Assembly: GCF_000443165.1 (NCBI RefSeq)
Contig: NZ_ATJV01000070.1
Location: 124,001 to 188,000, forward strand
DNA from: Thauera terpenica 58Eu
GTDB taxonomy: Bacteria > Pseudomonadota > Gammaproteobacteria > Burkholderiales > Rhodocyclaceae
DNA: 64,000 bases
Direction: 5' to 3'
The notes beneath the pieces were generated by a model that worked only from the letters and a program-made list of their open reading frames with translations, was not told where the DNA came from and ran no database searches. This document shows positions 1 to 64,000 of this stretch, piece by piece; position 1 is the first letter of the stretch, and each line of letters opens with the position of its first letter. A program made the position numbers and the translations under genes.

Positions 1-171
1 CGCCAGTGCCAGGCCGTTCGCACCAAACTCGCTCACCGCCGCCGAGGCCGCTTCCAGATTGATGTCCACCGCCACGACCTGCGCGCCTGCAGCACCAAAA
101 TGCTGCACTACCGCCCGCCCCATGCCCTGACCGGCGCCGGTCACGAAAACCACCTTGTCTGCAAAGCTCAC
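1..171 (-). CDS. Short-chain dehydrogenase/reductase, N-terminal part (runs off the window)
   Basis: Only the first 57 codons are present; the gene continues past base 1. The protein opens with a beta strand followed by the SDR dinucleotide-binding motif TGAGQGMG (about residues 11-18). An acidic residue follows the second strand (VVAVDIN, about 32-38), which suggests an NAD-preferring Rossmann fold. I chose a GTG start at 171 because an AAGGAG-type ribosome site lies just upstream and no ATG is better placed. It is divergent from the MFS gene, so the 172-448 gap probably holds promoters for both. The substrate cannot be told from this fragment. Confidence 0.8.
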   Translation of the reverse strand, partial: MSFADKVVFVTGAGQGMGRAVVQHFGAAGAQVVAVDINLEAASAAVSEFGANGLALA

Positions 172-448
172 AGTCGATCTCCTTGATTGTTGTAGGTCTA
201 CGGGGGCCGCGTAACGGTCCTTGCCCGATGATGTGCCGAGCATTTTTGTCGCGATGCATGGGGCCCACATCGTCCAATGAGACTAATGCCGCCAGCTTTG
301 CGCGGCAGCGCCCAATGCAGGACCAGTGGCAGCGCATTCGTCTGAATGGACGATGCCGCAGACCATGTCCGACCCGACGATACGCCACATCGCGCAGGCG
401 GACCCACTGCGCCCCACCCCATTTCAGCCCCTCTCAGGGAGTCAGGTA

Positions 449-1789
449 GTGAGCACAAGCCAAGGCACTCCACAACGCGCTACATGGCACACGCATTATG
501 CGTTGTTGATGCTGGCGACGATCTACGTCTTCAACTACATCGACCGCCTGCTGATCTCCATCCTGATCGAGCCCATCAAGCTCGAGTTCGGCGTCAGCGA
601 CACCCAGATCGGCCTGCTGTCGGGCGTCGCCTTTGCCATCTTCTACACCTTGTTCGGCTTCCCCATCGGCCGCCTGTCGGACCGCATCGGGCGCAAACCG
701 GTGATCGCCCTCGCCTGCATTGCCTGGAGCGCCATGACCATGCTGTGCGGGGTGGCGACCAGCTTTGTCATGCTGTTGCTGTTTCGCATCGGCGTCGCCG
801 TGGGTGAGGCCGGCGGCACCGCACCGTCGGTAGCCATGGTGGCGGACCTGTATCCACCAAAGCAGCGCTCACGCGCGCTGTCGGTGTTCATGATGGGACC
901 CAGCCTGGGCGCCGTGCTGGGCCTGGGCCTGGGCGGCTGGATTGCACAGACCTACGGCTGGCGCACCGCCTTCATCGTCATCGGCGCCCCGGGGGTGGTG
1001 CTCGGCCTGCTGCTTTGGCTGACGGTACGCAGCCCACGCCCGCCCGCGCCTGCCGCACCCGTCGCCGGCGCTGCGCCGGAAAACTGGCGCACCACGCTGG
1101 TTGAGCTGCTCAAGACCCCGTCTTTCCTGCTCATCATGCTGGCCGGCACTCTGGCTGGTGTCATGGGCTACGCAATCGGCACCTGGAACCCAAGCTTCCT
1201 GATCCGCTCACATGGCACCAGCCTGCAAGATGCCGGCCTGCTCATCGGTCTGGGTGGAGGCATCACCGCCACCGTGGGCACCTTGCTGTGCGGCAGCGTC
1301 ACCGACCGCCTGGTGGCGCGCAATCCGGGCTGGCAGCTCGGCGTGCCGGTGCTGGCCTGCCTGATCAGTGTGCCGCTCGGACTGGCCTTTTATCTGTGGC
1401 CGGTCGGGATCGCGTTTCATATCGGCTCGATGGCCATCCCCGAGGCCTTTCTTTTCTACCTGGGCTTCAGCTTCGCCGCCACCTGGTGGGCAGTGCCCTT
1501 GTACGGCGCCATCAGCCACCTGTTCCCGGCCAACCGCCTGGGGCAGGCCACAGCCCTCTTCGTCATGAGCATCACCCTGTTCGGTGTCGGCCTCGGCCCC
1601 ATCATCGTCGGCGGCCTGAGCGACTTCTTCACCGCCAGCATCGGCACAGAGGCCTTGCGCTACGCGCTGGCGAGTACTGTGACGCTCTACGTGCTCACCG
1701 CCCTGTGCCTGCTGCTCGCAATCCCGGCCTACCGCCGGCAGATCGGCGCCGTGCCAGCGGCGCCCGCTGGCGCCAGCGCGCACGCCTGA
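449..1789 (+). CDS. Major facilitator superfamily transporter, Spinster-like
   Basis: The protein is an inner-membrane carrier of about 446 residues with the repeated hydrophobic segments of a 12-helix MFS protein. The loop between helices 2 and 3 carries the MFS signature GRLSDRIGRKP. The first helix has YVFNYIDRLLISIL, typical of Spinster-type permeases that often sit in aromatic or steroid catabolic clusters. I chose the GTG at 449, which has an AGGGAG site seven bases upstream. The open frame reaches back to 326, and an ATG at 365 is an alternative with no ribosome site. It probably imports a substrate for the oxidoreductases and hydrolase downstream (inference from context). Confidence 0.85.
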   Translation: MSTSQGTPQRATWHTHYALLMLATIYVFNYIDRLLISILIEPIKLEFGVSDTQIGLLSGVAFAIFYTLFGFPIGRLSDRIGRKPVIALACIAWSAMTMLCGVATSFVMLLLFRIGVAVGEAGGTAPSVAMVADLYPPKQRSRALSVFMMGPSLGAVLGLGLGGWIAQTYGWRTAFIVIGAPGVVLGLLLWLTVRSPRPPAPAAPVAGAAPENWRTTLVELLKTPSFLLIMLAGTLAGVMGYAIGTWNPSFLIRSHGTSLQDAGLLIGLGGGITATVGTLLCGSVTDRLVARNPGWQLGVPVLACLISVPLGLAFYLWPVGIAFHIGSMAIPEAFLFYLGFSFAATWWAVPLYGAISHLFPANRLGQATALFVMSITLFGVGLGPIIVGGLSDFFTASIGTEALRYALASTVTLYVLTALCLLLAIPAYRRQIGAVPAAPAGASAHA

Positions 1790-1829
1790 GCCATCACCCT
1801 ATAACCAGACCCACCAGGAGACCCCACCC

Positions 1830-2660
1830 ATGACCTCACCCGACCTGCCCATCCCGCTCGACCAGTTTGCCGAACTCGACAACGGCCTGCGCCTGCACTA
1901 CCTTGATGTCGGCAGCGGACCGGTGGTGGTGTGGCTCCATGGCAGTGGCCCGGGAGCGAGCGGCTACAGCAACTTCAAGGGCAACTACCCGGCCTTTGTC
2001 GACGCCGGCTTTCGCAACATCGTGCTCGACCTGCCCGGCTTCGGACGCTCGGACAAGCCGGCGGACGCGCACTACGACCTCGACTTCTTCGTCTCCAACC
2101 TGGACGCCTTCCTGAACAAGATCGGTGTCAGCAAGTGCACCCTGCTGGGCAACTCGCTCGGTGGCGCGATCGCGCTGGGCCAGGCCCTGGAGCATCCGGA
2201 AAGCGTTGAAAAGCTGATCCTGATGGCGCCGGGCGGGGTCGAGGAACGCGAAACCTACTTCAGGATGGAAGGCATCCTGCGCATGGTGGAAACCTTCGCC
2301 AAGGGGCCGATGGGCGCCGAGCAGATGCGCCACGTCATGAGCCTGCAGGTGTTCGACCCGGCCCTGCTCGACGACGCAACCATCAACGAGCGCTCAGCGA
2401 TCGCGCCCTTGCAGCCGGCCAACCTGTTCACCACCATGATGGTGCCCAACCTGACTGAGCGTCTGCACGAAATTGCCGCGCCCATCTTCGGTTTCTGGGG
2501 CACGGATGACAAGTTCAACCCCCACAGCGGCGCCCTCAAGCTGATCGAGAACGCCCGCAATGCGCGCATGATCCTGCTCAACCAGTGTGGCCACTGGGTG
2601 CAGGTGGAGCACCGCGATCTGTTCAACCGCAGTTGCATCGACTTTCTGACCAAGGGATAA
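1830..2660 (+). CDS. Alpha/beta-hydrolase of the C-C bond (meta-cleavage product) hydrolase type
   Basis: This 276-residue alpha/beta-hydrolase has the full triad: nucleophile elbow GNSLGG with Ser109, Asp226 in GTDDKF, and His255 in CGHW. The oxyanion segment HGSGPGASG (about residues 38-46) is characteristic of the BphD/HsaD/TesD group, which cleave vinylogous 1,5-diketones after ring opening. The start has an AGGAGA site and lies 41 bases after the MFS gene. The next gene begins 8 bases after it ends, so they are likely cotranscribed. A carboxylesterase or haloalkane-type activity is possible. No ring-cleavage dioxygenase is in the window, so the substrate is unknown. Confidence 0.75.
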   Translation: MTSPDLPIPLDQFAELDNGLRLHYLDVGSGPVVVWLHGSGPGASGYSNFKGNYPAFVDAGFRNIVLDLPGFGRSDKPADAHYDLDFFVSNLDAFLNKIGVSKCTLLGNSLGGAIALGQALEHPESVEKLILMAPGGVEERETYFRMEGILRMVETFAKGPMGAEQMRHVMSLQVFDPALLDDATINERSAIAPLQPANLFTTMMVPNLTERLHEIAAPIFGFWGTDDKFNPHSGALKLIENARNARMILLNQCGHWVQVEHRDLFNRSCIDFLTKG

Positions 2661-2667
2661 GCACGCC

Positions 2668-4800
2668 ATGGGATCTTTCGACAACCTGCTGCAAGCCGGT
2701 CGTATCGGCAAGATGGAACTCAAGAACCGCATCGTGATGGCACCGATGGGTTCGAACTTCGCCGAATCCGACGGCACTTGCGGCGAACGCATCCAGGCCT
2801 ACTACGAGGCGCGCGCCGCCGGCGGCGTTGGCCTCATCACCATGGGCGTGGGCGCCATCGCCTACCCGCACGGCACTGCCGAGCCCTACCAGGTCGGCCT
2901 GTCGGATGACAAGTTCATCCCCGGGCTGAAGGGCATCGTCGACCGTGTGCACAAACATGGCGCCAAAATCTCCATTCAGCTCCAGCACGCCGGCAAGACC
3001 TCGGTGCGCGATCTGGCCGAAGGCCGCGAGCTGTGGGTGCCGTCGATACCGCCCATGCTCAAGACCGACATGTACGCCGCCCTCACCCAGGAGGAGGTGA
3101 GCTGCTTCGTCAGCTCGGCGAAGGGTCGCGAAAAGGCCGGCGTGCAGATCCGCGTCATGGACAAGGCCGATATCGCACAGATGGTGGAGTGGTTCGCAGC
3201 CGCGGCCGACCGTGCCAAGCGCGCCGGTTTCGACGGCGTCGAGATCCACGCCGCGCACAGCTACATCATCGCCGGCTTCCTCTCCGGCTATTACAACAAG
3301 CGCGACGACGAATACGGTGGCTCGATCGAGAATCGCAGCCGCCTCATGCTGGAAGTGATCGCCGCGGTACGTGCGCGCGTGGGCGCGGACTACCCGGTAT
3401 GGCTGCGTCTGGACGCCTACGAACTGCGCACCGAAGGCGGCATCACGCTCGAAGAGGCCAAGGTCTTCGCCAAGATGGCCGAAGCCGCCAGCTGCGATGC
3501 GGTGAGCGTGTCGGCCTATGCCAGCATCACCACCGGCACCGCCTTCACCGAAGCCCCCCTGGTACAGCAAAAGGCCGGCTTCCTGGCCTGGACTGCCGAG
3601 ATCAAGGATGTGTTGAAGATCCCGGTGATCGCGGTGGGCCGGCTCGAGCCCGAAGTGGCGGACAACGCCGTCGCCTCCGGTCAGTGCGACTTTGTCGCCA
3701 TGGCGCGCAAGCTGCTGGCCGACCCCGAGCTGCCGAAAAAGCTGATCGAAGACCGTCCCGAGGACATCCGTCCCTGTATCTACTGCTACGCCTGCGTGAG
3801 CCAGATCTTCATCAACGAGCGCGTCAAGTGCGCGGTCAATCCGATGACCGGCCACGAAGCCGAGATGCGTCTGCTCAAGGCCGAGCAAGCCGGCCATGTG
3901 CTGGTGGTCGGCGGCGGCCCTGCCGGCATGGAGGCGGCGCGCACCGCGGCGCTGCGTGGCCATAAGGTGACACTGGTCGAGCGCAGCAGCCGCCTCGGTG
4001 GCACGCTGTTCTTTGCCGCGCTGGCCTACGCCGAAAACGGTGGCCTGCTCGACTACCTGACCACACAGATGAAGAAGCTGCACATCGATGTGCGTCTCAA
4101 CACCGTGGCCACACCGGAGCTGATCCGCACGCTTGGCGCCACTGCGGTCGTCGTCGCCACCGGCGCCGAGCGCAACGCGCCGCCCATCCCCGGCGCCGAA
4201 CTCGACCACGTGTGGTCGGGCGACGAGCTGCGCCGCCTCATGACCGGCGATCGTGCCGACGAGATCGCCAAACGCAAGTTGTCGCTGACCCAGCGCACGC
4301 TGATGAAGGCCGGCAGCCTGGTGGGCGTCACCGACAGCACCGACGCCATCCAGAACCTGTCGCGGGTGTGGATGCCGCTGGGCAAGAAAGTCGCCATCAT
4401 CGGCGGCGGACTGGTCGGTATCGAGCTGGGCGAGTTCCTGGTCGACCGCGGGCGTCAGGTGGTGATCCTGGAAGCAGGCCCCAGCCTCGGCCGCGAGTTG
4501 CCGATCGTGCGCCGCTGGCGTGTGCTCGACACCTTGCGCGAGCACGGCGTCGTGCTCCACACCAAGGCAACCGTCGACTCGATCGACAAGAAGAAGGTGT
4601 GCTACACCGACGCCGAAGGCCAGCGCCATGAGCTCGCCGTGGACTCCGTCGTGCTCGCCGTTGGTGCGCGCCCGGACGACACCCTGGCACGCACGCTGGA
4701 AGCAGGCGGCGTACCGGTCACTTCGGTGGGCGACGGCGCGCACATCGGCTACATCGAAGGGGCGGTCAAGTCGGGCATGCGCGCCGGCCTGAGCGTCTGA
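2668..4800 (+). CDS. FadH/BaiH-like FMN, 4Fe-4S, FAD enoate reductase
   Basis: This 710-residue enzyme has the layout of 2,4-dienoyl-CoA reductase (FadH), trimethylamine dehydrogenase and the bile-acid enzymes BaiCD/BaiH. Residues 1-365 form an old-yellow-enzyme barrel. Next comes the iron-sulfur motif with Cys370, Cys373, Cys377 and Cys389. An FAD site VVGGGPAGMEAA lies near 411 and an NAD(P) site IIGGGLVGIELG near 575. Such enzymes reduce conjugated C=C bonds with NAD(P)H. A conjugated enone or dienoyl-CoA intermediate of the catabolic pathway is a reasonable substrate, but the sequence does not identify it. A GC-rich hairpin follows the stop. Confidence 0.85.
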   Translation: MGSFDNLLQAGRIGKMELKNRIVMAPMGSNFAESDGTCGERIQAYYEARAAGGVGLITMGVGAIAYPHGTAEPYQVGLSDDKFIPGLKGIVDRVHKHGAKISIQLQHAGKTSVRDLAEGRELWVPSIPPMLKTDMYAALTQEEVSCFVSSAKGREKAGVQIRVMDKADIAQMVEWFAAAADRAKRAGFDGVEIHAAHSYIIAGFLSGYYNKRDDEYGGSIENRSRLMLEVIAAVRARVGADYPVWLRLDAYELRTEGGITLEEAKVFAKMAEAASCDAVSVSAYASITTGTAFTEAPLVQQKAGFLAWTAEIKDVLKIPVIAVGRLEPEVADNAVASGQCDFVAMARKLLADPELPKKLIEDRPEDIRPCIYCYACVSQIFINERVKCAVNPMTGHEAEMRLLKAEQAGHVLVVGGGPAGMEAARTAALRGHKVTLVERSSRLGGTLFFAALAYAENGGLLDYLTTQMKKLHIDVRLNTVATPELIRTLGATAVVVATGAERNAPPIPGAELDHVWSGDELRRLMTGDRADEIAKRKLSLTQRTLMKAGSLVGVTDSTDAIQNLSRVWMPLGKKVAIIGGGLVGIELGEFLVDRGRQVVILEAGPSLGRELPIVRRWRVLDTLREHGVVLHTKATVDSIDKKKVCYTDAEGQRHELAVDSVVLAVGARPDDTLARTLEAGGVPVTSVGDGAHIGYIEGAVKSGMRAGLSV

Positions 4801-4808
4801 GCGTCACT

Positions 4809-4834
4809 TGGCCGGGGGCATCCGTCCCCGGCCA
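4809..4834 (+). other. GC-rich intercistronic hairpin
   Basis: Perfect 9-bp stem (TGGCCGGGG / CCCCGGCCA) with an 8-base loop, 8 bases after the reductase stop. No T-run follows, so it more likely stabilises or attenuates the transcript than terminates it. Confidence 0.5.
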
Positions 4835-4864
4835 CGCCCCATCGTGCACCACGGAGCCACCGCA

Positions 4865-5320
4865 ATGAGTGCTGCAGCCGAGGACATTCGCACCCTCCTT
4901 TACCGTTATGCAGAGGCCATCGACGCCGGCCGCCTCGAGGACGCGGCGGCGCTGTTCCGTCACGCCCGTCTCGAGACCGGCGCGGGCGGCAGCCTTGACG
5001 CCGAGGGCGTGCTCGCGCTGTGGCGTCGCATCCTCATCCTCTACCCCTGCGGCACGCCGCGCAGCCGTCACCTCATCACCAACCCCATCATCGACATCGA
5101 CGAGGCCGCCGGCACCGCCAGCGCGCGCTCGTGCTACACGGTGCTGCAGGCCACGGACGACTTCCCGCTGCAGATCGTGGCCAGCGGACGTTACCTCGAT
5201 CGCTTCGCGCGCATCGATGGCGCCTGGTGCTTTGTCGCGCGCGACTACCGTCAACTCGACTTCCGCGGCGACCTCAGCCGCCATCTGCAGCCCGGCGCAC
5301 TCGGCGCGCGCACGCAGTAG
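4865..5320 (+). CDS. SnoaL/NTF2-like small protein
   Basis: This 151-residue protein has a predicted NTF2/SnoaL cone fold. It starts with a helix (ILTLLYRYAEAIDAG-like, residues 6-22 region) followed by the DAAALF strand entry typical of the family, and ends in a curved sheet. The family includes ketosteroid isomerases, dehydratases and many proteins of unknown activity. I chose ATG 4865 because the open frame upstream (from 4808) runs through the hairpin and lacks a ribosome site. It lies 64 bases after the FadH-like gene. A second member of the fold is encoded at 18339-18824. Role: perhaps isomerase or dehydratase in the same pathway, unproven. Confidence 0.7.
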   Translation: MSAAAEDIRTLLYRYAEAIDAGRLEDAAALFRHARLETGAGGSLDAEGVLALWRRILILYPCGTPRSRHLITNPIIDIDEAAGTASARSCYTVLQATDDFPLQIVASGRYLDRFARIDGAWCFVARDYRQLDFRGDLSRHLQPGALGARTQ

Positions 5321-5368
5321 TCAGCTGCGCTGCGCCCGCAAGCGCACACGCCTTCATCCGATCGGACC

Positions 5369-5397
5369 TTGACCTCAGCCGCCCAGTCTCTTAGCGT
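5369..5397 (+). promoter_or_regulatory. Possible sigma-70 promoter ahead of the mini-gene and cofE
   Basis: TTGACC, a 17-base spacer, then TAGCGT. The -35 box is good and the -10 box weak. It lies in the 137-base gap before the mini-gene at 5458. Confidence 0.3.
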
Positions 5398-5457
5398 GCC
5401 GGGCATGCGCACTGCCACCCGCAGGTCGCGCTGTCGCACCCTCCAGGAGACCGGCCG

Positions 5458-5544
5458 ATGAGCATCGACAACACCCCCACCCTCGACGTGCTCGACGCCC
5501 GCTGCCGCGGCAGCGTCAAGCTCGCCTTTCACCCCAAACGCTGA
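5458..5544 (+). CDS. 28-residue mini-gene upstream of cofE (possible leader peptide)
   Basis: An ATG at 5458 follows a strong AGGAGA site seven bases upstream and opens a 28-codon frame ending in TGA at 5544. The peptide starts MSIDNTPTLDVLD, contains one Cys, and ends in a basic tail FHPKR. It ends 10 bases before the cofE start, so it would be translated just before cofE. I recognise no family. It could be a translated leader, a tiny protein, or the stump of a longer gene that lost its body by deletion. The strong ribosome site is the only reason to call it. Confidence 0.4.
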   Translation: MSIDNTPTLDVLDARCRGSVKLAFHPKR

Positions 5545-5554
5545 GGGCTCGAGC

Positions 5555-6322
5555 ATGCGTCGTCGAATCTGCTTCGAGGCCCTGTCCGGCATCCCCGAGA
5601 TCCAGCCCGGCGACGATCTCGCTGCGCTCATCGTGGCTGCGCTGGAGGCGAATGCGCTGGGCCTGTGCGCCGACAGCATCCTCGTCGTCGCACAGAAGGT
5701 GATCTCCAAATCAGAGGGCCGTTTTGCCTGGATGGACGAAATCCGACCTTCTGCCAAGGCGCTCGAGCTGGCGGCCATCACCGGCAAGGATCCCGCGCTG
5801 GTCGAGCTCACCCTGTCCGAGTCCGACCGCGTGCTGCGCGCCGTGCCCGGGGTGCTGATCGTGCGCCACCGCCTGGGCTACGTGATGGCCAACGCCGGCA
5901 TCGACATGTCCAACGTGCCTGGTCAGGACGGCCGCGAACGCGCCCTGCTGCTGCCGCTCGACCCCGACGGGTCGGCGCTGGCGCTGCGCACGGCGGTACA
6001 CGCCCTCACCGGCCACGCCCCGGGCGTGCTCATCAGCGACAGCTTCGGCCGCCCGTGGCGCAATGGCGTGGTCAACGTCGCGCTGGGCTCGGCCGGCATC
6101 CCCGCGCTGATCGACCGCCGCGGCGACATCGACCGCCACGGCCGTACGCTGCAGGTCACGCAGACCGCCTTTGCCGACGCCATCGCCGCCGGCGCGGCAC
6201 TGGCCATGGGTGAGGGTGACGAAGGCATGCCGGTGGTGCTGGCGAGCGGCTTCATGCCGGATGCGCCGGTGGTGGATTGCAAGGCCTTGCTGCGCTCGAT
6301 CGACTCGGACCTGTTCCAATGA
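5555..6322 (+). CDS. cofE: Coenzyme F420-0:L-glutamate ligase
   Basis: CofE uses GTP to add gamma-linked glutamates to F420-0, the last stage of coenzyme F420 assembly in the cytoplasm. The 255-residue protein shows the family signatures: GIPEIQPGDDLA near the start, VVAQKVISKSEGR (about residues 45-57), and SDSFGRPWRNGVVNVALG (about 160-177) with the metal and nucleotide-binding residues. It is CofE-only in length and lacks the nitroreductase domain fused to it in actinobacterial FbiB. Its stop overlaps the cofD start (ATGA), so the two are translationally coupled. F420 is rare in Proteobacteria, so horizontal acquisition is plausible. CofC and CofG/H are not in the window. Confidence 0.92.
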   Translation: MRRRICFEALSGIPEIQPGDDLAALIVAALEANALGLCADSILVVAQKVISKSEGRFAWMDEIRPSAKALELAAITGKDPALVELTLSESDRVLRAVPGVLIVRHRLGYVMANAGIDMSNVPGQDGRERALLLPLDPDGSALALRTAVHALTGHAPGVLISDSFGRPWRNGVVNVALGSAGIPALIDRRGDIDRHGRTLQVTQTAFADAIAAGAALAMGEGDEGMPVVLASGFMPDAPVVDCKALLRSIDSDLFQ

Positions 6323-7269
6323 AGCGCGAGAACGTCATCGCGCTGAGCGGCGGCGTCGGCGGCGCCAAGCTCGCCGACGGCCTGGTGCAGGCGGTCGGCG
6401 ATGGCCGTCTGACCGTGGTGGTCAATACCGGCGACGACTTCAACCACCTCGGCCTGCACATCTCGCCCGACGTCGACACCGCGCTGTACACCCTGGGCGG
6501 ACTGGCCAACCCCGAAACCGGCTGGGGACGGCGCGACGAGACCTGGACCTTCATGGCGGCGCTCGCCCAGCTTGGCGGCGAGAGCTGGTTTCGCCTCGGC
6601 GACGGCGACCTCGCCATCCACGTCGAGCGCACGCGCCGACTGGCCGCGGGCGAAACCCTGTCCGCCATCATCGCCGACTTCGCCCGCCGCCTCGGCATCA
6701 GCGCACACATCGTGCCGATGTCGGACCAGGCGCTGCGCACCCGGGTGCACTGCGACGAAGGCGTGTTCGACTTTCAGGACTATTTCGTCCGCCTGCAGTG
6801 CCGCCCGCTGACGCGTTCGATCGAGTTCGTCGTCGCTCCCGATGCGCGCCCAAGCAGCGCAGTCGAGCAGGCACTCGCCGACGAGGCGCTGGGCGCCATC
6901 GTGATCTGCCCGTCGAACCCTTATCTGAGCATCGCCCCCATGCTGGCCGTACCCGGCCTGCGCGAACGCCTGCGCGCCGCCGGCGTGCCCATCGTCGCGG
7001 TGTCGCCCATCGTGGGCGGCGCGGCAGTGAAGGGGCCCACCGCCAAGATCATGCGCGAGCTCGGCGTACCGGTCAGCGCCGACGCCATCGCCCACCACTA
7101 CGGCGATCTACTCGACGGCTTCATCCTGGACGTGCGCGATGCCGCGCTGCAAGGCCACATCACCGTCCCGGTGCATATCACCGACACCCTGATGCTGAGC
7201 GCCGCTGATCGCACGCGCGTCGCTGCAGAGACACTGGGCTTCGCCGCCACCCTGCGTCAATCCGCCTGA
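6319..7269 (+). CDS. cofD: 2-phospho-L-lactate (or phosphoenolpyruvate) transferase
   Basis: CofD joins the activated phospholactyl or phosphoenolpyruvyl group to the deazaflavin Fo, giving (dehydro-)F420-0. The 316-residue protein has the hallmark ALSGGVGGAKLADGL at residues 7-21, then VNTGDDFNHLGLHISPD, the CPSNPYLSIAPML segment (about 212-225) and SPIVGGAAVKGPTAKIM (about 248-264), all at the usual family positions. I chose ATG 6319, which overlaps the cofE stop by four bases. The longer open frame from 6277 lies inside cofE. With cofE it makes a two-gene unit. The LLM-type oxidoreductase at 33778 is a candidate user of the product. Confidence 0.93.
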   Translation: MKRENVIALSGGVGGAKLADGLVQAVGDGRLTVVVNTGDDFNHLGLHISPDVDTALYTLGGLANPETGWGRRDETWTFMAALAQLGGESWFRLGDGDLAIHVERTRRLAAGETLSAIIADFARRLGISAHIVPMSDQALRTRVHCDEGVFDFQDYFVRLQCRPLTRSIEFVVAPDARPSSAVEQALADEALGAIVICPSNPYLSIAPMLAVPGLRERLRAAGVPIVAVSPIVGGAAVKGPTAKIMRELGVPVSADAIAHHYGDLLDGFILDVRDAALQGHITVPVHITDTLMLSAADRTRVAAETLGFAATLRQSA

Positions 7270-7439
7270 GTCCGCTGCCCGCCTGGGGTCATCCCGCTCG
7301 GCCTCGACGCCCCTGGGATACGCAGGCCGGCTGCGGCCAGCCGTCCACGGCTGCACCAGCCACTCAAGCGGGCTGCGAATTCGCTCGCGCACGGTGCGCG
7401 TGACATCCCCTGAAAGACATCCAGCCTTGAGGAAAAGGC

Positions 7440-7488
7440 TTGCAAATATTTTCGTCCCGAAGAATAATTCAAAACAATAACGATCGTT
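7440..7488 (+). promoter_or_regulatory. Promoter and operator of the hydroxylase operon
   Basis: TTGCAA (7440-7445), a 17-base spacer and AATAAT (7463-7468) form a fair sigma-70 promoter. A perfect 10-bp palindrome AACGATCGTT at 7479-7488 starts about ten bases after the -10 box, where a TetR-type repressor would block transcription. It sits in the 300-base gap 7270-7569. The first 170 bases of that gap show nothing I can name. Confidence 0.45.
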
Positions 7489-7569
7489 CGATATGTGCAA
7501 AATCGGGAGTAGAGCGGAACGCGATCGCTCTTACTCGTCAGGACGCCGCAATAGCAATCAGGAGGAGTC

Positions 7570-8220
7570 ATGCTGGTCAAGCGAATCGATGTGAATGGGG
7601 ATGTCCTGGGGGATCCGGCGGCCTCGGTGTGGAGCACGGCGAATGGCGAGACGGTGCCGCTCATGCCGACACCGGCGGCGATGCAGCCCACCAAGTACAT
7701 CTCCACCAAGTGGCAGAACGAGGTCTATGGTCAGACCAAGAGCGTGAGCGTGAAGGCCTTGCGCAACGCTGACGAGATTGCCTTCCGTCTGGAATGGCAG
7801 GACCCGACGAAAAACGAACAGCGCATCGAGAACACCGACTTCCCGGATGCGGTGGCGATGCAGTTTCCCCTCTCCGAGGACGCCTCCCTGTTCATGGGCG
7901 GAGAGGGCACGCCGGTCAACCTCTGGTACTGGCGCGCGGATCATCCAGCGCGGGCGCGCAGCGACGTCGCTCACGGCATCGGCACCTCGCGGGTGATGGA
8001 CGATGTCTCCATCAGCGCCCAGGCAGTCCACGCAAACGGACGCTGGTCGGTGGTGATGCGTCGCGCCCTGAGCGTGACCAAGGAAGCCGCGAGCGCGATC
8101 CAGATTGTTCCGGGCCAGACCGTGCGCACCACCTTCGCGGTGTGGGAGGGCGGCAACCTGGAGCGCGCAGGGATCAAGGCGTTCTCGCCCGCCTGGCTGG
8201 AACTGGAAATCGAGGCCTGA
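7570..8220 (+). CDS. Heme b gamma subunit of an EbdABC/S25dABC-type molybdenum hydroxylase
   Basis: This 216-residue protein matches the gamma subunit of type II DMSO-reductase-family enzymes (EbdC, DdhC, SerC, S25dC). These bind one heme b and pass electrons from the beta subunit to an acceptor. Features of the family fold are visible: SVSVKALRNADEIAFRLEW early, FPDAVAMQFPL in the middle, and FAVWEGGNLERAG near the end. The start has an AGGAGGAG ribosome site. I see no Sec or Tat signal, so export would have to be by hitch-hiking with the Tat-bearing alpha subunit. The gene order gamma-beta-alpha differs from the usual alpha-beta-gamma order. Confidence 0.82.
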   Translation: MLVKRIDVNGDVLGDPAASVWSTANGETVPLMPTPAAMQPTKYISTKWQNEVYGQTKSVSVKALRNADEIAFRLEWQDPTKNEQRIENTDFPDAVAMQFPLSEDASLFMGGEGTPVNLWYWRADHPARARSDVAHGIGTSRVMDDVSISAQAVHANGRWSVVMRRALSVTKEAASAIQIVPGQTVRTTFAVWEGGNLERAGIKAFSPAWLELEIEA

Positions 8221-8277
8221 TGGCCGGACGGGCATGAAGCCCGGGACGCCCCCTAGTGCAATGCCGCCCATTTTCTT

Positions 8278-8322
8278 CACCCTCACCCTCACCCTCTCTC
8301 CCGCGCATGGGCGAGGGGCGCT
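8278..8322 (+). repeat. CACCCTCA tandem with adjacent CCC...GGG partial hairpin
   Basis: Short tandem copies of CACCCT beginning at 8278, followed by an imperfect CTCTCCC/GGGCGAG hairpin, in the 144-base gap between the gamma and beta genes. The 15-mer CACCCTCACCCTCAC recurs at 25666-25680. It resembles a dispersed intergenic repeat, but other copies would have to be found outside this window. Confidence 0.4.
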
Positions 8323-8364
8323 TTGTGACTCGCTGAAGCGACTCACACGTTTAGGAGATATGGC

Positions 8365-9435
8365 ATGAGCGAAAAAACCGACATCGGTCGCGAACTCGAC
8401 GGCGCGCTGCAAAAGCCCAAGCGCCAGTTGGCGATGGTCTTCGATCTGAACAAGTGTCTCGGTTGCCACACCTGTTCCATTTCCTGCAAACGGCAATGGA
8501 CCCGGGACGAGGGCATGGACAACATGTGGTGGGCGGTGGTCAACACCCAGCCCGGCAAGGGCACCCCCAAGAACTGGGAAGACATGGGCGGCGGCTGGGA
8601 CGAAAAGGGTGAACCCCGGCCCAGCAAGATTCCCACCCGGGACGAGTTTGGCGATGCCTGGAAGTTCAACAAGGAAGAGGTGTTCCACGGCGGCAAGGGC
8701 AAGGTCACTTACCTCAAGCCCGTCAACACCAAGGGCGAGTCTCCGGATTGGGGACCCAACTGGGACGAAGACGAGGGCGGCGGCGAATACCCCAACTCCC
8801 ATTTCTTTTATCTGCCCCGAATCTGCAACCATTGCACTCACCCCGCCTGCCTTGAAGCCTGCCCCCGCGGCGCGATCTACAAGCGTGACCAGGACGGCAT
8901 CGTCCTCATCAACGACAAGCAGTGCAAAGGCTTTCGCTTCTGCATGGAGGCCTGTCCCTACAAGCGCATCTATTACAACCACGTGCAGGACGTGACGCAG
9001 AAGTGCATCTTCTGCTTCCCGCGCGTGGAAAAGGGCGTCGCCCCGTCCTGTGCCCGTCAATGCCCCGGCCGCCTGCGCTTTGTCGGCTATCTGGACGACG
9101 AGGATGGCCCGATCCACAAACTGGTGCATCAGTGGAAGGTCGCCCTGCCCCTGCACGAGGAATACGGCACTCAACCCAACGTCTATTACGTGCCCCCGAT
9201 GTCGCCGCCCGCTGTCGATAGCCTGGGCAAGGTGGATCCCTCCAAGCCGCGCATTCCCACCGCCTACCTGGAAAGCCTGTTCGGACCTCGGGTCAAGGAA
9301 GTGCTGGCCGTGCTGGAGGCAGAGAAAGAGAAGAAGGCCAAGGGCGAGGCCTCGGAGCTGATGGACACCCTGATCGTCTACAAGTGGCCCGAAGACATCT
9401 TCCCGGACTTCGTCCAGGACCCGGCTGAACTTTGA
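8365..9435 (+). CDS. Iron-sulfur beta subunit of the molybdenum hydroxylase
   Basis: This 356-residue subunit carries electrons from the catalytic subunit to the heme subunit. It contains the four Cys groups expected for EbdB/DdhB/NarH-type proteins: CLGCHTCSISC near residue 32, CNHCTHPACLEACP near 155, CKGFRFCMEACP near 188, and CIFCFPR...CARQCP near 214-230. The length and the C-terminal NVYYVPPMSPP segment fit the ethylbenzene/steroid C25 dehydrogenase branch. The start is preceded by AGGAGATATGGC. Its stop lies 11 bases before the alpha subunit ATG. Confidence 0.9.
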   Translation: MSEKTDIGRELDGALQKPKRQLAMVFDLNKCLGCHTCSISCKRQWTRDEGMDNMWWAVVNTQPGKGTPKNWEDMGGGWDEKGEPRPSKIPTRDEFGDAWKFNKEEVFHGGKGKVTYLKPVNTKGESPDWGPNWDEDEGGGEYPNSHFFYLPRICNHCTHPACLEACPRGAIYKRDQDGIVLINDKQCKGFRFCMEACPYKRIYYNHVQDVTQKCIFCFPRVEKGVAPSCARQCPGRLRFVGYLDDEDGPIHKLVHQWKVALPLHEEYGTQPNVYYVPPMSPPAVDSLGKVDPSKPRIPTAYLESLFGPRVKEVLAVLEAEKEKKAKGEASELMDTLIVYKWPEDIFPDFVQDPAEL

Positions 9436-9446
9436 GGAGCATAGAA

Positions 9447-12314
9447 ATGACAATGACACGGCGCAGTTTCATCAAAAACACCGGCGGTGCGTTGGCATTA
9501 TCCCTGGTGCAACTGCAATGGAAGGGAGCCCTCGGCAGCGCCCAGGCCGCGACACCTTTCAAGTTTGCGGACGTGACCTACACCGGCTTCGAGGATGTGT
9601 ACCGGGGCAAGTGGAAGTGGGACAGCGTCGCCAAGGGCACCCACTTCGTCAATTGCTGGTACCAGCGCGGCTGCAACTGGAACGTCTACGTCAAGGACGG
9701 CGTGGTCTGGCGCGAAGAGCAGGCAGGGATCTACGAGCCCATCGACCCCAAGATCCCGGACTACAACCCGCGTGGCTGTCAGAAGGGTGCCTGCTATTCG
9801 GAGCGCATGTACGACGAGTCGCGCCTGCGTCACCCCCTGAAGCGGGTCGGAGCGCGCGGCAAGGGTGGCTGGAAACGGGTGAGCTGGGACGAGGCTCTGA
9901 ACGACATCGCCGACAAGATGATCGACGTGATGGTCAGCAGCGACGGCCCCGGCTCCATCGTCTGGGACCAGGGCACAGCCCAGACCAACGGCGGCGCCGG
10001 CCTGGCGATGCTGCGCACCACCCTGGTGCTGGACACCCCGGTGCTGGACGTCAACACCGAGATCGGTGACCACCGCCCTGGCGTCGGGGTGACGATGGGC
10101 AAGATGACGTTCTGCAGTTCCTCGGACGACCTGTTCTATTCCGACCTGATCCTGATCTGGGGCGGCAATCCGATCTATACACAGATCCCCAACGCCCACT
10201 TCATGACCGAGGCCCGCTACAACGGCGCCAAGATAATCACCATTGCCCCGGACTACTCGGCTTCCGCGGTCCATGCCGACCAGTGGGTCCCGGTGAAGGT
10301 GGCCACCGACGCGGCCCTGGGCCTGTCCATGGCCCATGTGATGATCGAGGAGGGCATCTACAACCGCAAGTTCGTCCAGGAGCAGACCGACCTGCCCTTG
10401 CTGGTGCATGTCGACAGCGGCCGTTTCCTGCGCGAATCCGACATGAAATCGGGAGGCGCCGAGGATCGTTTCTATTTCTACGACAGCGTGACCAAGGCCC
10501 CGGTGCAGGCCTCCCAGACCACCCTCGCCCTGGAGAAGCTGGACCCGGCCCTGGAAGGTGAGTTCGAGGTGCAGGGGGTGGCCGGCAAGCTCAAGGTGAC
10601 GCCGGTGTTCGCCCGCCTGCGGGAGCATCTGAAACAGTACGTGCCGGAAAAAGCGGTGCACATCTGTGGCACCCACCCGGACACCATCCGCGGCCTGGCG
10701 CAGGCGCTGGCCAAGGCGCGGGCGGCCACCTGCATCAGCCAGTCCAATTTTTCCAAGTTCTATCACGGCATCGAGATGGAGCGGGCCCAGATCCTGTGCT
10801 TTGCCCTCGCGGGCCAGATGGGACGCAAGGGGGCCGGCTACATGGGCTTCCCCTATCTTTCGGTGGACGCGGTGGGCGCACTGTCGCAGGCCAAGGGCCA
10901 GCGCTCGCCCACGCTCGCGCTCGCGGCCCTGGGTCTGTCCATGGCGCCGGATCTCCTGAAGCGCAAGTGGGACGGCTACACCACCGAGATGACCATGTTC
11001 GACCTCGGTCGGGAGAAGTACAAGAAGGGCGACTCCATCGCTCCCATCCTCTGGCTGTACAACGTGGGCGGCATGGAAGACACCTACGGCCGTAGCGAGA
11101 AATGGGATCCGGAGATGAAGCGCTCGCTGGATTCCTACATGCAGGAAGCCGTCGCCAAGGGCTGGCAAGCCAAGCCCACTGCCCGTCCGCGCATCTTCTT
11201 CGAAGCCGGCGGCAACGTCCTGCGCCGCTTCCGCGCCTACGACAAGGTGGCCGAACGCCTGCTGCCGTCCCTTGACCTGATGGTGACCATCGACTGGCGC
11301 ATGAGCAACACCGCCCTGCACAGCGACTACGTGCTGCCTGCCGCCGCCTGGTACGAGAAGGACGACATCACCTGGGCTACCCCCTTGTCCCCCTTCTCCC
11401 AGGTGGTCACCCGCGCCGCCGAGCCCATCGCCGAAGCCAAGCCCGACTGGGAAATCCACTGCCTGATCCTGAAGACCATCCAGAAGCGGGCGGCCGAGCG
11501 CGGCCTGAAGCACTTCACGGATCGTCACGGCGTCGAGCGCACCTTCGACGTCTACGACGAGTTCACCTTCGGTGGCCGCTATACCGAAGACAACGTCACC
11601 GACTTCCTGGATCTGATTCTGAGCGTGTCCTCCAACGTCGGCGACGTGAATTGGGAAGCGATCAAGAAGAAGGGCTTCCAGCGCTTCACCGCCCTGGGTG
11701 AGAACGATTATCTGAACATCGGCAATGCCACCGATGTAAACGAGAACGACACCATCACCGCGGGCCTCTGGCACACCGAGAAGAAGATGCCCTGGCCGAC
11801 CATGACCCGGCGCATGCAGTTCTGCATCGACCATCCCTTCTACGAGGAGCTGGGTGAGGTACTGCCGGTGCACAAGGATCAGCCCGCCATCGGCGGCAAC
11901 TATCCCCTGCATCTGACCGGAGGCCATACGCGCTGGTCGATTCACTCCAGCTGGCGCGATCAGCGCCACATGCAGCAGTTGAACCGGGGCCAACCGGTGA
12001 TCTACATCAGCGTAGAGGATGCAGCGGCCAGGGGTATCGAGGACGGCGACAGGGTAAGGCTGTTCAACGACGTCAGCTCTTCGGAGTTGATGGCCAAGGT
12101 CGCGCCCGCCCACCGTCCCGGTCAGGTCACCGTATATCACGCCTGGGAGCCCTTCATGTCCAAGGACCACAAGAGCTATGCCACGGTGACCCCCAACCCG
12201 ATCAATCCGCTGCAGCTGGCGGGGGGCTATTTCCATATCCAGGCTCGGGAAACCGAGCACACCCCAGGCTCCACCGATAGGGCGACGCGGGTGGACATCG
12301 AGAAAATTCACTGA
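9447..12314 (+). CDS. Catalytic alpha subunit of a type II DMSO-reductase-family hydroxylase (EbdA/S25dA/CmdA-like)
   Basis: This is the molybdopterin subunit. Relatives hydroxylate unactivated or benzylic C-H bonds with water instead of oxygen: ethylbenzene, p-cymene, or C25 of steroid side chains. The 955-residue protein begins with a Tat signal (TRRSFIK) and should be periplasmic. The FS0 site starts at His66 (HFVNCWYQRGC), with another Cys in GCQKGAC. The GDHRPG segment puts Asp208 at the position of the Mo-ligating aspartate. I chose ATG 9447 for its GAGGAG site seven bases upstream. The segment CWYQR and the overall length favour the Ebd/S25d branch over nitrate, selenate or chlorate reductases. 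The exact substrate is open, and the neighbouring steroid-type side-chain genes favour a branched isoprenoid side chain. Confidence 0.88.
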   Translation: MTMTRRSFIKNTGGALALSLVQLQWKGALGSAQAATPFKFADVTYTGFEDVYRGKWKWDSVAKGTHFVNCWYQRGCNWNVYVKDGVVWREEQAGIYEPIDPKIPDYNPRGCQKGACYSERMYDESRLRHPLKRVGARGKGGWKRVSWDEALNDIADKMIDVMVSSDGPGSIVWDQGTAQTNGGAGLAMLRTTLVLDTPVLDVNTEIGDHRPGVGVTMGKMTFCSSSDDLFYSDLILIWGGNPIYTQIPNAHFMTEARYNGAKIITIAPDYSASAVHADQWVPVKVATDAALGLSMAHVMIEEGIYNRKFVQEQTDLPLLVHVDSGRFLRESDMKSGGAEDRFYFYDSVTKAPVQASQTTLALEKLDPALEGEFEVQGVAGKLKVTPVFARLREHLKQYVPEKAVHICGTHPDTIRGLAQALAKARAATCISQSNFSKFYHGIEMERAQILCFALAGQMGRKGAGYMGFPYLSVDAVGALSQAKGQRSPTLALAALGLSMAPDLLKRKWDGYTTEMTMFDLGREKYKKGDSIAPILWLYNVGGMEDTYGRSEKWDPEMKRSLDSYMQEAVAKGWQAKPTARPRIFFEAGGNVLRRFRAYDKVAERLLPSLDLMVTIDWRMSNTALHSDYVLPAAAWYEKDDITWATPLSPFSQVVTRAAEPIAEAKPDWEIHCLILKTIQKRAAERGLKHFTDRHGVERTFDVYDEFTFGGRYTEDNVTDFLDLILSVSSNVGDVNWEAIKKKGFQRFTALGENDYLNIGNATDVNENDTITAGLWHTEKKMPWPTMTRRMQFCIDHPFYEELGEVLPVHKDQPAIGGNYPLHLTGGHTRWSIHSSWRDQRHMQQLNRGQPVIYISVEDAAARGIEDGDRVRLFNDVSSSELMAKVAPAHRPGQVTVYHAWEPFMSKDHKSYATVTPNPINPLQLAGGYFHIQARETEHTPGSTDRATRVDIEKIH

Positions 12315-12337
12315 TGACGAGCGAGGGAACACGCAAG

Positions 12338-13765
12338 ATGTCGAACACGAACGAGGACAAACTGTTGGCGCAGTTGCAGGCGCTGATCGGACGGAAAAGC
12401 GCCCCTCAGCAGGCCCGCGACCCGGTCAACCAGCCCAGCATCCGCAACTGGTGTGACGCTATCGGGGAGGAGAACCCGATCTACACCGACCCCGATGCGG
12501 CAGCCCGTTCACCTTACGGTGAGGTCGTGGCACCGCCGGCGATGCTGGGAGTGTGGACCCTGGCGGGAAATATCCCCCGCCTCCCCGATCCCGACTGCCC
12601 GCGCAGTTGCGCGATGAAGCTGCTGGCCGAGGCGGGCTACCGCTCCACCGTAGGCGCCAACACTGCAGAGCACTACTCGCGAGCCCTGAAGCTGGGCGAG
12701 CAGCTCAGCGGCACGCTGTCCCTGGTCGAGGTTTCCGACCTGAAGACGACGGGGTTGGGCTCGGGTTATTTCCTCACCGCCCTGACCGAATTCACCAACC
12801 AGCAGGGTGAAGCCGTGGGCAGCTGGAAATTCCGCACCTTCCACTTCAAGCCACGGGAACTGACGGACGAGGAGCGGGCGAAACAGCAGGCCAGGAAGGA
12901 ACAGCTGGCGAAGATTCCCCCGCACTTGCGGGTGCGTCCGCGTCCGGCGGTGATGAGGGAGACCGCCTTCTTCTGGGAAGGCTGCCAGGCCAGGGAACTG
13001 CGCATTCAGCAGTGCGGCGGCTGCGGCCGCCTGTCCCACCCGCCCGTGGTGCGCTGCCCCCAGTGCGGCTCCTACGATCTGCGCTACCAGGTGGCCAGCG
13101 GCAAGGCCAAGCTCTACAGCTTTGTGGAGCCGGTCTATCCGCCCATGCCCTTCATGCGCTACCCCTACATCGTCGGTCTGGTGGAGCTGGCCGAAGGCAC
13201 GCGCTTGCTGACCAATATCGTGCACTGCCCACCTGAACTGGTGAAGATCGGCATGGATCTGGAGCTCGTGTTCGACGACACGGACCCGGAGCTGATCCTC
13301 CCCATGTTCCGCCCCGCTCAGCCGGTGCGCAACACCGTCACCCGGCGCTTTGAGGACGTGGCTGTGGGCGAGGAGCTGCCCTTGTGGCCGATCGACGTGA
13401 GCACCCGCCTGGTGGTCGGCGGCGCCATCGCCACGCGCGACTTCGAGGACATCCATCACGAGGTGGCCGCGGCGAAGCGGGCCGGTCTCAAGGACCTGCT
13501 CATGAACGTGTTCACCAGCAACGGCCTGTGTTCGCGCTACCTGAGCGAGTGGGCTGGCCCCGATGCCCGGGTCAGCGGGGTGGATATCCGACTCGGAACG
13601 CCCAACGTGGTCGGCGACACCATGACCTTGTCGGCTGCCATCGCCGACAAGCAGGAGGTGGACGGCAAGGGTGTCATCACCCTCAGTCTGCGGGGCTCGA
13701 ACAGCCTGGGCGATCACGTCACGGGCAGCATGACCATGGAACTACCGATGGGAGCGAACAAGTAA
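12338..13765 (+). CDS. Fused ChsH2-ChsH1-like enoyl-CoA hydratase (MaoC + DUF35 + MaoC)
   Basis: Three domains lie in one 475-residue chain: an N-terminal hot-dog domain (about 1-170), a DUF35 zinc ribbon plus OB fold (Cys-rich CGGCG...CPQC at about 226-245), and a C-terminal MaoC domain (about 325-475). The C-terminal domain keeps the catalytic pair, Asp368 and His373 in TRDFEDIHHE. The N-terminal domain has EENPIY, with Tyr where the His would be. In actinobacterial steroid degradation ChsH2 (MaoC-DUF35) and ChsH1 (MaoC) are separate proteins that hydrate the C22 side-chain enoyl-CoA. I chose ATG 12338 for its GAGGGA site. ATG 12314 overlaps the alpha subunit stop and is an alternative. Confidence 0.82.
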   Translation: MSNTNEDKLLAQLQALIGRKSAPQQARDPVNQPSIRNWCDAIGEENPIYTDPDAAARSPYGEVVAPPAMLGVWTLAGNIPRLPDPDCPRSCAMKLLAEAGYRSTVGANTAEHYSRALKLGEQLSGTLSLVEVSDLKTTGLGSGYFLTALTEFTNQQGEAVGSWKFRTFHFKPRELTDEERAKQQARKEQLAKIPPHLRVRPRPAVMRETAFFWEGCQARELRIQQCGGCGRLSHPPVVRCPQCGSYDLRYQVASGKAKLYSFVEPVYPPMPFMRYPYIVGLVELAEGTRLLTNIVHCPPELVKIGMDLELVFDDTDPELILPMFRPAQPVRNTVTRRFEDVAVGEELPLWPIDVSTRLVVGGAIATRDFEDIHHEVAAAKRAGLKDLLMNVFTSNGLCSRYLSEWAGPDARVSGVDIRLGTPNVVGDTMTLSAAIADKQEVDGKGVITLSLRGSNSLGDHVTGSMTMELPMGANK

Positions 13766-14943
13766 TGGTGATGTCTTTTGCAGGGAAAACCGCCATCGCG
13801 GGTATTGGTGCCACCGACTTCTCCAAAAACTCCGGACGCAGCACCCTGCGTCTGGCGGTGGAGGCCTGTGAGCTGGCCATGAAGGATGCGGGCGTGACGC
13901 CGGACATGATCGACGGCATGGTCACCTATGCCCACGACAACAACAACGAGATCGATGTCTGCCGCAGCCTCGGCGTGGACAAGCTGACCCACTTCAGCCT
14001 GGTGCACCACAGCGGCGGCGCGGCCTGCGGCGTCGTCCATCAGGCTGCGATGGCCGTGGCCAGCGGAGCTTGCAACTATTGCCTGGTGTGGCGGGCGTTC
14101 AACGAGCGCTCGGAGGAGCGCTTCGGTGCCGGCGTACAGGAGCGTCCTCCGGCGCCGACGCCGATGGAGGTGGACTTCGGCTGGAGCTCGCCTTTCGGCC
14201 TGCTCACCCCCGCCAGCTGGGTGGCCATGTTCGCCCAGCGCTACATGCACGAGTACGGCGCCACCAGCGAGGATTTCGGCCGCGTTGCGGTGGCCTGTCG
14301 CAAGCATGCCGCCAACAATCCGGCGGCCTTCTTCTACGGCAAGCCGATCACGCTGGAAGAGCACCAGGCCAGCCGCTGGATCGTCAAGCCCCTGCGTCTG
14401 CTGGATTGCTGCCAGGAATCCGACGGCGGCCAGGCCTTGCTGATCACCACCCTGGATCGGGCACGGCACCTGAAAAGCGTGCCCGCGGTGATCTCATCGG
14501 CGGTGCAGGGCTCGTGTGACGACCAGCAGATGATGAAGAGCTATTACCGCCAGAGCATCACCGGCATCCCGGAGATGAAGCTCTGCGCCGACCAGCTCTA
14601 CGCAGATACCGGTCTGTCGGCGGCGGACATCCAGGCCGCGGTGCTCTACGACCACTTCACGCCCCTGGTGCTGCCGCAGCTCGAGGAGTTCGGCTTCTGC
14701 AAGCGTGGCGAGGCCAGGGACTTCATCAAGGACGGCAACATCGAGCTGGGCGGACGCCTGCCGGTCAACACCCACGGTGGTCAGATCGGCGAGGCCTACA
14801 TCCACGGCCTGAACGGGGTCGCGGAAGGGGTGCGCCTGGTGCGGGGCACCTCCACCAACCAGCCCGCCAACGTAGACCACGTGCTGGTAACCGCAGCCAC
14901 TGCGGTGCCCACCAGCGCGGCGATCCTGTCCCGCGACAGCTGA
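13765..14943 (+). CDS. Ltp2-like thiolase-fold aldolase
   Basis: This 392-residue thiolase-superfamily protein of the lipid-transfer/SCP-x type begins GKTAIAGIGATDFSKNSG. The usual nucleophilic-Cys segment reads HHSGGAACGVVHQ, so the Cys is shifted or absent as in Ltp2. The C-terminal NTHGGQIGEAYIHG is conserved. Ltp2 is a retro-aldolase that releases propionyl-CoA from 17-hydroxy steroid C22-CoA and works in complex with the DUF35 part of ChsH2. Here the upstream neighbour (TAATG overlap) encodes that DUF35 domain, which strongly suggests the same hydratase-aldolase complex. Ordinary thiolysis is less likely. Confidence 0.82.
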   Translation: MVMSFAGKTAIAGIGATDFSKNSGRSTLRLAVEACELAMKDAGVTPDMIDGMVTYAHDNNNEIDVCRSLGVDKLTHFSLVHHSGGAACGVVHQAAMAVASGACNYCLVWRAFNERSEERFGAGVQERPPAPTPMEVDFGWSSPFGLLTPASWVAMFAQRYMHEYGATSEDFGRVAVACRKHAANNPAAFFYGKPITLEEHQASRWIVKPLRLLDCCQESDGGQALLITTLDRARHLKSVPAVISSAVQGSCDDQQMMKSYYRQSITGIPEMKLCADQLYADTGLSAADIQAAVLYDHFTPLVLPQLEEFGFCKRGEARDFIKDGNIELGGRLPVNTHGGQIGEAYIHGLNGVAEGVRLVRGTSTNQPANVDHVLVTAATAVPTSAAILSRDS

Positions 14944-14982
14944 CGCTTCAACACTGAAAAGCAACAGGAGGAGACACTCACC

Positions 14983-16188
14983 ATGACCACCGAACAAGAG
15001 GGCTTTGACTATTCAAACCTGCCCGACGTGGAGCTCACCGAAGCCGCCGTGCTGGCGGCCGCGCGGGAGAAGACCGGACTGTCCGATTTCGGCGATGAGG
15101 CGGACTGGAAGGAAGGTTTCACGCTGCTGCTCAAAGGCTTGAACGAGGAAGCCAGACTGAGCAAGATCGGCCGCATCGTCGCCTTTGGCGAAGTGCTCCG
15201 CCATCTGGAGAACCGCCTGCGCGTCACCGACGACATCAAGCGCAATCCGGAGATCCTGCAGGTGAAGATCGAGAAGCCGGTGTTCCTGATGGGTCTGCCC
15301 CGCACCGGCTCCACGATCCTGCACGATCTGATGGCGCAGGATCCGGACAACCGGGTGCCGATGACCTGGGAGTGCAACTACATGTCGCCGCCGCCGGAGG
15401 CCGCCACCTACGATACCGACCCGCGTATCGCCGATTGCGTGGCCCACCTGGAGCGCACCGCGGCCGCCCTGATCCCCGAGTTTCAGGCCATCCACGAAAT
15501 GGGTGCGCTGCTGGCGCAGGAATGCCTGATGCTCAACGCCTTCGACTTCAAGAGCCAGATCTTCTCCAACCAGTTCTGGGTGCCCACCTACCAGCGCTGG
15601 GTGGAGAGCGTCGATAACCTGTCGGTGTATCGCACCCACAAGCGCCAGCTGCAGTACATGCAATGGAAGAACCCGCGCGCGCGCTGGGTACTGAAGAGCA
15701 CCAGCTATTTCTGGGGCCTGGACGCGATCATGGCGGTCTATCCGGACGCGCAGATCGTGATGACCCATCGCGACCCGATCAAGCTCATCGCCTCCCACTG
15801 CTCCTTGATTTCCATGGCCTGCAGCATGGGCAGCGACCTGATCGACAAGAAGGAAGTGGGCGAGTTCTGGAGTGTCACCTGGGAAAAGGCGATGAAGAAA
15901 TTCGTCGAATTCCGTCAAAGTGGAAAGGCCGAAAACGTCTTCGACATGCACTTCGCCGAACTGGTGAAGGATCAGGTGGGCATGGTCAAGCGCATCTACG
16001 CTCACTTCGGGCTGCCACTGACGGCCGCCACCGAGCAGAAGATGCGCGCGTTCATCGCCAACAATCCGAAGGAGCGCCACGGCACCCACCGCTACACCCT
16101 GGAACAGTTCGGCCTGGACCCTGCGCAGGAACGGGAGCGCTATCGTTTCTACCAGGATTATTTCCACGTCGCCAGCGAGGGCCAATGA
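14983..16188 (+). CDS. PAPS-dependent sulfotransferase, copy 1
   Basis: This 401-residue cytosolic enzyme of the Sulfotransfer_3 type would move a sulfuryl group from PAPS to an alcohol or phenol. The 5'-phosphosulfate loop is GLPRTGST at residues 104-111. The 3'-phosphate region is IVMTHRDPIKLIAS. The C-terminus carries the HRYTLEQFGLD signature also found in copy 2 (HRYSLAEFGLD). The ribosome site AGGAGGAG is strong. It sits directly between the aldolase gene and a DUF1214 gene whose possible first ATG overlaps its stop. A sulfotransferase inside a catabolic operon is unusual, and PAPS genes 9.5 kb downstream support activity. Confidence 0.87.
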   Translation: MTTEQEGFDYSNLPDVELTEAAVLAAAREKTGLSDFGDEADWKEGFTLLLKGLNEEARLSKIGRIVAFGEVLRHLENRLRVTDDIKRNPEILQVKIEKPVFLMGLPRTGSTILHDLMAQDPDNRVPMTWECNYMSPPPEAATYDTDPRIADCVAHLERTAAALIPEFQAIHEMGALLAQECLMLNAFDFKSQIFSNQFWVPTYQRWVESVDNLSVYRTHKRQLQYMQWKNPRARWVLKSTSYFWGLDAIMAVYPDAQIVMTHRDPIKLIASHCSLISMACSMGSDLIDKKEVGEFWSVTWEKAMKKFVEFRQSGKAENVFDMHFAELVKDQVGMVKRIYAHFGLPLTAATEQKMRAFIANNPKERHGTHRYTLEQFGLDPAQERERYRFYQDYFHVASEGQ

Positions 16189-16286
16189 GGCGATACCTGG
16201 CCATCCTGGGGATGGCCTTCTTCATACCCTGCCATGCCGGAAGCAGTATTCCGGCAGGCACCCCTGAGCCTATGCGAGGAGTATCG

Positions 16287-17396
16287 ATGAGCCCGACCAA
16301 ACAGACGAGTGTGCAGGCATGGGAGGCGTTTTGCGATCAATTGAAGCTGGCTGGCGCGGTGCTGGCCCGCGAATCGACGCCGGACGATGAGCTGACCCAG
16401 GCCGAGGGCCTGCGCAAGCTGGTACGGACGATTCGCATGGGCTTCGAGGCCAGCCTGGAATATGGCAACACCGACTTCCCCGAGGTCTATCAGGTGTTGA
16501 CGCCGACCACCCTGGGAGAGGGAGAAACCGCCGACGCCCATTATCACCAGGCCATGATCGACGGCAGCAAGACTTACCGTCTCCATGGCCAGCGCGGCGA
16601 AGCGCCCTACATGGAGCTCACCGTCTATGCCGGCAAGATCGGCCTGGACAGCAGCAGCGCCCAGATCGCAACGGTGACCGAGGTGGACCTGCAGGTAGAG
16701 GCGGACGGCAGCTACGAGCTGATGCTGTCCCCCGACCCCCAGCCCGGCAACTGGCTGCGCACCACCCCGGAAACATCGGTCCTGTTCATCCGTCAGTATG
16801 CCCACGACTGGAGCAAGACCCGCGATGCAAGCTTCAACATCGAACAGGTCGGCGCCACTGGCGATCGGCCATTGCTGACGGTGGAGGAAGTGAGCCGGGC
16901 GCTGAGCCGCACTGCGACCTACGTGGGCCGTTCGGCCGGCACCTGGGCCGCCATCGTGGACCAGCGCCGCGCCGCAGCACCCAATCGCTTCTTTGTGTTC
17001 GAGCTGGAAAAGAAGGACGACGATGAGGAGGCGCCGGAGATGCCCTCCGGTCACCGTTTCTCCTCGGGTTATTTCCGCCTCGCGCAAGACGAGGCCTTGC
17101 TGGTGAGCTTCAAACCAGCCGAAGTGCCTTATTGGGGCCTGGACACCACCAACTACTGGTTCGAGGCCTTGTCCTACGCCGAGCGCCGATCCCACCACAA
17201 CAACCGCACGGTGCGCTACGAGCCCGATGGCAGCGTGCGCATCGTGATCGCGCCCAAGGACCCCGGCGTCACCAACTGGATCGACACGCGGGGCCATCTC
17301 GAGGGGCCGATGCTGTTCCGCTGGTCACGGACCAATCTGGCACTGCCGGAGATCCAGGCCGAGGTGGTCAAGCTTGCCGACCTGGCAAAGAACTGA
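16287..17396 (+). CDS. DUF1214-domain protein, copy 1 (sulfotransferase partner?)
   Basis: This 369-residue protein of unknown function is homologous to the one at 31437. Shared residues include DEALL, PYWGLDTTNYWFEAL against YIGFSLGNMWGESL, and the closing motif NWIDTRGHLEGPMLFRW (about residues 330-346). I chose ATG 16287 with an AGGAG five bases upstream. An ATG at 16185 overlapping the sulfotransferase stop would add 34 residues that look like a signal peptide (MRRYLAILGMAFFIPCHA). Which start is used decides cytosol or periplasm. Both copies lie immediately after a sulfotransferase gene, which argues for a joint reaction. No catalytic motif is known to me. Confidence 0.75.
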   Translation: MSPTKQTSVQAWEAFCDQLKLAGAVLARESTPDDELTQAEGLRKLVRTIRMGFEASLEYGNTDFPEVYQVLTPTTLGEGETADAHYHQAMIDGSKTYRLHGQRGEAPYMELTVYAGKIGLDSSSAQIATVTEVDLQVEADGSYELMLSPDPQPGNWLRTTPETSVLFIRQYAHDWSKTRDASFNIEQVGATGDRPLLTVEEVSRALSRTATYVGRSAGTWAAIVDQRRAAAPNRFFVFELEKKDDDEEAPEMPSGHRFSSGYFRLAQDEALLVSFKPAEVPYWGLDTTNYWFEALSYAERRSHHNNRTVRYEPDGSVRIVIAPKDPGVTNWIDTRGHLEGPMLFRWSRTNLALPEIQAEVVKLADLAKN

Positions 17397-17430
17397 GCAC
17401 ATCGGGGACGGACTGACCCAGTCCACGCAT

Positions 17431-17471
17431 GGCGAGCCCGCCTTTGTTCGGTGGGCTCGCCTTCTTTTTTT
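17431..17471 (+). terminator. Rho-independent terminator after the hydroxylase operon
   Basis: A 12-bp stem GGCGAGCCCGCC / GGTGGGCTCGCC (one G-U pair) with a 7-base loop, followed by TTCTTTTTTT. It ends the transcript 35 bases after the DUF1214 stop. Confidence 0.9.
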
Positions 17472-17506
17472 CAACGACTTACGTTGTGCTCTGCAAAAGG
17501 CCAGGG

Positions 17507-18301
17507 ATGAACTCACACGCTGACACCAACATGCAGCCCGCCCTCGCGACGCCGGCCACTGGCGTCATCATCACCGGTGGCGCTTCCGGGCTGGGTCGGG
17601 CCAGCGCCCATGCGCTGGCTGCCGTGGGCCGAGCGGTGGCGATCTGGGACATCAACGCAAGCGCTGCCCTGATCGTGGCCGAGGAGATCCGCAGCCAGTA
17701 CGCAGTGGCTGCCGTCGGCATTGGTCTGGACATCAGTGTTCCGGCGGCTTATCCAGATGCCATCGACCAGTCACGGCGGGCACTGACGAGCATCGGCGCT
17801 CTGGTGCATGCAGCCGGAATTGTTGACACCGGGTCCCTGGAAGGGGTGACGCTGGAAAACTGGGATCAGGGCATCAACATCCATTTGCGCCCGGTGGCAC
17901 TATTGGTGCAGGCGCTGCATGCAGACCTGAAGGCCAACCCGGGCTCAGCCGTGGTCGCCTTCGCGTCCATCAATGCCACCCTGGGCAACCGCATGAATCC
18001 GATCTATTCCGCCGCCAAGGGCGGGGTGCTCTCGCTGGTGCGCTCGCTGGCCGACCGCCTGGGCGACGATGGCATCCGCATCAATTCCATTTCTCCTGGC
18101 CAGATCCTCACCCCGATGCTGCAGCCTGCGGTGGACGCACTGCCTCCGGGCAGCTTCGAGAAGCGCATCCTGCTCGGGCGCATGGGTGCACCGGAGGAGA
18201 TCGGTCGCGTGGTGCGCTTTCTGCTGTCCAACGAGGCCAGCTACATCACCGCCGCCGAGATCGTGGTGGACGGCGGAAATATCTCCTCCCAGCGCGGCTG
18301 A
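17507..18301 (+). CDS. Short-chain dehydrogenase/reductase
   Basis: This 264-residue NAD(P)-dependent SDR has TGGASGLG near residue 24, a catalytic Tyr/Lys in YSAAK, and the C-terminal AEIVVDGGN. An acidic residue (WDIN) after the second strand favours NAD. It probably interconverts a secondary alcohol and ketone, or acts as a 3-hydroxyacyl-CoA or hydroxysteroid dehydrogenase in the pathway. I chose ATG 17507 because the longer frame from 17429 begins inside the terminator. It is only 36 bases after that terminator, so it depends on read-through or on a short promoter I cannot define. It converges with the minus-strand group downstream. Confidence 0.85.
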   Translation: MNSHADTNMQPALATPATGVIITGGASGLGRASAHALAAVGRAVAIWDINASAALIVAEEIRSQYAVAAVGIGLDISVPAAYPDAIDQSRRALTSIGALVHAAGIVDTGSLEGVTLENWDQGINIHLRPVALLVQALHADLKANPGSAVVAFASINATLGNRMNPIYSAAKGGVLSLVRSLADRLGDDGIRINSISPGQILTPMLQPAVDALPPGSFEKRILLGRMGAPEEIGRVVRFLLSNEASYITAAEIVVDGGNISSQRG

Positions 18302-18338
18302 GGCGGCGTTGGGAGGAGATCGGCCCTCAGGGCTGTGC

Positions 18339-18824
18339 TCAGGTCGGCGATGAGGCGAGGCTGGCCGGATAGAAGTGGCCCGTCTCCTCGCCGACAGCTT
18401 GTTCGATTCGTTCCAGGATGCGCCAACCCGCGCTGGTCCGCAGGTAGCGGGTGCGGTAGTGGCCCGCAGTGACGCCCTGGCGTATATGCGTTGGCGTGCG
18501 CATCACATGACGAAATTCGAAAAAAATCACTGATTCGGCATGATCACCGTCGATCCTGAGCCTTGGCGGATGCATGTAATGCAGGCCCGACCAGTCCTGT
18601 CGGATCTGCGCGCAGAAGGCTTCGAGCGCCGCCCGCCCTTCAATCCGCAGCTGCGGAGTCTGGCCGATGGCGAGCATCTCGAAGACGCCATCTTCGGCAA
18701 ACACCTCCGCCCATTGCCGCGGCGTGCCCAGATCCCAGCCATGAGCGTACTCGGCCTCCAGGTCGAGGATCGCAAAGCGATCCTCGATGGCGCCGAGCCT
18801 GCGTTCCTGATCTTCTGTCGACAT
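18339..18824 (-). CDS. SnoaL-like NTF2-fold protein
   Basis: This 161-residue protein belongs to the SnoaL_4/scytalone-dehydratase-like group, with IEDRFAILDLEAEYAHGWD near the start and a GWRILERIEQ strand near the end. Homologues include small isomerases and dehydratases, and ring-hydroxylase-beta-like proteins without cofactor. The ribosome site AGGAGA is good. It is the last gene of a minus-strand group with the acyl-CoA synthetase (14-base gap) and an SDR. It could catalyse an isomerisation or dehydration of the CoA ester or ketone, which is not provable from sequence. Confidence 0.75.
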   Translation of the reverse strand: MSTEDQERRLGAIEDRFAILDLEAEYAHGWDLGTPRQWAEVFAEDGVFEMLAIGQTPQLRIEGRAALEAFCAQIRQDWSGLHYMHPPRLRIDGDHAESVIFFEFRHVMRTPTHIRQGVTAGHYRTRYLRTSAGWRILERIEQAVGEETGHFYPASLASSPT

Positions 18825-18837
18825 GGGCTTTCTCCTG

Positions 18838-20631
18838 TCAGATCGGCGGCGAAGGCGGAATGCCGAGCCGCGACAGGCTCTCTTCGCTCAGCGCCACGTA
18901 TCGCCCTGCAGCGGCATCCGCAACATACAGTTCATCACCGGCAACCGGCGCGTAGCCTGATTTCTGCAGATCCACCTTGCGCAGCTTGAAGGTGGCGGTG
19001 ATGTCGGCATCGGCCTTGACGCGGATGAAGAGCGGAATCGCATAGCTCGGCAGCGCCTTGGCTGCGAGTTGGTGACAGGCCACCGGATCGAAACGCTGTC
19101 CGGGCTGCATCACCAGTGTGGCCATGCCCGCGCGCCCTTCCTGGCCGGGGACGGATACCCCGTACACCGTGACCGTTTCCACGCCCGGCCAGTCGCTCAG
19201 GGCATTGGCCACTTCGGTGGTGGAGACGTTCTCGCTCTTCCAGCGGAAGGTATCGCCGACACGGTCCACGAAGTAGTAGTAGTCGTCCTCGTCGCGGCGG
19301 AACAGGTCTCCGGTGCTCATCCAGGCGTCACCGGGCTGGAACACATTGCGCAGGATCTTCTTCTCGGTGGCTGCCGGGTCGGTATAACCGTCGAAACGCC
19401 CCCCGCTGATCCCGGGCAGATTGAGGATCATGCCCAGCATTTCCCCCACTTCATTCGGTCCACACTCGATCAGGGTGCCGTCCGGGCTGCGCACGTGGCA
19501 GTCCTGGTCGCGGTCGTACTTCACCAGGCGGGCGTTGCTGCGCTCCTTGAAGGGGATGCGCCCGCAGGAACCGATCCGGTTGTCGATGTTCATCATGCCG
19601 ACGTTCAGTTCCGTGCCGCCGTAGCCCTCTATCATCTGCGTGACCCCGAAGCGGTCCTGGAAAGCCTGCCAGATCGCGGGGCTCAAACCGGAGCCGGTCA
19701 TCACTCGCAGCGAGTGATTTTTATCGTCTGGATGAGGAGGCTGGTTGAAGAGATAGCGGCACATCTCGCCGCTGTACTGGGCGACGGTGATGTCGTGCCG
19801 GCGCACGTCCTGCCAGAACTGGCTGGCGCTGAAGCGGCGTTTCAGAATCACGCGCCCGCCGCTGGCGAGGGCGTTGGCGAGCAGCGACATCAGCGCCGCC
19901 ACATGGTAGAGCGGCAGCACGCAATAGAACGCGTCCGTCGGCCCCAGACCGAGGAAATCGCACCAGGCTTCGCCGGTGCCCAGCCAGCGCGCATGCGTGA
20001 CCTTGGCCGCCTTGGGCAGGCCTGTGGTGCCTGAGGTGAAGATCAGGCACAGCGTGCTCTGCCCGATGATGCCGTCGCGCAGGCTGCGGTCCGGGTTGGA
20101 GCCGGGCTGGGTGCTCAGTTGCGCGCCGAGTTCGATGCAGCCCGCGGGAATCTCCCGCGGTTCGCCATCCGTCACCGCGTAGGTGGGCAGTCGACCCGGG
20201 ATCTCGGGCGTCTGCTCCAGGCGACCCAGGCACTCCGTGCCGATGAACAGGCGTTGACTGGCGGTGGTGGCCAGTGCGTGGCGCAGGGCATCACCACTGG
20301 CCTGGGGGTTGATCAGGGCCGAAACGCAGCCGATCTTGGCGAGCGCGAACCAGATGAAGAGGAACTCCGGCCGGTTTTCCATCAGCAGGGCCACCACATC
20401 CCCTGGCTTCACCCCCTGGGCGAGGGCGAAATGGGCGTAGCGGTTGGCTTGGGCGTTGACTTCTCCATAGCTGAGGACCTGCTCGTTCCAGATCAGGAAA
20501 GGACTGTCCCCAGCCTGAGCGGCCCGCGCCTCCAGGCGGTCGGCGACCGTATAGGACTGCTCCGGGGTGTGTTTCATCATCCCGGCCGAGATGATGTCCA
20601 TCCTGGCCTGGGTTTGTTCGCGAGTCACCAT
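18838..20631 (-). CDS. Acyl-CoA synthetase (FATP/very-long-chain type)
   Basis: This 597-residue ATP-dependent ligase makes a CoA thioester through an acyl-AMP. The AMP-binding motif IFTSGTTGLPKAAK lies near 197-210. GYGGTE follows, and then the second-domain motif GDLFRRDEDDYYYFVDRVGDTFRWKSENV, split across about 440-470. It resembles mammalian FATP/bile-acyl-CoA ligases and actinobacterial steroid side-chain ligases more than benzoate ligases. The start at 20631 has an AGGAGGG site. The longer open frame lies inside the upstream SDR gene. It follows that SDR by 35 bases in one transcript. Likely substrate: the carboxylated side chain produced by the alcohol and aldehyde dehydrogenases (inference). 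Confidence 0.85.
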   Translation of the reverse strand: MVTREQTQARMDIISAGMMKHTPEQSYTVADRLEARAAQAGDSPFLIWNEQVLSYGEVNAQANRYAHFALAQGVKPGDVVALLMENRPEFLFIWFALAKIGCVSALINPQASGDALRHALATTASQRLFIGTECLGRLEQTPEIPGRLPTYAVTDGEPREIPAGCIELGAQLSTQPGSNPDRSLRDGIIGQSTLCLIFTSGTTGLPKAAKVTHARWLGTGEAWCDFLGLGPTDAFYCVLPLYHVAALMSLLANALASGGRVILKRRFSASQFWQDVRRHDITVAQYSGEMCRYLFNQPPHPDDKNHSLRVMTGSGLSPAIWQAFQDRFGVTQMIEGYGGTELNVGMMNIDNRIGSCGRIPFKERSNARLVKYDRDQDCHVRSPDGTLIECGPNEVGEMLGMILNLPGISGGRFDGYTDPAATEKKILRNVFQPGDAWMSTGDLFRRDEDDYYYFVDRVGDTFRWKSENVSTTEVANALSDWPGVETVTVYGVSVPGQEGRAGMATLVMQPGQRFDPVACHQLAAKALPSYAIPLFIRVKADADITATFKLRKVDLQKSGYAPVAGDELYVADAAAGRYVALSEESLSRLGIPPSPPI

Positions 20632-20666
20632 GTGACAGCCCTCCTGGAGAGAAAGGTGGAAAAGTG

Positions 20667-21437
20667 TCAGATCGCGCCACCACAGACCGAGAGGGTCTGT
20701 CCGGTGACATAGCTGGAAGCCTGGCTGGCGAGGAATAGCGCCGGACCGACGATCTCCTGGGGCTCTGCGGCCCGCCTCAGCATGGTGACGCTTTCGGCGT
20801 ACTTGATGAATCCAGGGGTCTGCTTTTCCAGGTCGGTCATCATTTCGGTGAGGAAGGGCCCCGGCGCGATCGCGTTGACGCGGATGCCCTGCGACGCCCA
20901 CTCGTCCGCCATGCTGCGCGTCAAGGCGATCAGCGCCGCCTTGCTCGAGCAGTACAAGGCCAGCTGACCGGCGGGGCGCAAGCCTCCCATCGTGGCGATA
21001 TTGACGATGGAGCCCCCACCCGCCGGGATCATGCGCTTTGCCACGGCTGCGGCCAGATGCATGGGTCCCTTGGTATTGACGCCGAAGAAGCGGTCGAACA
21101 TCTCCTCGCTGGTCTGGGTCAGCGGCGTCATGGTTTGCACGATGCCGGCGTTGTTGACCAGTACGTCACAACGACCGAACTTCTCGTAGACCGTCTCCAC
21201 CAGGCGCTCGACCTCCGCCCACTCGCCCACATCGCTGGCAATCGCCAGCGCGCGACGTCCCATGGCCTCGATCTCCCTGGTGACCTCCTGGAGCGCGGGC
21301 AGGGAACGGCTGGTGACGACGACATCGGCGCCGGCCGCCGCAAAACCCAGGGCAATGGCCTTGCCCAGGCCCCGACTGCCACCCGTGACAAGCGCAAGCT
21401 TGCCGCTCAGATCGAAAAGCTGTTGTGTGGTGTTCAT
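20667..21437 (-). CDS. Short-chain dehydrogenase/reductase with Thr in place of the catalytic Ser
   Basis: This 256-residue classical SDR has TGGSRGLG near residue 18, NNAG near 93 and YCSSK as the Tyr/Lys pair. The residue 13 positions before the Tyr, normally the catalytic Ser, is Thr (IATMGG). Thr can sometimes replace Ser, so the enzyme may be active. VTSRS after strand 2 suggests NADP. Start 21437 has a strong GGAGGAG site. It is first in the minus-strand group SDR, acyl-CoA synthetase, NTF2-like, divergent from the TetR gene. Palindromes in between probably bind that TetR. Confidence 0.85.
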   Translation of the reverse strand: MNTTQQLFDLSGKLALVTGGSRGLGKAIALGFAAAGADVVVTSRSLPALQEVTREIEAMGRRALAIASDVGEWAEVERLVETVYEKFGRCDVLVNNAGIVQTMTPLTQTSEEMFDRFFGVNTKGPMHLAAAVAKRMIPAGGGSIVNIATMGGLRPAGQLALYCSSKAALIALTRSMADEWASQGIRVNAIAPGPFLTEMMTDLEKQTPGFIKYAESVTMLRRAAEPQEIVGPALFLASQASSYVTGQTLSVCGGAI

Positions 21438-21505
21438 CCTGCTCTCCTCCTTCACCAATTTATAAACATCCCGAACGCTTGCTTTGTTGTTAACGAGAAG
21501 ATAGC

Positions 21506-21531
21506 ATGGAATTCCATTGACCATGCAATGG
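21506..21531. promoter_or_regulatory. Overlapping palindromes, likely TetR operator
   Basis: ATGGAATTCCAT (21506-21517) is a perfect 12-bp palindrome. CCATTG N6 CAATGG (21514-21531) is an overlapping 18-bp inverted repeat. Both lie in the 189-base gap between the divergent SDR and TetR genes, the classic place for an autoregulated TetR operator. Confidence 0.55.
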
Positions 21532-21626
21532 TGTCGAGAGATTCAGGATCGAGGGGTATCCCCACTCATGGGTGCCATCGATTAAAGTCGATCGCTTGCT
21601 ATGTTCATAGTCAGACTGGAGTGAGA

Positions 21627-22280
21627 ATGATCTCGTCGGAAACAACGATCATGCCGGAAACGGGCAAACCGCAGACTGCAACGCGCCGGACCCAGGAAGA
21701 GCGCAGTGCCGCCACCCGGGAGAAAGTGATCCAGGCCACCATCGACTGCATTGTCGAAGAGGGTCTGCACAACACCACTGCAGCCCGCATCACCGCACGC
21801 TCGGGCATCACCTGGGGGGCGATCGCCCACCAGTTCGGCGACAAGGACTCCGTGCTGTTTGCCGTCGTCGAGCGCAACGGCGAGATTTACCGCAAGCTCA
21901 TCGACGCCACGCTGATGGAGGCGGGAGACACACCCGAGGAGCGCATCGCGGCGCTCATCGATGTCACCTGGAAATACATCAATGAGCCCTCCTCCTTCGC
22001 CTTCAACGAACTCGTCATCCAGAACCGCGCGCGCAACAACCCCATGATCATGGGCCAGCAGGAGGACATGTCCTTCAGGCAGATGCAGAGCACCTGGGAC
22101 AAGTTCTTCGGCGAGTTCGAGATTCCGCAGGCCCGGCTGGAAACGGTGCGCAACCTGACCCTGGCCACCCTGCAAGGCCTGTCACTGATGCGCCTGATCA
22201 GCCAGCGCCGGCCGAGCTTCAAGAGCGAGATTGCCGCCCTGAAAAAATGCGCCCTGCAGATGCTGACTGTCGAGCCCTGA
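21627..22280 (+). CDS. TetR-family transcriptional regulator
   Basis: This 217-residue repressor has an N-terminal helix-turn-helix at about residues 22-68 (REKVIQATIDCIVEEG, then TARSGITWGAIAHQF) and a C-terminal ligand domain without a family I can name. I chose ATG 21627 with GGAG upstream; ATG 21651 is also possible. It is divergent from the SDR/ligase group and followed 63 bases later by the alcohol dehydrogenase. It probably controls both, and perhaps the hydroxylase operon, in response to a CoA ester or hydrophobic substrate. Confidence 0.85.
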   Translation: MISSETTIMPETGKPQTATRRTQEERSAATREKVIQATIDCIVEEGLHNTTAARITARSGITWGAIAHQFGDKDSVLFAVVERNGEIYRKLIDATLMEAGDTPEERIAALIDVTWKYINEPSSFAFNELVIQNRARNNPMIMGQQEDMSFRQMQSTWDKFFGEFEIPQARLETVRNLTLATLQGLSLMRLISQRRPSFKSEIAALKKCALQMLTVEP

Positions 22281-22343
22281 GGACGTTTCCCCGGCTCCAT
22301 CCGCGTGGCAAACCGCCCGCCAACTTTGCCTGAAAGGTCACCC

Positions 22344-23426
22344 ATGAAAGCCGCTCTAGCCCTGGACTATGGAAAACTGAGTATCGAGAATGTCACCCTG
22401 GACCCGCCTCGCGCCGGCGAGGTGATGATCAAGATGGCGGCCACGGGGGTCTGTTACAGCGACCTTTCGGTGCTCAATGGCGCCGTGCCCATGCCCCTGC
22501 CGCTGGCGCTGGGCCATGAAGGCGCGGGGGTGGTGCAGGCGGTGGGAGCGGGCGTGAGCAAGGTCGCGCCAGGGGACCACGTGGTGCTGTCCTTCATCCC
22601 GTCCTGTGGCGAATGCTATTTCTGCGACCATCACGAACCTCACCTGTGCGCCGCGAGCTCTCCTGAGGGCCGCATGCTCGACGGCAGCACGCGCCTGCAT
22701 CTGGACGGACGGGAGATCGGCGCCATGGCGATGCTCGGCTGCATGGCGGAATACGCCGTGGTGCCCGCAATCAGCGTGATGAAGATCGACCGCAGCATCC
22801 CCCTGGACCGGGCCGCCCTGGTGGGCTGCGGCGTGATGACCGGCGTTGGCGCGGTGACCAACACCGCCAAGGTCCGCGCCGGCTCCACGGTGGTGGTGTT
22901 CGGTTGCGGCGGCGTCGGCCTGTCGGCGATCCAGGGCGCACGCCTGGTGGGCGCCAAACGCATCATTGCGGTCGACACGCTGGACGCCAAGCTGGAGTAC
23001 GCCCGACATTTCGGCGCCACCGACACGGTCAATGCCAAGGACGACCCTGTCGCCGCGGTGAGGGAACTGACCGGTGGCAGAGGGGCCGACTACAGCTTCG
23101 AAGTGACGGGCAAGGTCCCGGTGATGGAGCAGGCCTACGCCGCGACTCGACGTGGCGGCACCGTCTGCATCATCGGCATCGGCCACTATACCGAGAGCTT
23201 CCCGCTCAACGCCTGCGGCTTCTCCGCCGATGCCAAGACCGTGATCGGTTGCATGTATGGCAACACCAATTTCAAGGTCGACATGCCCGATCTGCTGGAG
23301 CTCTATCTGTCCAAGCGTCTGGACCTCGACGCCATGATCACCCGCACCTACAGCATCGACGAGGTGCCCCAGGCTTTCGAGGATCTGAAGTCAGGCATCA
23401 ATGCACGTGGAGTGATCCTGTTTTGA
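22344..23426 (+). CDS. Zinc-dependent alcohol dehydrogenase (class III-like MDR)
   Basis: This 360-residue medium-chain dehydrogenase oxidises a primary or secondary alcohol with NAD(P). Catalytic zinc residues are Cys37 and His58-Glu59, with a further Cys in GCGVMTG. The structural zinc lobe is present (Cys88, Cys91, Cys94, Cys102). The Rossmann motif is VFGCGGVGLS, near 189. The length and GECYFCDHHEPHLC resemble the FrmA/NDMA-type and aryl-alcohol dehydrogenases. With the aldehyde dehydrogenase at 24155 it could carry a hydroxylated methyl group on to a carboxylate. Its stop overlaps the TTG start of the chaperone gene. Confidence 0.9.
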   Translation: MKAALALDYGKLSIENVTLDPPRAGEVMIKMAATGVCYSDLSVLNGAVPMPLPLALGHEGAGVVQAVGAGVSKVAPGDHVVLSFIPSCGECYFCDHHEPHLCAASSPEGRMLDGSTRLHLDGREIGAMAMLGCMAEYAVVPAISVMKIDRSIPLDRAALVGCGVMTGVGAVTNTAKVRAGSTVVVFGCGGVGLSAIQGARLVGAKRIIAVDTLDAKLEYARHFGATDTVNAKDDPVAAVRELTGGRGADYSFEVTGKVPVMEQAYAATRRGGTVCIIGIGHYTESFPLNACGFSADAKTVIGCMYGNTNFKVDMPDLLELYLSKRLDLDAMITRTYSIDEVPQAFEDLKSGINARGVILF

Positions 23427-24136
23427 ACGCCCACACCCACGCCCACACCGAGAGCATCGACGGCCTGGCATCGCCCGCCGCCACCTGCAGCTACCTTTAT
23501 GCCCTGCTGGGAGAATGCTTCGCTTATCCGGACGCCGACCTGGTGGAAAACCTGCGGAGCGGCGCTCTGCTGGCGCAGATCCAGAAGCTTTGCGACGCCC
23601 TGGATCCCGCCCTGCTCCAGGGACTGGATGCTGCGGTCTTCAACGACCCCGCGGCCTCCCTGGATGCGCTCAAGGTGGAGTACACGCGGCTCTTCGATGC
23701 GGGCGCCCAGGGCACAGGCTGCTCACTCAACGGCGGCCTGCAACGCGGCCCGCAGATGAAGGTGATGGAGGAGGCGGTGCGCTTCTACGCCCATTTCGGC
23801 CTGACCCTGACCGAGGAGCAGAAGGAACTGCCGGATCACCTCACCACGCAGTTGAACTTCCTGCACTTCCTCGCCTACGGCGAGCACCTGCTGCAGACCC
23901 AGGGCGAATCCACCGACGCCTACCGCCTGGCGCGACGAGATTTCATCGCCCGCCACCCGGGACGCTGGCTGCCCATCATGGAAGACAAGCTGCGCACCAT
24001 GGAGCCCATGCCCCTGTTCCTGAGCTTCACGGAACTGCTGCGCCGCCTGCTCGCGCTGGATCTCGCCCAGTTGCAGGCGCAGCACGGCGAGGCCTCATTG
24101 AAGCCCTCGGGCGACATGCCCTTCGGCGGGCTTTGA
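23423..24136 (+). CDS. TorD/DmsD-family chaperone for the Mo hydroxylase
   Basis: This 237-residue all-helical protein of the TorD/NarJ family (EbdD/DdhD-like) is a cytoplasmic chaperone that protects the Tat signal and helps insert the molybdenum cofactor. Helical segments include YLYALLGECFAYPDADLV near residue 27 and VEYTRLFDAGAQGTGCSL near 78. ELPDHLTTQLNFLHFLAY (about 135-152) is the typical DHL-E/Q motif region. No ATG fits. I propose TTG 23423, which overlaps the alcohol dehydrogenase stop and has GGAG ten bases upstream. It lies 11 kb from the alpha subunit, although it usually adjoins it. Confidence 0.8.
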   Translation: MNAHTHAHTESIDGLASPAATCSYLYALLGECFAYPDADLVENLRSGALLAQIQKLCDALDPALLQGLDAAVFNDPAASLDALKVEYTRLFDAGAQGTGCSLNGGLQRGPQMKVMEEAVRFYAHFGLTLTEEQKELPDHLTTQLNFLHFLAYGEHLLQTQGESTDAYRLARRDFIARHPGRWLPIMEDKLRTMEPMPLFLSFTELLRRLLALDLAQLQAQHGEASLKPSGDMPFGGL

Positions 24137-24154
24137 ACACATAGGAGTGTCGCG

Positions 24155-25585
24155 ATGACACCGGAGCAGATGCGACAAATCCTGGATCGTCAGAAGGCCA
24201 GTTTTCTGGCCGACGGAGCGCCGGACGCCAGGACCCGACTCAACCGCCTGGACCGTCTGGCGGCGCTGTTGCGAGAAAACCAGCAGGTGCTGCTGGATTC
24301 CCTGTGCGCCGACTTCGGCCATCGCTCGATTGAACATGCGCTGCTGACCGAGATCGCGGTGCCGATCTCCGAGATCCGCGAGACCCACAAGCATGTCGCC
24401 GCGTGGATGCGTGATGAGAAGCGGCCACTACCCTGGCTGCAGTCCTTGCTGGGGGCACGGGCCTGGGTCCATTACCAGCCCCTCGGCTCCGTGGGCATCA
24501 TCGCGCCCTGGAACTTCCCCATCTACCTCGCCATGGGACCCTTGATCGGGGTGCTGGCTGCAGGCAACCGCGCGATGCTCAAGCCTTCCGAGTTCACGCC
24601 CCGGGTCGCCGAGCAGTTCGCCACCCTGTTCCCGCGCTACTTCGATGACAAGGAGATCGCGGTGGTGACCGGCGGCACCGAGGTGGGCATGGCCTTCACC
24701 GAGCTGCCTTTCGATCACCTCGTGTTCACCGGCGCGGGCGCCATCGCCAGGCACGTGATGACGGCAGCGGCAAAGAACCTGGTGCCACTGACCCTGGAGC
24801 TTGGCGGCAAGTCACCGGTGATCATCGGCCGCGAGGCCGACCTGGCCGACGCCGCGGTCAAGATCATGGACTTCAAGCTGTCCAACGCCGGGCAGACCTG
24901 CATCTCCCCGGACTATCTGCTGGTGCCGGAACAGCGCCTGGATGCGATGATCCAGGCCATCCACGACGCGGTGGCAAAGCTCTTCCCCACACTGCTGGGA
25001 AATCCGGACTACACCTCCATCGTCAACCGCCGCCACTTCGAGCGTCTCAGCCGCTATGTGGACGACGCACTCGACGCGGGCGTCAAGTGCGTGGACATCA
25101 ACCCGGCCAGGGAGTCCTTCGCCAAGCAGCCCGAAGGGCAACACAAGATGATGCCTCGGCTGTTCATCAACCCGGATGACGAGCGTCTGATCATGAAGGA
25201 GGAGATCTTTGGCCCGCTGCTGCCGATCAAGACCTACCGCCAGGTGGAAGAGGCGATTGACTACGTCAATCGCCACGACCGCCCCCTGGCCCTGTACTAC
25301 TTCGGTCCAGCCTCAGGCCCGGAGGCGGAGAAGGTGTTGGCGCAGACCATCTCCGGCGGCGCGGTGATCAATGACATCGCCTCCCACGCAGCCTGCGAGA
25401 CCTTGCCCTTCGGCGGCGTTGGCCCGAGCGGCATGGGCTCCTACCACGGCCGCGACGGCTTCAAGCAGTTCTCCCACGCCAAGGCCATCTATCGCCAGGC
25501 GCGGGTGGACCTGTCCAGCCTGTTCGGCATGCGAGCGCCTTATGGCAAAAAATTCAAGGCAGGCGTAGCACGCTTCATGAAATAG
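24155..25585 (+). CDS. Aldehyde dehydrogenase, coniferyl-aldehyde-dehydrogenase type
   Basis: This 476-residue NAD(P)-dependent enzyme oxidises an aldehyde to the acid. Catalytic Cys249 lies in GQTCIS and the general base Glu215 in [14 protein letters not shown] marks the cofactor site. It belongs to the short class-3/CalB branch, which takes hydrophobic aliphatic and aryl aldehydes. It follows the chaperone by 18 bases, in the group alcohol dehydrogenase, chaperone, aldehyde dehydrogenase. It is likely the second step after the alcohol dehydrogenase, giving the acid for the ligase at 18838. Confidence 0.9.
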
Positions 25586-25665
25586 CCAGAGCAGGGGGAT
25601 GAAGACAGGCAGTCGCCGTACTGAGAGGGATCCGCCTCCAGGCGCCCCTCGCCCCCATACTCCCA

Positions 25666-25680
25666 CACCCTCACCCTCAC
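25666..25680 (+). repeat. Second copy of CACCCTCACCCTCAC
   Basis: This 15-mer is identical to the one at 8278-8292. It sits in the C-rich 136-base gap before cysD, which otherwise shows no clear promoter. Confidence 0.35.
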
Positions 25681-25721
25681 ACCCCCATGTCCCCACATCC
25701 CGCATCGGAGCTGGAGAACTC

Positions 25722-26621
25722 ATGACACTGACCCACCTGCAACGCCTCGAAGCCGAGAGCATCCACATCATGCGTGAGGTCGTCGCCGAAGCCGACAACC
25801 CCGTCATGCTTTACTCGATCGGCAAGGACAGCGCGGTGATGCTGCACCTGGCGATGAAAGCCTTCCACCCGGCGGTGCCACCGTTTCCGCTGCTGCACGT
25901 CGATACGCGCTGGAAGTTTCGCGAGATGTACAAGTTTCGCGAGCGCATGGTCGCCGAGACCGGCATGGACCTGCTGGTGCACATCAACCCCGAGGGCGTC
26001 GAGAAGAACATCAACCCCTTCACCCACGGCTCGGCGATTCACACCGACATCATGAAGACCGAGGGCCTCAAGCAGGCGCTCGACCAGTACGGCTTCGATG
26101 CCGCCTTCGGCGGCGCGCGCCGCGACGAAGAGAAGGCGCGTGCCAAGGAGCGTGTGTTCTCGTTTCGCAGCGCACAACACCGCTGGGACCCGAAGAACCA
26201 GCGCCCCGAGCTGTGGAAGCTCTACAACGCGCGCAAGCACAAGGGCGAGTCGATCCGCGTGTTTCCGCTGTCGAACTGGACCGAGCTCGACATCTGGCAA
26301 TACATCTACCTTGAGAACGTGCCCATCGTGCCGCTCTACCTCTCGGCCGAGCGCCCGGTGGTCGAGCGTGACGGCACGCTGATCATGGTCGACGACGAGC
26401 GCATGCCGCTGCACCCGGGTGAAGTACCGATGATGAAGAAGGTGCGCTTCCGCACCCTGGGCTGCTACCCGCTGACCGGCGCGGTCGAGTCCGAGGCCGA
26501 CACCTTGCCGGCGATCATTCAGGAGATGCTGCTCACCAAGACCTCCGAGCGTCAGGGCCGCGTCATCGATCACGACTCGGCAGCATCCATGGAAAAGAAG
26601 AAGCAAGAGGGGTACTTCTAA
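25722..26621 (+). CDS. cysD: Sulfate adenylyltransferase small subunit
   Basis: CysD forms APS from ATP and sulfate together with the GTPase CysN. The 299-residue protein has the PP-loop SIGKDSAVM at residues 32-40, [21 protein letters not shown] and the C-terminal [12 protein letters not shown], all standard. I chose ATG 25722 with GGAG-type sites upstream; the frame from 25599 covers a low-complexity leader. Its stop overlaps the cysNC start. Linked to two sulfotransferase genes, it may feed PAPS to them rather than serve only cysteine synthesis. Confidence 0.95.
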
Positions 26622-28528
26622 TGGCTCACACATCCGACCTGATCGCCACCGATATCGAGCAATATCTCAAGGCACATGAGAACAAGAGCCTGCTGCGCTT
26701 CATCACCTGCGGCAGCGTGGACGACGGCAAGAGCACCCTCATCGGGCGTCTGCTGTATGAATCGAAGATGCTGTTCGAGGACCAGCTCGCTGCGGTCGAA
26801 GCCGACTCGAAGAAGTTCGGCACCCAGGGCGACGAGATCGACTTCGCCCTGCTCGTCGATGGCCTGGCCGCCGAGCGCGAGCAAGGCATCACCATCGACG
26901 TGGCCTACCGCTTCTTCTCCACCGACAAGCGCAAGTTCATCGTCGCCGACACTCCCGGCCACGAGCAGTACACACGCAACATGGTCACCGGTGCCTCCAC
27001 CGCCGACGTCGCCATCCTGATGGTCGATTCGCGCCGCGGCATCCTCACCCAGACCCGGCGCCACAGCTATCTGGTCAAGCTGCTGGGCATCCGCCATGTG
27101 CTGGTGGCGATCAACAAGATGGATCTGGTCGATTACTCGGAAAAGACCTTCAACGACATCGTCGACGCCTACCGCGATTTCGCCGCCCGGATCGGACTTG
27201 AGAGCCCCACCTTCATCCCGCTCTCGGCGTTCAAGGGCGACAACATCACCGACCCCAGTGCGGCCATGCCCTGGTACCACGGCACCACGCTGATGGGCTA
27301 CCTGGAAACGGTGGAGATCGACGATGAGCGCATGCAGCGCGCGCCCTTCCGTCTGCCGGTGCAGTGGGTCAACCGCCCCAACCTGGACTTCCGTGGCTTT
27401 GCCGGCACCATCGCCGGCGGCGTCATCCGTCCGGGCGACCGCATCCGCGTGCAGCCTTCGGGGCGCGAGAGCACGGTGGCGCGCATCGTCACCCGCGGCG
27501 GCGATCTGGAGCAGGCCGTGTCGGGCCAGTCGATCACGCTGACCCTGAACGACGAGATCGACATCTCGCGCGGCGACGTGATCTCCACCGTCGGCGCCCC
27601 GGCCGAGACCGCCGACCAGTTCGAGATCACCCTGGTGTGGATGCACGACGAGCCCTTGCTGCCCGGGCGCCCCTACCTGCTCAAGATCGGCACCAAGACG
27701 GTCACCGCCACCATCACCGACATCAAGTACCAGGTGAACGTGAACACGCTCGAGCACGTGGCCGCCAAGACGCTCGAGCTCAACGCCATCGGCGTGTGCA
27801 ACCTGAGCCTGGACCGCCAGATCGCCTTTGATCCCTATCAGGACAACCGCGACACCGGTGGCTTCATCCTCATCGACCGCCTGAGCAACAATACCGTCGG
27901 TGCCGGCCTGCTGCACTTCGCGCTGCGCCGCGCACACAACATCCACCTGCAGCATATGGATGTGGACAAGATCGCGCGCGCGAGCATCAAGCACCAGCAG
28001 GGCTGCGTGCTGTGGTTCACCGGCCTGTCGGGCGCGGGCAAGTCCGCGATCGCCAACCTGGTCGAGCAAAAGCTGCACGGCCTGGGCCACCACACCTATC
28101 TGCTCGACGGCGACAACGTGCGCCACGGCCTGAACAAGGACCTCGGCTTCACCGACGCCGACCGTGTGGAGAACATCCGCCGCGTGGGCGAAGTGGCCAG
28201 GCTGATGGTCGACGCCGGACTGATCGTGCTCACCGCCTTCATCTCGCCCTTCCGCGCCGAGCGCAGTATGGCGCGCAGCCTGGTGGAAGAGGGCGAGTTC
28301 GTCGAGGTCTTCGTCGACACACCGCTGGAAGTGGCCGAGCAGCGCGACGTCAAGGGCTTGTACAAGAAGGCGCGGCGCGGCGAGCTGAAGAACTTCACCG
28401 GCATCGACTCGCCCTACGAGGCGCCGGAAGAGCCCGAGATCCGTCTCGACACCACCCGCTTGTCGCTCGAGGCCGCAGCCGACGCAGTGATCACCACGCT
28501 GCGCCTGCGTGGCGTCATCAGCGACTGA
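26621..28528 (+). CDS. cysNC: Bifunctional sulfate adenylyltransferase large subunit / APS kinase
   Basis: This is a 635-residue fusion of CysN and CysC. Residues 1-445 are an EF-Tu-like GTPase (GSVDDGKST at 31-39, [16 protein letters not shown]) that drives APS formation. Residues 455-635 are an APS kinase (P-loop GLSGAGKS at 468-475, [10 protein letters not shown], then FISPFRAER) that makes PAPS. The NodQ-type fusion delivers PAPS directly, which suits sulfotransferases. The start overlaps the cysD stop. A strong hairpin lies between it and cysQ. Confidence 0.95.
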
Positions 28529-28556
28529 AGCGCTCGACTCATCGGCTCCCGACCGC

Positions 28557-28590
28557 CCCTCCCCGGCAGCCCCGCGGCTGTCGGGGAGGG
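28557..28590 (+). other. Intercistronic hairpin between cysNC and cysQ
   Basis: A 15-bp stem (CCCTCCCCGGCAGCC / GGCTGTCGGGGAGGG, one G-U pair) with a 4-base loop and no T-run. It may protect the upstream mRNA end or attenuate cysQ. Confidence 0.6.
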
Positions 28591-28632
28591 CGCCGCAGGG
28601 CCGCCAACTGAACGTTCCACCCAGGACTCGCC

Positions 28633-29415
28633 ATGACTCAGTCTTACGCCCCCCAGGCCTTACTCGACGCGCTGCTGCCCATCGCACGTCAAGCCGGCGC
28701 GGCCATCATGAACATCTACGCCACCGACTTCGAGGTGCGCGGCAAGGACGACGCCTCGCCCGTGACCGAAGCCGACGAGTGCGCCGAAGCGCTCATCCTG
28801 CCCGCACTGGCCAGCCTCACGCCGGACATCCCGATCGTCGCCGAAGAAGCCGTTGCCGCCGGCCACATCCCCAGCGTGGGCGAGCGCTTCTGGCTGGTCG
28901 ACCCGCTGGACGGCACCAAGGAGTTCATCAACCGCAATGGCGAATTCACGGTGAACATCGCCCTCATCGAAAACGGCTCACCGGTCCTGGGCGTGGTCTT
29001 CGCACCTGCGCTCGATCGCCTGTTTGCCGGCGCGGTCGGGCTGGGCTCTTTCGTCGAAGACCAGGGTGTACGCCGCAACATCGCCTGCCGCAGCGAGCCC
29101 GCCGCGGGCCTGACCGTGGTTGCCAGCCGTTCGCACGGCGATGCCGATGCGCTCGCCAGCTTCCTCGCCGGGCGCAAGGTCGCCAGCCAGACCAATGCCG
29201 GCTCATCGCTCAAGCTATGCCTGGTGGCCGCGGGCGAAGCCGATGTCTACCCGCGTCTGGGGCGCACCATGGAATGGGACATCGCCGCCGGCGACGCCGT
29301 GCTGCGTGCGGCGGGCGGCATCGTACGCACGCTCGACGGCCCTGCGCTGCGCTATGGCAAAGCCGATTTCGCCAATCCGCATTTCGCCGCCTGGGGCAAA
29401 ACCGCCGCAGCCTGA
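28633..29415 (+). CDS. cysQ: 3'(2'),5'-bisphosphate nucleotidase (PAP phosphatase)
   Basis: CysQ hydrolyses PAP, the inhibitory by-product of every sulfotransferase reaction, to AMP. The 260-residue protein has the lithium-sensitive phosphatase metal site: EEAV near residue 71, DPLDGTKEF at 90-98, and EWDIAAGDAVL near 216. It lies 104 bases after cysNC, beyond a hairpin. Together cysD, cysNC and cysQ make a PAPS supply and PAP removal set placed between the two sulfotransferase operons. Confidence 0.93.
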   Translation: MTQSYAPQALLDALLPIARQAGAAIMNIYATDFEVRGKDDASPVTEADECAEALILPALASLTPDIPIVAEEAVAAGHIPSVGERFWLVDPLDGTKEFINRNGEFTVNIALIENGSPVLGVVFAPALDRLFAGAVGLGSFVEDQGVRRNIACRSEPAAGLTVVASRSHGDADALASFLAGRKVASQTNAGSSLKLCLVAAGEADVYPRLGRTMEWDIAAGDAVLRAAGGIVRTLDGPALRYGKADFANPHFAAWGKTAAA

Positions 29416-29454
29416 GCAGGCAAAAACCGAGCTTTATTCAGTTTCTTCAAAACG

Positions 29455-29514
29455 GAATCGGTCGCGCGTCGCAACGCATTGTTATATAGAATGTTTTTCA
29501 CGACGCGCGGATTC
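29455..29514. promoter_or_regulatory. Long inverted repeat around an AT-rich core, upstream of tetR
   Basis: The left arm GAATC-N3-CGCGCGTCG (29455-29471) and right arm CGACGCGCGGATTC (29501-29514) are complementary. They flank a 29-base core containing TATATA, a likely -10 region. It is a candidate operator or structured leader for the operon starting at 29591. Confidence 0.45.
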
Positions 29515-29590
29515 TCTCACAGCCCCGAATGCGAGTAGTCAGCGCGGCATTGGTTTGCTCAAATGAAGTTCATTCAGAGCACAAGAAGCC

Positions 29591-30262
29591 ATGGCCGCCA
29601 GGCACTCTCCCCTCCGCCGCAACCCCACTCAATCCCGCGCCGAAGCCACGCTGAAGGCGATTCGTGAGGCGACGCTCAGAATCCTGAAAGAGGAGGGGCC
29701 GGCGCGCCTGAACACCAACCGCATTGCCGAAGTGGCGGGCATCAGTATCGGCAGCCTGTACCAGTACTACGCCGACAAACATGCGATTGCGGCCGACATC
29801 TGCAACGAATTGCTGATGTCCGAACTGGGCGACATCAAGCGCCTGGATCGTCAGACATTGAGTCTGGCGCGCGACTCACTGGATTCGACCCTCGCATTCT
29901 TCGTCGAAGAGCACGTCGCTCGCCACCGCCGCCTGTACCAGCAGCTCAAGGGCTTCTATCTCGAGATCCACTGGAGTTACGACTTCGAGGTGTACTCGCG
30001 CAAGCTCTACCCGAACAAACCGAGCACCGCCGAGTGGCTGCCCTCAGCCCTCCAACAACACCACGCCGTGCTGCGCGTGCACGATTTCGAGCTTGCCGCC
30101 CAGATGGTGGTGAACGCGCTCGAAGGCACGATCCACGCCACGCTGGATCGCAACCCGGATCTGATCCTGAGCCAGGCCTTCGTCGACGAGTTGCAGGCGA
30201 TGCTCGTCAATTACCTCAAGAAGACACCCACTGAGGGAGCCCCCCCTCTCCCTGAGGAGTGA
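29591..30262 (+). CDS. TetR-family transcriptional regulator
   Basis: This 223-residue regulator has a well-formed N-terminal HTH: TLKAIREATLRILKEEG, then RIAEVAGISIGSLYQYYADKHA, at about residues 19-62. The C-terminal ligand domain resembles the TetR_C group of AcrR-like regulators. It is the first gene of an operon with sulfotransferase 2 (GTG start 4 bases after the tetR stop), DUF1214 protein 2, an SDR and an LLM oxidoreductase. The inverted repeat at 29455-29514 may be its autoregulatory site. Confidence 0.87.
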   Translation: MAARHSPLRRNPTQSRAEATLKAIREATLRILKEEGPARLNTNRIAEVAGISIGSLYQYYADKHAIAADICNELLMSELGDIKRLDRQTLSLARDSLDSTLAFFVEEHVARHRRLYQQLKGFYLEIHWSYDFEVYSRKLYPNKPSTAEWLPSALQQHHAVLRVHDFELAAQMVVNALEGTIHATLDRNPDLILSQAFVDELQAMLVNYLKKTPTEGAPPLPEE

Positions 30263-30265
30263 ATC

Positions 30266-31444
30266 GTGTTCTATTACTTCGACTTCAGCGTCTGGTTCAA
30301 GCTGCTGCGTCTGGTCAGCAAGGAAAAGAACGATCGCCAGCGCCGCGGGCTGTACAAGTTGCTGCTGCTGCACATCCCGCTGCGCGCGAGCGTCACCGCG
30401 CTATGCTTTTTTCTCGATGGCATCCTCTTCCCCGCACTGTGGCGCACCCAGGTGAAGACGCCGGTGTTCATCATCGGTCATGCGCGCAGCGGCACCACGC
30501 TGGCACACCGCCTGATGAGTGCGGACGAACGCTTCTCGACCTTCAAGTACTACGAGTTGCTGCTGCCCTCACTGCTGCAGAAAAAACTTGTGCATCTCGC
30601 GGCCTGGATCGACGCCAGGGTGCTCGGCGGGGTGCTCGAGCGCAAGCTGCAGGCCTGGGAGAAGCGCAAGTTCGGCCCGACGCAGCACATCCACAAGATG
30701 GGGCTGACGATCCCGGAAGAAGACGACCTGCTCTACTTCAACTCCTGCGCCTCCGGCTTCTGGCTCACCAAGCTGCCCTACATGAGCGAGCTCGATTTCT
30801 TCCACGTCGACCAGCGTTCCCCCGCCAGCCGGCGCCGCATGATGAAATTCTACAAGGAGTGCGTGCGCCGCCAGCTCTACATCAATGGCAGCGAGCGCAT
30901 CCACCTGAGCAAGAACCCCACCTACTGTGGTCGCGTCGAGGCGCTGATCGAAACTTTCCCCGACGCCCGCTTCGTCGTCCTCTACCGTAACCCTTACGAG
31001 ACCATCCCCAGCCTGCTCAAGCTGCTCAACGTGGGCTGGAAGCTGCAAGGCAACCTGTCCAGGGAGCGTGTGCGCGAGTCCAACGAAGTCATGACCGGGC
31101 TGTCCTACGAGACCTATCTCCACCCACGCGAAGTCCTCGCGCGTCACCCCGAAACTCCGCACGCAATCATCGACTACCGCCGCCTGACCACCGACCCCAA
31201 GGGCTGCATCGAAGACGTGTACCGCGACCTCGGCCTCGACATCACCCCGGCCTACGCCGCCTTCCTCGAGGCCGAAGCCGCACGCACGCGGCGCCACGAA
31301 ACCGAGCATCGCTACAGCCTGGCCGAGTTCGGCCTGGATGATCAGGACATCCGCCGGCGACTCGCCCCCCTGTTCGAAGAGTTCCAGTGGGACGAGCACA
31401 TTCCCGCCAAGCCAGAAGACGAGAAGGAAGCCACTCATGCATGA
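30266..31444 (+). CDS. PAPS-dependent sulfotransferase, copy 2
   Basis: This 392-residue sulfotransferase has its PAPS loop GHARSGTT at residues 71-78, a 3'-phosphate segment RFVVLYRNPYETIPS, and the C-terminal HRYSLAEFGLD shared with copy 1. An N-terminal hydrophobic stretch (about 39-58, ALCFFLDGILFPALW) could anchor it to the membrane, which copy 1 lacks. The start is GTG at 30266 with GAGGAG eight bases upstream. Its last 8 bases overlap the DUF1214 gene. The two copies are clearly diverged, so they likely act on different substrates or steps. Confidence 0.85.
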   Translation: MFYYFDFSVWFKLLRLVSKEKNDRQRRGLYKLLLLHIPLRASVTALCFFLDGILFPALWRTQVKTPVFIIGHARSGTTLAHRLMSADERFSTFKYYELLLPSLLQKKLVHLAAWIDARVLGGVLERKLQAWEKRKFGPTQHIHKMGLTIPEEDDLLYFNSCASGFWLTKLPYMSELDFFHVDQRSPASRRRMMKFYKECVRRQLYINGSERIHLSKNPTYCGRVEALIETFPDARFVVLYRNPYETIPSLLKLLNVGWKLQGNLSRERVRESNEVMTGLSYETYLHPREVLARHPETPHAIIDYRRLTTDPKGCIEDVYRDLGLDITPAYAAFLEAEAARTRRHETEHRYSLAEFGLDDQDIRRRLAPLFEEFQWDEHIPAKPEDEKEATHA

Positions 31445-32888
31445 CATCCCCCCCCAACACCAGCAGGCGCTGGAGACCGTCACCGCCCACCTCCAGCTCA
31501 CCGATCCCGCCGCGCGCGATGCCGCAGCCATGCTGCGCAAGGCCTGGGACGGCATGCTCGAGCAGCTCGTCGACGCACGTAACGCGATCGACGATCCCAA
31601 GCTGTGGCCGCCGCCGGCCACGCCGCGCAACCTCGCCGAAGGTTATCGCTACGTGCTGGGCTTTCTCTACGGCTCGATCTCGCGCTGCCTCGGCCCGACG
31701 CCCGAGTTTCCCTATTTCGTGCGCGCCATCCAGCCGCTCAACCGATCGACCATCGACAACTGCGACGCGATCTACCTGATGGCGCCGATCGACGGCAACT
31801 ACAGTTACACCATCCGCGGGCGCGCAGCCGACAGCAGCGCATGGCGTGGCGAAAAGGCCCCGGCCGGCGCGCGCAAGGCGCCCCACTACGTGATCTTCGA
31901 GACCCCCAGCGGCTACTCGGGCGAGAGCGGCAGCCTCAAGGAGATGAAGCCCGGTACGCGCATCAACTGCGCCGAACTCGACAGCACCGAGCTCAAGGTC
32001 GACGCCGACGGCCGCTTCGAGATCCTGCTCGCGCCGGAAAAGCCCGCCGGCTACGAAGGCAACTTCATGCTCACCCGCGCCAGCCGCACGCGCAAGCAAA
32101 AGGATGGCAGCAGCGTCACGCGCGAATACGTCAGCCAGCTGGTGATGCTGCGCGAGCTGTTCTCCGATTGGGAAAATGAAGACCTGCTCGAGCTCTTCAT
32201 CTACCGCAATGATCTGCTCGGCAAGCCGATGCCGCCCTACACCGCTGAGCTCGCCGCGCATCAGATCGCCGAGATCGGCCGTTTCACCCGCAACCAGGTA
32301 CATTTCTGGAACGAGTTCTACGCCGTCGTATGCGAGGTCTACGGCGACATGAACGGCGACGGCGAGCGCTTCATGCCGCGCAACGACTTCAACAAACCCA
32401 ACGCCGCCTCGCTTGCCACCGCCGGCGGCATGGCGACCAACGTCTACTGCGGCGGCATGTTCGAGCTCGCCGCCGACGAGGCGCTGGTGATCGAAATGCA
32501 TCAGCCGGTCGAGCCGGTGTACATCGGTTTCAGCCTGGGCAACATGTGGGGTGAATCGCTCGACTTCGCCAACTATCAGAGCAGCCTGGGCGGCCTGCAG
32601 GCGCAGCGCGACGCCGACAACGTATTCCGTCTCGTGATTGCGCACACCGATCCGGGCATCGCCAACTGGCTCGACACCACCGGCCAGCCCGAAGGCTACA
32701 TGGCCATCCGCTGGGCCTACCCGTCCAAGCCGATGGACAAGCTGCCGTGGGCGACCGCAAAGAAAGTGGCGCTGGCCGAGGTCCGCCAGCACCTGCCCGC
32801 CGACACCCGTATGGTCACGCCCGAACAACGCCGACACGCGATCGCCATCCGCCAGGAACACGTCCAGCGGCGTTATCGCCAACACTGA
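31437..32888 (+). CDS. DUF1214-domain protein, copy 2 (sulfotransferase partner?)
   Basis: This 483-residue protein of unknown function is longer than copy 1 by an N-terminal region of about 110 residues. The C-terminal half matches copy 1: DEALVIEM, YIGFSLGNMWGESLDFA, then NWLDTTGQPEGYMAIRW at about 409-425. I see no signal peptide, so it should be cytosolic like the sulfotransferase. ATG 31437 has AAGGAAG upstream and overlaps the sulfotransferase gene by 8 bases, so translation is coupled. The two genes recur as a pair, so a joint function (elimination of the sulfate ester, or binding of the sulfated compound) is my best guess. Confidence 0.75.
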   Translation: MHDIPPQHQQALETVTAHLQLTDPAARDAAAMLRKAWDGMLEQLVDARNAIDDPKLWPPPATPRNLAEGYRYVLGFLYGSISRCLGPTPEFPYFVRAIQPLNRSTIDNCDAIYLMAPIDGNYSYTIRGRAADSSAWRGEKAPAGARKAPHYVIFETPSGYSGESGSLKEMKPGTRINCAELDSTELKVDADGRFEILLAPEKPAGYEGNFMLTRASRTRKQKDGSSVTREYVSQLVMLRELFSDWENEDLLELFIYRNDLLGKPMPPYTAELAAHQIAEIGRFTRNQVHFWNEFYAVVCEVYGDMNGDGERFMPRNDFNKPNAASLATAGGMATNVYCGGMFELAADEALVIEMHQPVEPVYIGFSLGNMWGESLDFANYQSSLGGLQAQRDADNVFRLVIAHTDPGIANWLDTTGQPEGYMAIRWAYPSKPMDKLPWATAKKVALAEVRQHLPADTRMVTPEQRRHAIAIRQEHVQRRYRQH

Positions 32889-32902
32889 GAGCCCACCCAG
32901 CC

Positions 32903-33754
32903 ATGGCCAACACCCTCAACAACAAGGTCGCAATCATCACCGGCGGCAGTCGCGGCATCGGTGCGGCCATCGCCGAGCGCTTTGCCGCCGAAGGGGCGAA
33001 AGTGGTGCTCGTTGCCCGTACCCGCGCACCCGGCGGCAAGCTGCCCGGCTCACTCGACGAGACCGCTGCCCGCATCCGCGCCCAGGGCGGGAACTGCCAC
33101 TGCGTGCAGGCCGATCTGGGCAGCGCAGGGGATCGCGAGCGCATCGTCACCGAAACGGTCGCCCATTACGGCGGCGTCGACATCCTGGTGAACAACGCCG
33201 CCTGGGCACGCTTCGCCCCGAGCTACGCCCAGCCCCCGGAGCGCGTCGAGCTGGCCTACGCAGTCAATGTTTTCGCCCCGCTTCATCTGTCGCAGCTGGT
33301 CATCCCGTTGATGAAGGCCTGCGGTGGGGGCTGGATCCTGAACCTGTCGAGCGTCACCAGCAAGCTGCCGCCGCCCGCACCTTACGACCCGAATGAGCGT
33401 GCCTACCGCTTCCACACCACGCACTCGCCCACCCTCTATGGCTCGACCAAGGCCGCACTCGAGCGCATGAGCGCCGGCCTGGCGATGGAACTCGCCGCCG
33501 ACAACATCGCGGTCAACACCCTCGCACCGGTCGAGGCCGTCGCCAGCGCAGGCGCGCTCAAGAGCGGCTCGATCGACGATGTCGCGCACATGGAGCCGGT
33601 CGAGGCCATGGCCGAGGCCGCGCTGGCGCTATGCTCACGTGCGCAGAACACGTTGTCGGGCCGTATCTCCCTGAGCTTGCCGCTGCTGCGCGAGCTCGGC
33701 GTAAAGGTCATGAACCTCGATGGCGCCACCCCCCTGCCCGACTTCACTCTTTGA
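32903..33754 (+). CDS. Short-chain dehydrogenase/reductase
   Basis: This 283-residue SDR has TGGSRGIG near residue 14, NNAAW (in place of NNAG) near 98, a catalytic Ser in NLSSV and Tyr/Lys in YGSTK. An insertion of about 20 residues before the Tyr (PPPAPYDPNERAYRFH region) enlarges the active-site loop, and ARTRAPGG after strand 2 suggests NADP. ATG 32903 follows the DUF1214 stop by 14 bases. The longer frame from 32747 is inside that gene. Likely an alcohol or ketone oxidoreductase in the same operon. Confidence 0.85.
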   Translation: MANTLNNKVAIITGGSRGIGAAIAERFAAEGAKVVLVARTRAPGGKLPGSLDETAARIRAQGGNCHCVQADLGSAGDRERIVTETVAHYGGVDILVNNAAWARFAPSYAQPPERVELAYAVNVFAPLHLSQLVIPLMKACGGGWILNLSSVTSKLPPPAPYDPNERAYRFHTTHSPTLYGSTKAALERMSAGLAMELAADNIAVNTLAPVEAVASAGALKSGSIDDVAHMEPVEAMAEAALALCSRAQNTLSGRISLSLPLLRELGVKVMNLDGATPLPDFTL

Positions 33755-33777
33755 ACCCCTCGCCACAGGGCACCCTC

Positions 33778-34815
33778 ATGTTCGAAATATTCGCTTCCAC
33801 CCCGGAAAACCTGAACCTGGCCGAGATCGGCCCCTTCGCCCAGCGCGTCGAAGCCATGGGCTACGACGGCCTGTTCGTGTCCGACGCCATCCACGACGGC
33901 CTGCTGCTCGCCTGCCAGGCCCTGTCTGCCACCACCCGGCTCAAGGTCGGCACCTCGGTGCTGGTGGTGTTTCCGCGCAGCCCGATGAACGTCGCCCTCG
34001 CCAGTTGGGATCTGCAGAAGATGTCCGGTGGTCGCTTCGAGCTCGGCATGGGCACGCAGATCAAGCAGAACATCGAGGAGCGCTACTCCGCGCGCTGGCT
34101 GCCGCCCGCCGCCGGCATGCGTGAATACATCGGCGCGCTGCGCGCCATCTTCCACACCTTTCGCAGCGGTGAGCGCCTCAACTATGAGGGCGAGCACTAC
34201 AAGTTCACCCGTCTGCAGCCCTTCTTCAACCCCGGACCGATCGACGCCCCCGACGTGCCACTCATGCTGGGCGCGGTGGGTCCGAAGATGCTCGAACTGG
34301 TGGGGCAGACGGCGGACGGCATCCACACTCACCCCACCAACACCTCGGTGCGCTACCTGAAGGAAGTCATCCTGCCGCAGATCGCGGTGGGCGCGGCCAA
34401 GCGCGACCCCGGCCGCGCCAGACCGCTGATCTGCGCCAGCCAGTTCGTCGCCACCGGCCCGGACGACGCCACCGTCGCCAGCGAGCGCGAGCGCTTCCGC
34501 AACATGCTGGCCTTCCTCTTCTCCACCCCGGCGTACTGGGCCAGCCTGGAGCTGTTCGGCTGGCAGCAGGTAGGCGAAGACTTGCGGGCGCTGACCCGCG
34601 AAGGGCGCTGGAAGGACATGCCGGCGGTGTTCACCGACGAGGTGCTCGACACCTTTCTCGTCTGCGGGCGCTACGACGAACTGCCCGAACACCTGCTGTC
34701 GCGCTTTGGCGGCCTGGTCGACCGCATCACGCTGACCGTCCCCGAGGACCCGGCCAACGATGCGGGTGCCGCAGCCGCCATTGCGGCGATCCGCAAGCGC
34801 ACAACAACAGGCTGA
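33778..34815 (+). CDS. LLM-class (luciferase-like) oxidoreductase, probably F420-dependent
   Basis: This 345-residue TIM-barrel protein of the luciferase-like monooxygenase superfamily has GYDGLFVSDA near residue 25, LKVGTSVLVVFPRSPM near 57-72, GGRFELGMG near 85 and GADGIHTH-like QTADGIHTHP near 183. It resembles the mycobacterial TIGR03617-type F420-dependent enzymes rather than FMN luciferases. The cofE-cofD pair in the same window makes F420 use credible. It is last in the tetR-led operon, 23 bases after the SDR. It converges with the SerA-like gene. Confidence 0.8.
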   Translation: MFEIFASTPENLNLAEIGPFAQRVEAMGYDGLFVSDAIHDGLLLACQALSATTRLKVGTSVLVVFPRSPMNVALASWDLQKMSGGRFELGMGTQIKQNIEERYSARWLPPAAGMREYIGALRAIFHTFRSGERLNYEGEHYKFTRLQPFFNPGPIDAPDVPLMLGAVGPKMLELVGQTADGIHTHPTNTSVRYLKEVILPQIAVGAAKRDPGRARPLICASQFVATGPDDATVASERERFRNMLAFLFSTPAYWASLELFGWQQVGEDLRALTREGRWKDMPAVFTDEVLDTFLVCGRYDELPEHLLSRFGGLVDRITLTVPEDPANDAGAAAAIAAIRKRTTTG

Positions 34816-34828
34816 GTCGCTTTCAGGC

Positions 34829-36061
34829 TCAGTACAGAATCCGGCAACGAATCGTGCCCTCGATGCTGGCGATCTGGTCGAGGGCGACCTGGCTGGCATC
34901 GGTATCGACATCGATCACCACGTAACCGATGTCGCCGCTGGTTTGCAGGAACTGTGCCGCGATGTTGATGCCGGCCACCGAGAAGCGCTCATTGATTCGC
35001 GCCAGCACGCCGGGGACGTTCTTGTGGATGTGCAGCAGGCGAGACTTGCCGGCGTGTGCGGGCAGCGAAACCTCGGGGAAGTTGACCGCCGATGAGGTCG
35101 AGCCGTTGTTGCTGTAGCGCAGCAGCTTGACGGCGACCTCGGCCCCGATGCTGGCCTGCGCTTCCGCGGTCGAGCCGCCGATATGCGGCGTCAGGATGAC
35201 ATTGTCAAAGCGCGTGAGCGGCGACACGAAGGGGTCGTCATTGCCCTTGGGTTCGACCGGAAAAACATCGATCGCAGCCCCCAGCAGGTGCTTCGCATCG
35301 AGCGCCGCGACCAATGCGTCGATATCCACCACCGTGCCGCGCGCGGCATTGACCAGGTAGCTGCCCGGCCGCATCTGTGCCAGCTGTGCTGCGGCGATCA
35401 TGTTATGCGTGGCCGGGGTCTCGGGCACGTGCAGGCTGACGACATCAGCAGCACCCAGCAAGGCCTCGAGACTCGCGACCGGGCGCGCATTGCCGAGCGC
35501 GAGCTTGGGCTCGATGTCGTAATAGAGCACGGACATGCCAAGGTGCTCGGCGAGCACGCCGATCTGCGTGCCGATATGTCCGTAGCCGACGATCCCCAGC
35601 GTCTTGCCGCGCGCCTCATAGGAATGCGCAGCGCTCTTTTCCCAGCCGCCGCGGTGCTGCACGGCGTTCTTGTGCGGAATGCCGCGCAGCAACATGATGA
35701 TTTCGCCCAGCACAAGCTCCGCGACGCTGCGCGTATTTGAGAAGGGCGCGTTGAAAACGGGTATGCCTAGCCGCGCCGCTGCCGCCAGATCGACCTGGTT
35801 GGTGCCGATGCAAAAGCAGCCGATGGCGACCAGCTTGGGCGCGCGCTCCAGCACCTCGGCGCTCAGACGCGTGCGCGAACGCAGCCCGACGAAATGCGCA
35901 TTGCCGATGGCCGCAATCAAATCGTCACCTACCAGCGCCTGCGCATGCGTTTCCACCTGCTCATAGCCGTCGCGCTTCAATACCTCGACAGCGGAAGGAT
36001 GAATGCCTTCGAGCAGCAGGAACTTCAATCTGGCTTTGTCGTGCGACAGTCTTGATGACAT
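34829..36061 (-). CDS. serA: D-3-phosphoglycerate dehydrogenase
   Basis: This 409-residue enzyme oxidises 3-phosphoglycerate in the first step of serine synthesis. It has a substrate domain (FLLLEGIHPSAVEVL), an NAD domain with VGYGHIGTQIGVLAE near residue 160, the Arg/Glu/His set (NAARGTVVD, DVFPVEP, TPHIGGST) and a C-terminal ACT domain from about residue 335 for serine feedback. The length equals E. coli SerA. The start at 36061 has a GGGAGAG site. It has no obvious link to the catabolic genes. Confidence 0.9.
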   Translation of the reverse strand: MSSRLSHDKARLKFLLLEGIHPSAVEVLKRDGYEQVETHAQALVGDDLIAAIGNAHFVGLRSRTRLSAEVLERAPKLVAIGCFCIGTNQVDLAAAARLGIPVFNAPFSNTRSVAELVLGEIIMLLRGIPHKNAVQHRGGWEKSAAHSYEARGKTLGIVGYGHIGTQIGVLAEHLGMSVLYYDIEPKLALGNARPVASLEALLGAADVVSLHVPETPATHNMIAAAQLAQMRPGSYLVNAARGTVVDIDALVAALDAKHLLGAAIDVFPVEPKGNDDPFVSPLTRFDNVILTPHIGGSTAEAQASIGAEVAVKLLRYSNNGSTSSAVNFPEVSLPAHAGKSRLLHIHKNVPGVLARINERFSVAGINIAAQFLQTSGDIGYVVIDVDTDASQVALDQIASIEGTIRCRILY

Positions 36062-36135
36062 ATGACTCTTTCTCTCCCGGCAATTTCGGGCACCGGCTGT
36101 CGCCGGCGCAATGACGTTGATCGCTGCGTTCAAGG

Positions 36136-36591
36136 CTAGGGCTTGAACGGCTCGGTTTCACCCGGTTTGCGCAGCATCTTGTTGACTTCATCAAGGTGCA
36201 TCTCTTCCTGGGAGATCATCTCGCGGGCATATTCCTCAAGCAGCACCGACTCGCCCTCGACGATCTTCAGCAGCGCGTAATAGGCATCAAGCGCCGCTTT
36301 CTCATGGGCGTAGCTTCCCCGCAAGATGTCGCCGATGTCGTGCTTCGTCGTGTCCAGCAGGGGGCCGATTTTCAGCGACGGATGACCACCCAGCAGCGTC
36401 ACCAACTCGCCTGCCTTGTGTGCATGGAGGAGACTTTCGTCGGCATTGCCCTTGAGCCAGGACACGATGGGAATACGGTTGTAACCGAAGACCATCAGGG
36501 AATAGTGCGTGTACTTCACCACGCCGGCCAGCTCGAACTCCATGATGAGGTTGAGCGCATCAATCGCGGCCTTTGTTTTTGCGTTTTCCAT
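36136..36591 (-). CDS. Bacterioferritin-like ferritin-fold protein
   Basis: This 151-residue four-helix protein has diiron ligands at the expected places: Glu18, Glu52 and His56, Glu97, Glu129/130 and His132. No Met sits at the canonical heme-binding position near residue 52, so it may be a heme-free ferritin or an O2/peroxide-scavenging ferritin-like protein. The 285-base upstream gap (36592-36876) shared with the divergent thiolase gene must hold both promoters. I see no clear boxes there. Confidence 0.8.
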   Translation of the reverse strand: MENAKTKAAIDALNLIMEFELAGVVKYTHYSLMVFGYNRIPIVSWLKGNADESLLHAHKAGELVTLLGGHPSLKIGPLLDTTKHDIGDILRGSYAHEKAALDAYYALLKIVEGESVLLEEYAREMISQEEMHLDEVNKMLRKPGETEPFKP

Positions 36592-36876
36592 AGCGGACTC
36601 CGATGGGGTTGGTTCGGGGAACAGAGGAACGACGAAGCTGAGCGAACGAAAAAGAGACAGGTCACCCTCTTCGAGGCCGCCTGCCGCTTGTCGTTCCCCT
36701 GTCTGCCACGGTAGTCCGGAATCCGGCCCTCGACAAGCTGCGCCCTGATCATCAGATTAATGAATGGCCTCATCAGAGAGCTATTGGCCACTCATGTCCT
36801 TGTCCTCGCCCCTTGCGCTGCGCATCATCGTTGATACCGGATGCCGCACCGCATCCATCCAACAGCGAGGTAAGCA

Positions 36877-38070
36877 ATGGGACTCCGAGGAAACGCCGCG
36901 ATCGCGGGCTATGTCGAGCTCAAGCCGGAAAAGAAACCCCAGGGTGCGCCCTTGTTCAGCATTGAGCAGTGGGCAATGCTGGCACAACAGGCGCTGCGGG
37001 ATGCCGGCATTGAAAAGCATGAAGTGGATGGAATCGTCACCTCATCCATCGCCGAATCGGCCATGTTCGCGCCCGCGACGCTGGCCGAATACCTTGGGCT
37101 GGAACTCAACCTCGCCGAGCACATCGACCTCGGCGGAGCCAGCGCCGCAGGCGCCATCTGGCGCGCTGCCGCGGCCATCGAGTTAGGCGTCGCCGAGGTG
37201 GTGGTGTGTGCCTTCCCGGCAGGGCCCATGCCCATGCCGGTCGAGCTCAAGCCCCACCCCTTTCCCTTCGGCGCCTCGAGTAACGAATACGGCTCGCCGC
37301 AGGCCCAGTTCGACATCCCCTACGGCAACCTGGCCCAGAACTGCGGCTACGCCCAGATCGCCAACCTCTACGGCGCCCGCTACGGCTACGACCCGCGCGC
37401 CCTGGCCAAGATCGCGGCGGACCAGCGCGCCAGCGCTTGCGCCAATCCGGACGCCATCTTCTACGGCCAGCCCATCACCATCGACGATGTGCTCAACAGC
37501 CCGATGATCGCCGACCCGATCCATCTGCTGGAGATCGTCATGCCGGTGGCCGGCGGCGCGGCGGTGGTGGTGACCAGCAAGGAACGCGCGGCGCGCGCCA
37601 AGCATCGCCCGGTGCGCATCACCGGCTTCGGCGAACGCCTGGCCTTCAAGACCCCGACCTATGCCGCCGACCTGCTGAACACGCCGATCGCCGCCGCCGC
37701 GAGCCGGGCCTTCGCAATGGCCGGCATCAGCCATGCCGATATCGACATGGTGTCGATCTACGACTGCTACACCATCACCGTGCTCATGACCCTGGAGGAC
37801 GCCGGCTTCTGCCCGAAGGGCAAGGCGGCAGAGTTCATTCATTCCCACGACCTCAGCTACCGCGGCGACTTCCCCTGCAACCCCCATGGCGGCCAGCTCT
37901 CCTTCGGCCAGACCGGCATGGCGGGCGGCATGCATCACGTCATCGACGGCGCCCGCCAGATCATGGGCCGCGCCGGTGGCAATCAGGTGCGCGATTGCAA
38001 CCGGGCTTTCATCAGCGGCAACGGCGGCATCATGAGCGAGCAGGTTGTACTGATCCTGGAGGGCGCATAG
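36877..38070 (+). CDS. Ltp2/SCP-x-type thiolase-fold protein (second module)
   Basis: This 397-residue lipid-transfer/thiolase-superfamily protein has LGGASAAGAIWRAAAAIELG (about 89-108) where a thiolase would carry its nucleophilic Cys, so Cys-based thiolysis is unlikely. CNPHGGQLSFGQTGMAGG (near 325-342) holds the conserved His region. This fits aldolases of the Ltp type. It starts the operon 36877-43617 and is followed two bases later by a DUF35 protein, its likely partner. It is a distant paralogue of the protein at 13765. Confidence 0.8.
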   Translation: MGLRGNAAIAGYVELKPEKKPQGAPLFSIEQWAMLAQQALRDAGIEKHEVDGIVTSSIAESAMFAPATLAEYLGLELNLAEHIDLGGASAAGAIWRAAAAIELGVAEVVVCAFPAGPMPMPVELKPHPFPFGASSNEYGSPQAQFDIPYGNLAQNCGYAQIANLYGARYGYDPRALAKIAADQRASACANPDAIFYGQPITIDDVLNSPMIADPIHLLEIVMPVAGGAAVVVTSKERAARAKHRPVRITGFGERLAFKTPTYAADLLNTPIAAAASRAFAMAGISHADIDMVSIYDCYTITVLMTLEDAGFCPKGKAAEFIHSHDLSYRGDFPCNPHGGQLSFGQTGMAGGMHHVIDGARQIMGRAGGNQVRDCNRAFISGNGGIMSEQVVLILEGA

Positions 38071-38072
38071 CC

Positions 38073-38996
38073 ATGAAAAAACCATATCCTGTCCCCACTC
38101 CCGACAGCCGTCCGTTCTGGAATGGCCTGGCCGAGCAGAAAATCCTGCTCAAGCACTGCCGCGACTGCGACTGCGTATTCCACTACCCGCGCGTCACCTG
38201 CCCCAATTGCCTGTCCTCGGATCTCGACTGGAAGCAGGCTTCCGGGCAGGGCACGCTCTACACCTACACGATTTCACGCCGCCCCACCCATCCGCTGTTC
38301 GCAGACGAGGTGCCCCAGTTCATGGCGGTGGTCGAGCTCGAGGAAGGCCCCCGCATCACCAGCACGCTGCTCAACGTGCCCGAAGACAAGATCCAGATCG
38401 GGATGGCATTGACGCCGGTTTTCGAGCACAACGAGAAAGAAAAGATCACCTTGCTGCGCTTCCAGCCGGCCGACACCGCCCTGCGCGGAGCCGCGCCGTC
38501 CGCAGCGGAAGACAAGCCGGCAAGCGCCAGCCAGTTGACGCCAGAGGTGCTGGCCTACATCGGCCGGGTGAGCGACAAGGTCAGCGGCTACCCGGTCTCT
38601 GCCGAGGAAATCCGTCGCTTCTGCTACGCCACCGACGACCACAATCCGCGCTACCTGAGCGGCGAAGACATTGTCGCGCCGCCGATGTTCGTCTCCATCC
38701 CCTTCGATTGGGAGGTGCCGATGGACAGCCTGCCCGAGGACGGCACGCCGCAGCAGAACGACGGCCTCGTGTTTCCGCCGCTGAAGGCAAAACGCAAGCT
38801 CTTCGGCGGCTATCAGGTCGAGTATTTCCAGGAAATACGGCCGGGTGACGTCCTCACCCGCCAGCGCAAGTTCCTCGACATCTACGAGCGCAGCGGCGCG
38901 AGCGGCAGTTCGGTCTTCATGCTGATCGAGGCCACCTATACCAACCAGCGCGGCGAGAAGGTCGCGGTTGATATCAACACCATCATCAACCGCTGA
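38073..38996 (+). CDS. DUF35-MaoC protein, ChsH2 domains in reversed order
   Basis: The 307-residue chain starts with a DUF35 zinc ribbon (Cys29, Cys32, Cys34, Cys43, Cys46) and OB fold (to about 135). A hot-dog MaoC domain (about 155-307) follows. In ChsH2, and in the fused protein at 12338, the MaoC domain comes first. The MaoC motif is DHNPRY (residues 189-194), keeping Asp but with Tyr for His, as in non-catalytic partner halves. It probably pairs with the MaoC protein at 39195 as hydratase, and with the Ltp-type protein through DUF35. Confidence 0.8.
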   Translation: MKKPYPVPTPDSRPFWNGLAEQKILLKHCRDCDCVFHYPRVTCPNCLSSDLDWKQASGQGTLYTYTISRRPTHPLFADEVPQFMAVVELEEGPRITSTLLNVPEDKIQIGMALTPVFEHNEKEKITLLRFQPADTALRGAAPSAAEDKPASASQLTPEVLAYIGRVSDKVSGYPVSAEEIRRFCYATDDHNPRYLSGEDIVAPPMFVSIPFDWEVPMDSLPEDGTPQQNDGLVFPPLKAKRKLFGGYQVEYFQEIRPGDVLTRQRKFLDIYERSGASGSSVFMLIEATYTNQRGEKVAVDINTIINR

Positions 38997-38997
38997 T

Positions 38998-39059
38998 GGC
39001 CCGCCTGTTACGGCGCAAGTCATGACAAATCACGTGAGGAATTGCGCGCAAGGCGGGCC
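38998..39059 (+). other. Nested inverted repeats in the gap before the MaoC gene
   Basis: GGCCCGCC (38998-39005) pairs with GGCGGGCC (39052-39059), and inside it GCGCAA (39013-39018) pairs with TTGCGC (39042-39047). It is a likely RNA structure in the 198-base gap, with no T-run. Confidence 0.4.
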
Positions 39060-39194
39060 GGATCAGTCGCCGCCCGCGCGCGACGGAACATCGGAGGGGC
39101 GAGACTCTTGCCGCCTCTCCGGCCTGTCGGCGCAGCTCCTTGTCGAAGCATTTCATCTTTGATTCCGGCTTGGCCGGCTTAAAGGATACGCAAA

Positions 39195-39638
39195 ATGAAT
39201 GAAGCGCAAAGCCGCTACTTTGAAGACGTCTGCGAAGGCATGGAATTGGCGCCGCTGACCAAGACCGTCACCACCACGCAGATGTTCCTGTACAGCGCCA
39301 TCACCCGCAATCCCCATCGCATCCACTACGACGAGAAGTTCGCCCACAGCGAGGGCTTGCCGACCGTTCTGGTCCAGGGCCCCTTGCAGGGCGCCCAACT
39401 CTCGGCTTATGTCAGCGACTGGATGGGCGCGGGCGGATTCCTGAAGAAATTCACCTACTCCAACCGCGGTATGGCGCTCGCCGGCCAGTCCCTGACGCTA
39501 CGGGGCAAGGTGGTGAAGAAGTACGAACTTGAGGGTCGCCCCGCCGTGGACCTGGAAGTCTGGGAAGAAAATGCGACAGGTGACCTGCTGGTGCCCGCCA
39601 CCGCCACGGTATTCCTGCCCTCGCGTTCCACCAACTGA
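39195..39638 (+). CDS. MaoC-family hot-dog hydratase (ChsH1-like)
   Basis: This 147-residue single hot-dog domain has the motif TRNPHRIHYD, with His44 kept and Asn39 at the usual Asp position. This variant is common in the NPHRIHYD subfamily. Likely role: hydration of an alpha,beta-unsaturated CoA ester as the partner of the DUF35-MaoC protein at 38073. AAAGGA lies upstream of ATG 39195. The next gene follows after 17 bases. Confidence 0.8.
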   Translation: MNEAQSRYFEDVCEGMELAPLTKTVTTTQMFLYSAITRNPHRIHYDEKFAHSEGLPTVLVQGPLQGAQLSAYVSDWMGAGGFLKKFTYSNRGMALAGQSLTLRGKVVKKYELEGRPAVDLEVWEENATGDLLVPATATVFLPSRSTN

Positions 39639-39655
39639 ACAAAGGAGTTCGGGAC

Positions 39656-41305
39656 ATGGAAACCGTTGCAGACATTTTTCGCTCGCGCAGCCAGGACAGC
39701 CTGCCGGCCCTTTATTTCGAGGATCGTTGCTGGTCCGGCGCAGAACTGGTGGCGGAATGCGCGGCTCGTGCCAACTATCTGCTGGCCCAGCGCCGTCCCG
39801 GTCCCTTCCATGTCGGCCTGCTGCTGGACAACATCCCGGACTATGCCTTCTGGGTTGGGGCCTGCGCCCTCGCCGGTGCCACCTTCGTCGCGCTCAACTC
39901 GACCCGCAAGGGGGCGGATCTGGCGCGGGACATCAGCCACACCGAATGCCAGTTCCTGATCACCGAATCCTGCCATCAGGGGCAAGTGCCGCAGGAGACG
40001 ATCGAGACACTCGGCAGCGGCTTCCAGGTGGTGGACGACCCCGCCCACAAGGACATCCTCGCCAGCGCGAACAAGCAACCCCTGCCCGCCGTCTCGCCCG
40101 CTGACATCGCCTGTCTGATCTTCACCTCGGGCACGGGCGGATCGCCCAAGGCGGTGATCTACTCAAACGCCCGCGTGGTGCGTAACAGCTTGATGCTGGT
40201 GCAAGCCCAGAACCTGACTGCACGCGACGTCTCCTATGTGCCGATGCCCCTGTTTCACTCCACGGGCCTGATCATGGGGCTGCTGGCGCTGCTGGCCGCG
40301 GGCGGAGCGGCAGTACTGCGCCGAAAGTTCTCCGTATCCAACTTTCTTCCCGACGTGCGCAAGTTCAATGTCTCGGTCTTTTGCTACGTGGGCAAGCCGC
40401 TGGCTTACATCCTCTCCACCGAGGAAAAACCCGACGATCGCGACAACACCCTGCGCCTGGTGTGCGGCAGCGAAGCCACCGAGGTGGACATCGCCCGCTT
40501 CACCCGCCGCTTTGGCTGCATGCCGGTGGACCACTATGGTTCATCCGAAGGCTGCATCACCATTTTGCGCACCGAGGGCACGCCCGCGGGCTCGCTTGGG
40601 GTTGGCGTCTCGGATCAGATCCGCGTCATGAACCCGGCCACCGGAGAGGAATGCCCGCGAGCCCGCTTCGACAGCCATGGCCGCCTGGAAAACGGCAACG
40701 AGGCGATCGGCGAATTGGTCAATCTCGCAGGGGAAACACTCTTCGAAGGCTACTGGAACAATCCAGCAGGGCGAGAGCAGCGCATCCGCAATGGCGCCTA
40801 CTGGAGCGGCGACCTGGCCTACCGCGACGCCAAAGGCTTCTTCTACTTCGCCGGCCGCGACACCGAGTGGCTGCGGGTGGATGGAGAGAACCTCTCGGTC
40901 GTGCAGATCGAGCAGGTGCTGGCAAGACACCCCCAGATAGCGATCGCATCGGTCTACGGGGTCCCCGACCCCCTCGTCGGCGACCGGGTGATGGCGGCGC
41001 TGGAGATCCTGCCCGGCAGCACGCTGGACCTGGAGGAGTTCAAGTCCTTCCTGGAAGCGCAGGAGGACTTCGGCAGCAAATGGATGCCCACCTTCATCAG
41101 GATCAGCCGCAGGCTGCCCACCACCCACACCAACAAGGTGCTGAAGCGGAATCTGAAGCAGGAAGCCTGGGAGTCTGACGATCCGGTCTGGTGGCTGCCA
41201 CCCCGTGAGGAACACTACCGCCCCTTCAGCGCGGATGATGCCAAGGCATTACGCGAGCTTTTCACCAGCAGGGGCCGCGACCACTTGCTGACGCATGGAG
41301 ACTGA
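39656..41305 (+). CDS. Acyl-CoA synthetase (FadD17-like)
   Basis: This 549-residue AMP-forming ligase has IFTSGTGGSPKAVIYSN near residue 158, HYGSSEG near 288, GDLAYRDAKGFFYFAGRDTEW near 384-404 and a C-terminal LKRNLK catalytic Lys near 496. It resembles the actinobacterial FadD17/CasI-type ligases for steroid side chains. It is placed between the hydratase subunits and the two acyl-CoA dehydrogenases, so it should start a CoA-bound beta-oxidation round encoded by this operon. Confidence 0.85.
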   Translation: METVADIFRSRSQDSLPALYFEDRCWSGAELVAECAARANYLLAQRRPGPFHVGLLLDNIPDYAFWVGACALAGATFVALNSTRKGADLARDISHTECQFLITESCHQGQVPQETIETLGSGFQVVDDPAHKDILASANKQPLPAVSPADIACLIFTSGTGGSPKAVIYSNARVVRNSLMLVQAQNLTARDVSYVPMPLFHSTGLIMGLLALLAAGGAAVLRRKFSVSNFLPDVRKFNVSVFCYVGKPLAYILSTEEKPDDRDNTLRLVCGSEATEVDIARFTRRFGCMPVDHYGSSEGCITILRTEGTPAGSLGVGVSDQIRVMNPATGEECPRARFDSHGRLENGNEAIGELVNLAGETLFEGYWNNPAGREQRIRNGAYWSGDLAYRDAKGFFYFAGRDTEWLRVDGENLSVVQIEQVLARHPQIAIASVYGVPDPLVGDRVMAALEILPGSTLDLEEFKSFLEAQEDFGSKWMPTFIRISRRLPTTHTNKVLKRNLKQEAWESDDPVWWLPPREEHYRPFSADDAKALRELFTSRGRDHLLTHGD

Positions 41306-41308
41306 ACC

Positions 41309-42478
41309 ATGGATTTCCGTTATTCCGCCGAGCAGGAACAGTTTCGCCAGCAGATACGCCAGTTTCTGGACGACAACGTAAGCGACGCCCTGCGCGAGGA
41401 GATCGCGGTATCGGGTCACTCCCCCGGTCCCCTTGCCACGGAATTCCTCAAGCTTCTGGGGAAACAGGGCTGGCTGGGAATCGGCTGGCCCAAGGAGCAC
41501 GGTGGCCAGGGCCGGTCGATGATCGAGCAATCGATCTTCTATCACGAGCTGGATCTGCAGGACATCCACTACGGCAACCTCACCATCACCTCCCTGGCCC
41601 TGACCCTGATCAAGCTGGCCTCGGAAGAGCAGAAGCAGCAGTACCTGCCCCACATCCTGAGCGGCGACCTGGAAATCTGCCTGGGCTATACGGAGCCCAA
41701 CGCCGGCTCGGACCTGGCCAGCCTGAGCACGCGCGCGGTGCGCGATGGCGACGAATATGTCATCACCGGCCAAAAGGTGTACACCACCGGTGCCCACTAC
41801 GCCAGCCACATCTGGCTGCTGGCCCGCACCGATCCGACGGCGCCCCGTCACAAGGGCCTGTCGGTCTTCATCTTCCCGCTGGCGACTCCCGGCGTGACGG
41901 TGCGGCCCATCTACACCATGGAAGGCATCCGCACCAACGAGGTCTTCCTCGATGAGGTGCGGGTTCCCGCCAGCGCCATGATCGGTGCCCCCAACAGCGG
42001 CTTCTACACCATTGCCGTGGCGCTGGATTTCGAGCGCGTCTTCATGGGCAAGTACACCAAGATCCGGCGCAACTTCGACGCCTTGCTGGCATGTTGCAAG
42101 GAGACGGATGATGCGGGTCAGGCACGGTACGACGACCCCGTGATCCAGGACCGCCTGGTCCGCCTGCATATCGACATCGAACGCCTGCGTCTGCTGTGCA
42201 CCAAGACCGCGTGGATGATAGACCGCGGCAAGGTGCCCAACGCCGAGGCCTCGGCACAGAAGATTCTGGCCTCCGAACTGGAGCAAAGGCTCGCCGACGA
42301 AGGCATACAGATACTCGGCCCGCGTGCGCTGCTCGAATATGGCTCCCCCCACGTGCCCATGCAGGGCTACCTGGCCCAGTCCTGGTTGCTGGCGCCGATG
42401 ATGAAGTTCGGTGGGGGCACCAACGAAATCCAGCGGGATATCGTCGCCCAGCGCGGGCTGGGCCTGCCCCGAGGCTAA
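41309..42478 (+). CDS. Acyl-CoA dehydrogenase, subunit 1 of a probable heteromer
   Basis: This 389-residue acyl-CoA dehydrogenase has the flavin/substrate segment LGYTEPNAGSDLASL near residue 130 and the C-terminal GGGTNEIQRDIVAQRGLG. The region that normally reads R-x-Q-F-G-x-P is replaced by FMGKYTKIRRNFD, so this chain lacks part of a standard FAD site. The neighbour at 42502 keeps that motif. Such complementary pairs form alpha2beta2 enzymes in steroid catabolism (ChsE1-ChsE2, FadE families). It starts 3 bases after the ligase stop. Confidence 0.87.
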   Translation: MDFRYSAEQEQFRQQIRQFLDDNVSDALREEIAVSGHSPGPLATEFLKLLGKQGWLGIGWPKEHGGQGRSMIEQSIFYHELDLQDIHYGNLTITSLALTLIKLASEEQKQQYLPHILSGDLEICLGYTEPNAGSDLASLSTRAVRDGDEYVITGQKVYTTGAHYASHIWLLARTDPTAPRHKGLSVFIFPLATPGVTVRPIYTMEGIRTNEVFLDEVRVPASAMIGAPNSGFYTIAVALDFERVFMGKYTKIRRNFDALLACCKETDDAGQARYDDPVIQDRLVRLHIDIERLRLLCTKTAWMIDRGKVPNAEASAQKILASELEQRLADEGIQILGPRALLEYGSPHVPMQGYLAQSWLLAPMMKFGGGTNEIQRDIVAQRGLGLPRG

Positions 42479-42501
42479 CTCTTTAAGCGGACGACAGAAC
42501 A

Positions 42502-43617
42502 ATGGAACTGGACCTCACCTCCGAACAGCAGCAGATCAAGGACGCGGTGCGCCGCTTCCTCTCTCGAGAGTGCACCCCTGCCATGGTGCGCAAGATGCGC
42601 GAGGAGCACGCGGCCCTGCCCCGCGAAATCTGGCAAAGCATGGCCGAACTGGGCTGGCTGAGCCTGCCCTTCGCAGACGCCTATGGCGGCGCAGGCAGCG
42701 ACTGGGTCACCCTGGCGGTGGTGGTGGAAGAACTGGGACGGGCTTGCGACCCGACCCCCTTTGTGGATTGCATCGTCACCTGTGGCTGGTTGATCCAGGA
42801 TGTCGGCAGCGAGGCACAGAAACAGCAATGGCTGCCGCCCCTGATTGAAGGCAAGTTGATGTTGAGCCTGGCGACCCACGAGGAGACAGCCCTGCATGGT
42901 GCCGGCACACCCCCGACCACGCTGCGTCAATGCCCCGCAGGCTTGCGCCTCGATGGACGGAAGTACTTTGTCGTCAACGCCGACGCCAGCGACTTCCTGC
43001 TCGTCAGCGCCGCAATGCCCGACAGCGCAGAGACCAGCCTGGTACTGGTTTCACCCAAGGCCGAAGGGGTCGAGCTCATCGCCTTGCACTCCCTGGCCCA
43101 TGCCAATGTGCACGAGGTCCGCTTCAACAATGTGCTGGTTCCACAGGAACAATGGCTTGGCGACGGCCCGGTGGCGCAATCCCGCCTGGATGAGGCCCTG
43201 GACCGGACGCAAGCCTTCCAGTCCGCTGCCGCTGCCGGTGGCGCACGGCAAGTGCTGGAAATGACCGTGGCCTATGCGAAGGAGCGCGAGCAATTCGGCA
43301 AGCCGATTGGCAGCTTCCAGGCGGTCCAGCACATGCTGGCCAATGTCTGGACCGACGTGGAGACGGCCTGGCTGGCCGCCTACGAGGCCATCACCTACCT
43401 CGAAGCCGGTCTGCCCGCAGCGGAAAAAGTCGCCATCGCCAAGTGCGCAAGCAATGCGACCTTCCTTCAGGCCTGCTTCACCGCCCACCAGATCTTCGGC
43501 GGCATGGGTTACATGTGGGAAACCGACCTGCACCTATGGACCCGCAAGGCCAAGGAGATCGAACTCGCTTACGGTGGCCCGCATCGCTACCGTCGTCGCC
43601 TCGCAGCGCTGCTTTGA
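42502..43617 (+). CDS. Acyl-CoA dehydrogenase, subunit 2 of a probable heteromer
   Basis: This 371-residue acyl-CoA dehydrogenase-fold protein has AKEREQFGKPIGSFQAVQH near 255-273, the conserved FAD-contact motif missing in its neighbour, and FGGMGYMWETDLHLW near 332. The active-site loop in the first half (LSLATHEETALHGAG) departs from the usual EPxAGSD, again pointing to division of labour with the 41309 protein. It is the last intact gene of the operon. A gene fragment and a terminator follow. Confidence 0.87.
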   Translation: MELDLTSEQQQIKDAVRRFLSRECTPAMVRKMREEHAALPREIWQSMAELGWLSLPFADAYGGAGSDWVTLAVVVEELGRACDPTPFVDCIVTCGWLIQDVGSEAQKQQWLPPLIEGKLMLSLATHEETALHGAGTPPTTLRQCPAGLRLDGRKYFVVNADASDFLLVSAAMPDSAETSLVLVSPKAEGVELIALHSLAHANVHEVRFNNVLVPQEQWLGDGPVAQSRLDEALDRTQAFQSAAAAGGARQVLEMTVAYAKEREQFGKPIGSFQAVQHMLANVWTDVETAWLAAYEAITYLEAGLPAAEKVAIAKCASNATFLQACFTAHQIFGGMGYMWETDLHLWTRKAKEIELAYGGPHRYRRRLAALL

Positions 43618-43769
43618 TTCAGCCGCCCGGCTCAGGACAACACCGTCCGGGCAGCTGAATCAGAACCCAGCGACGCACAGCACTGCGCCAGAACCAACGG
43701 GGAGCGCTGACTGCAAAGTGCCTTGACTGCCATTTCTGGAGCCGGGAATGAACACCATAGCCGAACTGA

Positions 43770-44084
43770 TCACCCGAGTTCGACACCGCTGTTCGCCACA
43801 ATCTACCGATCATAGGCATCATCGGTAACGACGCGGCCTGGGGGCAGATCATGCGGCCTCAGAACTTGATGTATGGTGAGCGCGCCAATCCTCCCGCTGC
43901 ACTATTGCAGTTCACTCGCTACGAAAAGATTGTCGAGGCGCTGGGCGGGCATGGCGAATATTGTGAGCGCCCCGAGGAGATCGGACCCGCCATCCAGCGG
44001 GCAATCGATTCTGGCAAGCCCGCGCTGGTCAATATCAAGATCAGGCAGGACAGAGGCGCTCCCAAGGGGAGCCACTATGCCTGA
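43770..44084 (+). pseudogene. C-terminal remnant of a ThDP-dependent enzyme (acetolactate-synthase-like)
   Basis: The frame encodes EFDTAVRHNLPIIGIIGND and AAWGQIMRPQNLMYGE, the metal/ThDP-binding GDG..N region of acetolactate-synthase-like enzymes. It then runs through the normal C-terminus to a stop at 44084. Upstream an in-frame TGA at 43767-43769 cuts it, and the first three quarters of the gene are absent. An ATG at 43851 could make a 77-residue product, but it would be only the tail. The stretch 43618-43769 shows no gene. It marks a deletion or insertion edge at the end of the catabolic operon. Confidence 0.75.
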
Positions 44085-44127
44085 GGCGTCGCTGATGTCT
44101 TCAAAGTCGATAAGGCCCTGATGCTCA

Positions 44128-44167
44128 TGTCGGGCGAATCGCCAAGCCTGAAGCGATTCGCCCGACA
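44128..44167. terminator. Bidirectional terminator hairpin
   Basis: Perfect 15-bp stem TGTCGGGCGAATCGC / GCGATTCGCCCGACA with a 10-base loop, followed by ATTTC on the plus side. It separates the catabolic operon from the convergent wrbA gene. Confidence 0.75.
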
Positions 44168-44206
44168 ATTTCAATGAGCTTCGATGAAGGTCATTGTCAG
44201 CCGACT

Positions 44207-44806
44207 TCAGCCTTTCAGCCTGGCTGCAATTTTCGCGACATATTCACCCTGATGACGAGCGATACCCAGTTCACGCTCGTCGGGCTGGCGCGAGCCATCG
44301 CCACCGGCAATCGTCGATGCGCCATAAGGCGTACCGCCACCGACCTGGGAAACATCAAACAGCGCAGGCGTGGTGTAGCCGATCGGCACGATGATCATGC
44401 CGTGGTGCGCGAGCGTGGTCCAGGTGGAGGTGATCGTCATCTCCTGCCCACCGCCTGTGCCGGTCGAAGTAAACACGCTGGCCACTTTGCCGGCCAAAGC
44501 GCCCTTGGCCCACAGTCCACCGGTCTGGTCAAAGAAGTTGCGCATCTGCGCGGACATGTTGCCGAACCGAGTGGGCGTGCCCACGATGATGGCGTCGTAG
44601 TCGGCGAGCTCAGACGGCTTGGCGACCGCCGCCGCTTGATCGACCTTGCCGCCGGCCGCCTTGAAGACCTCGGCATCCATGGTTTCCGGCACACGCTTCA
44701 CCGTGACCTCCACGCCAGCGACGCTCCGAGCGCCTTCAGCAACTGCGTTCGCCATCGTTTCGATATGGCCGTACATGGAGTGATAAACAATCAGAACTTT
44801 AGTCAT
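44207..44806 (-). CDS. wrbA: NAD(P)H:quinone oxidoreductase
   Basis: This 199-residue flavodoxin-fold enzyme reduces quinones by two electrons, avoiding semiquinones. It has [16 protein letters not shown] at residues 4-19, [22 protein letters not shown] near 77-98 and [11 protein letters not shown] near 113, the FMN and quinone sites. The length matches WrbA. Start 44806 has a GAGGACG site. It is one of four neighbouring redox or quinone-handling genes on this strand. Confidence 0.92.
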
Positions 44807-44926
44807 TTTTGCGTCCTCGCTGGATAAGATTCGATCTGCTTCTGCACTTCTCGTCATGCGGAAAAACCGGGGCATGACTCCCACGCCCAACCCTGAGGCT
44901 GGAACCCGACCACCTCGACTGCGTGC

Positions 44927-45625
44927 TCATGTCACATCCACCAGCACGATCTCACTGTCTTCCTGCGCGCTCACCCGCAACAGGACCTCGTCGTCTATTG
45001 CCAGGCCATCACCGGTCGCTGCCAGCACGCCGTTAACCTCGATCCGACCGCTGGCAGGAACCAGATAGACCTTGCGCCCGGCGGCGATGTGATATTCGGC
45101 ACTCTGCCCAGCCGCAAGGCTTGCAGCGACCACGCGCGCATTCGCACGGATCGGCAGTGCATCTGCGTCACCGGACAAGCCGCTGGCGAGGGTGACAAAG
45201 GATCCGCTGCGCTCGACCTTGGGGAAAGGCTTGGACCCCCAGGCCGGCGGCAGGCCCTTTTCATCCGGCATGATCCAGATCTGGAAGATCTGCGTGGGCT
45301 CACCCTCTTCATTGAGCTCACTGTGGGTAATGCCGGTTCCAGCACTCATCACCTGCACATCGCCCGCGGCGGTGCGGCCCTGATTGCCGAGGTTGTCCTT
45401 GTGCGTGATTGCACCCTTGCGCACATAGGTGATGATCTCCATATCGCGGTGGGGATGCGGTGGAAAACCGGTGTGCGCAGCGATGGTGTCGTCATTCCAT
45501 ACCCTGAGCGCGCCCCAACCCATGCGTTTGGGGTCGTAATATGAAGCGAATGAGAAATGGTGGCGGGCATCCAGCCAGCCATGCTGGGCACCGCCCAGTT
45601 CAAGATGGGGTCGTAGCTCGATCAT
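44927..45625 (-). CDS. Pirin family protein (YhaK/YhhW-like)
   Basis: This 232-residue bicupin has the N-terminal metal-binding His set GFPPHPHRDMEIITYV (near 53-68) and THSE near 102. YhhW-type pirins can show quercetin 2,3-dioxygenase activity or act as redox sensors; the physiological role is usually unknown. Start 45625 has an AAGGAGA site. It lies between wrbA and a quinone oxidoreductase-like gene, which suggests a response to phenolic or quinone stress. Confidence 0.87.
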   Translation of the reverse strand: MIELRPHLELGGAQHGWLDARHHFSFASYYDPKRMGWGALRVWNDDTIAAHTGFPPHPHRDMEIITYVRKGAITHKDNLGNQGRTAAGDVQVMSAGTGITHSELNEEGEPTQIFQIWIMPDEKGLPPAWGSKPFPKVERSGSFVTLASGLSGDADALPIRANARVVAASLAAGQSAEYHIAAGRKVYLVPASGRIEVNGVLAATGDGLAIDDEVLLRVSAQEDSEIVLVDVT

Positions 45626-45672
45626 CTCGGAATCTCCTTTTGATTTAATCCGTGCCTACAAGAGAGATATTT

Positions 45673-46632
45673 CTATGGAATCAGAACAATCTTTTCAGAG
45701 CCACCCTCATTGATCCGATGATAGGCCGCGACCGCCTCTGCAAGCGGCAGTTCGATGAATCCACCTGGCACCGGCAAGCCGTCCTCAAACGCAGCGCCTA
45801 TTTTTTCAAGCATCCTCGCGCAATCCTGCAAGCTGTACAGCAGCGAGTTGACGCCGATAATCGCTCCGCCGCGACGGTATAGATTCAAGGAGGACATACT
45901 GATCACTCCATCCGCGGGCGCCGCAATTATCACCACGCGCCCAAACGTATCAACGCTATCAACCGCTGCCGACAACCAATAGCCAGTCGTATCGAAGACG
46001 ACTTCCGGCGCGTGCTGTTCAAAGCGCGCTCGTGCCTGCTCCGGCAGTTGCGCTGCGTCCTGCAATTGAAAGGCGTTGACACCCTGGGCTTGCAGCTCTT
46101 TTGCGACCTCGGCACGCCGCACGCCCACTACAACATTCGCGCCCCGTGCTTTCCCCAGCGCTTGCGCAGCGCTGGCCACCGCACCGGCACCTATGATCAG
46201 GAAGCGGGTACCGGCCTTGACCTGGCTTCGCTCAAGCGCATCCCAAGCGGTGATGAATGGCACCCCGCACGTGGCCGCCTGAGAAAAGCTGAGCGACGCC
46301 GGCATGGGTGCGACAGCATCGGCCGGCACAAGGACATATTGCGCATGGCAGCCGTCACGGTAGAAACCAAAGCCCTTGCCTGTACCGCCCCAGACCGCCT
46401 TCCCCTGCAGCTCTGGTGGCCCACTCACCACAACACCGGAAAAATCCCGCCCGGGAATACGCGGTGCCGTGGTGTAGGGAAAGCTACCAAGCACGTTCTT
46501 CAGATCGCTAGGGTTGATCCCCGTAGCCCGAACCTCAATCAGAATTTCACCCGGCCCAGGCACCGGTCTCGGCACATCGCGCACTTGAAGCGAATCCAGC
46601 GTGCCGGTATCTGAAAACTGCAGAGCTTGCAT
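45673..46632 (-). CDS. Quinone oxidoreductase-like MDR protein (zinc-free)
   Basis: This 319-residue medium-chain reductase has GATGINPSDLK-like ATGINPSDLKNVLG near 34-47, GRDFSGVV, then a nucleotide site LIIGAGAVASAAQALG near 145-160. It lacks the Cys residues of the zinc lobe, so it belongs to the NADPH:quinone/enoyl reductase branch. It likely reduces a quinone or reactive enone with NADPH. The start is at ATG 46632 with GAGGG upstream. Confidence 0.87.
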   Translation of the reverse strand: MQALQFSDTGTLDSLQVRDVPRPVPGPGEILIEVRATGINPSDLKNVLGSFPYTTAPRIPGRDFSGVVVSGPPELQGKAVWGGTGKGFGFYRDGCHAQYVLVPADAVAPMPASLSFSQAATCGVPFITAWDALERSQVKAGTRFLIIGAGAVASAAQALGKARGANVVVGVRRAEVAKELQAQGVNAFQLQDAAQLPEQARARFEQHAPEVVFDTTGYWLSAAVDSVDTFGRVVIIAAPADGVISMSSLNLYRRGGAIIGVNSLLYSLQDCARMLEKIGAAFEDGLPVPGGFIELPLAEAVAAYHRINEGGSEKIVLIP

Positions 46633-46691
46633 GATAGCCCTCGATTAATTGAGTCATATATGCCGCACACGGCATGTAATTTATTTTCCGC

Positions 46692-47687
46692 TCAGTTGGC
46701 CTGGCTCCGCTTGAATCGCTCGCGCAGGTGCGGAGTATCGAGATTCAGCACAGGACCCGCCGGCACAACGCCCGTTGGATTGATGGTGTCATGACTGCGG
46801 TAATAGTGCTCCTTGATATGCTTCATATTGACGGTCGCAGCCACACCAGGCCACTGGTAAAGCTCTCGCAGATAATCTGCCAGATGCGGATAATCTTCGA
46901 TCCGCCTCAAGTTGCACTTGAAGTGCCCGTGATAGACAGCATCAAAACGCACAAGCGTCGTAAACAAACGCCAATCCGCCTCAGTAATCTGCTCGCCGAG
47001 CAGGTAACGCTGTTTCGACAGACGTTCTTCCAGCTCATCCAGGGTCTCGAACAAGGGAAAGACCGCCTGCTCGTAAGCTTCCTGAGTAGTCGCAAATCCA
47101 GCCTTGTAGACTCCGTTATTTACACGGTCATAGATCTGATCGTTGATGCCACCAATTTCCGTGCGCAGAGCTTGCGGATAATAATCTCCAGGCGTGGCGC
47201 CAATACCATCGAAAGCGGAGTTCATCATGCGAATGATTTCGGAAGACTCATTGCTGACAAACAAGTTCTGCTTTTTATCCCACAATACCGGTATCGTCAC
47301 TCGCCCACTGTATTCAGGGTCGGCGGCCGTATAAATCTGGTGCATGTAGCGCGCTTGAAACACCGGGTCTGCCACCACGCCTTCGCCAGCTTCAAAAGTC
47401 CAGCCATGTTCGCGCATCAAGGGGTTCACCACCGAGACCGAAATCATCGACTCCAGCCCTTTCAGTTTGCGAAAGATCAAGGTCCTGTGTGCCCAAGGGC
47501 AGGCCAGGCAGACGTACAGATGGTAGCGTCCAGCTTCGGCCTTGAAACCGCCCTCACCGCTTGGACCCGCGCTGCCATCGGCCGTGACCCAGTTGCGAAA
47601 TTGCGACTCGCTGCGAGCGAAGCGGCCATCGGTGGAGTCGGTGTCATACCACTGGTCAAGCCATTGACCTTTCACGAGCAATCCCAT
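46692..47687 (-). CDS. Glutathionyl-hydroquinone reductase (xi-class GST)
   Basis: This 331-residue enzyme uses glutathione to reduce glutathionyl-hydroquinones. The catalytic motif CPWA is near residue 55 (CLACPWAHRTLI), followed by HGWTFE and the all-helical C-terminal domain. The length matches YqjG/PcpF. I chose ATG 47687 with GGAGG upstream; the longer frame to 47795 has no ribosome site. It is divergent from a LysR gene, which probably controls it. Confidence 0.9.
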   Translation of the reverse strand: MGLLVKGQWLDQWYDTDSTDGRFARSESQFRNWVTADGSAGPSGEGGFKAEAGRYHLYVCLACPWAHRTLIFRKLKGLESMISVSVVNPLMREHGWTFEAGEGVVADPVFQARYMHQIYTAADPEYSGRVTIPVLWDKKQNLFVSNESSEIIRMMNSAFDGIGATPGDYYPQALRTEIGGINDQIYDRVNNGVYKAGFATTQEAYEQAVFPLFETLDELEERLSKQRYLLGEQITEADWRLFTTLVRFDAVYHGHFKCNLRRIEDYPHLADYLRELYQWPGVAATVNMKHIKEHYYRSHDTINPTGVVPAGPVLNLDTPHLRERFKRSQAN

Positions 47688-47921
47688 TTGCTGCCTCCGT
47701 TCATTTTTGATTGTGATGAGCACAAGGGCCGCGCTGGCGGACAGCTTCCCCATCAAGCCGGTCGAATTTCTCTCACTTGCAAGCGCGCCATGCATAAACT
47801 TCCTGCTCGCCGCTCTCTTTCAAGAAATATCAATCAGGCTGTTTGATGTACGCACTATAATGCAATGGGTTGGCGAAAAATAACGGAATGATCTGAGCTT
47901 TATAGTCAGAAAAACTGAACA

Positions 47922-48842
47922 ATGACCTTGCTTATCACTCTGGATGCGCTGCAGACCCTGGACGCGATCGAGCGCCGCCAAAGCTTTGCCGCCGCCGCCG
48001 AAGAGCTGCACCGCGTGCCGTCCGCGGTCTCCTACACCATCAACAAGCTGGAAGAAGACCTCGGCGTCGCGCTCTTCGACCGCAGCCGGCGCAAAGCCGA
48101 GCTGACCGCAATTGGCCGCCTGGTGCTGGAGGAAGGCCGGAAGATTCTCAAAGCCGCTGAGCAATTGACCGCGCTTGCCCGCCAGGCGGCCGACGGCTGG
48201 GAGGTGGAGCTTCGCATCTGCATCGACAGCATACTGAGCTGCGACCCCATCTATGACCTGATTGCAGCCTTCCAGCGCGTACAGCCCAAGACCGAGATCC
48301 GCCTGACTGAAGAAGTGCTCGGCGGTAGCTGGGATGCGCTGTGCGACGACCGCTGTGATCTGGTGATCGGCGCCGAGGGCGCGCCCCCTGCCCCTGGGCT
48401 TGCCCTGCATTCACTGGGCAAAGTGAAGTTCGGATTTGCCGTTGCCGCCGGCCATGCGCTGACCGAACTGCCGCAGCCGCTGCCGGCGAGTGCGATTCAG
48501 GACTACCCTACGGTGATCGTGGCCGACAGCTCACAGCGCCTACCCGTACGCTCCGCCGGGCTGCTCGATGGCCGCAGCCGCATCATCGTGCCTGGCATCG
48601 AGCACAAGATGGAGGTTCAGCGCAAGGGGCTGGGTGTCGGCTACCTACCGCTGCACCGCATCACTCAGCAGCTGGCTGAAGGACAATTGGTGCTTCTGGA
48701 ATTGGATGCGCCGCGACCGCCGACAGAAATATCGGCTGCCTGGCGTCGGGGCAATACGGGAAAAGCGCTGAAGTGGTTTGTCGATCGCCTCAAGAAGATG
48801 CATTTCGATACCGAGCGCGGCATCCTGACCCAGAATCCATAA
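47922..48842 (+). CDS. LysR-family transcriptional regulator
   Basis: This 306-residue LysR regulator has a winged HTH at residues 1-60 (LQTLDAIERRQSFAAAAEEL, VPSAVSYTINKLEEDLG) and a periplasmic-binding-like effector domain to the C-terminus. It is transcribed away from the hydroquinone reductase gene. The 234-base gap should contain T-N11-A operator boxes, but I could not pick one with confidence. It may sense an electrophile or quinone. Confidence 0.9.
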   Translation: MTLLITLDALQTLDAIERRQSFAAAAEELHRVPSAVSYTINKLEEDLGVALFDRSRRKAELTAIGRLVLEEGRKILKAAEQLTALARQAADGWEVELRICIDSILSCDPIYDLIAAFQRVQPKTEIRLTEEVLGGSWDALCDDRCDLVIGAEGAPPAPGLALHSLGKVKFGFAVAAGHALTELPQPLPASAIQDYPTVIVADSSQRLPVRSAGLLDGRSRIIVPGIEHKMEVQRKGLGVGYLPLHRITQQLAEGQLVLLELDAPRPPTEISAAWRRGNTGKALKWFVDRLKKMHFDTERGILTQNP

Positions 48843-48907
48843 GCTCAGCCCCTTCGATACCGAAGCGATCGACCTCTTCGCTTCTAGCGCTAGTTCTCGA
48901 GGCCATC

Positions 48908-49669
48908 ATGAGGCGCAAACGCACAACGCCCCTGAAGGATGATCAGATCAACCTCGGCTCCTGCTCAACCGAGCTGCGCGCCCGGATCCTGAGCAACGCA
49001 CCGTATTTCCGTGGCTTGCCGCAGCCGGCAATCGATGCCGTGAATGGTCTGTTCCGCAGCGTCAGCCATCCGGCCGGCACGGCGCTCTACCATGAAGGCG
49101 AGCCGGTGCAGGCGCTCTTTCTGGTGGCCCATGGCACAGTCAAGCTGCTCCAGCACAGCGTCGCCGGAGACAAGGTCGTACTCGATCTGCTGAGCCAGGG
49201 TGATTCCTTTGGCGGCCTGAGCGCACTCCGTCAGGGCCGCTATCCGCACAGCGCCATCGCCCAGACCGGCTGCTGCGTGCTGACGATCACGACGGCGGAC
49301 TTCCGCCATCTGCTGAGCACCTATCCAGAGGTGGCGCTGAGCGCGCTCGACGGCGTGGTGAGTGATCTCGAAGCCGCGCATGATGTCATCCGCGCGCTCA
49401 GCACGCTGCCGGTGGAGGCGCGCATCGCACAAGTGCTGCTCGACCTCGCCGATCGGCTGGGCGAGGTCCACGAAGACGGCATCCTGATCCAGTCTCCACT
49501 TTCGCAGCGCGACCTGGCCGCCATGGTGGCGAGCACTGCGGCGACCGTAAGCCGGGTCATTTCCAGCCTGCGGCGGCGGGGCTATGTCGATACCGGGCGG
49601 CAATGGATACGAGTGCGCGATCGCAGCGCGCTGGCAAGTCTGGCTGACGAGGCTGAGCACGCGCGCTGA
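48908..49669 (+). CDS. Crp/Fnr-family regulator (Dnr-like)
   Basis: This 253-residue regulator has a cAMP-binding-type beta-roll (about 30-150) and a C-terminal HTH (SQRDLAAMVASTAATVSRVISSLRRRGYV, split near 197-225). It lacks the N-terminal four-Cys set of FNR, so it holds no 4Fe-4S cluster. It may sense NO/heme, as Dnr does, or another signal. I chose ATG 48908. Its relation to the metal-export genes that follow is unclear. Confidence 0.85.
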   Translation: MRRKRTTPLKDDQINLGSCSTELRARILSNAPYFRGLPQPAIDAVNGLFRSVSHPAGTALYHEGEPVQALFLVAHGTVKLLQHSVAGDKVVLDLLSQGDSFGGLSALRQGRYPHSAIAQTGCCVLTITTADFRHLLSTYPEVALSALDGVVSDLEAAHDVIRALSTLPVEARIAQVLLDLADRLGEVHEDGILIQSPLSQRDLAAMVASTAATVSRVISSLRRRGYVDTGRQWIRVRDRSALASLADEAEHAR

Positions 49670-49849
49670 GGGCGCGTCCGGCACTTTCGCTGCCGATCTC
49701 ATCGCCTCCGCCGCCAGCGCGGGTCGCGCGGCGCTCCGATCCATCAATTCTTTGGTGGGTCTGTGGACCAATATGTTCCAGCGCATATAAAGAATGGCCT
49801 ACATCGTGCATCCTGGGTCTATCGAATTCAGATAGACAGGAGAATCACG

Positions 49850-50065
49850 ATGAAAACCATCCTACGTAGCGACGATTTGAGCTGCCCTTCCTGTGTTCCC
49901 AAGATCGAGAAGGCCTTGGGCCAGATCGACGGCGTCACCGACGCGAAGGTCCACTTCGCCACCGGGCGCATCGAGGTCGAATACGACGCGGATCAGGTGA
50001 AAACCGACCATCTGGTTTCAGCGGTACGTGACGTCGGTTACGAGGTTCGCGTCAGCGCGTTCTGA
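49850..50065 (+). CDS. Stand-alone heavy-metal-associated (HMA) protein
   Basis: This 71-residue ferredoxin-like HMA domain has the metal-binding motif CPSC (Cys12, Cys15) in LSCPSCVPKIEKAL. It would bind a soft metal ion and hand it to the ATPase 60 bases downstream, which has no HMA domain of its own. ATG 49850 has an AGGAGA site. The 180-base gap before it contains TTGGT-N10-ACCAA near 49751, which could be a Crp-type site. Confidence 0.85.
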   Translation: MKTILRSDDLSCPSCVPKIEKALGQIDGVTDAKVHFATGRIEVEYDADQVKTDHLVSAVRDVGYEVRVSAF

Positions 50066-50125
50066 GTTTCCGGGCCGGGGGTGGGCTGTGTGCCTGTCCC
50101 CGGCCCCACGATGAGGTAAGCAAAC

Positions 50126-52096
50126 ATGAGATTTTCAGAAAAGTTGTCCCAATGGCGCCGGGCGTGGAATTCACCCGCAATTCGGCGCGGCATTGTCGTG
50201 CTGGTGGCCGGTGCGGCAGGCCTTGGCGGTGTCGCCAGCAACTTCCTCGGTGGCCCGACTGGCCTGACCGATGGACTGTGGCTGTTTGCCGCGCTGGTCG
50301 CGGGCACCGAGATCGCGCTGCGGGCGTTTGCAGCCCTGCGCGTACGCTCGTTCAGCATCGAGCTGCTGGTCACCATTGCCGCCGTCGGCGCACTGTTCAT
50401 CGGCGAGTACTGGGAGTCGGCCGCCGTCACTTTCCTGTTCGTGCTGGGAGGCTATCTGGAAGCGCGAACCCTGGCACGGACGCGCTCGGCCCTCAAGGAG
50501 CTGCTGGCGCTGGCACCGACCGAAGTCACCGTTCTGCGCGACGGCACAGAGCTCACCCTGGCACCGCACGAGGTCATCAAGGGCGATACGGTGGTGGTTC
50601 GCCCGGGCGGACGCCTCGGCGTCGATGGTGTCATCCTCAGCGGACAGGCCGCGATTGACGAGAGCGCGATCACCGGCGAGCCGATTCCTGCGCAGAAGCA
50701 GGTGGGCGACAGCGTGTTCGCGGGCACGGTCAGCCATGACGGCTATCTCGAGGTACGTGCCGAAAGCGTCGGTATTGACACCACTCTGGCGCGCATCATT
50801 CAACGTGTCGAACAGGCACAAGAGGCCAAGGCGCCGACTCAGCGCATGATCGAGCGCTTTGCGAGTTGGTACACGCCGGCAATCATCATCATGGCCGTCG
50901 GTGCCTATGCCGTGACCAGGGATGTCGCCCTGGCGCTGACCTTGCTGGTGATCGCCTGTCCGGGTGCGCTGGTCATCTCCACGCCGATCTCGGTCATCGC
51001 CGGCATCGGCCGCGCCGCGCGTGGCGGCATCCTGATCAAGGGGGGTGAGCACCTGGAGGCCGCGGGCCGTATCCGCGCCATTGCTTTTGACAAGACCGGC
51101 ACGCTCACCGAGGGCCGCCCCGAAGTGCTGACGGTCACGCCGCTGGCCGGAATTCCGGCACTGCCGGCGATGCCCGATGAAGTCATGCCCCGCACCCGCC
51201 TGCTGCACTGGGCGGCGCTGGCGGAGAGCGGGTCCGAGCACCCTCTCGGCCGCGCGGTCGAGCGCGCACTGCCAGCGGATTATGTCGGTCCTCGTGCCGA
51301 TCAGTTTGAAACTGCGCCGGGTGGCGGCATCAGCGCCCAATGGCAGAGTGAGCGGGTCGAGATCGGCAGTCCGGACTGGCTCGAAACCCGCGTCAGTGAA
51401 TGGTCGGACGCGGCAAGAGCGGCGCTGGACGAGATCCGCAAGCGCGGTGAGACGGTAGCAGCGGTCGCGGTAAACGGCAGCCTGGTTGGCCTCCTCGGCT
51501 TCGCAGACCGCCTGCGCCCTGAAGCGGCCGCCGCATTGCAGCATCTGCGTGAGATCGGCGTGAAGCGCCTGGTGATGCTCACCGGCGACCACGAGGCCAG
51601 CGCACAGCGCATCGCACGTGAAATCGGGATCGATGAAGTACACGCCAGCTTGCTGCCCGAGCAAAAGCTGCAGGCCATCCAGGCCATACAGCGCGAGACC
51701 GGCCCTACCGCCATGGTCGGCGACGGCATCAACGACGCACCCGCGCTGGCGACGGCAGATATCGGCATCGCCATGGGCGTGGCTGGCACCGACGTCGCCA
51801 TCGAGAGCGCTGACATCGCGCTCATGGCGGATGATCTGGGCAAGATCGCAGAAGCGATCGGGCTGGCACGCGCCACCCTGAACAACATTCGTCAGAACGT
51901 GGCGATCGCCCTGCTGACGGTGTTCGGCTTGTTGGCCGGTGTTCTGGCCAACGAGGTGCACATGGCCGGTGGCATGTTCATCCACCAGGTGTCGGTGCTG
52001 GTGGTGGTACTCAACGGCATGCGACTGATGCGCGCCCGTCCCGCCCGCAAGCGGCACGCCGCGCCCGCTACCCAGCGCCTGGCTCGGGCCACGTAA
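50126..52096 (+). CDS. P1B-type metal-exporting ATPase with a CPG motif
   Basis: This 656-residue inner-membrane pump has an actuator TGEP motif at 183-186, phosphorylation Asp322 in DKTGTLTEG, and GDGIND near the C-terminus of the P domain. The transmembrane metal site reads ACPGALVISTP (CPG at 278-280) instead of CPC or SPC. That changes one metal ligand and makes the metal hard to predict; the KGGEHLE segment resembles ZntA/CadA. No N-terminal HMA domain is present. The separate 71-residue protein upstream probably replaces it. Confidence 0.9.
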   Translation: MRFSEKLSQWRRAWNSPAIRRGIVVLVAGAAGLGGVASNFLGGPTGLTDGLWLFAALVAGTEIALRAFAALRVRSFSIELLVTIAAVGALFIGEYWESAAVTFLFVLGGYLEARTLARTRSALKELLALAPTEVTVLRDGTELTLAPHEVIKGDTVVVRPGGRLGVDGVILSGQAAIDESAITGEPIPAQKQVGDSVFAGTVSHDGYLEVRAESVGIDTTLARIIQRVEQAQEAKAPTQRMIERFASWYTPAIIIMAVGAYAVTRDVALALTLLVIACPGALVISTPISVIAGIGRAARGGILIKGGEHLEAAGRIRAIAFDKTGTLTEGRPEVLTVTPLAGIPALPAMPDEVMPRTRLLHWAALAESGSEHPLGRAVERALPADYVGPRADQFETAPGGGISAQWQSERVEIGSPDWLETRVSEWSDAARAALDEIRKRGETVAAVAVNGSLVGLLGFADRLRPEAAAALQHLREIGVKRLVMLTGDHEASAQRIAREIGIDEVHASLLPEQKLQAIQAIQRETGPTAMVGDGINDAPALATADIGIAMGVAGTDVAIESADIALMADDLGKIAEAIGLARATLNNIRQNVAIALLTVFGLLAGVLANEVHMAGGMFIHQVSVLVVVLNGMRLMRARPARKRHAAPATQRLARAT

Positions 52097-52144
52097 GGGC
52101 TTGATCGCCAGAGAGGGCGGGGTGTTCTTCCTGTGCTGAACACC

Positions 52145-53332
52145 TCAGCCACAACGCTCATCCGGATTGCGCTGATCGACCGAACCCCGCATGGGGTAAA
52201 GAAATCGACCATCGACATCAGCAATCCGGGTGACGCCCATTAGCACCATGTTTCGTTCGAGCTCGTCCTTCAGTATCTGCAGAGCGCGCTCCACGCCGGC
52301 TTGTCCGCCGGCTGCCAGGCCATAAACATAGGGCCGGCCAATCATGCAAGCAGTGGCACCCAGGGCGATGGCCTTCAGCACATCGACCCCCCGGCGAATT
52401 CCGCCATCCACAATGATCTCCGCGCGCTCACCCACTGCGTCGACAACAGCGGGCAATAGGTCTATGGGCGCCGGTGCCGCGTCAAACTGTCTGCCACCGT
52501 GATTCGACAGGATGATCGCGGTGGCACCGTGCTCCACCGCCAATCTTGCATCCTGCGTTGACAGCACGCCCTTGATCGCCAGCGGCCCATCCCAACGCTC
52601 GCGCAGGCGGGTGATATCGTCGAAGCTCAGATCCTTCGCCGGCCCCGCCTCCATCATTTCCTGCGGGCTGGGCGGGTGATCAAACAAGCTGACGCCCGCG
52701 ATCGGCCGATTCTTGATGAAATTGAACAGCCATTGCGGGTGGCCAAGAATGCTCAAGTACGAGCTGAGGGGCATCCTGGCCGGTGGCGGCATCCCCATGC
52801 GCCAGGCTTGCTCGCGACTGCCCTGCACGGGCGTGTCCACCGTCACGCACAGCGCGGTAAAGCCCGCTGCCTTGGCCCGATCGACCAGGGCATAGGCTCT
52901 CTCGCGGTCCGCGGGTATGTATAGCTGCATCATCTTGGGTGCTGCGGACGCGACACCAATCTCCTCCGGCGTCGAGGAACCCCAGGTGGCGAGCGAGTAA
53001 AAAGTCTTGTGCTTGTCTGCCGCCGCTGCCGCGCCGATCTCGCGCTCATGATGAAACATGCCGGCATAGCCGACCGGCCCGAGCAGCAAGGGCATGGCAA
53101 TATCACTGCCCAGCACATGGGTCGAGGTATCGACCCGGCTGACGTCGCGCATGGTGTTCGGTATCAGCTGAACTCGCGAGAAAGCTTCGCAGTTGTTCCG
53201 CAGCGCGCGCTCATCTTCGGCACCGCCTCTCAGATACTCGAACATGGGCGCAGGCAAGCGGCGCTTCGCCAGTCGATGCAAATCCTCGATGCTTACGCAG
53301 CGCTCGAGGGCGCGGGACAATCTATTGGTCAT
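52145..53332 (-). CDS. FMN-dependent alpha-hydroxy-acid dehydrogenase (lactate/mandelate type)
   Basis: This 395-residue TIM-barrel flavoprotein has catalytic His in SNHGGRQFD near residue 277 and an FMN phosphate site IVDGGIRRGVDVLKA near 310-324. LFDYLRGG-like MFEYLRGGAEDE lies near 30. It oxidises an L-2-hydroxy acid (lactate, mandelate or glycolate) to the 2-oxo acid. The loop after VDTPVQGSREQ is short, so membrane attachment as in LldD is uncertain. It is a single gene between the metal pump and a TlpA-type gene. Confidence 0.88.
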   Translation of the reverse strand: MTNRLSRALERCVSIEDLHRLAKRRLPAPMFEYLRGGAEDERALRNNCEAFSRVQLIPNTMRDVSRVDTSTHVLGSDIAMPLLLGPVGYAGMFHHEREIGAAAAADKHKTFYSLATWGSSTPEEIGVASAAPKMMQLYIPADRERAYALVDRAKAAGFTALCVTVDTPVQGSREQAWRMGMPPPARMPLSSYLSILGHPQWLFNFIKNRPIAGVSLFDHPPSPQEMMEAGPAKDLSFDDITRLRERWDGPLAIKGVLSTQDARLAVEHGATAIILSNHGGRQFDAAPAPIDLLPAVVDAVGERAEIIVDGGIRRGVDVLKAIALGATACMIGRPYVYGLAAGGQAGVERALQILKDELERNMVLMGVTRIADVDGRFLYPMRGSVDQRNPDERCG

Positions 53333-53406
53333 TGTTTTCTCTGGCGCAACGCTGATCCATTCAGCGTCGTAAAAATATCAAGGGCATCACTCAGTCGGCG
53401 AACAAA

Positions 53407-54240
53407 TCACCGCTCGGTGCCGGACTGAGGCGATCGGCCAAAGTGACGCCCAATGGCGTCCTTTAGGCTGGCGATCGTGAGTTCACCCACATGCGAGGCC
53501 ACAAGCTGGCCCTGGGTGTCGAAGAACAAGGTCGTGGGCAGGCCGCGCGTTCCCATTTCCTGCATCGTCCGCGACGACGGATCAAGCAAGACGTCGGTCA
53601 GCGTCAAACTTTCGCGCTCGAGGAAAGCCTGGGCCTGTTGCGCGTTTTGGCCTTGGTTGACCATCACGAAGGCGACATTCGGGAATGCCGCCTGCGCCTG
53701 TTCAAACGCCGGCATCTCGCGCCGACACGGCGGACACCAGGTCGCCCACAGATTGAGCACGACCGGTCGCCCTCGATACGAGCCCAGGTCGACGGGACGC
53801 GCATCAAGCGTTTCCAACCGCAGTTCGGGCAAGGGCGGCCCGGAATGGTGCAGCATGGCAAACATTCCCCCCGCAGCAAGCCAGGCCAGCACGCCGCCCG
53901 CGATGCCGGCCAGCACTGCAGGCCGCAGCGCCCGCCGCGCGCGGGTTCGCCACCACACAAAAGCCAGCGCCACCAAGGCCCCCACCCACCATGTAAACCC
54001 CCCGTCACCGATGGCGATCATGGATCTGGGCGCCGCCGCGTACTCCTCCCACCATTGCGCGATGAAGCTCAGCCGCGCCGCCAGCAGCCCCCACAACAGC
54101 GCGTCGAAAACCATCCCACCGGCTGCCTTGGGCGACGCATCCGGCAGCCGCTGTGCAACAAAGCGCGCAAGCGCCCACGCCAGCACAAGCGCGATGAAGA
54201 CGGTGACAACTTGAATTGAAAACGGGCCAATACCGATCAT
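53407..54240 (-). CDS. TlpA-like thioredoxin with an N-terminal membrane domain
   Basis: This 277-residue protein has four or five membrane segments in residues 1-130, resembling the Lgt (prolipoprotein transferase) N-terminal fold. A periplasmic TlpA/ResA-type thioredoxin domain follows, with Cys169-Pro-Pro-Cys172 in ATWCPPC and a cis-Pro in RGLPTTLF. It likely reduces disulfides in the periplasm, for example in cytochrome maturation. The membrane part replaces the usual single anchor helix. Confidence 0.85.
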   Translation of the reverse strand: MIGIGPFSIQVVTVFIALVLAWALARFVAQRLPDASPKAAGGMVFDALLWGLLAARLSFIAQWWEEYAAAPRSMIAIGDGGFTWWVGALVALAFVWWRTRARRALRPAVLAGIAGGVLAWLAAGGMFAMLHHSGPPLPELRLETLDARPVDLGSYRGRPVVLNLWATWCPPCRREMPAFEQAQAAFPNVAFVMVNQGQNAQQAQAFLERESLTLTDVLLDPSSRTMQEMGTRGLPTTLFFDTQGQLVASHVGELTIASLKDAIGRHFGRSPQSGTER

Positions 54241-54392
54241 CGCGCAGCTGCCTTGGCCAGCCGCCGCCGGACCTCCCGGTCACAAGGAATGTGCAGCCGC
54301 GCGTCCTTGCTCAGGGAGTTCATGGCGCGCTCCTCGAATGGCGGCTTGAGCCTCGGCCGTCCGCCAGTCCATGTATCGAGAAAGACACAGAA

Positions 54393-54680
54393 CTATGCTT
54401 CATAGGAAATCAAGACCACGTCCGCCGCTTGCTCTCGGAGCGGGATGAGTGATTGATAGCCAGGCGACGAGAACCAGGCATTGACTGCTGCGACATTGGG
54501 GAAGCGGACGACCACGATATCCGCATACGGATTTTCGCCGGACAGGGCAGCCACTTGTTTTCCACGAAAGACAAGTTCGCCGCCCCATGGGGTCAATGTT
54601 TCGGGAACCTTGCTTCGATATTCATCCCACATTGTCGAGTTCTTGACGGTGATGTGGCCGACGACATACGCGTGAATCAT
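54393..54680 (-). CDS. DUF1330 small protein
   Basis: This 95-residue dimeric alpha/beta-barrel protein matches DUF1330, with YVVGHITVKN near the start and VVVRFPNVAAVNAWFSSPGY near 56-75. The function is unknown; related barrels are small oxygenases or isomerases. I chose ATG 54680. The gap 54241-54392 shows nothing I can name. Confidence 0.75.
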   Translation of the reverse strand: MIHAYVVGHITVKNSTMWDEYRSKVPETLTPWGGELVFRGKQVAALSGENPYADIVVVRFPNVAAVNAWFSSPGYQSLIPLREQAADVVLISYEA

Positions 54681-54797
54681 GAACGACGCCCAACATCGCA
54701 CCCGCTGCGGTGGAGCACGCCCCCCATGAGCTCCACTCCACCGCACTCCAAATGCAATGACCGCACCACTTCCGCGCCTTGCTCAGCCGCTTCCCCG

Positions 54798-57700
54798 TCA
54801 GTGGGCCTTGACCGCCACACTCCCACCCCCCGCCGCACTCCCCTTCCCCAATCTGAACCACAACGCATACAGCGCCGGCACAAACAGCAGCGTGATTGCC
54901 GTTCCCACCGCCACCCCGCCAATCAGCACGTAGGCGAGCGGCCCCCAGAAGGTGTCGTGGGTGAGTGGGATGAAGGCGAAGGCTGCGGCCAGCGCGGTGA
55001 GGATGACCGGGCGCGCACGGCGTACTGCCGCTTCCACCACGCCATCGAAGGCATTCATGCCCTCCGCGAAGTTGTCGTGGACCTGCTGCGTCAGGATCAA
55101 GGTGTTGCGCATCAGGATGCCGGCCAGGCCGGTGAGGCCCAGCAGCGCGACGAAGCCGAAGGGCTGACTGAACAGCAGCAGCGCCAGCACCGCGCCGATG
55201 AGGCCCAGAGGCGCGGTGGCGATGACGATGAAGGTGCCCGAGAACGAGCGCATCTGCAGCATGATGAAGATCAGCATGAAGGCCACCATGGCCGGCTGCA
55301 GCTTCTGGATGGACGCGTTGGCCTTGCCCGACTGTTCGACCGCGCCCGAAATCTGCAGGTGGTAGTCCGGCGCTAGCTCGCTACGCAGGCCTTCCAGCGC
55401 CTTCCACACCGCATCGGTGACGTCGTTGGGCTGGGCGCCGTGGACGTCGGCCTGCACGGTGAGCGCGTTCTCGCGGTTATAGCGCTTGATCACCGGCTCT
55501 TCGAAGCGCACCTCGATCTGACCCAGCTGGCTGGCGGGCAGCTTGCGCCCGTCCGGGGTCAGGATCTCGAGCAGGGCCAGACTCTGTGCATTGAGCTGCT
55601 GCCCGCCCAGGGTGCCGCGGGCAATCACATCAACGCTGCGGATGTCCTGCCGCACCTGGGCGATGCGTACGCCGCTGAGCTGGAACTGCAGTTGCTGCGA
55701 CACATCCTGCGGGGTCAGGCCGAGCAGGCGCAGGCGGTCGACATCCATCGTCAGGTGCAGCACAGGCGCACGCTCGTCCCACTCGAGGTGAGGGTCGACG
55801 ACGTTCGGATTGGTGGCCATGATCTCGCGTATCTGATGGGCGATGCGGCGCAGCTCCAGCAGGTCGGGGCCGACCACGCGATACGCCACCGGCCACACTA
55901 CCGGCGGGCCGAACAACAGGCGCGACACCCGCACCCTGGCCTCGGGAAACTCGCCCGCCTCGATGTGGCGCTCGAGCTCGGCCATGACCTTGGTGCGTGC
56001 CGCCACGCCCTGGGTCACCGCGATGATCTTGGCAAAGGCGGGGTCGGGCGGCTCCGGGTTGGCCGACATGAAGAAGCGCGGCGCGCCGGCCCCCACATAG
56101 CTCGACAAGGTACGCAGCTCCTCCATCGGCGCCAGGATGGCCTCGAGCTTGCGCACCGTGGCATCCGTGCTGCCGATGCTGCTGCCCTGCGGTAGATACA
56201 CGCTGACGAGCACTTCGGGGCGGTCGGAGCCGGGGAAGAACTGCTTCTCCACCAGCACCACCATGCCCGCCACCGACAGCGCCAGCACGCCGAGCGTGCC
56301 AAACACCACCGACTTGCGCCAGGTGACGCACCAGGTGATCAGCGCGCGCAGGCGCAGGTACATCGGTGTGTGATACACGCTCTCATGGCTGTGCACGTCC
56401 TTGCGCGCCACCGCGGGCAGCATCTTCACCCCCAGATAGGGGACGAACATCACCGCCACCAGCCACGACACCACCAGGGACAGCGCCAGCACCCAGAAGA
56501 TGTTGCCGGCGTACTCGCCCACCGAAGAGCGCGCGAAACCGATGGGCAGAAAACCCGCCACCGTGACCAGGGTGCCGCACAGCATCGGCGCTGCGGTCAC
56601 GGTCCACGCATGGCCGGCCGCACGCACGCGATCCCAGCCTTCCTCCATCTTCACCAGCATCATCTCGACCGCGATGATGGCGTCGTCCACCAACAGGCCG
56701 AGGGCGATGATGAGCGCACCGAGCGTGACCCGATCGAGATTGATGCCCATCAGCATCATGAGCAAAAAGGTGATGCCCAGCGTCAGCGGCACCGCGATAC
56801 CCACCACCAGGCCGGCGCGCCAGCCGATGGCGAGCATGCTCACCACGATCACCACCGCCACCGCCACCAGAAACTTGACCTGGAACAGACTGACCGCGCC
56901 GGAGATGGCATCGGCCTGATTGGTCAGCACTTCCAGCCTCATGCCCAGCGGCAGGCGGGCGCTTTCGGTCTCGATGAATTCGGCCAGGTGTTCGCCGAGC
57001 ACGAGGCCGTTCTCGCCCTTGACCATGACCATGCCGAGCAACACCGCGTCCTCGCCGCGCGAGCGCACCAGAAAACCGGGCGGATCCTCATAGCCGCGGC
57101 GCACGGTGGCGATGTCACCGAGGCGGAACACGCGCTCGCCAACGCGCAAGGGCACCGCCGCCAACGCTGCCGGGTCGGACAGATCGGAGTCGATGCGCAG
57201 GTAGAGCCGGGGGCCATCGGTTTCCATGCTGCCGGCCGGCAACAGGCGGTTGCTTGCCCCCACCGCATCGAACACCACCTGCGGCGACAGCCCCAGGTTG
57301 GCGAGCGTGGCATTGTCGAACTCGACATACATGCGCTCGGGGCGCTCGCCCACCACTTCGGCCTTGTGCACGCCGGGCACATGCTGCAGGCGGTCGCGGA
57401 TGACCTCGGCTTCGCGCGTGAGCTCGCGCATCGGCATGCCGGGCGCGGTGAGCGCGATGAGGCTGAAGTAGGTGTCGGCAAAGTCCTCGTTGACGATGGG
57501 GCCGATCACCCCCGCCGGCAAACGCGTGGCCTCGTCCTGCATGCGCTTGCGTACGTCGTATTTCAGCCCCGGCACCTGGGCGGCCGGCGTGTAGTCGTGG
57601 AACTCGATCTGCAGGTTGGCCGAGCCGGGGCGCACCGTGGTGATGATGCGGTAGATGTTCTCGACTTCCTGGACGCGCTTTTCCAGGCGGTCCACCACTT

Positions 57701-57893
57701 GTTCCTGCATCTCCTGCGGCGTCGCGCCCGGCCACATCGCATTGACCACCAGCACCCGCATGGTGAAGGCTGGGTCTTCGGCACGGCCCAGCCCGATAAA
57801 GGCGTAGGCGCCGGCCAGCACCGCCAGGATCAGGAAGAACAACGTCAGCGCGCGCTCGCGCACGGCGAACGCGGACAGGTTGGGAAAGCTCAT
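54798..57893 (-). CDS. RND efflux pump inner-membrane protein
   Basis: This 1031-residue RND transporter of the AcrB/HAE-1 group has two repeats of one helix, a large periplasmic loop and five helices. The proton-relay acidic pair lies in helix 4 (LGLLVDDAIIAVEMML near residue 390). It exports organic compounds with the adaptor encoded just upstream, whose stop overlaps its start by four bases. The outer-membrane TolC partner is not in the window. The sequence is closer to the short HAE-1 pumps that handle solvents or phenolics than to CzcA-type metal pumps (no CzcA metal motif seen). Confidence 0.93.
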   Translation of the reverse strand: MSFPNLSAFAVRERALTLFFLILAVLAGAYAFIGLGRAEDPAFTMRVLVVNAMWPGATPQEMQEQVVDRLEKRVQEVENIYRIITTVRPGSANLQIEFHDYTPAAQVPGLKYDVRKRMQDEATRLPAGVIGPIVNEDFADTYFSLIALTAPGMPMRELTREAEVIRDRLQHVPGVHKAEVVGERPERMYVEFDNATLANLGLSPQVVFDAVGASNRLLPAGSMETDGPRLYLRIDSDLSDPAALAAVPLRVGERVFRLGDIATVRRGYEDPPGFLVRSRGEDAVLLGMVMVKGENGLVLGEHLAEFIETESARLPLGMRLEVLTNQADAISGAVSLFQVKFLVAVAVVIVVSMLAIGWRAGLVVGIAVPLTLGITFLLMMLMGINLDRVTLGALIIALGLLVDDAIIAVEMMLVKMEEGWDRVRAAGHAWTVTAAPMLCGTLVTVAGFLPIGFARSSVGEYAGNIFWVLALSLVVSWLVAVMFVPYLGVKMLPAVARKDVHSHESVYHTPMYLRLRALITWCVTWRKSVVFGTLGVLALSVAGMVVLVEKQFFPGSDRPEVLVSVYLPQGSSIGSTDATVRKLEAILAPMEELRTLSSYVGAGAPRFFMSANPEPPDPAFAKIIAVTQGVAARTKVMAELERHIEAGEFPEARVRVSRLLFGPPVVWPVAYRVVGPDLLELRRIAHQIREIMATNPNVVDPHLEWDERAPVLHLTMDVDRLRLLGLTPQDVSQQLQFQLSGVRIAQVRQDIRSVDVIARGTLGGQQLNAQSLALLEILTPDGRKLPASQLGQIEVRFEEPVIKRYNRENALTVQADVHGAQPNDVTDAVWKALEGLRSELAPDYHLQISGAVEQSGKANASIQKLQPAMVAFMLIFIMLQMRSFSGTFIVIATAPLGLIGAVLALLLFSQPFGFVALLGLTGLAGILMRNTLILTQQVHDNFAEGMNAFDGVVEAAVRRARPVILTALAAAFAFIPLTHDTFWGPLAYVLIGGVAVGTAITLLFVPALYALWFRLGKGSAAGGGSVAVKAH

Positions 57894-58939
57894 CGCGCCA
57901 GCTCCCGCACCTTCATGCCCGGCGTCAACAGGTGGGTGCCCAGCGCCACCACGGTGTCACCCTCGCTCAGCGCGCCGCGCACGTGCACCAGCTCACCGTC
58001 GGTGTACATCACGCTCACCGGCACCGGCTCGACCGCGCCGTCACGCACGCGCCACACGCGCGGCCCGTCGCCACGCTCGTTGAGGGCCGCCAGCGGCACG
58101 GCGAATTCGTCCTTGTCCGCCGTCCGGCCGTGAAAACGCGCGCGCAGCACGCTGCCCAGCACCAGCTCGTTGTGCGCGCCCTGCACGGTGTAGCGCGTAC
58201 GCAGGGTGCGGCCCTGACGCTCTACCGCGCCCGCGGTCTCGCGCAGCACCAGCTTCAGCACCGTGCCATCAGCGCCGAGGGCTTCGCCTTGCGGCGGCGG
58301 TGTCATGCCGGCGGCAAAGTACACTTCCAGCTCACGCTCGCCAGCCTGCGCCAGCAAGGCCACCTGCTGGCCCGCCGCCACTACCTGCCCGGGCTCGCCG
58401 ACGACATCGATCAGCACGCCTTCAGCCGGTGCTTGCAGACGGGCATAAGCCAGCGCATTGCGTGCCTGCGCCAGGCGCGCGGCCGCAGCTTCGCGCCGCG
58501 TCTTCATCTCGCGCTGCACCAGCTCGAAACGTTCGAGCGCCTGCGCGCTGGTGTAATTGCGCTGCTCCAGCTGGCGCGCGCGCCCCAGCTCCGCCGCCGC
58601 CGAGGCCAGCGCGGCATCGGCCGCAGCCAGATCGGCTTCGGCCGCTCGCACGCCCTGGTCGAGGTCGCGCGTATCGAGCTCGAACAGAGTCTGCCCCGCC
58701 GCCACATGCTCACCGGCGTCCACCGCCCGTCGTTCGATGCGGCCTCCGACCCGGAACGCCAGCGGCGACTCCACCCGCGCTCGCACCGTGCCCGACAGCC
58801 CCAGCTCGGCGCGACCGCCATCGAGCACCGCAACCGTCTTGACGAAGGGCGGCGCCTTCTCCACCTGTGGCGGCGGGGCCTTGCTGCAGGCCGCCAGAAT
58901 CAGAACCCCAAGGCACAGCGAGAGCGTCGAAACGCGCAT
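57890..58939 (-). CDS. RND efflux adaptor (membrane fusion lipoprotein)
   Basis: This 349-residue periplasmic adaptor has an N-terminal lipoprotein signal with lipobox LAAC (Cys18 region). A lipoyl/hairpin section follows (GGRIERRAVDAGEHVAAGQTL near 68-88, coiled-coil Ala-rich segment 95-150), then a beta-barrel. It links the RND pump to an outer-membrane channel. I chose ATG 58939, right before the signal peptide; the longer frame to 59071 has no ribosome site. It is the first gene of a two-gene operon with the pump. Confidence 0.9.
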   Translation of the reverse strand: MRVSTLSLCLGVLILAACSKAPPPQVEKAPPFVKTVAVLDGGRAELGLSGTVRARVESPLAFRVGGRIERRAVDAGEHVAAGQTLFELDTRDLDQGVRAAEADLAAADAALASAAAELGRARQLEQRNYTSAQALERFELVQREMKTRREAAAARLAQARNALAYARLQAPAEGVLIDVVGEPGQVVAAGQQVALLAQAGERELEVYFAAGMTPPPQGEALGADGTVLKLVLRETAGAVERQGRTLRTRYTVQGAHNELVLGSVLRARFHGRTADKDEFAVPLAALNERGDGPRVWRVRDGAVEPVPVSVMYTDGELVHVRGALSEGDTVVALGTHLLTPGMKVRELAR

Positions 58940-59191
58940 GGCAAATCTCTTCAATATGAAAAAATGATTTCGTTGAACGCCCCGCCAATGCCGGACGGCA
59001 ACACACAGCACTTGCAACAGCCCGCCATTATCCGCGTTCAACGTCGGATTCCATACCCTCAAACCGGGCAAGACGCTGTCTTCGCCCGCGTGCTACAGGC
59101 ATTGAAGCCATGCTCGAAACCCGGCAGTCGGACAGCGGGTCGCGAAATACGAGCGCGAAACGGGTGCCAGAACACTCGTCGGAGAATCTGA

Positions 59192-59239
59192 GATACATGT
59201 ATTGCACGCCTCGAATGCTGTGCGATACTTGTATTGCAC
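59192..59239 (+). promoter_or_regulatory. Direct repeats upstream of relBE
   Basis: GATACATGTATTGCAC (59192-59207) and GATACTTGTATTGCAC (59224-59239) differ at one base and are 32 bases apart, three helical turns. This is typical of an autoregulated antitoxin operator. The rest of the 324-base gap 58940-59263 shows no other signal. Confidence 0.55.
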
Positions 59240-59263
59240 AGCTTGAAGATAGGAGTGCTTGCC

Positions 59264-59494
59264 ATGAGTGCTGTCTCCCTGCGTCTCCCTGATGACGTTT
59301 CGCAAAGGTTGCAACGGCTGGCTCAGTTGACTGGCCGCAGCAAAACTTTCTACATGATCGAGGCCATCCGCGATCATCTGGACGATCTCGAAGATCTGTA
59401 TCTTGCCGAGCAGCGCCTGGCCGATATTCAATCGGGTCAGACGCAGACCATCGCGCTCGAAGAACTGATGAAGCTCCATGACATGGAAGATTGA
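59264..59494 (+). CDS. RelB/DinJ-type ribbon-helix-helix antitoxin
   Basis: This 76-residue antitoxin has an N-terminal ribbon-helix-helix (SLRLPDDVSQRLQRLAQLTG) that binds DNA and an acidic C-terminus (LEDLYLAEQRLADI) that should neutralise the toxin. ATG 59264 has AGGAG upstream. It overlaps the toxin gene by 17 bases, so the pair is translationally coupled. Confidence 0.88.
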   Translation: MSAVSLRLPDDVSQRLQRLAQLTGRSKTFYMIEAIRDHLDDLEDLYLAEQRLADIQSGQTQTIALEELMKLHDMED

Positions 59495-59747
59495 GTTCGA
59501 CCCCGCAGCAGCGCGCGAACTGGCACAGCTCGACCGCCCCCATGCCAGACGTATTCTGTCTTTCCTGTCAGAGCGCGTCGCACAACTCGACAATCCTCGC
59601 AGCATGGGTGAGCCCCTGAAGGGCAGTAAGCTAGGGGAATTCTGGAAGTACCGTGTTGGCGACTACCGCGTGATCAGCCACATTGAGGACAAGGTAATGC
59701 GCGTCCTGCTTGTGCGAATCGGCAACCGGCGCGAGGTTTACCGCTAG
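59478..59747 (+). CDS. RelE-family mRNA interferase toxin
   Basis: This 89-residue RelE/ParE-fold protein has FDPAAARELAQLDRPHARRI near the start and the core YRVGDYRVISHIEDKVMRVLLVRIGNR, split at about 58-84. Basic residues at the C-terminus (RREVYR) match RelE-type ribosome-dependent nucleases, although a ParE gyrase inhibitor cannot be excluded. It is encoded with its antitoxin as a stabilising module. Confidence 0.87.
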   Translation: MTWKIEFDPAAARELAQLDRPHARRILSFLSERVAQLDNPRSMGEPLKGSKLGEFWKYRVGDYRVISHIEDKVMRVLLVRIGNRREVYR

Positions 59748-59760
59748 CCTGCGAGAGCAC

Positions 59761-61191
59761 TTAGCCTGATCGCGGCTTCATCCGCAGCGCCGCGACCAGT
59801 GCCAGGCCAAATGCCAGTGCCAGCAGCAGGAAAGCCTGCGAATAGGCCCAGAACAGTCCGGGCGCGGTCGTGCCATGCACGCTGGCGCGCCATTCCACGA
59901 ACACGGCGACAATCGCCACCCCGATCACGCCGCCGAACTGGCGCGAGTAGTTGCTCACCATCGACGCCTGGCCGAGCAGATCCGGCGCCACGCGCGCCAT
60001 GGTGGCGACCATCAGCGCCGGGATCGTCAGCCCCAAGCCGAGCCGGCCGACCAGGCTGAAGCCGATCACCTCCGCATAGCTGATCGCGCCACCACGCACT
60101 GCAAACAGCACGAAGGACAGGCCGAACAAGGCCAGACCCCAGACCATGATCCAGCGCGGCGAGTAGCGGTCGGTGAGGACGCCGGCGAGCGGAATCACCA
60201 CTGCCAGCAGCAGCCCCGATGGCAACAGGGCGAGGCCGGCGAGCGTGGCGTCGTAGCCGAGCGCGCTCTGCAGGAAGACCGGGATGAGATAGGTGGACGC
60301 GTACAGGCCGAAGCCATAGGCGAGCGTGACCAGGGTGGCCATGCTGAAGCTGCGCTCGGAGAACAGCGCCAGTGACACGATGGGCGCGGCAGCGCGGCGC
60401 GAATACAGCACGAAGCCGTAGGCACACAGCCCCACCAGCACGATCAGCAGCAGGGTGCGCGGCGCCAGCAGCCCGAACTGGCGGATGCTGGCGATGAAGT
60501 CGATGGCCAGCAGCGAGCCCGCACACAGGATGCCGACACCCAGCCAATCGAAGGCTTGGCGCACCGTGGCTTCGGCGCGCGGCAGCAGATACAGCCCGAG
60601 CACCCCCGCCACCAGGCAGAACGGTAGATTCATCAGAAAGATGGACTGCCAGCCAAAGCGGTCGAGCAGCACACCGGCCAGCGCGGGCGCCACCGCGGGC
60701 GCGAGCACGATGCCAAAACCCATCATGCCGTGCGCCCGCCCCTGGCTGCCCGCTGGAAACAGCCGCATCACCGCCAGCATGGGCAGGGGCTGCAGGAGCC
60801 CGGCCGCCACCCCCTGCAGCACACGCATGGCGACGACGAAGCCAAAGTCTCCCCCGAACATGCCCCCCAGCGCACCACCCAGGCTGGTGATGCCCAGCAT
60901 CAGGTTGGCGCCGAGAAACAGGCGGCGAAAGCCCACCTGATCCAGCAGCCAGGGGGTGGGCAGCATCGCCACCGTCAGTGCGGCGAGAAAGCCGGTGATC
61001 GCCCACTGCACCTGATCCTGGCCAAGGCCAAAGTGCTTGCTCAGCGCAGGCACGGCGACGTTGAACGAAGTGGTCGCCAGCACCGCCGCGATCGTGCCCA
61101 GACCCACCACCAGCAGGGCGAGCCATTTGAAACGCTCGCCATGGCGCCGGTTCAGCGCGGCACGGGTCGGGACTTCAGGCAACAAACGCAT
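59761..61191 (-). CDS. MFS multidrug transporter of the DHA2 (14-helix) type
   Basis: This 476-residue permease has many hydrophobic helices. It carries the motif C region GFGIVLAPAVAPALAGVLLD near 155-174 typical of drug:H+ antiporters, and GGVIGVAIVAVF near the C-terminus. FNVAVPALSKHFGLGQDQVQW resembles EmrB-type proteins. No adaptor gene (EmrA) adjoins it. Its gene ends 13 bases from relE on the opposite strand. Confidence 0.9.
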   Translation of the reverse strand: MRLLPEVPTRAALNRRHGERFKWLALLVVGLGTIAAVLATTSFNVAVPALSKHFGLGQDQVQWAITGFLAALTVAMLPTPWLLDQVGFRRLFLGANLMLGITSLGGALGGMFGGDFGFVVAMRVLQGVAAGLLQPLPMLAVMRLFPAGSQGRAHGMMGFGIVLAPAVAPALAGVLLDRFGWQSIFLMNLPFCLVAGVLGLYLLPRAEATVRQAFDWLGVGILCAGSLLAIDFIASIRQFGLLAPRTLLLIVLVGLCAYGFVLYSRRAAAPIVSLALFSERSFSMATLVTLAYGFGLYASTYLIPVFLQSALGYDATLAGLALLPSGLLLAVVIPLAGVLTDRYSPRWIMVWGLALFGLSFVLFAVRGGAISYAEVIGFSLVGRLGLGLTIPALMVATMARVAPDLLGQASMVSNYSRQFGGVIGVAIVAVFVEWRASVHGTTAPGLFWAYSQAFLLLALAFGLALVAALRMKPRSG

Positions 61192-61256
61192 GGGAGTTAA
61201 GGTCGCCAGGGTGAGGAGCCGGCAGTAGCCGGCGATGAATCAGCAGCGACGGGGCC

Positions 61257-62360
61257 TCACTGGGCGAGCGTGCGCGCGAGAAAGTGCAGCATGTGCTGGT
61301 CGGACTGTTCCTTTACCGCATCGTCGCGCCCGACAATGTAGCCCACCTTCAGGCAGCCCTTGAAGAAGTCCCCACTTCCCCAGCGCAGCGCATGGCGTGC
61401 CGCGCGCTGCGGGTCGGTGGCGGGCGCGATCATCTGCCGTCCATTTACCGAAGGCAGGCCTTGCGCATCGAACACCATCGTGCACCCGGCGACGTAGGGG
61501 AACTGGTTCGGGCCCCGCGGCCGGTCGACCTCCCACGCGTGGCCGGCGGTGGCATACACCACCGTGCCCACCGCCGAACCGGCAGCACGCAGATCGGACT
61601 CCACCTTGGCGCAGGCGACCAGATCATTGCTGGCATCCTCACCGCCACGAAGACTCAGCAAGGGCGCGCCGGTGCTGCGCTGGGTGCCGAAATCCTGAAA
61701 GCACGGGCCGTAAAAATCGATGTGCGCGGCGAAGGGTGGCAGGTCGGGGGCCAGTTGCTCGCGTACGCGCGCGTCCATCGCCAGCCGCACCGCCATGCCG
61801 CCGTAGGAGTAGCCGATCACGCCAATGCGTTGTGCATCGATCGCCGGGTGGCCGGCGAGCGCGCGCAAGGCGCCATAGGCATCGGCGACGATGTCGAACT
61901 CGGTGACACCTGAGGTCTTGTCGCGATAGGGCGCCTCGGGTGTGTAACCGCGGGCGCTGTAGTAATCGATCACGATTGCAGCGTAGCCCTGGTCGGCAAA
62001 TTTTCGACCGTACTCCATCTCACGCCCCGGACTGATGCCGCCGCTGCCCGGCAACAACACCAGCGCCGCGACCGGGTTTGCGGCGCTGGCCGTGGTCGGC
62101 AAAAACAACGTGCCCTTGCCGGAGTTGAGCGGCGCCTTCTCGAGCTGAGTCAGCAGCACGTCAAAGTCGAAGGGTGTGCGCGTGTCAAAGCGGATTTCGC
62201 CCTGCGTGCTTGCGCTCAGCACTGTGGGCGGCTGGCGCTCGGGCAGGGTGGGTAATGTCGGCGGCTCACTGGGCGCAGTCTGCTGAGCGCTCGCGGGCAG
62301 GATGGCACAGCCGAGCACGGCGGCGCACATGAGGGCGAACATGTTGCGGGGACGATTCAT
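61257..62360 (-). CDS. Secreted dienelactone-hydrolase-family protein
   Basis: This 367-residue alpha/beta-hydrolase begins with a Sec signal peptide (MFALMCAAVLGCAILPASA, cut near residue 25). The nucleophile elbow reads GYSYGG, with Ser near 187, and the His lies in GHAWEV near 290. Members with this layout are exported esterases or lactonases of unknown substrate. The start at 62360 sits right before the signal. Whether it acts on a pathway lactone cannot be told. Confidence 0.8.
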   Translation of the reverse strand: MNRPRNMFALMCAAVLGCAILPASAQQTAPSEPPTLPTLPERQPPTVLSASTQGEIRFDTRTPFDFDVLLTQLEKAPLNSGKGTLFLPTTASAANPVAALVLLPGSGGISPGREMEYGRKFADQGYAAIVIDYYSARGYTPEAPYRDKTSGVTEFDIVADAYGALRALAGHPAIDAQRIGVIGYSYGGMAVRLAMDARVREQLAPDLPPFAAHIDFYGPCFQDFGTQRSTGAPLLSLRGGEDASNDLVACAKVESDLRAAGSAVGTVVYATAGHAWEVDRPRGPNQFPYVAGCTMVFDAQGLPSVNGRQMIAPATDPQRAARHALRWGSGDFFKGCLKVGYIVGRDDAVKEQSDQHMLHFLARTLAQ

Positions 62361-62415
62361 GTGCGACTCCGGCAGATTGGCGACGAGGCGACTTGCACGG
62401 GTGGCAAGCGCGGGT

Positions 62416-63216
62416 TCAGCGTGTCGAAGGCAGCCAGGACACGCCGTTGATGTGCGAGCCACCGTCGAGGAAGACGGTGTTGCCGGTCATGTAGGCGCCG
62501 CCTGCGCTGCACATGAAGCTGACCATGGCGCCGATGTCCTGCTCGGGATCGCCCATGCGCCCGCTCGGGTTCTGGCGCAGCAGCAGCGCGGCGTTGTCTG
62601 GCGAGGCCGTCGCGAAGCGGTCGTAGGCGGGTGTGCGGGCGGCGGGGCAGATGGCGTTGACGGTGATACCGTGCGCCGCCCATTCGCGCGCGGCGCTGCG
62701 CGTCAGGCAGCGCAGGGCTTCCTTGCTGACGTTGTAGTCAGCGGAATACATATGCGCATTGACGCCGTTGAGCGAGCACATGTTGATGATGCGGCCAAAA
62801 CCCTGCGCCTTCATGTGCGGAAAGGCGCGCTGCATCGCCGCCAGCGGGGCATAGAAGCTGCCCTGCAGTGCACGCGCGAAGTGTTCGGCAGGCTTGGTCT
62901 CCAGCGCCCCTGGCGGGTTGCCGAGATAGGCGTTGTTGATCAGGATGTGCAGGGCGCCAAAGCGCGCCACGACCTCATCGACCAGGGCCTCGACACTGGC
63001 GCTGTCGGCGATGTCGCACTCGATCGCAACTGCGTCACCGCCACGCTGCTGCACCATGGCCGCGGTCTCGGCGGCGGTCTCGGCGTTGATGTCGGCCACC
63101 ACCACGCGCGCGCCCTGCTGCGCCAGTTGCAGCGCCACGCCGCGGCCTATGCCCTGGCCGGCGCCAGTGACCACCGCGACCTTGCCCTCGAGCAGCGCTG
63201 TCGTTGCGGCAGTCAT
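62416..63216 (-). CDS. Short-chain dehydrogenase/reductase
   Basis: This 266-residue SDR has TGAGQGIG near residue 17, NNAYL near 94, a Ser in MCSLNG and Tyr/Lys in YNVSK, and ends with FLDGGSHI. VADIN after strand 2 suggests NAD. It follows the acyl-CoA dehydrogenase gene by 4 bases, so it is likely a 3-hydroxyacyl-CoA or alcohol dehydrogenase of the same pathway. The ATG at 63249 would lie inside the upstream gene. Confidence 0.87.
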   Translation of the reverse strand: MTAATTALLEGKVAVVTGAGQGIGRGVALQLAQQGARVVVADINAETAAETAAMVQQRGGDAVAIECDIADSASVEALVDEVVARFGALHILINNAYLGNPPGALETKPAEHFARALQGSFYAPLAAMQRAFPHMKAQGFGRIINMCSLNGVNAHMYSADYNVSKEALRCLTRSAAREWAAHGITVNAICPAARTPAYDRFATASPDNAALLLRQNPSGRMGDPEQDIGAMVSFMCSAGGAYMTGNTVFLDGGSHINGVSWLPSTR

Positions 63217-63220
63217 CGAC

Positions 63221-64000
63221 TCAGGCCTCGGCACTGCACTGCTCGCCATAGCGCTGGCAATGGAAATCGCCGTCGCCCAGGCTGGCCTGCAGCACCCGGA
63301 TACGCTTCAGATAGAGGCCGACGTCGAGCTCGTCGGTCACGCCCATGCCCCCGTGCAGCTGCACCGCTTCGCGGCTGATGCGGTGGGCGGCATCGCCGGC
63401 CTTCCACTTCGCCAGGCTGACCAGACGCGCACGCGCGCCGGCGTCGAGCTCGGCATCGTCCATCGCCGCCAGACCCGCCATCACCGCGCTGCGCGCCAGG
63501 TGCAGGTGGGTAAAGCACCACGCCGCACGATGCTGCAGCGCCTGGAAGGAGCCGATAGGCACGTCGAACTGCACGCGCGTCTTCAGATAATCCACGGTGG
63601 TGTCGAACAAGGCCTGCGTGGCGCCCAGCAGTTCGGCCGCGATGCACGCCCGGCCGCGATCGAGCACCGTATCGAGCACCGCGAAGCCGTCGCCCTCTGC
63701 GCCCAGCAAGGCATCGGCGGCAAGCCGCACGTCTTTCAGCACGAGGCAGGCGTGGTTGCGCGAATCGATCGTCTTCATAGTCGTCAGCTGCACGCCAGGC
63801 GCGTCGGCGGCGACCAGGAAGAGGCTGATGCCGGCGCGCTCGCCGGCCTTGCCGGCAGTGCGCGCGACGACCACAAAGGCATCGGCGCCGATCCCATCGC
63901 TGATGAACAGCTTGCTGCCATTGAGCACGTAGCCCGCACCCTCACGCACTGCGGCGAGCGTGCTGGCCGCAGGATCGTGGCGCGGCTGCTCGTCGACGGC
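63221..64000 (-). CDS. Acyl-CoA dehydrogenase, C-terminal part (start lies beyond the window)
   Basis: The open frame continues past base 64000, so the N-terminus is missing; 259 codons are present. Visible features are GYVLNGSKLFISDGIGAD, RVQFDVPIGSFQALQHR (the R-x-Q-F FAD motif), and QLHGGMGVTDELDVGLYLKR near the end. It is a typical single-chain acyl-CoA dehydrogenase. With the SDR it probably forms an operon for another beta-oxidation step. Confidence 0.9.
   Translation of the reverse strand, partial: AVDEQPRHDPAASTLAAVREGAGYVLNGSKLFISDGIGADAFVVVARTAGKAGERAGISLFLVAADAPGVQLTTMKTIDSRNHACLVLKDVRLAADALLGAEGDGFAVLDTVLDRGRACIAAELLGATQALFDTTVDYLKTRVQFDVPIGSFQALQHRAAWCFTHLHLARSAVMAGLAAMDDAELDAGARARLVSLAKWKAGDAAHRISREAVQLHGGMGVTDELDVGLYLKRIRVLQASLGDGDFHCQRYGEQCSAEA

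What the first reader, a model, noticed from the sequence alone, without database searches (positions are those of the whole stretch)
14983..32888. Duplicated sulfotransferase + DUF1214 gene pair in catabolic operons
Sequence: two diverged sulfotransferase genes (14983-16188, 30266-31444) are each followed at once by a DUF1214 gene (16287-17396, 31437-32888). The DUF1214 proteins are visibly homologous (DEAL..., NWxDTxGxxEGxMxxRW). Family knowledge: these sulfotransferases use PAPS, and DUF1214 has no assigned reaction. Inference: the pair is a functional unit. A likely role is sulfonation of a hydroxyl group to make a leaving group, with the DUF1214 protein helping sulfate elimination or binding. 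In anaerobic cholesterol side-chain oxidation a 25-hydroxysteroid kinase does the equivalent with phosphate.
Basis: partly seen in the sequence, partly recalled or inferred. Interest (0 to 1): 0.88.

Follow-up and report, generated by a model that had tools for sequence, protein, structure and literature searches.

The report
Sulfonation module in bacterial steroid breakdown
A sulfotransferase gene and a gene of unknown function (DUF1214) travel together in many bacteria, mostly ones that carry a marker gene of steroid breakdown, and often next to genes that make the sulfate donor PAPS, which suggests that these bacteria put sulfate on steroid intermediates and so gives the unknown protein a testable job.

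Summary
Both sulfotransferase (ST)–DUF1214 pairs exist; the same genome has two more, and all four pairs are followed by a short-chain dehydrogenase (SDR). In the best 80 of 558 relatives (16 named genera), 80 of 80 have an ST next to DUF1214, 74 a similar SDR, 58 PAPS-making genes. In random genome draws, close DUF1214 relatives had an ST within 1.7 kb in 10 of 10 loci, distant ones in 1 of 9. The steroid marker KshA_C occurs in 46 of 50 module genomes examined and in 8 of 398 drawn from the phylum. A Tsukamurella plasmid carries DUF1214–SDR–ST beside cysD/cysNC; its ST is a close relative of M. tuberculosis STF1. So the pair is a functional unit, fed with PAPS and linked to steroid catabolism. 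Sulfate as leaving group, eliminated by DUF1214, is plausible (retinol dehydratase, olefin synthase, the unknown lyase after 25-hydroxysteroid kinase) but untested. The paper searches found nothing on the pair.

The parts
7570..8220 (+). gamma (heme b) subunit of a DMSO-reductase type II Mo enzyme, EbdC-like
   Evidence: PF09459 EB_dh; TIGR03477 165.5 bits, cut-off 169.85
8365..9435 (+). beta (FeS) subunit, EbdB-like
   Evidence: TIGR03478 501 bits, cut-off 480.7
9432..12314 (+). alpha (Mo) subunit; family of ethylbenzene dehydrogenase
   Evidence: TIGR03479 932 bits, cut-off 985; best solved relative 2ivf
12314..13765 (+). fused MaoC / ChsH2-type hydratase
   Evidence: FAS1_DH_region, OB_ChsH2_C, zf-ChsH2, MaoC
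13771..14943 (+). Ltp2-type thiolase/aldolase
   Evidence: PRK07855 lipid-transfer protein 622 bits, cut-off 469; start; the name Ltp2 is recalled
14983..16188 (+). sulfotransferase ST1 (module 1)
   Evidence: PF13469; G..RTGST loop at residue 104; K238, R263, S271 invariant in 31 sequences; model matches STF1 and STF9 of mycobacteria
16287..17396 (+). DUF1214 protein D1 (module 1)
   Evidence: PF06742 54 bits; model (pLDDT 86) matches 6ans, TM 0.88
17507..18301 (+). SDR of module 1 (start uncertain)
   Evidence: adh_short_C2
25599..26621 (+). CysD, sulfate adenylyltransferase small subunit
   Evidence: NF009214, TIGR02039
26621..28528 (+). CysNC, ATP sulfurylase GTPase fused to APS kinase
   Evidence: NF004035 1068 bits, APS_kinase domain; no second APS kinase found in the genome with this query
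28633..29415 (+). CysQ, PAP phosphatase
   Evidence: TIGR01331 287.5 bits
29591..30262 (+). TetR-type regulator directly upstream of ST2
   Evidence: TetR_N, TetR_C_15
30266..31444 (+). sulfotransferase ST2 (module 2)
   Evidence: PF13469; G..RSGTT loop at residue 71
31437..32888 (+). DUF1214 protein D2 (module 2), overlaps ST2 by 8 bases
   Evidence: PF06742 24.8 bits, cut-off 25; alignment with D1
32903..33754 (+). SDR of module 2
   Evidence: adh_short
33631..34815 (+). F420-dependent LLM oxidoreductase (true start probably later)
   Evidence: TIGR03617 343.7 bits

Best explanation
The pair is the core of a PAPS-dependent sulfonation module that serves catabolism of steroids or similar polycyclic isoprenoids. 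CysD and CysNC make PAPS from sulfate and ATP; the sulfotransferase moves the sulfonate onto a hydroxyl of a steroid intermediate; CysQ removes the by-product PAP. The SDR sets the oxidation state of the same or a neighbouring carbon. The DUF1214 protein acts on the sulfate ester, most likely by promoting loss of sulfate to leave an alkene (a sulfate C-O lyase), so that an unreactive alcohol is removed. Shown: the conserved gene association, the neighbouring PAPS genes, the conserved PAPS-site residues, and the co-occurrence with a KshA-type steroid marker. Inferred: the steroid substrate. Guessed from precedent: elimination as the DUF1214 reaction. My estimates: functional unit 0.95; PAPS-fed sulfonation 0.85; steroid-type substrate 0.75; DUF1214 acts on the sulfated product 0.6; elimination 0.4.
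For:: of the best 80 relatives, 80 have an ST next to DUF1214 (79 within 200 bp by match ends, one at 551 bp), 74 have an SDR like that of module 3 within 5 kb, 58 have CysD, CysNC or APS kinase in the locus and 12 have CysQ. The PAPS genes sit in several arrangements (divergent, co-directional, APS kinase inserted behind the ST), so they seem to have joined more than once; a Tsukamurella plasmid has an APS-kinase gene (CysNC by Pfam) and cysD beside DUF1214-SDR-ST; the genome's other CysD/CysN set lies beside a CysH that passes the APS-reductase model (257.5 bits, cut-off 235.3) and fails the PAPS-reductase model (144, cut-off 254.2), and it has no APS kinase, so the window's PAPS set looks dedicated. 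KshA_C in 46 of 50 module genomes against 8 of 398 in a phylum draw; within that draw and without the own genome, 4 of 5 module genomes and 3 of 392 others have it (Fisher p = 1.7e-7); pair 1 lies behind Mo-hydroxylase, ChsH2-type and Ltp2-type genes; the ST model's matches include retinol dehydratase and olefin-synthase/curacin ST domains, where sulfonation prepares a leaving group.
Against: I found no activity reported for a DUF1214 protein, and the fold gives no function: the solved relative 6ans is uncharacterised. The 80 loci are the closest of 558 candidates and partly redundant (many Pseudomonas). Distant DUF1214 relatives mostly lack an ST (1 of 9). 22 of 80 loci have no PAPS gene nearby. 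Four module genomes (all MAGs) lack KshA_C, as does G146, and 3 KshA_C genomes in the draw lack the module, so it is not a universal steroid step. PF19298 may also catch other Rieske oxygenases: the own protein has weak similarity to a methylsterol monooxygenase (58.5 bits, cut-off 600), and with the lax threshold one of 14 control genomes, not known to me as a steroid degrader, gave a match below the cut-off. The full-length CysH also passes a model named phosphoadenylyl-sulfate reductase (PRK02090), so the claim that assimilation needs no PAPS here is likely, not certain. In several loci the module stands alone with PAPS genes, without other recognisable catabolic genes. In N. aromaticivorans DUF1214 is not adjacent to an ST.
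Confidence: 0.5

Rival explanations
1. Sulfonation makes a soluble, trapped or protected steroid: the sulfate ester is a handle that keeps the intermediate in the cell or guides the next enzyme, and DUF1214 is a binding protein or sulfatase that later removes the tag.
For: Same neighbourhood evidence. The DUF1214 model is rich in beta strands and its only good matches are structures without an assigned function in their titles.
Against: The by-product-removing CysQ and the dedicated PAPS set fit a steady flux of sulfonation, but do not tell a tag from a leaving group. Nothing here is strictly against it.
Confidence: 0.25
2. The module makes a sulfated lipid or signal and is not catabolic.
For: In Cupriavidus and Comamonas loci the module stands with PAPS genes and without an obvious degradation cluster within 9 kb (most of these flanking genes were judged from translations, not family searches).
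Against: Tight co-occurrence with KshA_C and catabolic neighbours in the window and on N. aromaticivorans pNL2.
Confidence: 0.12
3. The ST runs backwards: sulfate from environmental steroid sulfates is moved onto PAP to give PAPS for assimilation.
For: Sulfotransferase reactions can be reversible (general knowledge).
Against: CysQ beside the module (window, 12 of 80 loci, pNL2) destroys PAP, and CysD/CysNC make PAPS from inorganic sulfate; both push forward.
Confidence: 0.05
4. DUF1214 is only a partner or chaperone of the ST and has no reaction of its own.
For: Overlapping genes in three loci seen (window 31437/31444; L012 11399/11415; L020 2655/2658), and parallel divergence of the two proteins (distance correlation 0.92 over 92 pairs, without a control gene).
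Against: In N. aromaticivorans DUF1214 sits about 6 kb from the nearest ST, and distant DUF1214 relatives mostly occur without an ST.
Confidence: 0.08

Closest known systems
25-hydroxysteroid kinase plus unknown 25-phosphosteroid C-O lyase of Sterolibacterium denitrificans (PMC8449060)
   Same: A steroid side-chain hydroxyl is made into a leaving group after water-dependent hydroxylation by a DMSO-reductase type II Mo enzyme (PMC6016249, abstract); the window has a Mo enzyme of that type next to pair 1.
   Different: Kinase and ATP there, sulfotransferase and PAPS here; whether the own genome also has such a kinase could not be told (9 APH-family hits). The module also lies in KshA_C-bearing, presumably aerobic bacteria.
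Retinol dehydratase (PDB 1fml, 1x8k)
   Same: A PAPS-dependent sulfotransferase that makes an alkene through a sulfate ester (the reaction is recalled; structure titles).
   Different: Insect enzyme (recalled), single protein, different ST subfamily (TM about 0.34); no DUF1214.
Olefin synthase / curacin CurM ST-TE (PDB 4gox, 4gbm; PMC4090904)
   Same: The ST activates a beta-hydroxyl by sulfation and a second domain could then drive dehydration and decarboxylation (passage).
   Different: Polyketide-synthase domains with a thioesterase; no DUF1214, no steroid.
Mycobacterial sulfotransferases STF1 (M. tuberculosis, PDB 2zq5) and STF9 (M. avium, PDB 2z6v)
   Same: Closest solved relatives of ST1 by sequence and fold; the Tsukamurella module ST matches STF1 with 573 bits. 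By recall STF1 is Rv3529c.
   Different: No function found for them in the searches made; whether the neighbour Rv3531c is a DUF1214 protein was not tested.
DUF1254-DUF1214 proteins VPA0735, VPA0106 (domain make-up recalled)
   Same: Same DUF1214 superfamily by fold (TMq about 0.46).
   Different: About 10% identity; function unknown.

Membership tests
Sulfotransfer_3 (PF13469) | score over the curated cut-off | tested here: met
   137 and 87.4 bits against 27
PAPS-dependent sulfotransferase | 5'-PAPS loop and 3'-phosphate-site Arg/Ser present | tested here: met
   G..R(T/S)G(S/T)T in both; R263, P265, S271 invariant in 31 sequences. The meaning of the motifs is recalled; my 3'-site pattern was mis-spaced and returned nothing, so that part rests
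PAPS-dependent sulfotransferase | sulfonation activity with PAPS | not testable with these tools
   needs an assay
DUF1214 (PF06742) | score over the curated cut-off | tested here: inconclusive
   D1 54 bits met; D2 24.8 against 25; D2 aligns with D1 along its length
25-hydroxysteroid kinase system | ATP-dependent kinase acting on C25-OH | tested here: inconclusive
   no kinase of small molecules other than APS kinase among the window genes scanned between 326 and 36591; 9 APH-family hits elsewhere in the genome cannot be told apart
Steroid C25 dehydrogenase (S25DH) | DMSO-reductase type II alpha-beta-gamma genes | tested here: inconclusive
   all three subunits match TIGR03479/03478/03477; beta over its cut-off, alpha (932 of 985) and gamma (165.5 of 169.85) below
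Steroid C25 dehydrogenase (S25DH) | substrate is C25 of a sterol | not testable with these tools
   no S25DH sequence was compared; the best solved relative of alpha is ethylbenzene dehydrogenase
Bacterial steroid catabolism | KshA-type oxygenase in the genome | tested here: met
   PF19298 at G000:C70:20531-21136, 194-196 bits against 23.3, with a Rieske domain

The most novel reading that the evidence does not exclude
DUF1214 is a new kind of enzyme, a steroid-sulfate C-O lyase, and ST + DUF1214 + SDR is a portable dehydroxylation cassette of bacterial steroid catabolism, used at several positions (four cassettes in this genome) and present in Actinomycetota as well, including the KstR cholesterol regulon of mycobacteria (Rv3531c-Rv3530c-Rv3529c, if Rv3531c proves to be a DUF1214 protein). 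It would be the sulfate counterpart of the missing lyase of the 25-phosphosteroid route.
Probability: 0.3. Interest if true: 0.9.

Novelty: new variant of a known kind. Interest (0 to 1): 0.74.

Why it matters
Bacterial steroid catabolism is normally described with oxygenases, CoA esters and, in anaerobes, Mo hydroxylases and a kinase; a dedicated sulfonation step with its own PAPS supply is not part of that picture in the papers I saw. It gives a clade of DUF1214 proteins a first testable function, gives a context to two solved structures (6ans, and STF1/2zq5), and offers a candidate role for three neighbouring genes behind a KstR site in mycobacteria.

Tried and rejected
Rejected: 'recent duplication' (22% and 27% identity). 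Rejected as unlikely: 'the window PAPS genes are the ordinary assimilation genes' (separate set at C1:65-68 kb). Led nowhere: APH-family search for a 25-hydroxysteroid kinase; plasmid tblastn for a Mycobacterium DUF1214 sequence (none); papers on phytosterol-induced genes (PMC6593523, passages only, no sulfotransferase) and on KstR/KstR2 (PMC3068626, no occurrence of the gene names); tomatine-degrading Sphingobium (PMC10653915, search listing only, 0 occurrences of sulfotransferase). Taxonomy of the window's organism was not settled. The distance correlation of DUF1214 and ST (0.92 over 92 pairs, 0.83 over 20 pairs that I chose as deep) is weak evidence, since any two co-inherited genes correlate; no control gene was run and L069 was dropped (split ST).

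Not in print, as far as searched: DUF1214 with sulfotransferase, 0 papers; DUF1214 with catabol*, 0 papers; at least two of sulfotransferase / steroid degradation / S25DH / DUF1214, 20 listed of 21, none on the pair by title; Rv3529c, Rv3530c, Rv3531c, 14 papers, of which I saw passages in two; sulfotransferase with PAPS and Comamonas testosteroni, 1 unrelated paper; Rv3531c/KstR/sulfotransferase/cholesterol catabolism, 3 papers; sulfotransferase/KshA/3-ketosteroid/cholesterol catabolism, 8 listed of 215; a Rhodococcus/KstR query, 1 paper. The library is open-access only.
Full report
WHAT IS THERE. The window is G000:C70:124001-188000 of a 4.15-Mb genome in 135 contigs. Pfam confirms two Sulfotransfer_3 genes, ST1 14983-16188 and ST2 30266-31444, each followed by a DUF1214 gene, D1 16287-17396 and D2 31437-32888; D2 is just below the family cut-off (24.8 against 25 bits) but aligns with D1. 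An SDR gene follows each pair. Pair 1 closes a run of same-strand genes: three subunits of a DMSO-reductase type II Mo enzyme (the family of ethylbenzene dehydrogenase and, by PMC6016249, abstract, of steroid C25 dehydrogenase), a fused ChsH2/MaoC hydratase and an Ltp2-type aldolase. Pair 2 stands behind CysD, CysNC, CysQ and a TetR regulator, and before an SDR and an F420-dependent LLM enzyme.

MORE PAIRS IN THE SAME GENOME. The DUF1214 family search found 3 proteins (4 rows, two of them on D1) and the ST search 6 places (7 rows, two of them pieces of one frame). With D2, which needed the alignment search, there are 4 DUF1214 proteins of this kind, and all 4 are next to an ST and an SDR. The other two modules are at C70 10.2-13.4 kb (DUF1214-ST-SDR, L012) and C43 (luciferase-like LLM-DUF1214-ST-SDR, L014). 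The gene order differs among the four, so the association is not just one copied block. Two of the 6 STs are unpaired: C56 (L015, no DUF1214 by profile in 20 kb) and a weak one at C43:98 kb (L016, none in 13 kb), in a run of genes that look to me like glycosyltransferases (translations, no family search).

PAPS SUPPLY. The genome has another sulfate-activation set at C1:65-68 kb: CysH, CysD and a CysN without APS kinase. The full-length CysH passes the APS-reductase model (257.5 bits, cut-off 235.3) and fails the PAPS-reductase model TIGR02057 (144, cut-off 254.2); it also passes PRK02090, which is named phosphoadenylyl-sulfate reductase. Its translation has the CC and CxxC cysteines that I recall as the mark of iron-sulfur APS reductases. 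With the CysNC query no second APS kinase appeared. So the window set is probably the dedicated PAPS source, and CysQ removes the PAP that sulfotransferases leave behind.

CONSERVATION ELSEWHERE. In 80 of 80 an ST lies beside DUF1214 (79 within 200 bp by match ends, L056 at 551 bp); 74 of 80 have an SDR similar to that of module 3 (a PRK07890 type) within 5 kb; 58 of 80 have CysD, CysNC or a stand-alone APS kinase in the locus (up to 9 kb each side; some loci are cut by contig ends); 12 of 80 have CysQ (all by tblastn with window and locus proteins). One stand-alone APS kinase was checked by family, L074. The 16 named genera are Pseudomonas, Cupriavidus, Paraburkholderia, Burkholderia, Ralstonia, Comamonas, Aromatoleum, Collimonas, Pseudoduganella, Solimonas, Nevskia, Hydrocarboniphaga, Panacagrimonas, Stagnimonas, Sinimarinibacterium and Halioglobus (titles). 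These are the closest relatives and are not independent.

A LESS BIASED CHECK. Random draws of 150, 369, 200 and 398 genomes (partly overlapping; E 1e-10 or better) gave 19 distinct DUF1214-like loci outside the own genome. Those scoring 400 bits or more against alignment A5 had an ST within 1.7 kb in 10 of 10 cases (L018, L019, L020, L116/L132, L118, L119, L120, L124, L159, L161); the distant ones (255 bits or less; L156 scored only against A1) in 1 of 9 (L128 yes; L121, L122, L125, L126, L130, L131, L156/L157, L163 no). I repeated this with an ST profile on wider stretches for eight of the nine distant loci (L128 kept at 4 kb): same count. Small contigs limit the view at L130 and L131 (6 kb) and at L122. 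L122 (L170) has a weak ST-profile match (25 bits) in a 2,100-codon open frame ending next to it; I counted it as no. Three of the ten (L018-L020) are in A5 itself. The ST partnership therefore belongs to one clade of DUF1214.

ANOTHER PHYLUM. A plasmid of Tsukamurella tyrosinosolvens has adenylyl-sulfate kinase (CysNC by Pfam), cysD, a regulator, then a DUF1214-like protein (22.3 bits, below the cut-off), an SDR and an ST. That ST matches PDB 2zq5 with 573 bits over 378 residues, and 2zq5 is titled sulfotransferase STF1 from M. tuberculosis H37Rv. By recall STF1 is Rv3529c. Rv3531c, the presumed first gene of that group, has a motif upstream that KstR binds; a table's shared letter makes MSMEG_5932 its M. 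smegmatis orthologue, which is de-repressed 6-fold without KstR (PMC1995591, passages); [quoted passage not shown]). I could not obtain the Rv3531c sequence, so its membership in DUF1214 is untested.

STEROID LINK. KshA_C (PF19298) was found in 46 of 50 module-bearing genomes examined (49 of the 80 loci's genomes, chosen by me for variety, plus the own one); the 46 best E-values are all 1e-55 or lower; the four misses are MAGs (L086, L092, L097, L101). The 14 control genomes gave one match, below the cut-off. In a phylum draw of 398 genomes it occurs in 8 at E 1e-40 or better, the own one included; 0 of 14 controls. Crossing that draw with the module search and leaving out the own genome gives 4 of 5 module genomes with KshA_C (G146 lacks it) and 3 of 392 others, Fisher p = 1.7e-7 (relatedness of genomes is not corrected for). 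The own KshA_C gene is on the same contig as the window, about 7 kb beyond module 3. On plasmid pNL2 of Novosphingobium aromaticivorans I looked at two of three DUF1214 places. One has genes annotated as steroid delta-isomerase, FadD3-family ligase and CysQ within about 10 kb, and no ST in 25 kb by profile; the other has an ST about 6 kb away. This is evidence against strict adjacency in sphingomonads.

STRUCTURE. D1 was predicted with pLDDT 86; the best match is 6ans, titled as a putative uncharacterized protein from Burkholderia cenocepacia (TM 0.88), then VPA0106 and VPA0735 of Vibrio (TM about 0.46). By sequence 6ans is a close relative of the module DUF1214 of L018 (571 bits). ST1 was predicted with pLDDT 89; best matches are STF1 and STF9, and further down the ST domains of olefin synthase and curacin synthase, retinol dehydratase, and human steroid sulfotransferases. 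PAPS-site residues are conserved.

HOW IT PROBABLY WORKS. PAPS is made by CysD/CysNC, the ST sulfonates a hydroxyl, CysQ clears PAP. The SDR is likely to act on the same carbon before or after. For DUF1214 I favour elimination of sulfate, because sulfonation is costly, because known systems use it to make a leaving group (PMC4090904, passage; retinol dehydratase, structure titles only, reaction recalled), and because the anaerobic phosphate version has a kinase and a still unknown lyase (PMC8449060, abstract and two sections). Reductases stand near: luciferase-like LLM genes in two of four modules, and an old-yellow-enzyme-like gene at 2668-4800. They could act on the alkene, but that is a guess; no LLM of this kind showed in the 80 named loci. 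A removable solubility or trapping tag remains the main rival.

NOVELTY. All parts belong to known families; the module, its PAPS supply and its tie to steroid catabolism were not found in print in the searches named under Tried and rejected. I rate it a new variant of a known kind.

Noticed in passing
G000:C47:46140-49019: A second EbdA-type Mo alpha subunit, 45% identical to the window's; APH-family genes lie on the same contig at 19 and 64 kb.
   Followed up: partly
window 5555-7269: F420 biosynthesis genes CofE and CofD, near F420-type LLM oxidoreductases of modules 2 and 4.
   Followed up: no
L057:11308-12018; L087:12309-13028: A protein of about 237-240 residues near ST and SDR in Pseudomonas and Solimonas with no Pfam match at E 1e-5; not shown to be the same family.
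   Followed up: partly
L079:13206-14273, L084:12133-13194, L085, L089, L103: A second DUF1214 gene downstream of the SDR in Stagnimonas, Solimonas and Nevskiaceae loci.
   Followed up: no
L128: A distant DUF1214 gene flanked on both sides by sulfotransferase genes.
   Followed up: no
L168:3-2614: Two distant DUF1214-like frames in tandem at a contig end, without an ST in 6 kb.
   Followed up: no
L170:2601-8912: A 2,100-codon open frame next to a distant DUF1214 match, with a weak sulfotransferase-profile hit of 25 bits.
   Followed up: no
Sphingobium plasmids AP027312-AP027342: Twelve plasmid records of Sphingobium 'Tom' strains carry two to four DUF1214 matches each; a link of these strains to tomatine degradation is recalled from the strain names.
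   Followed up: no
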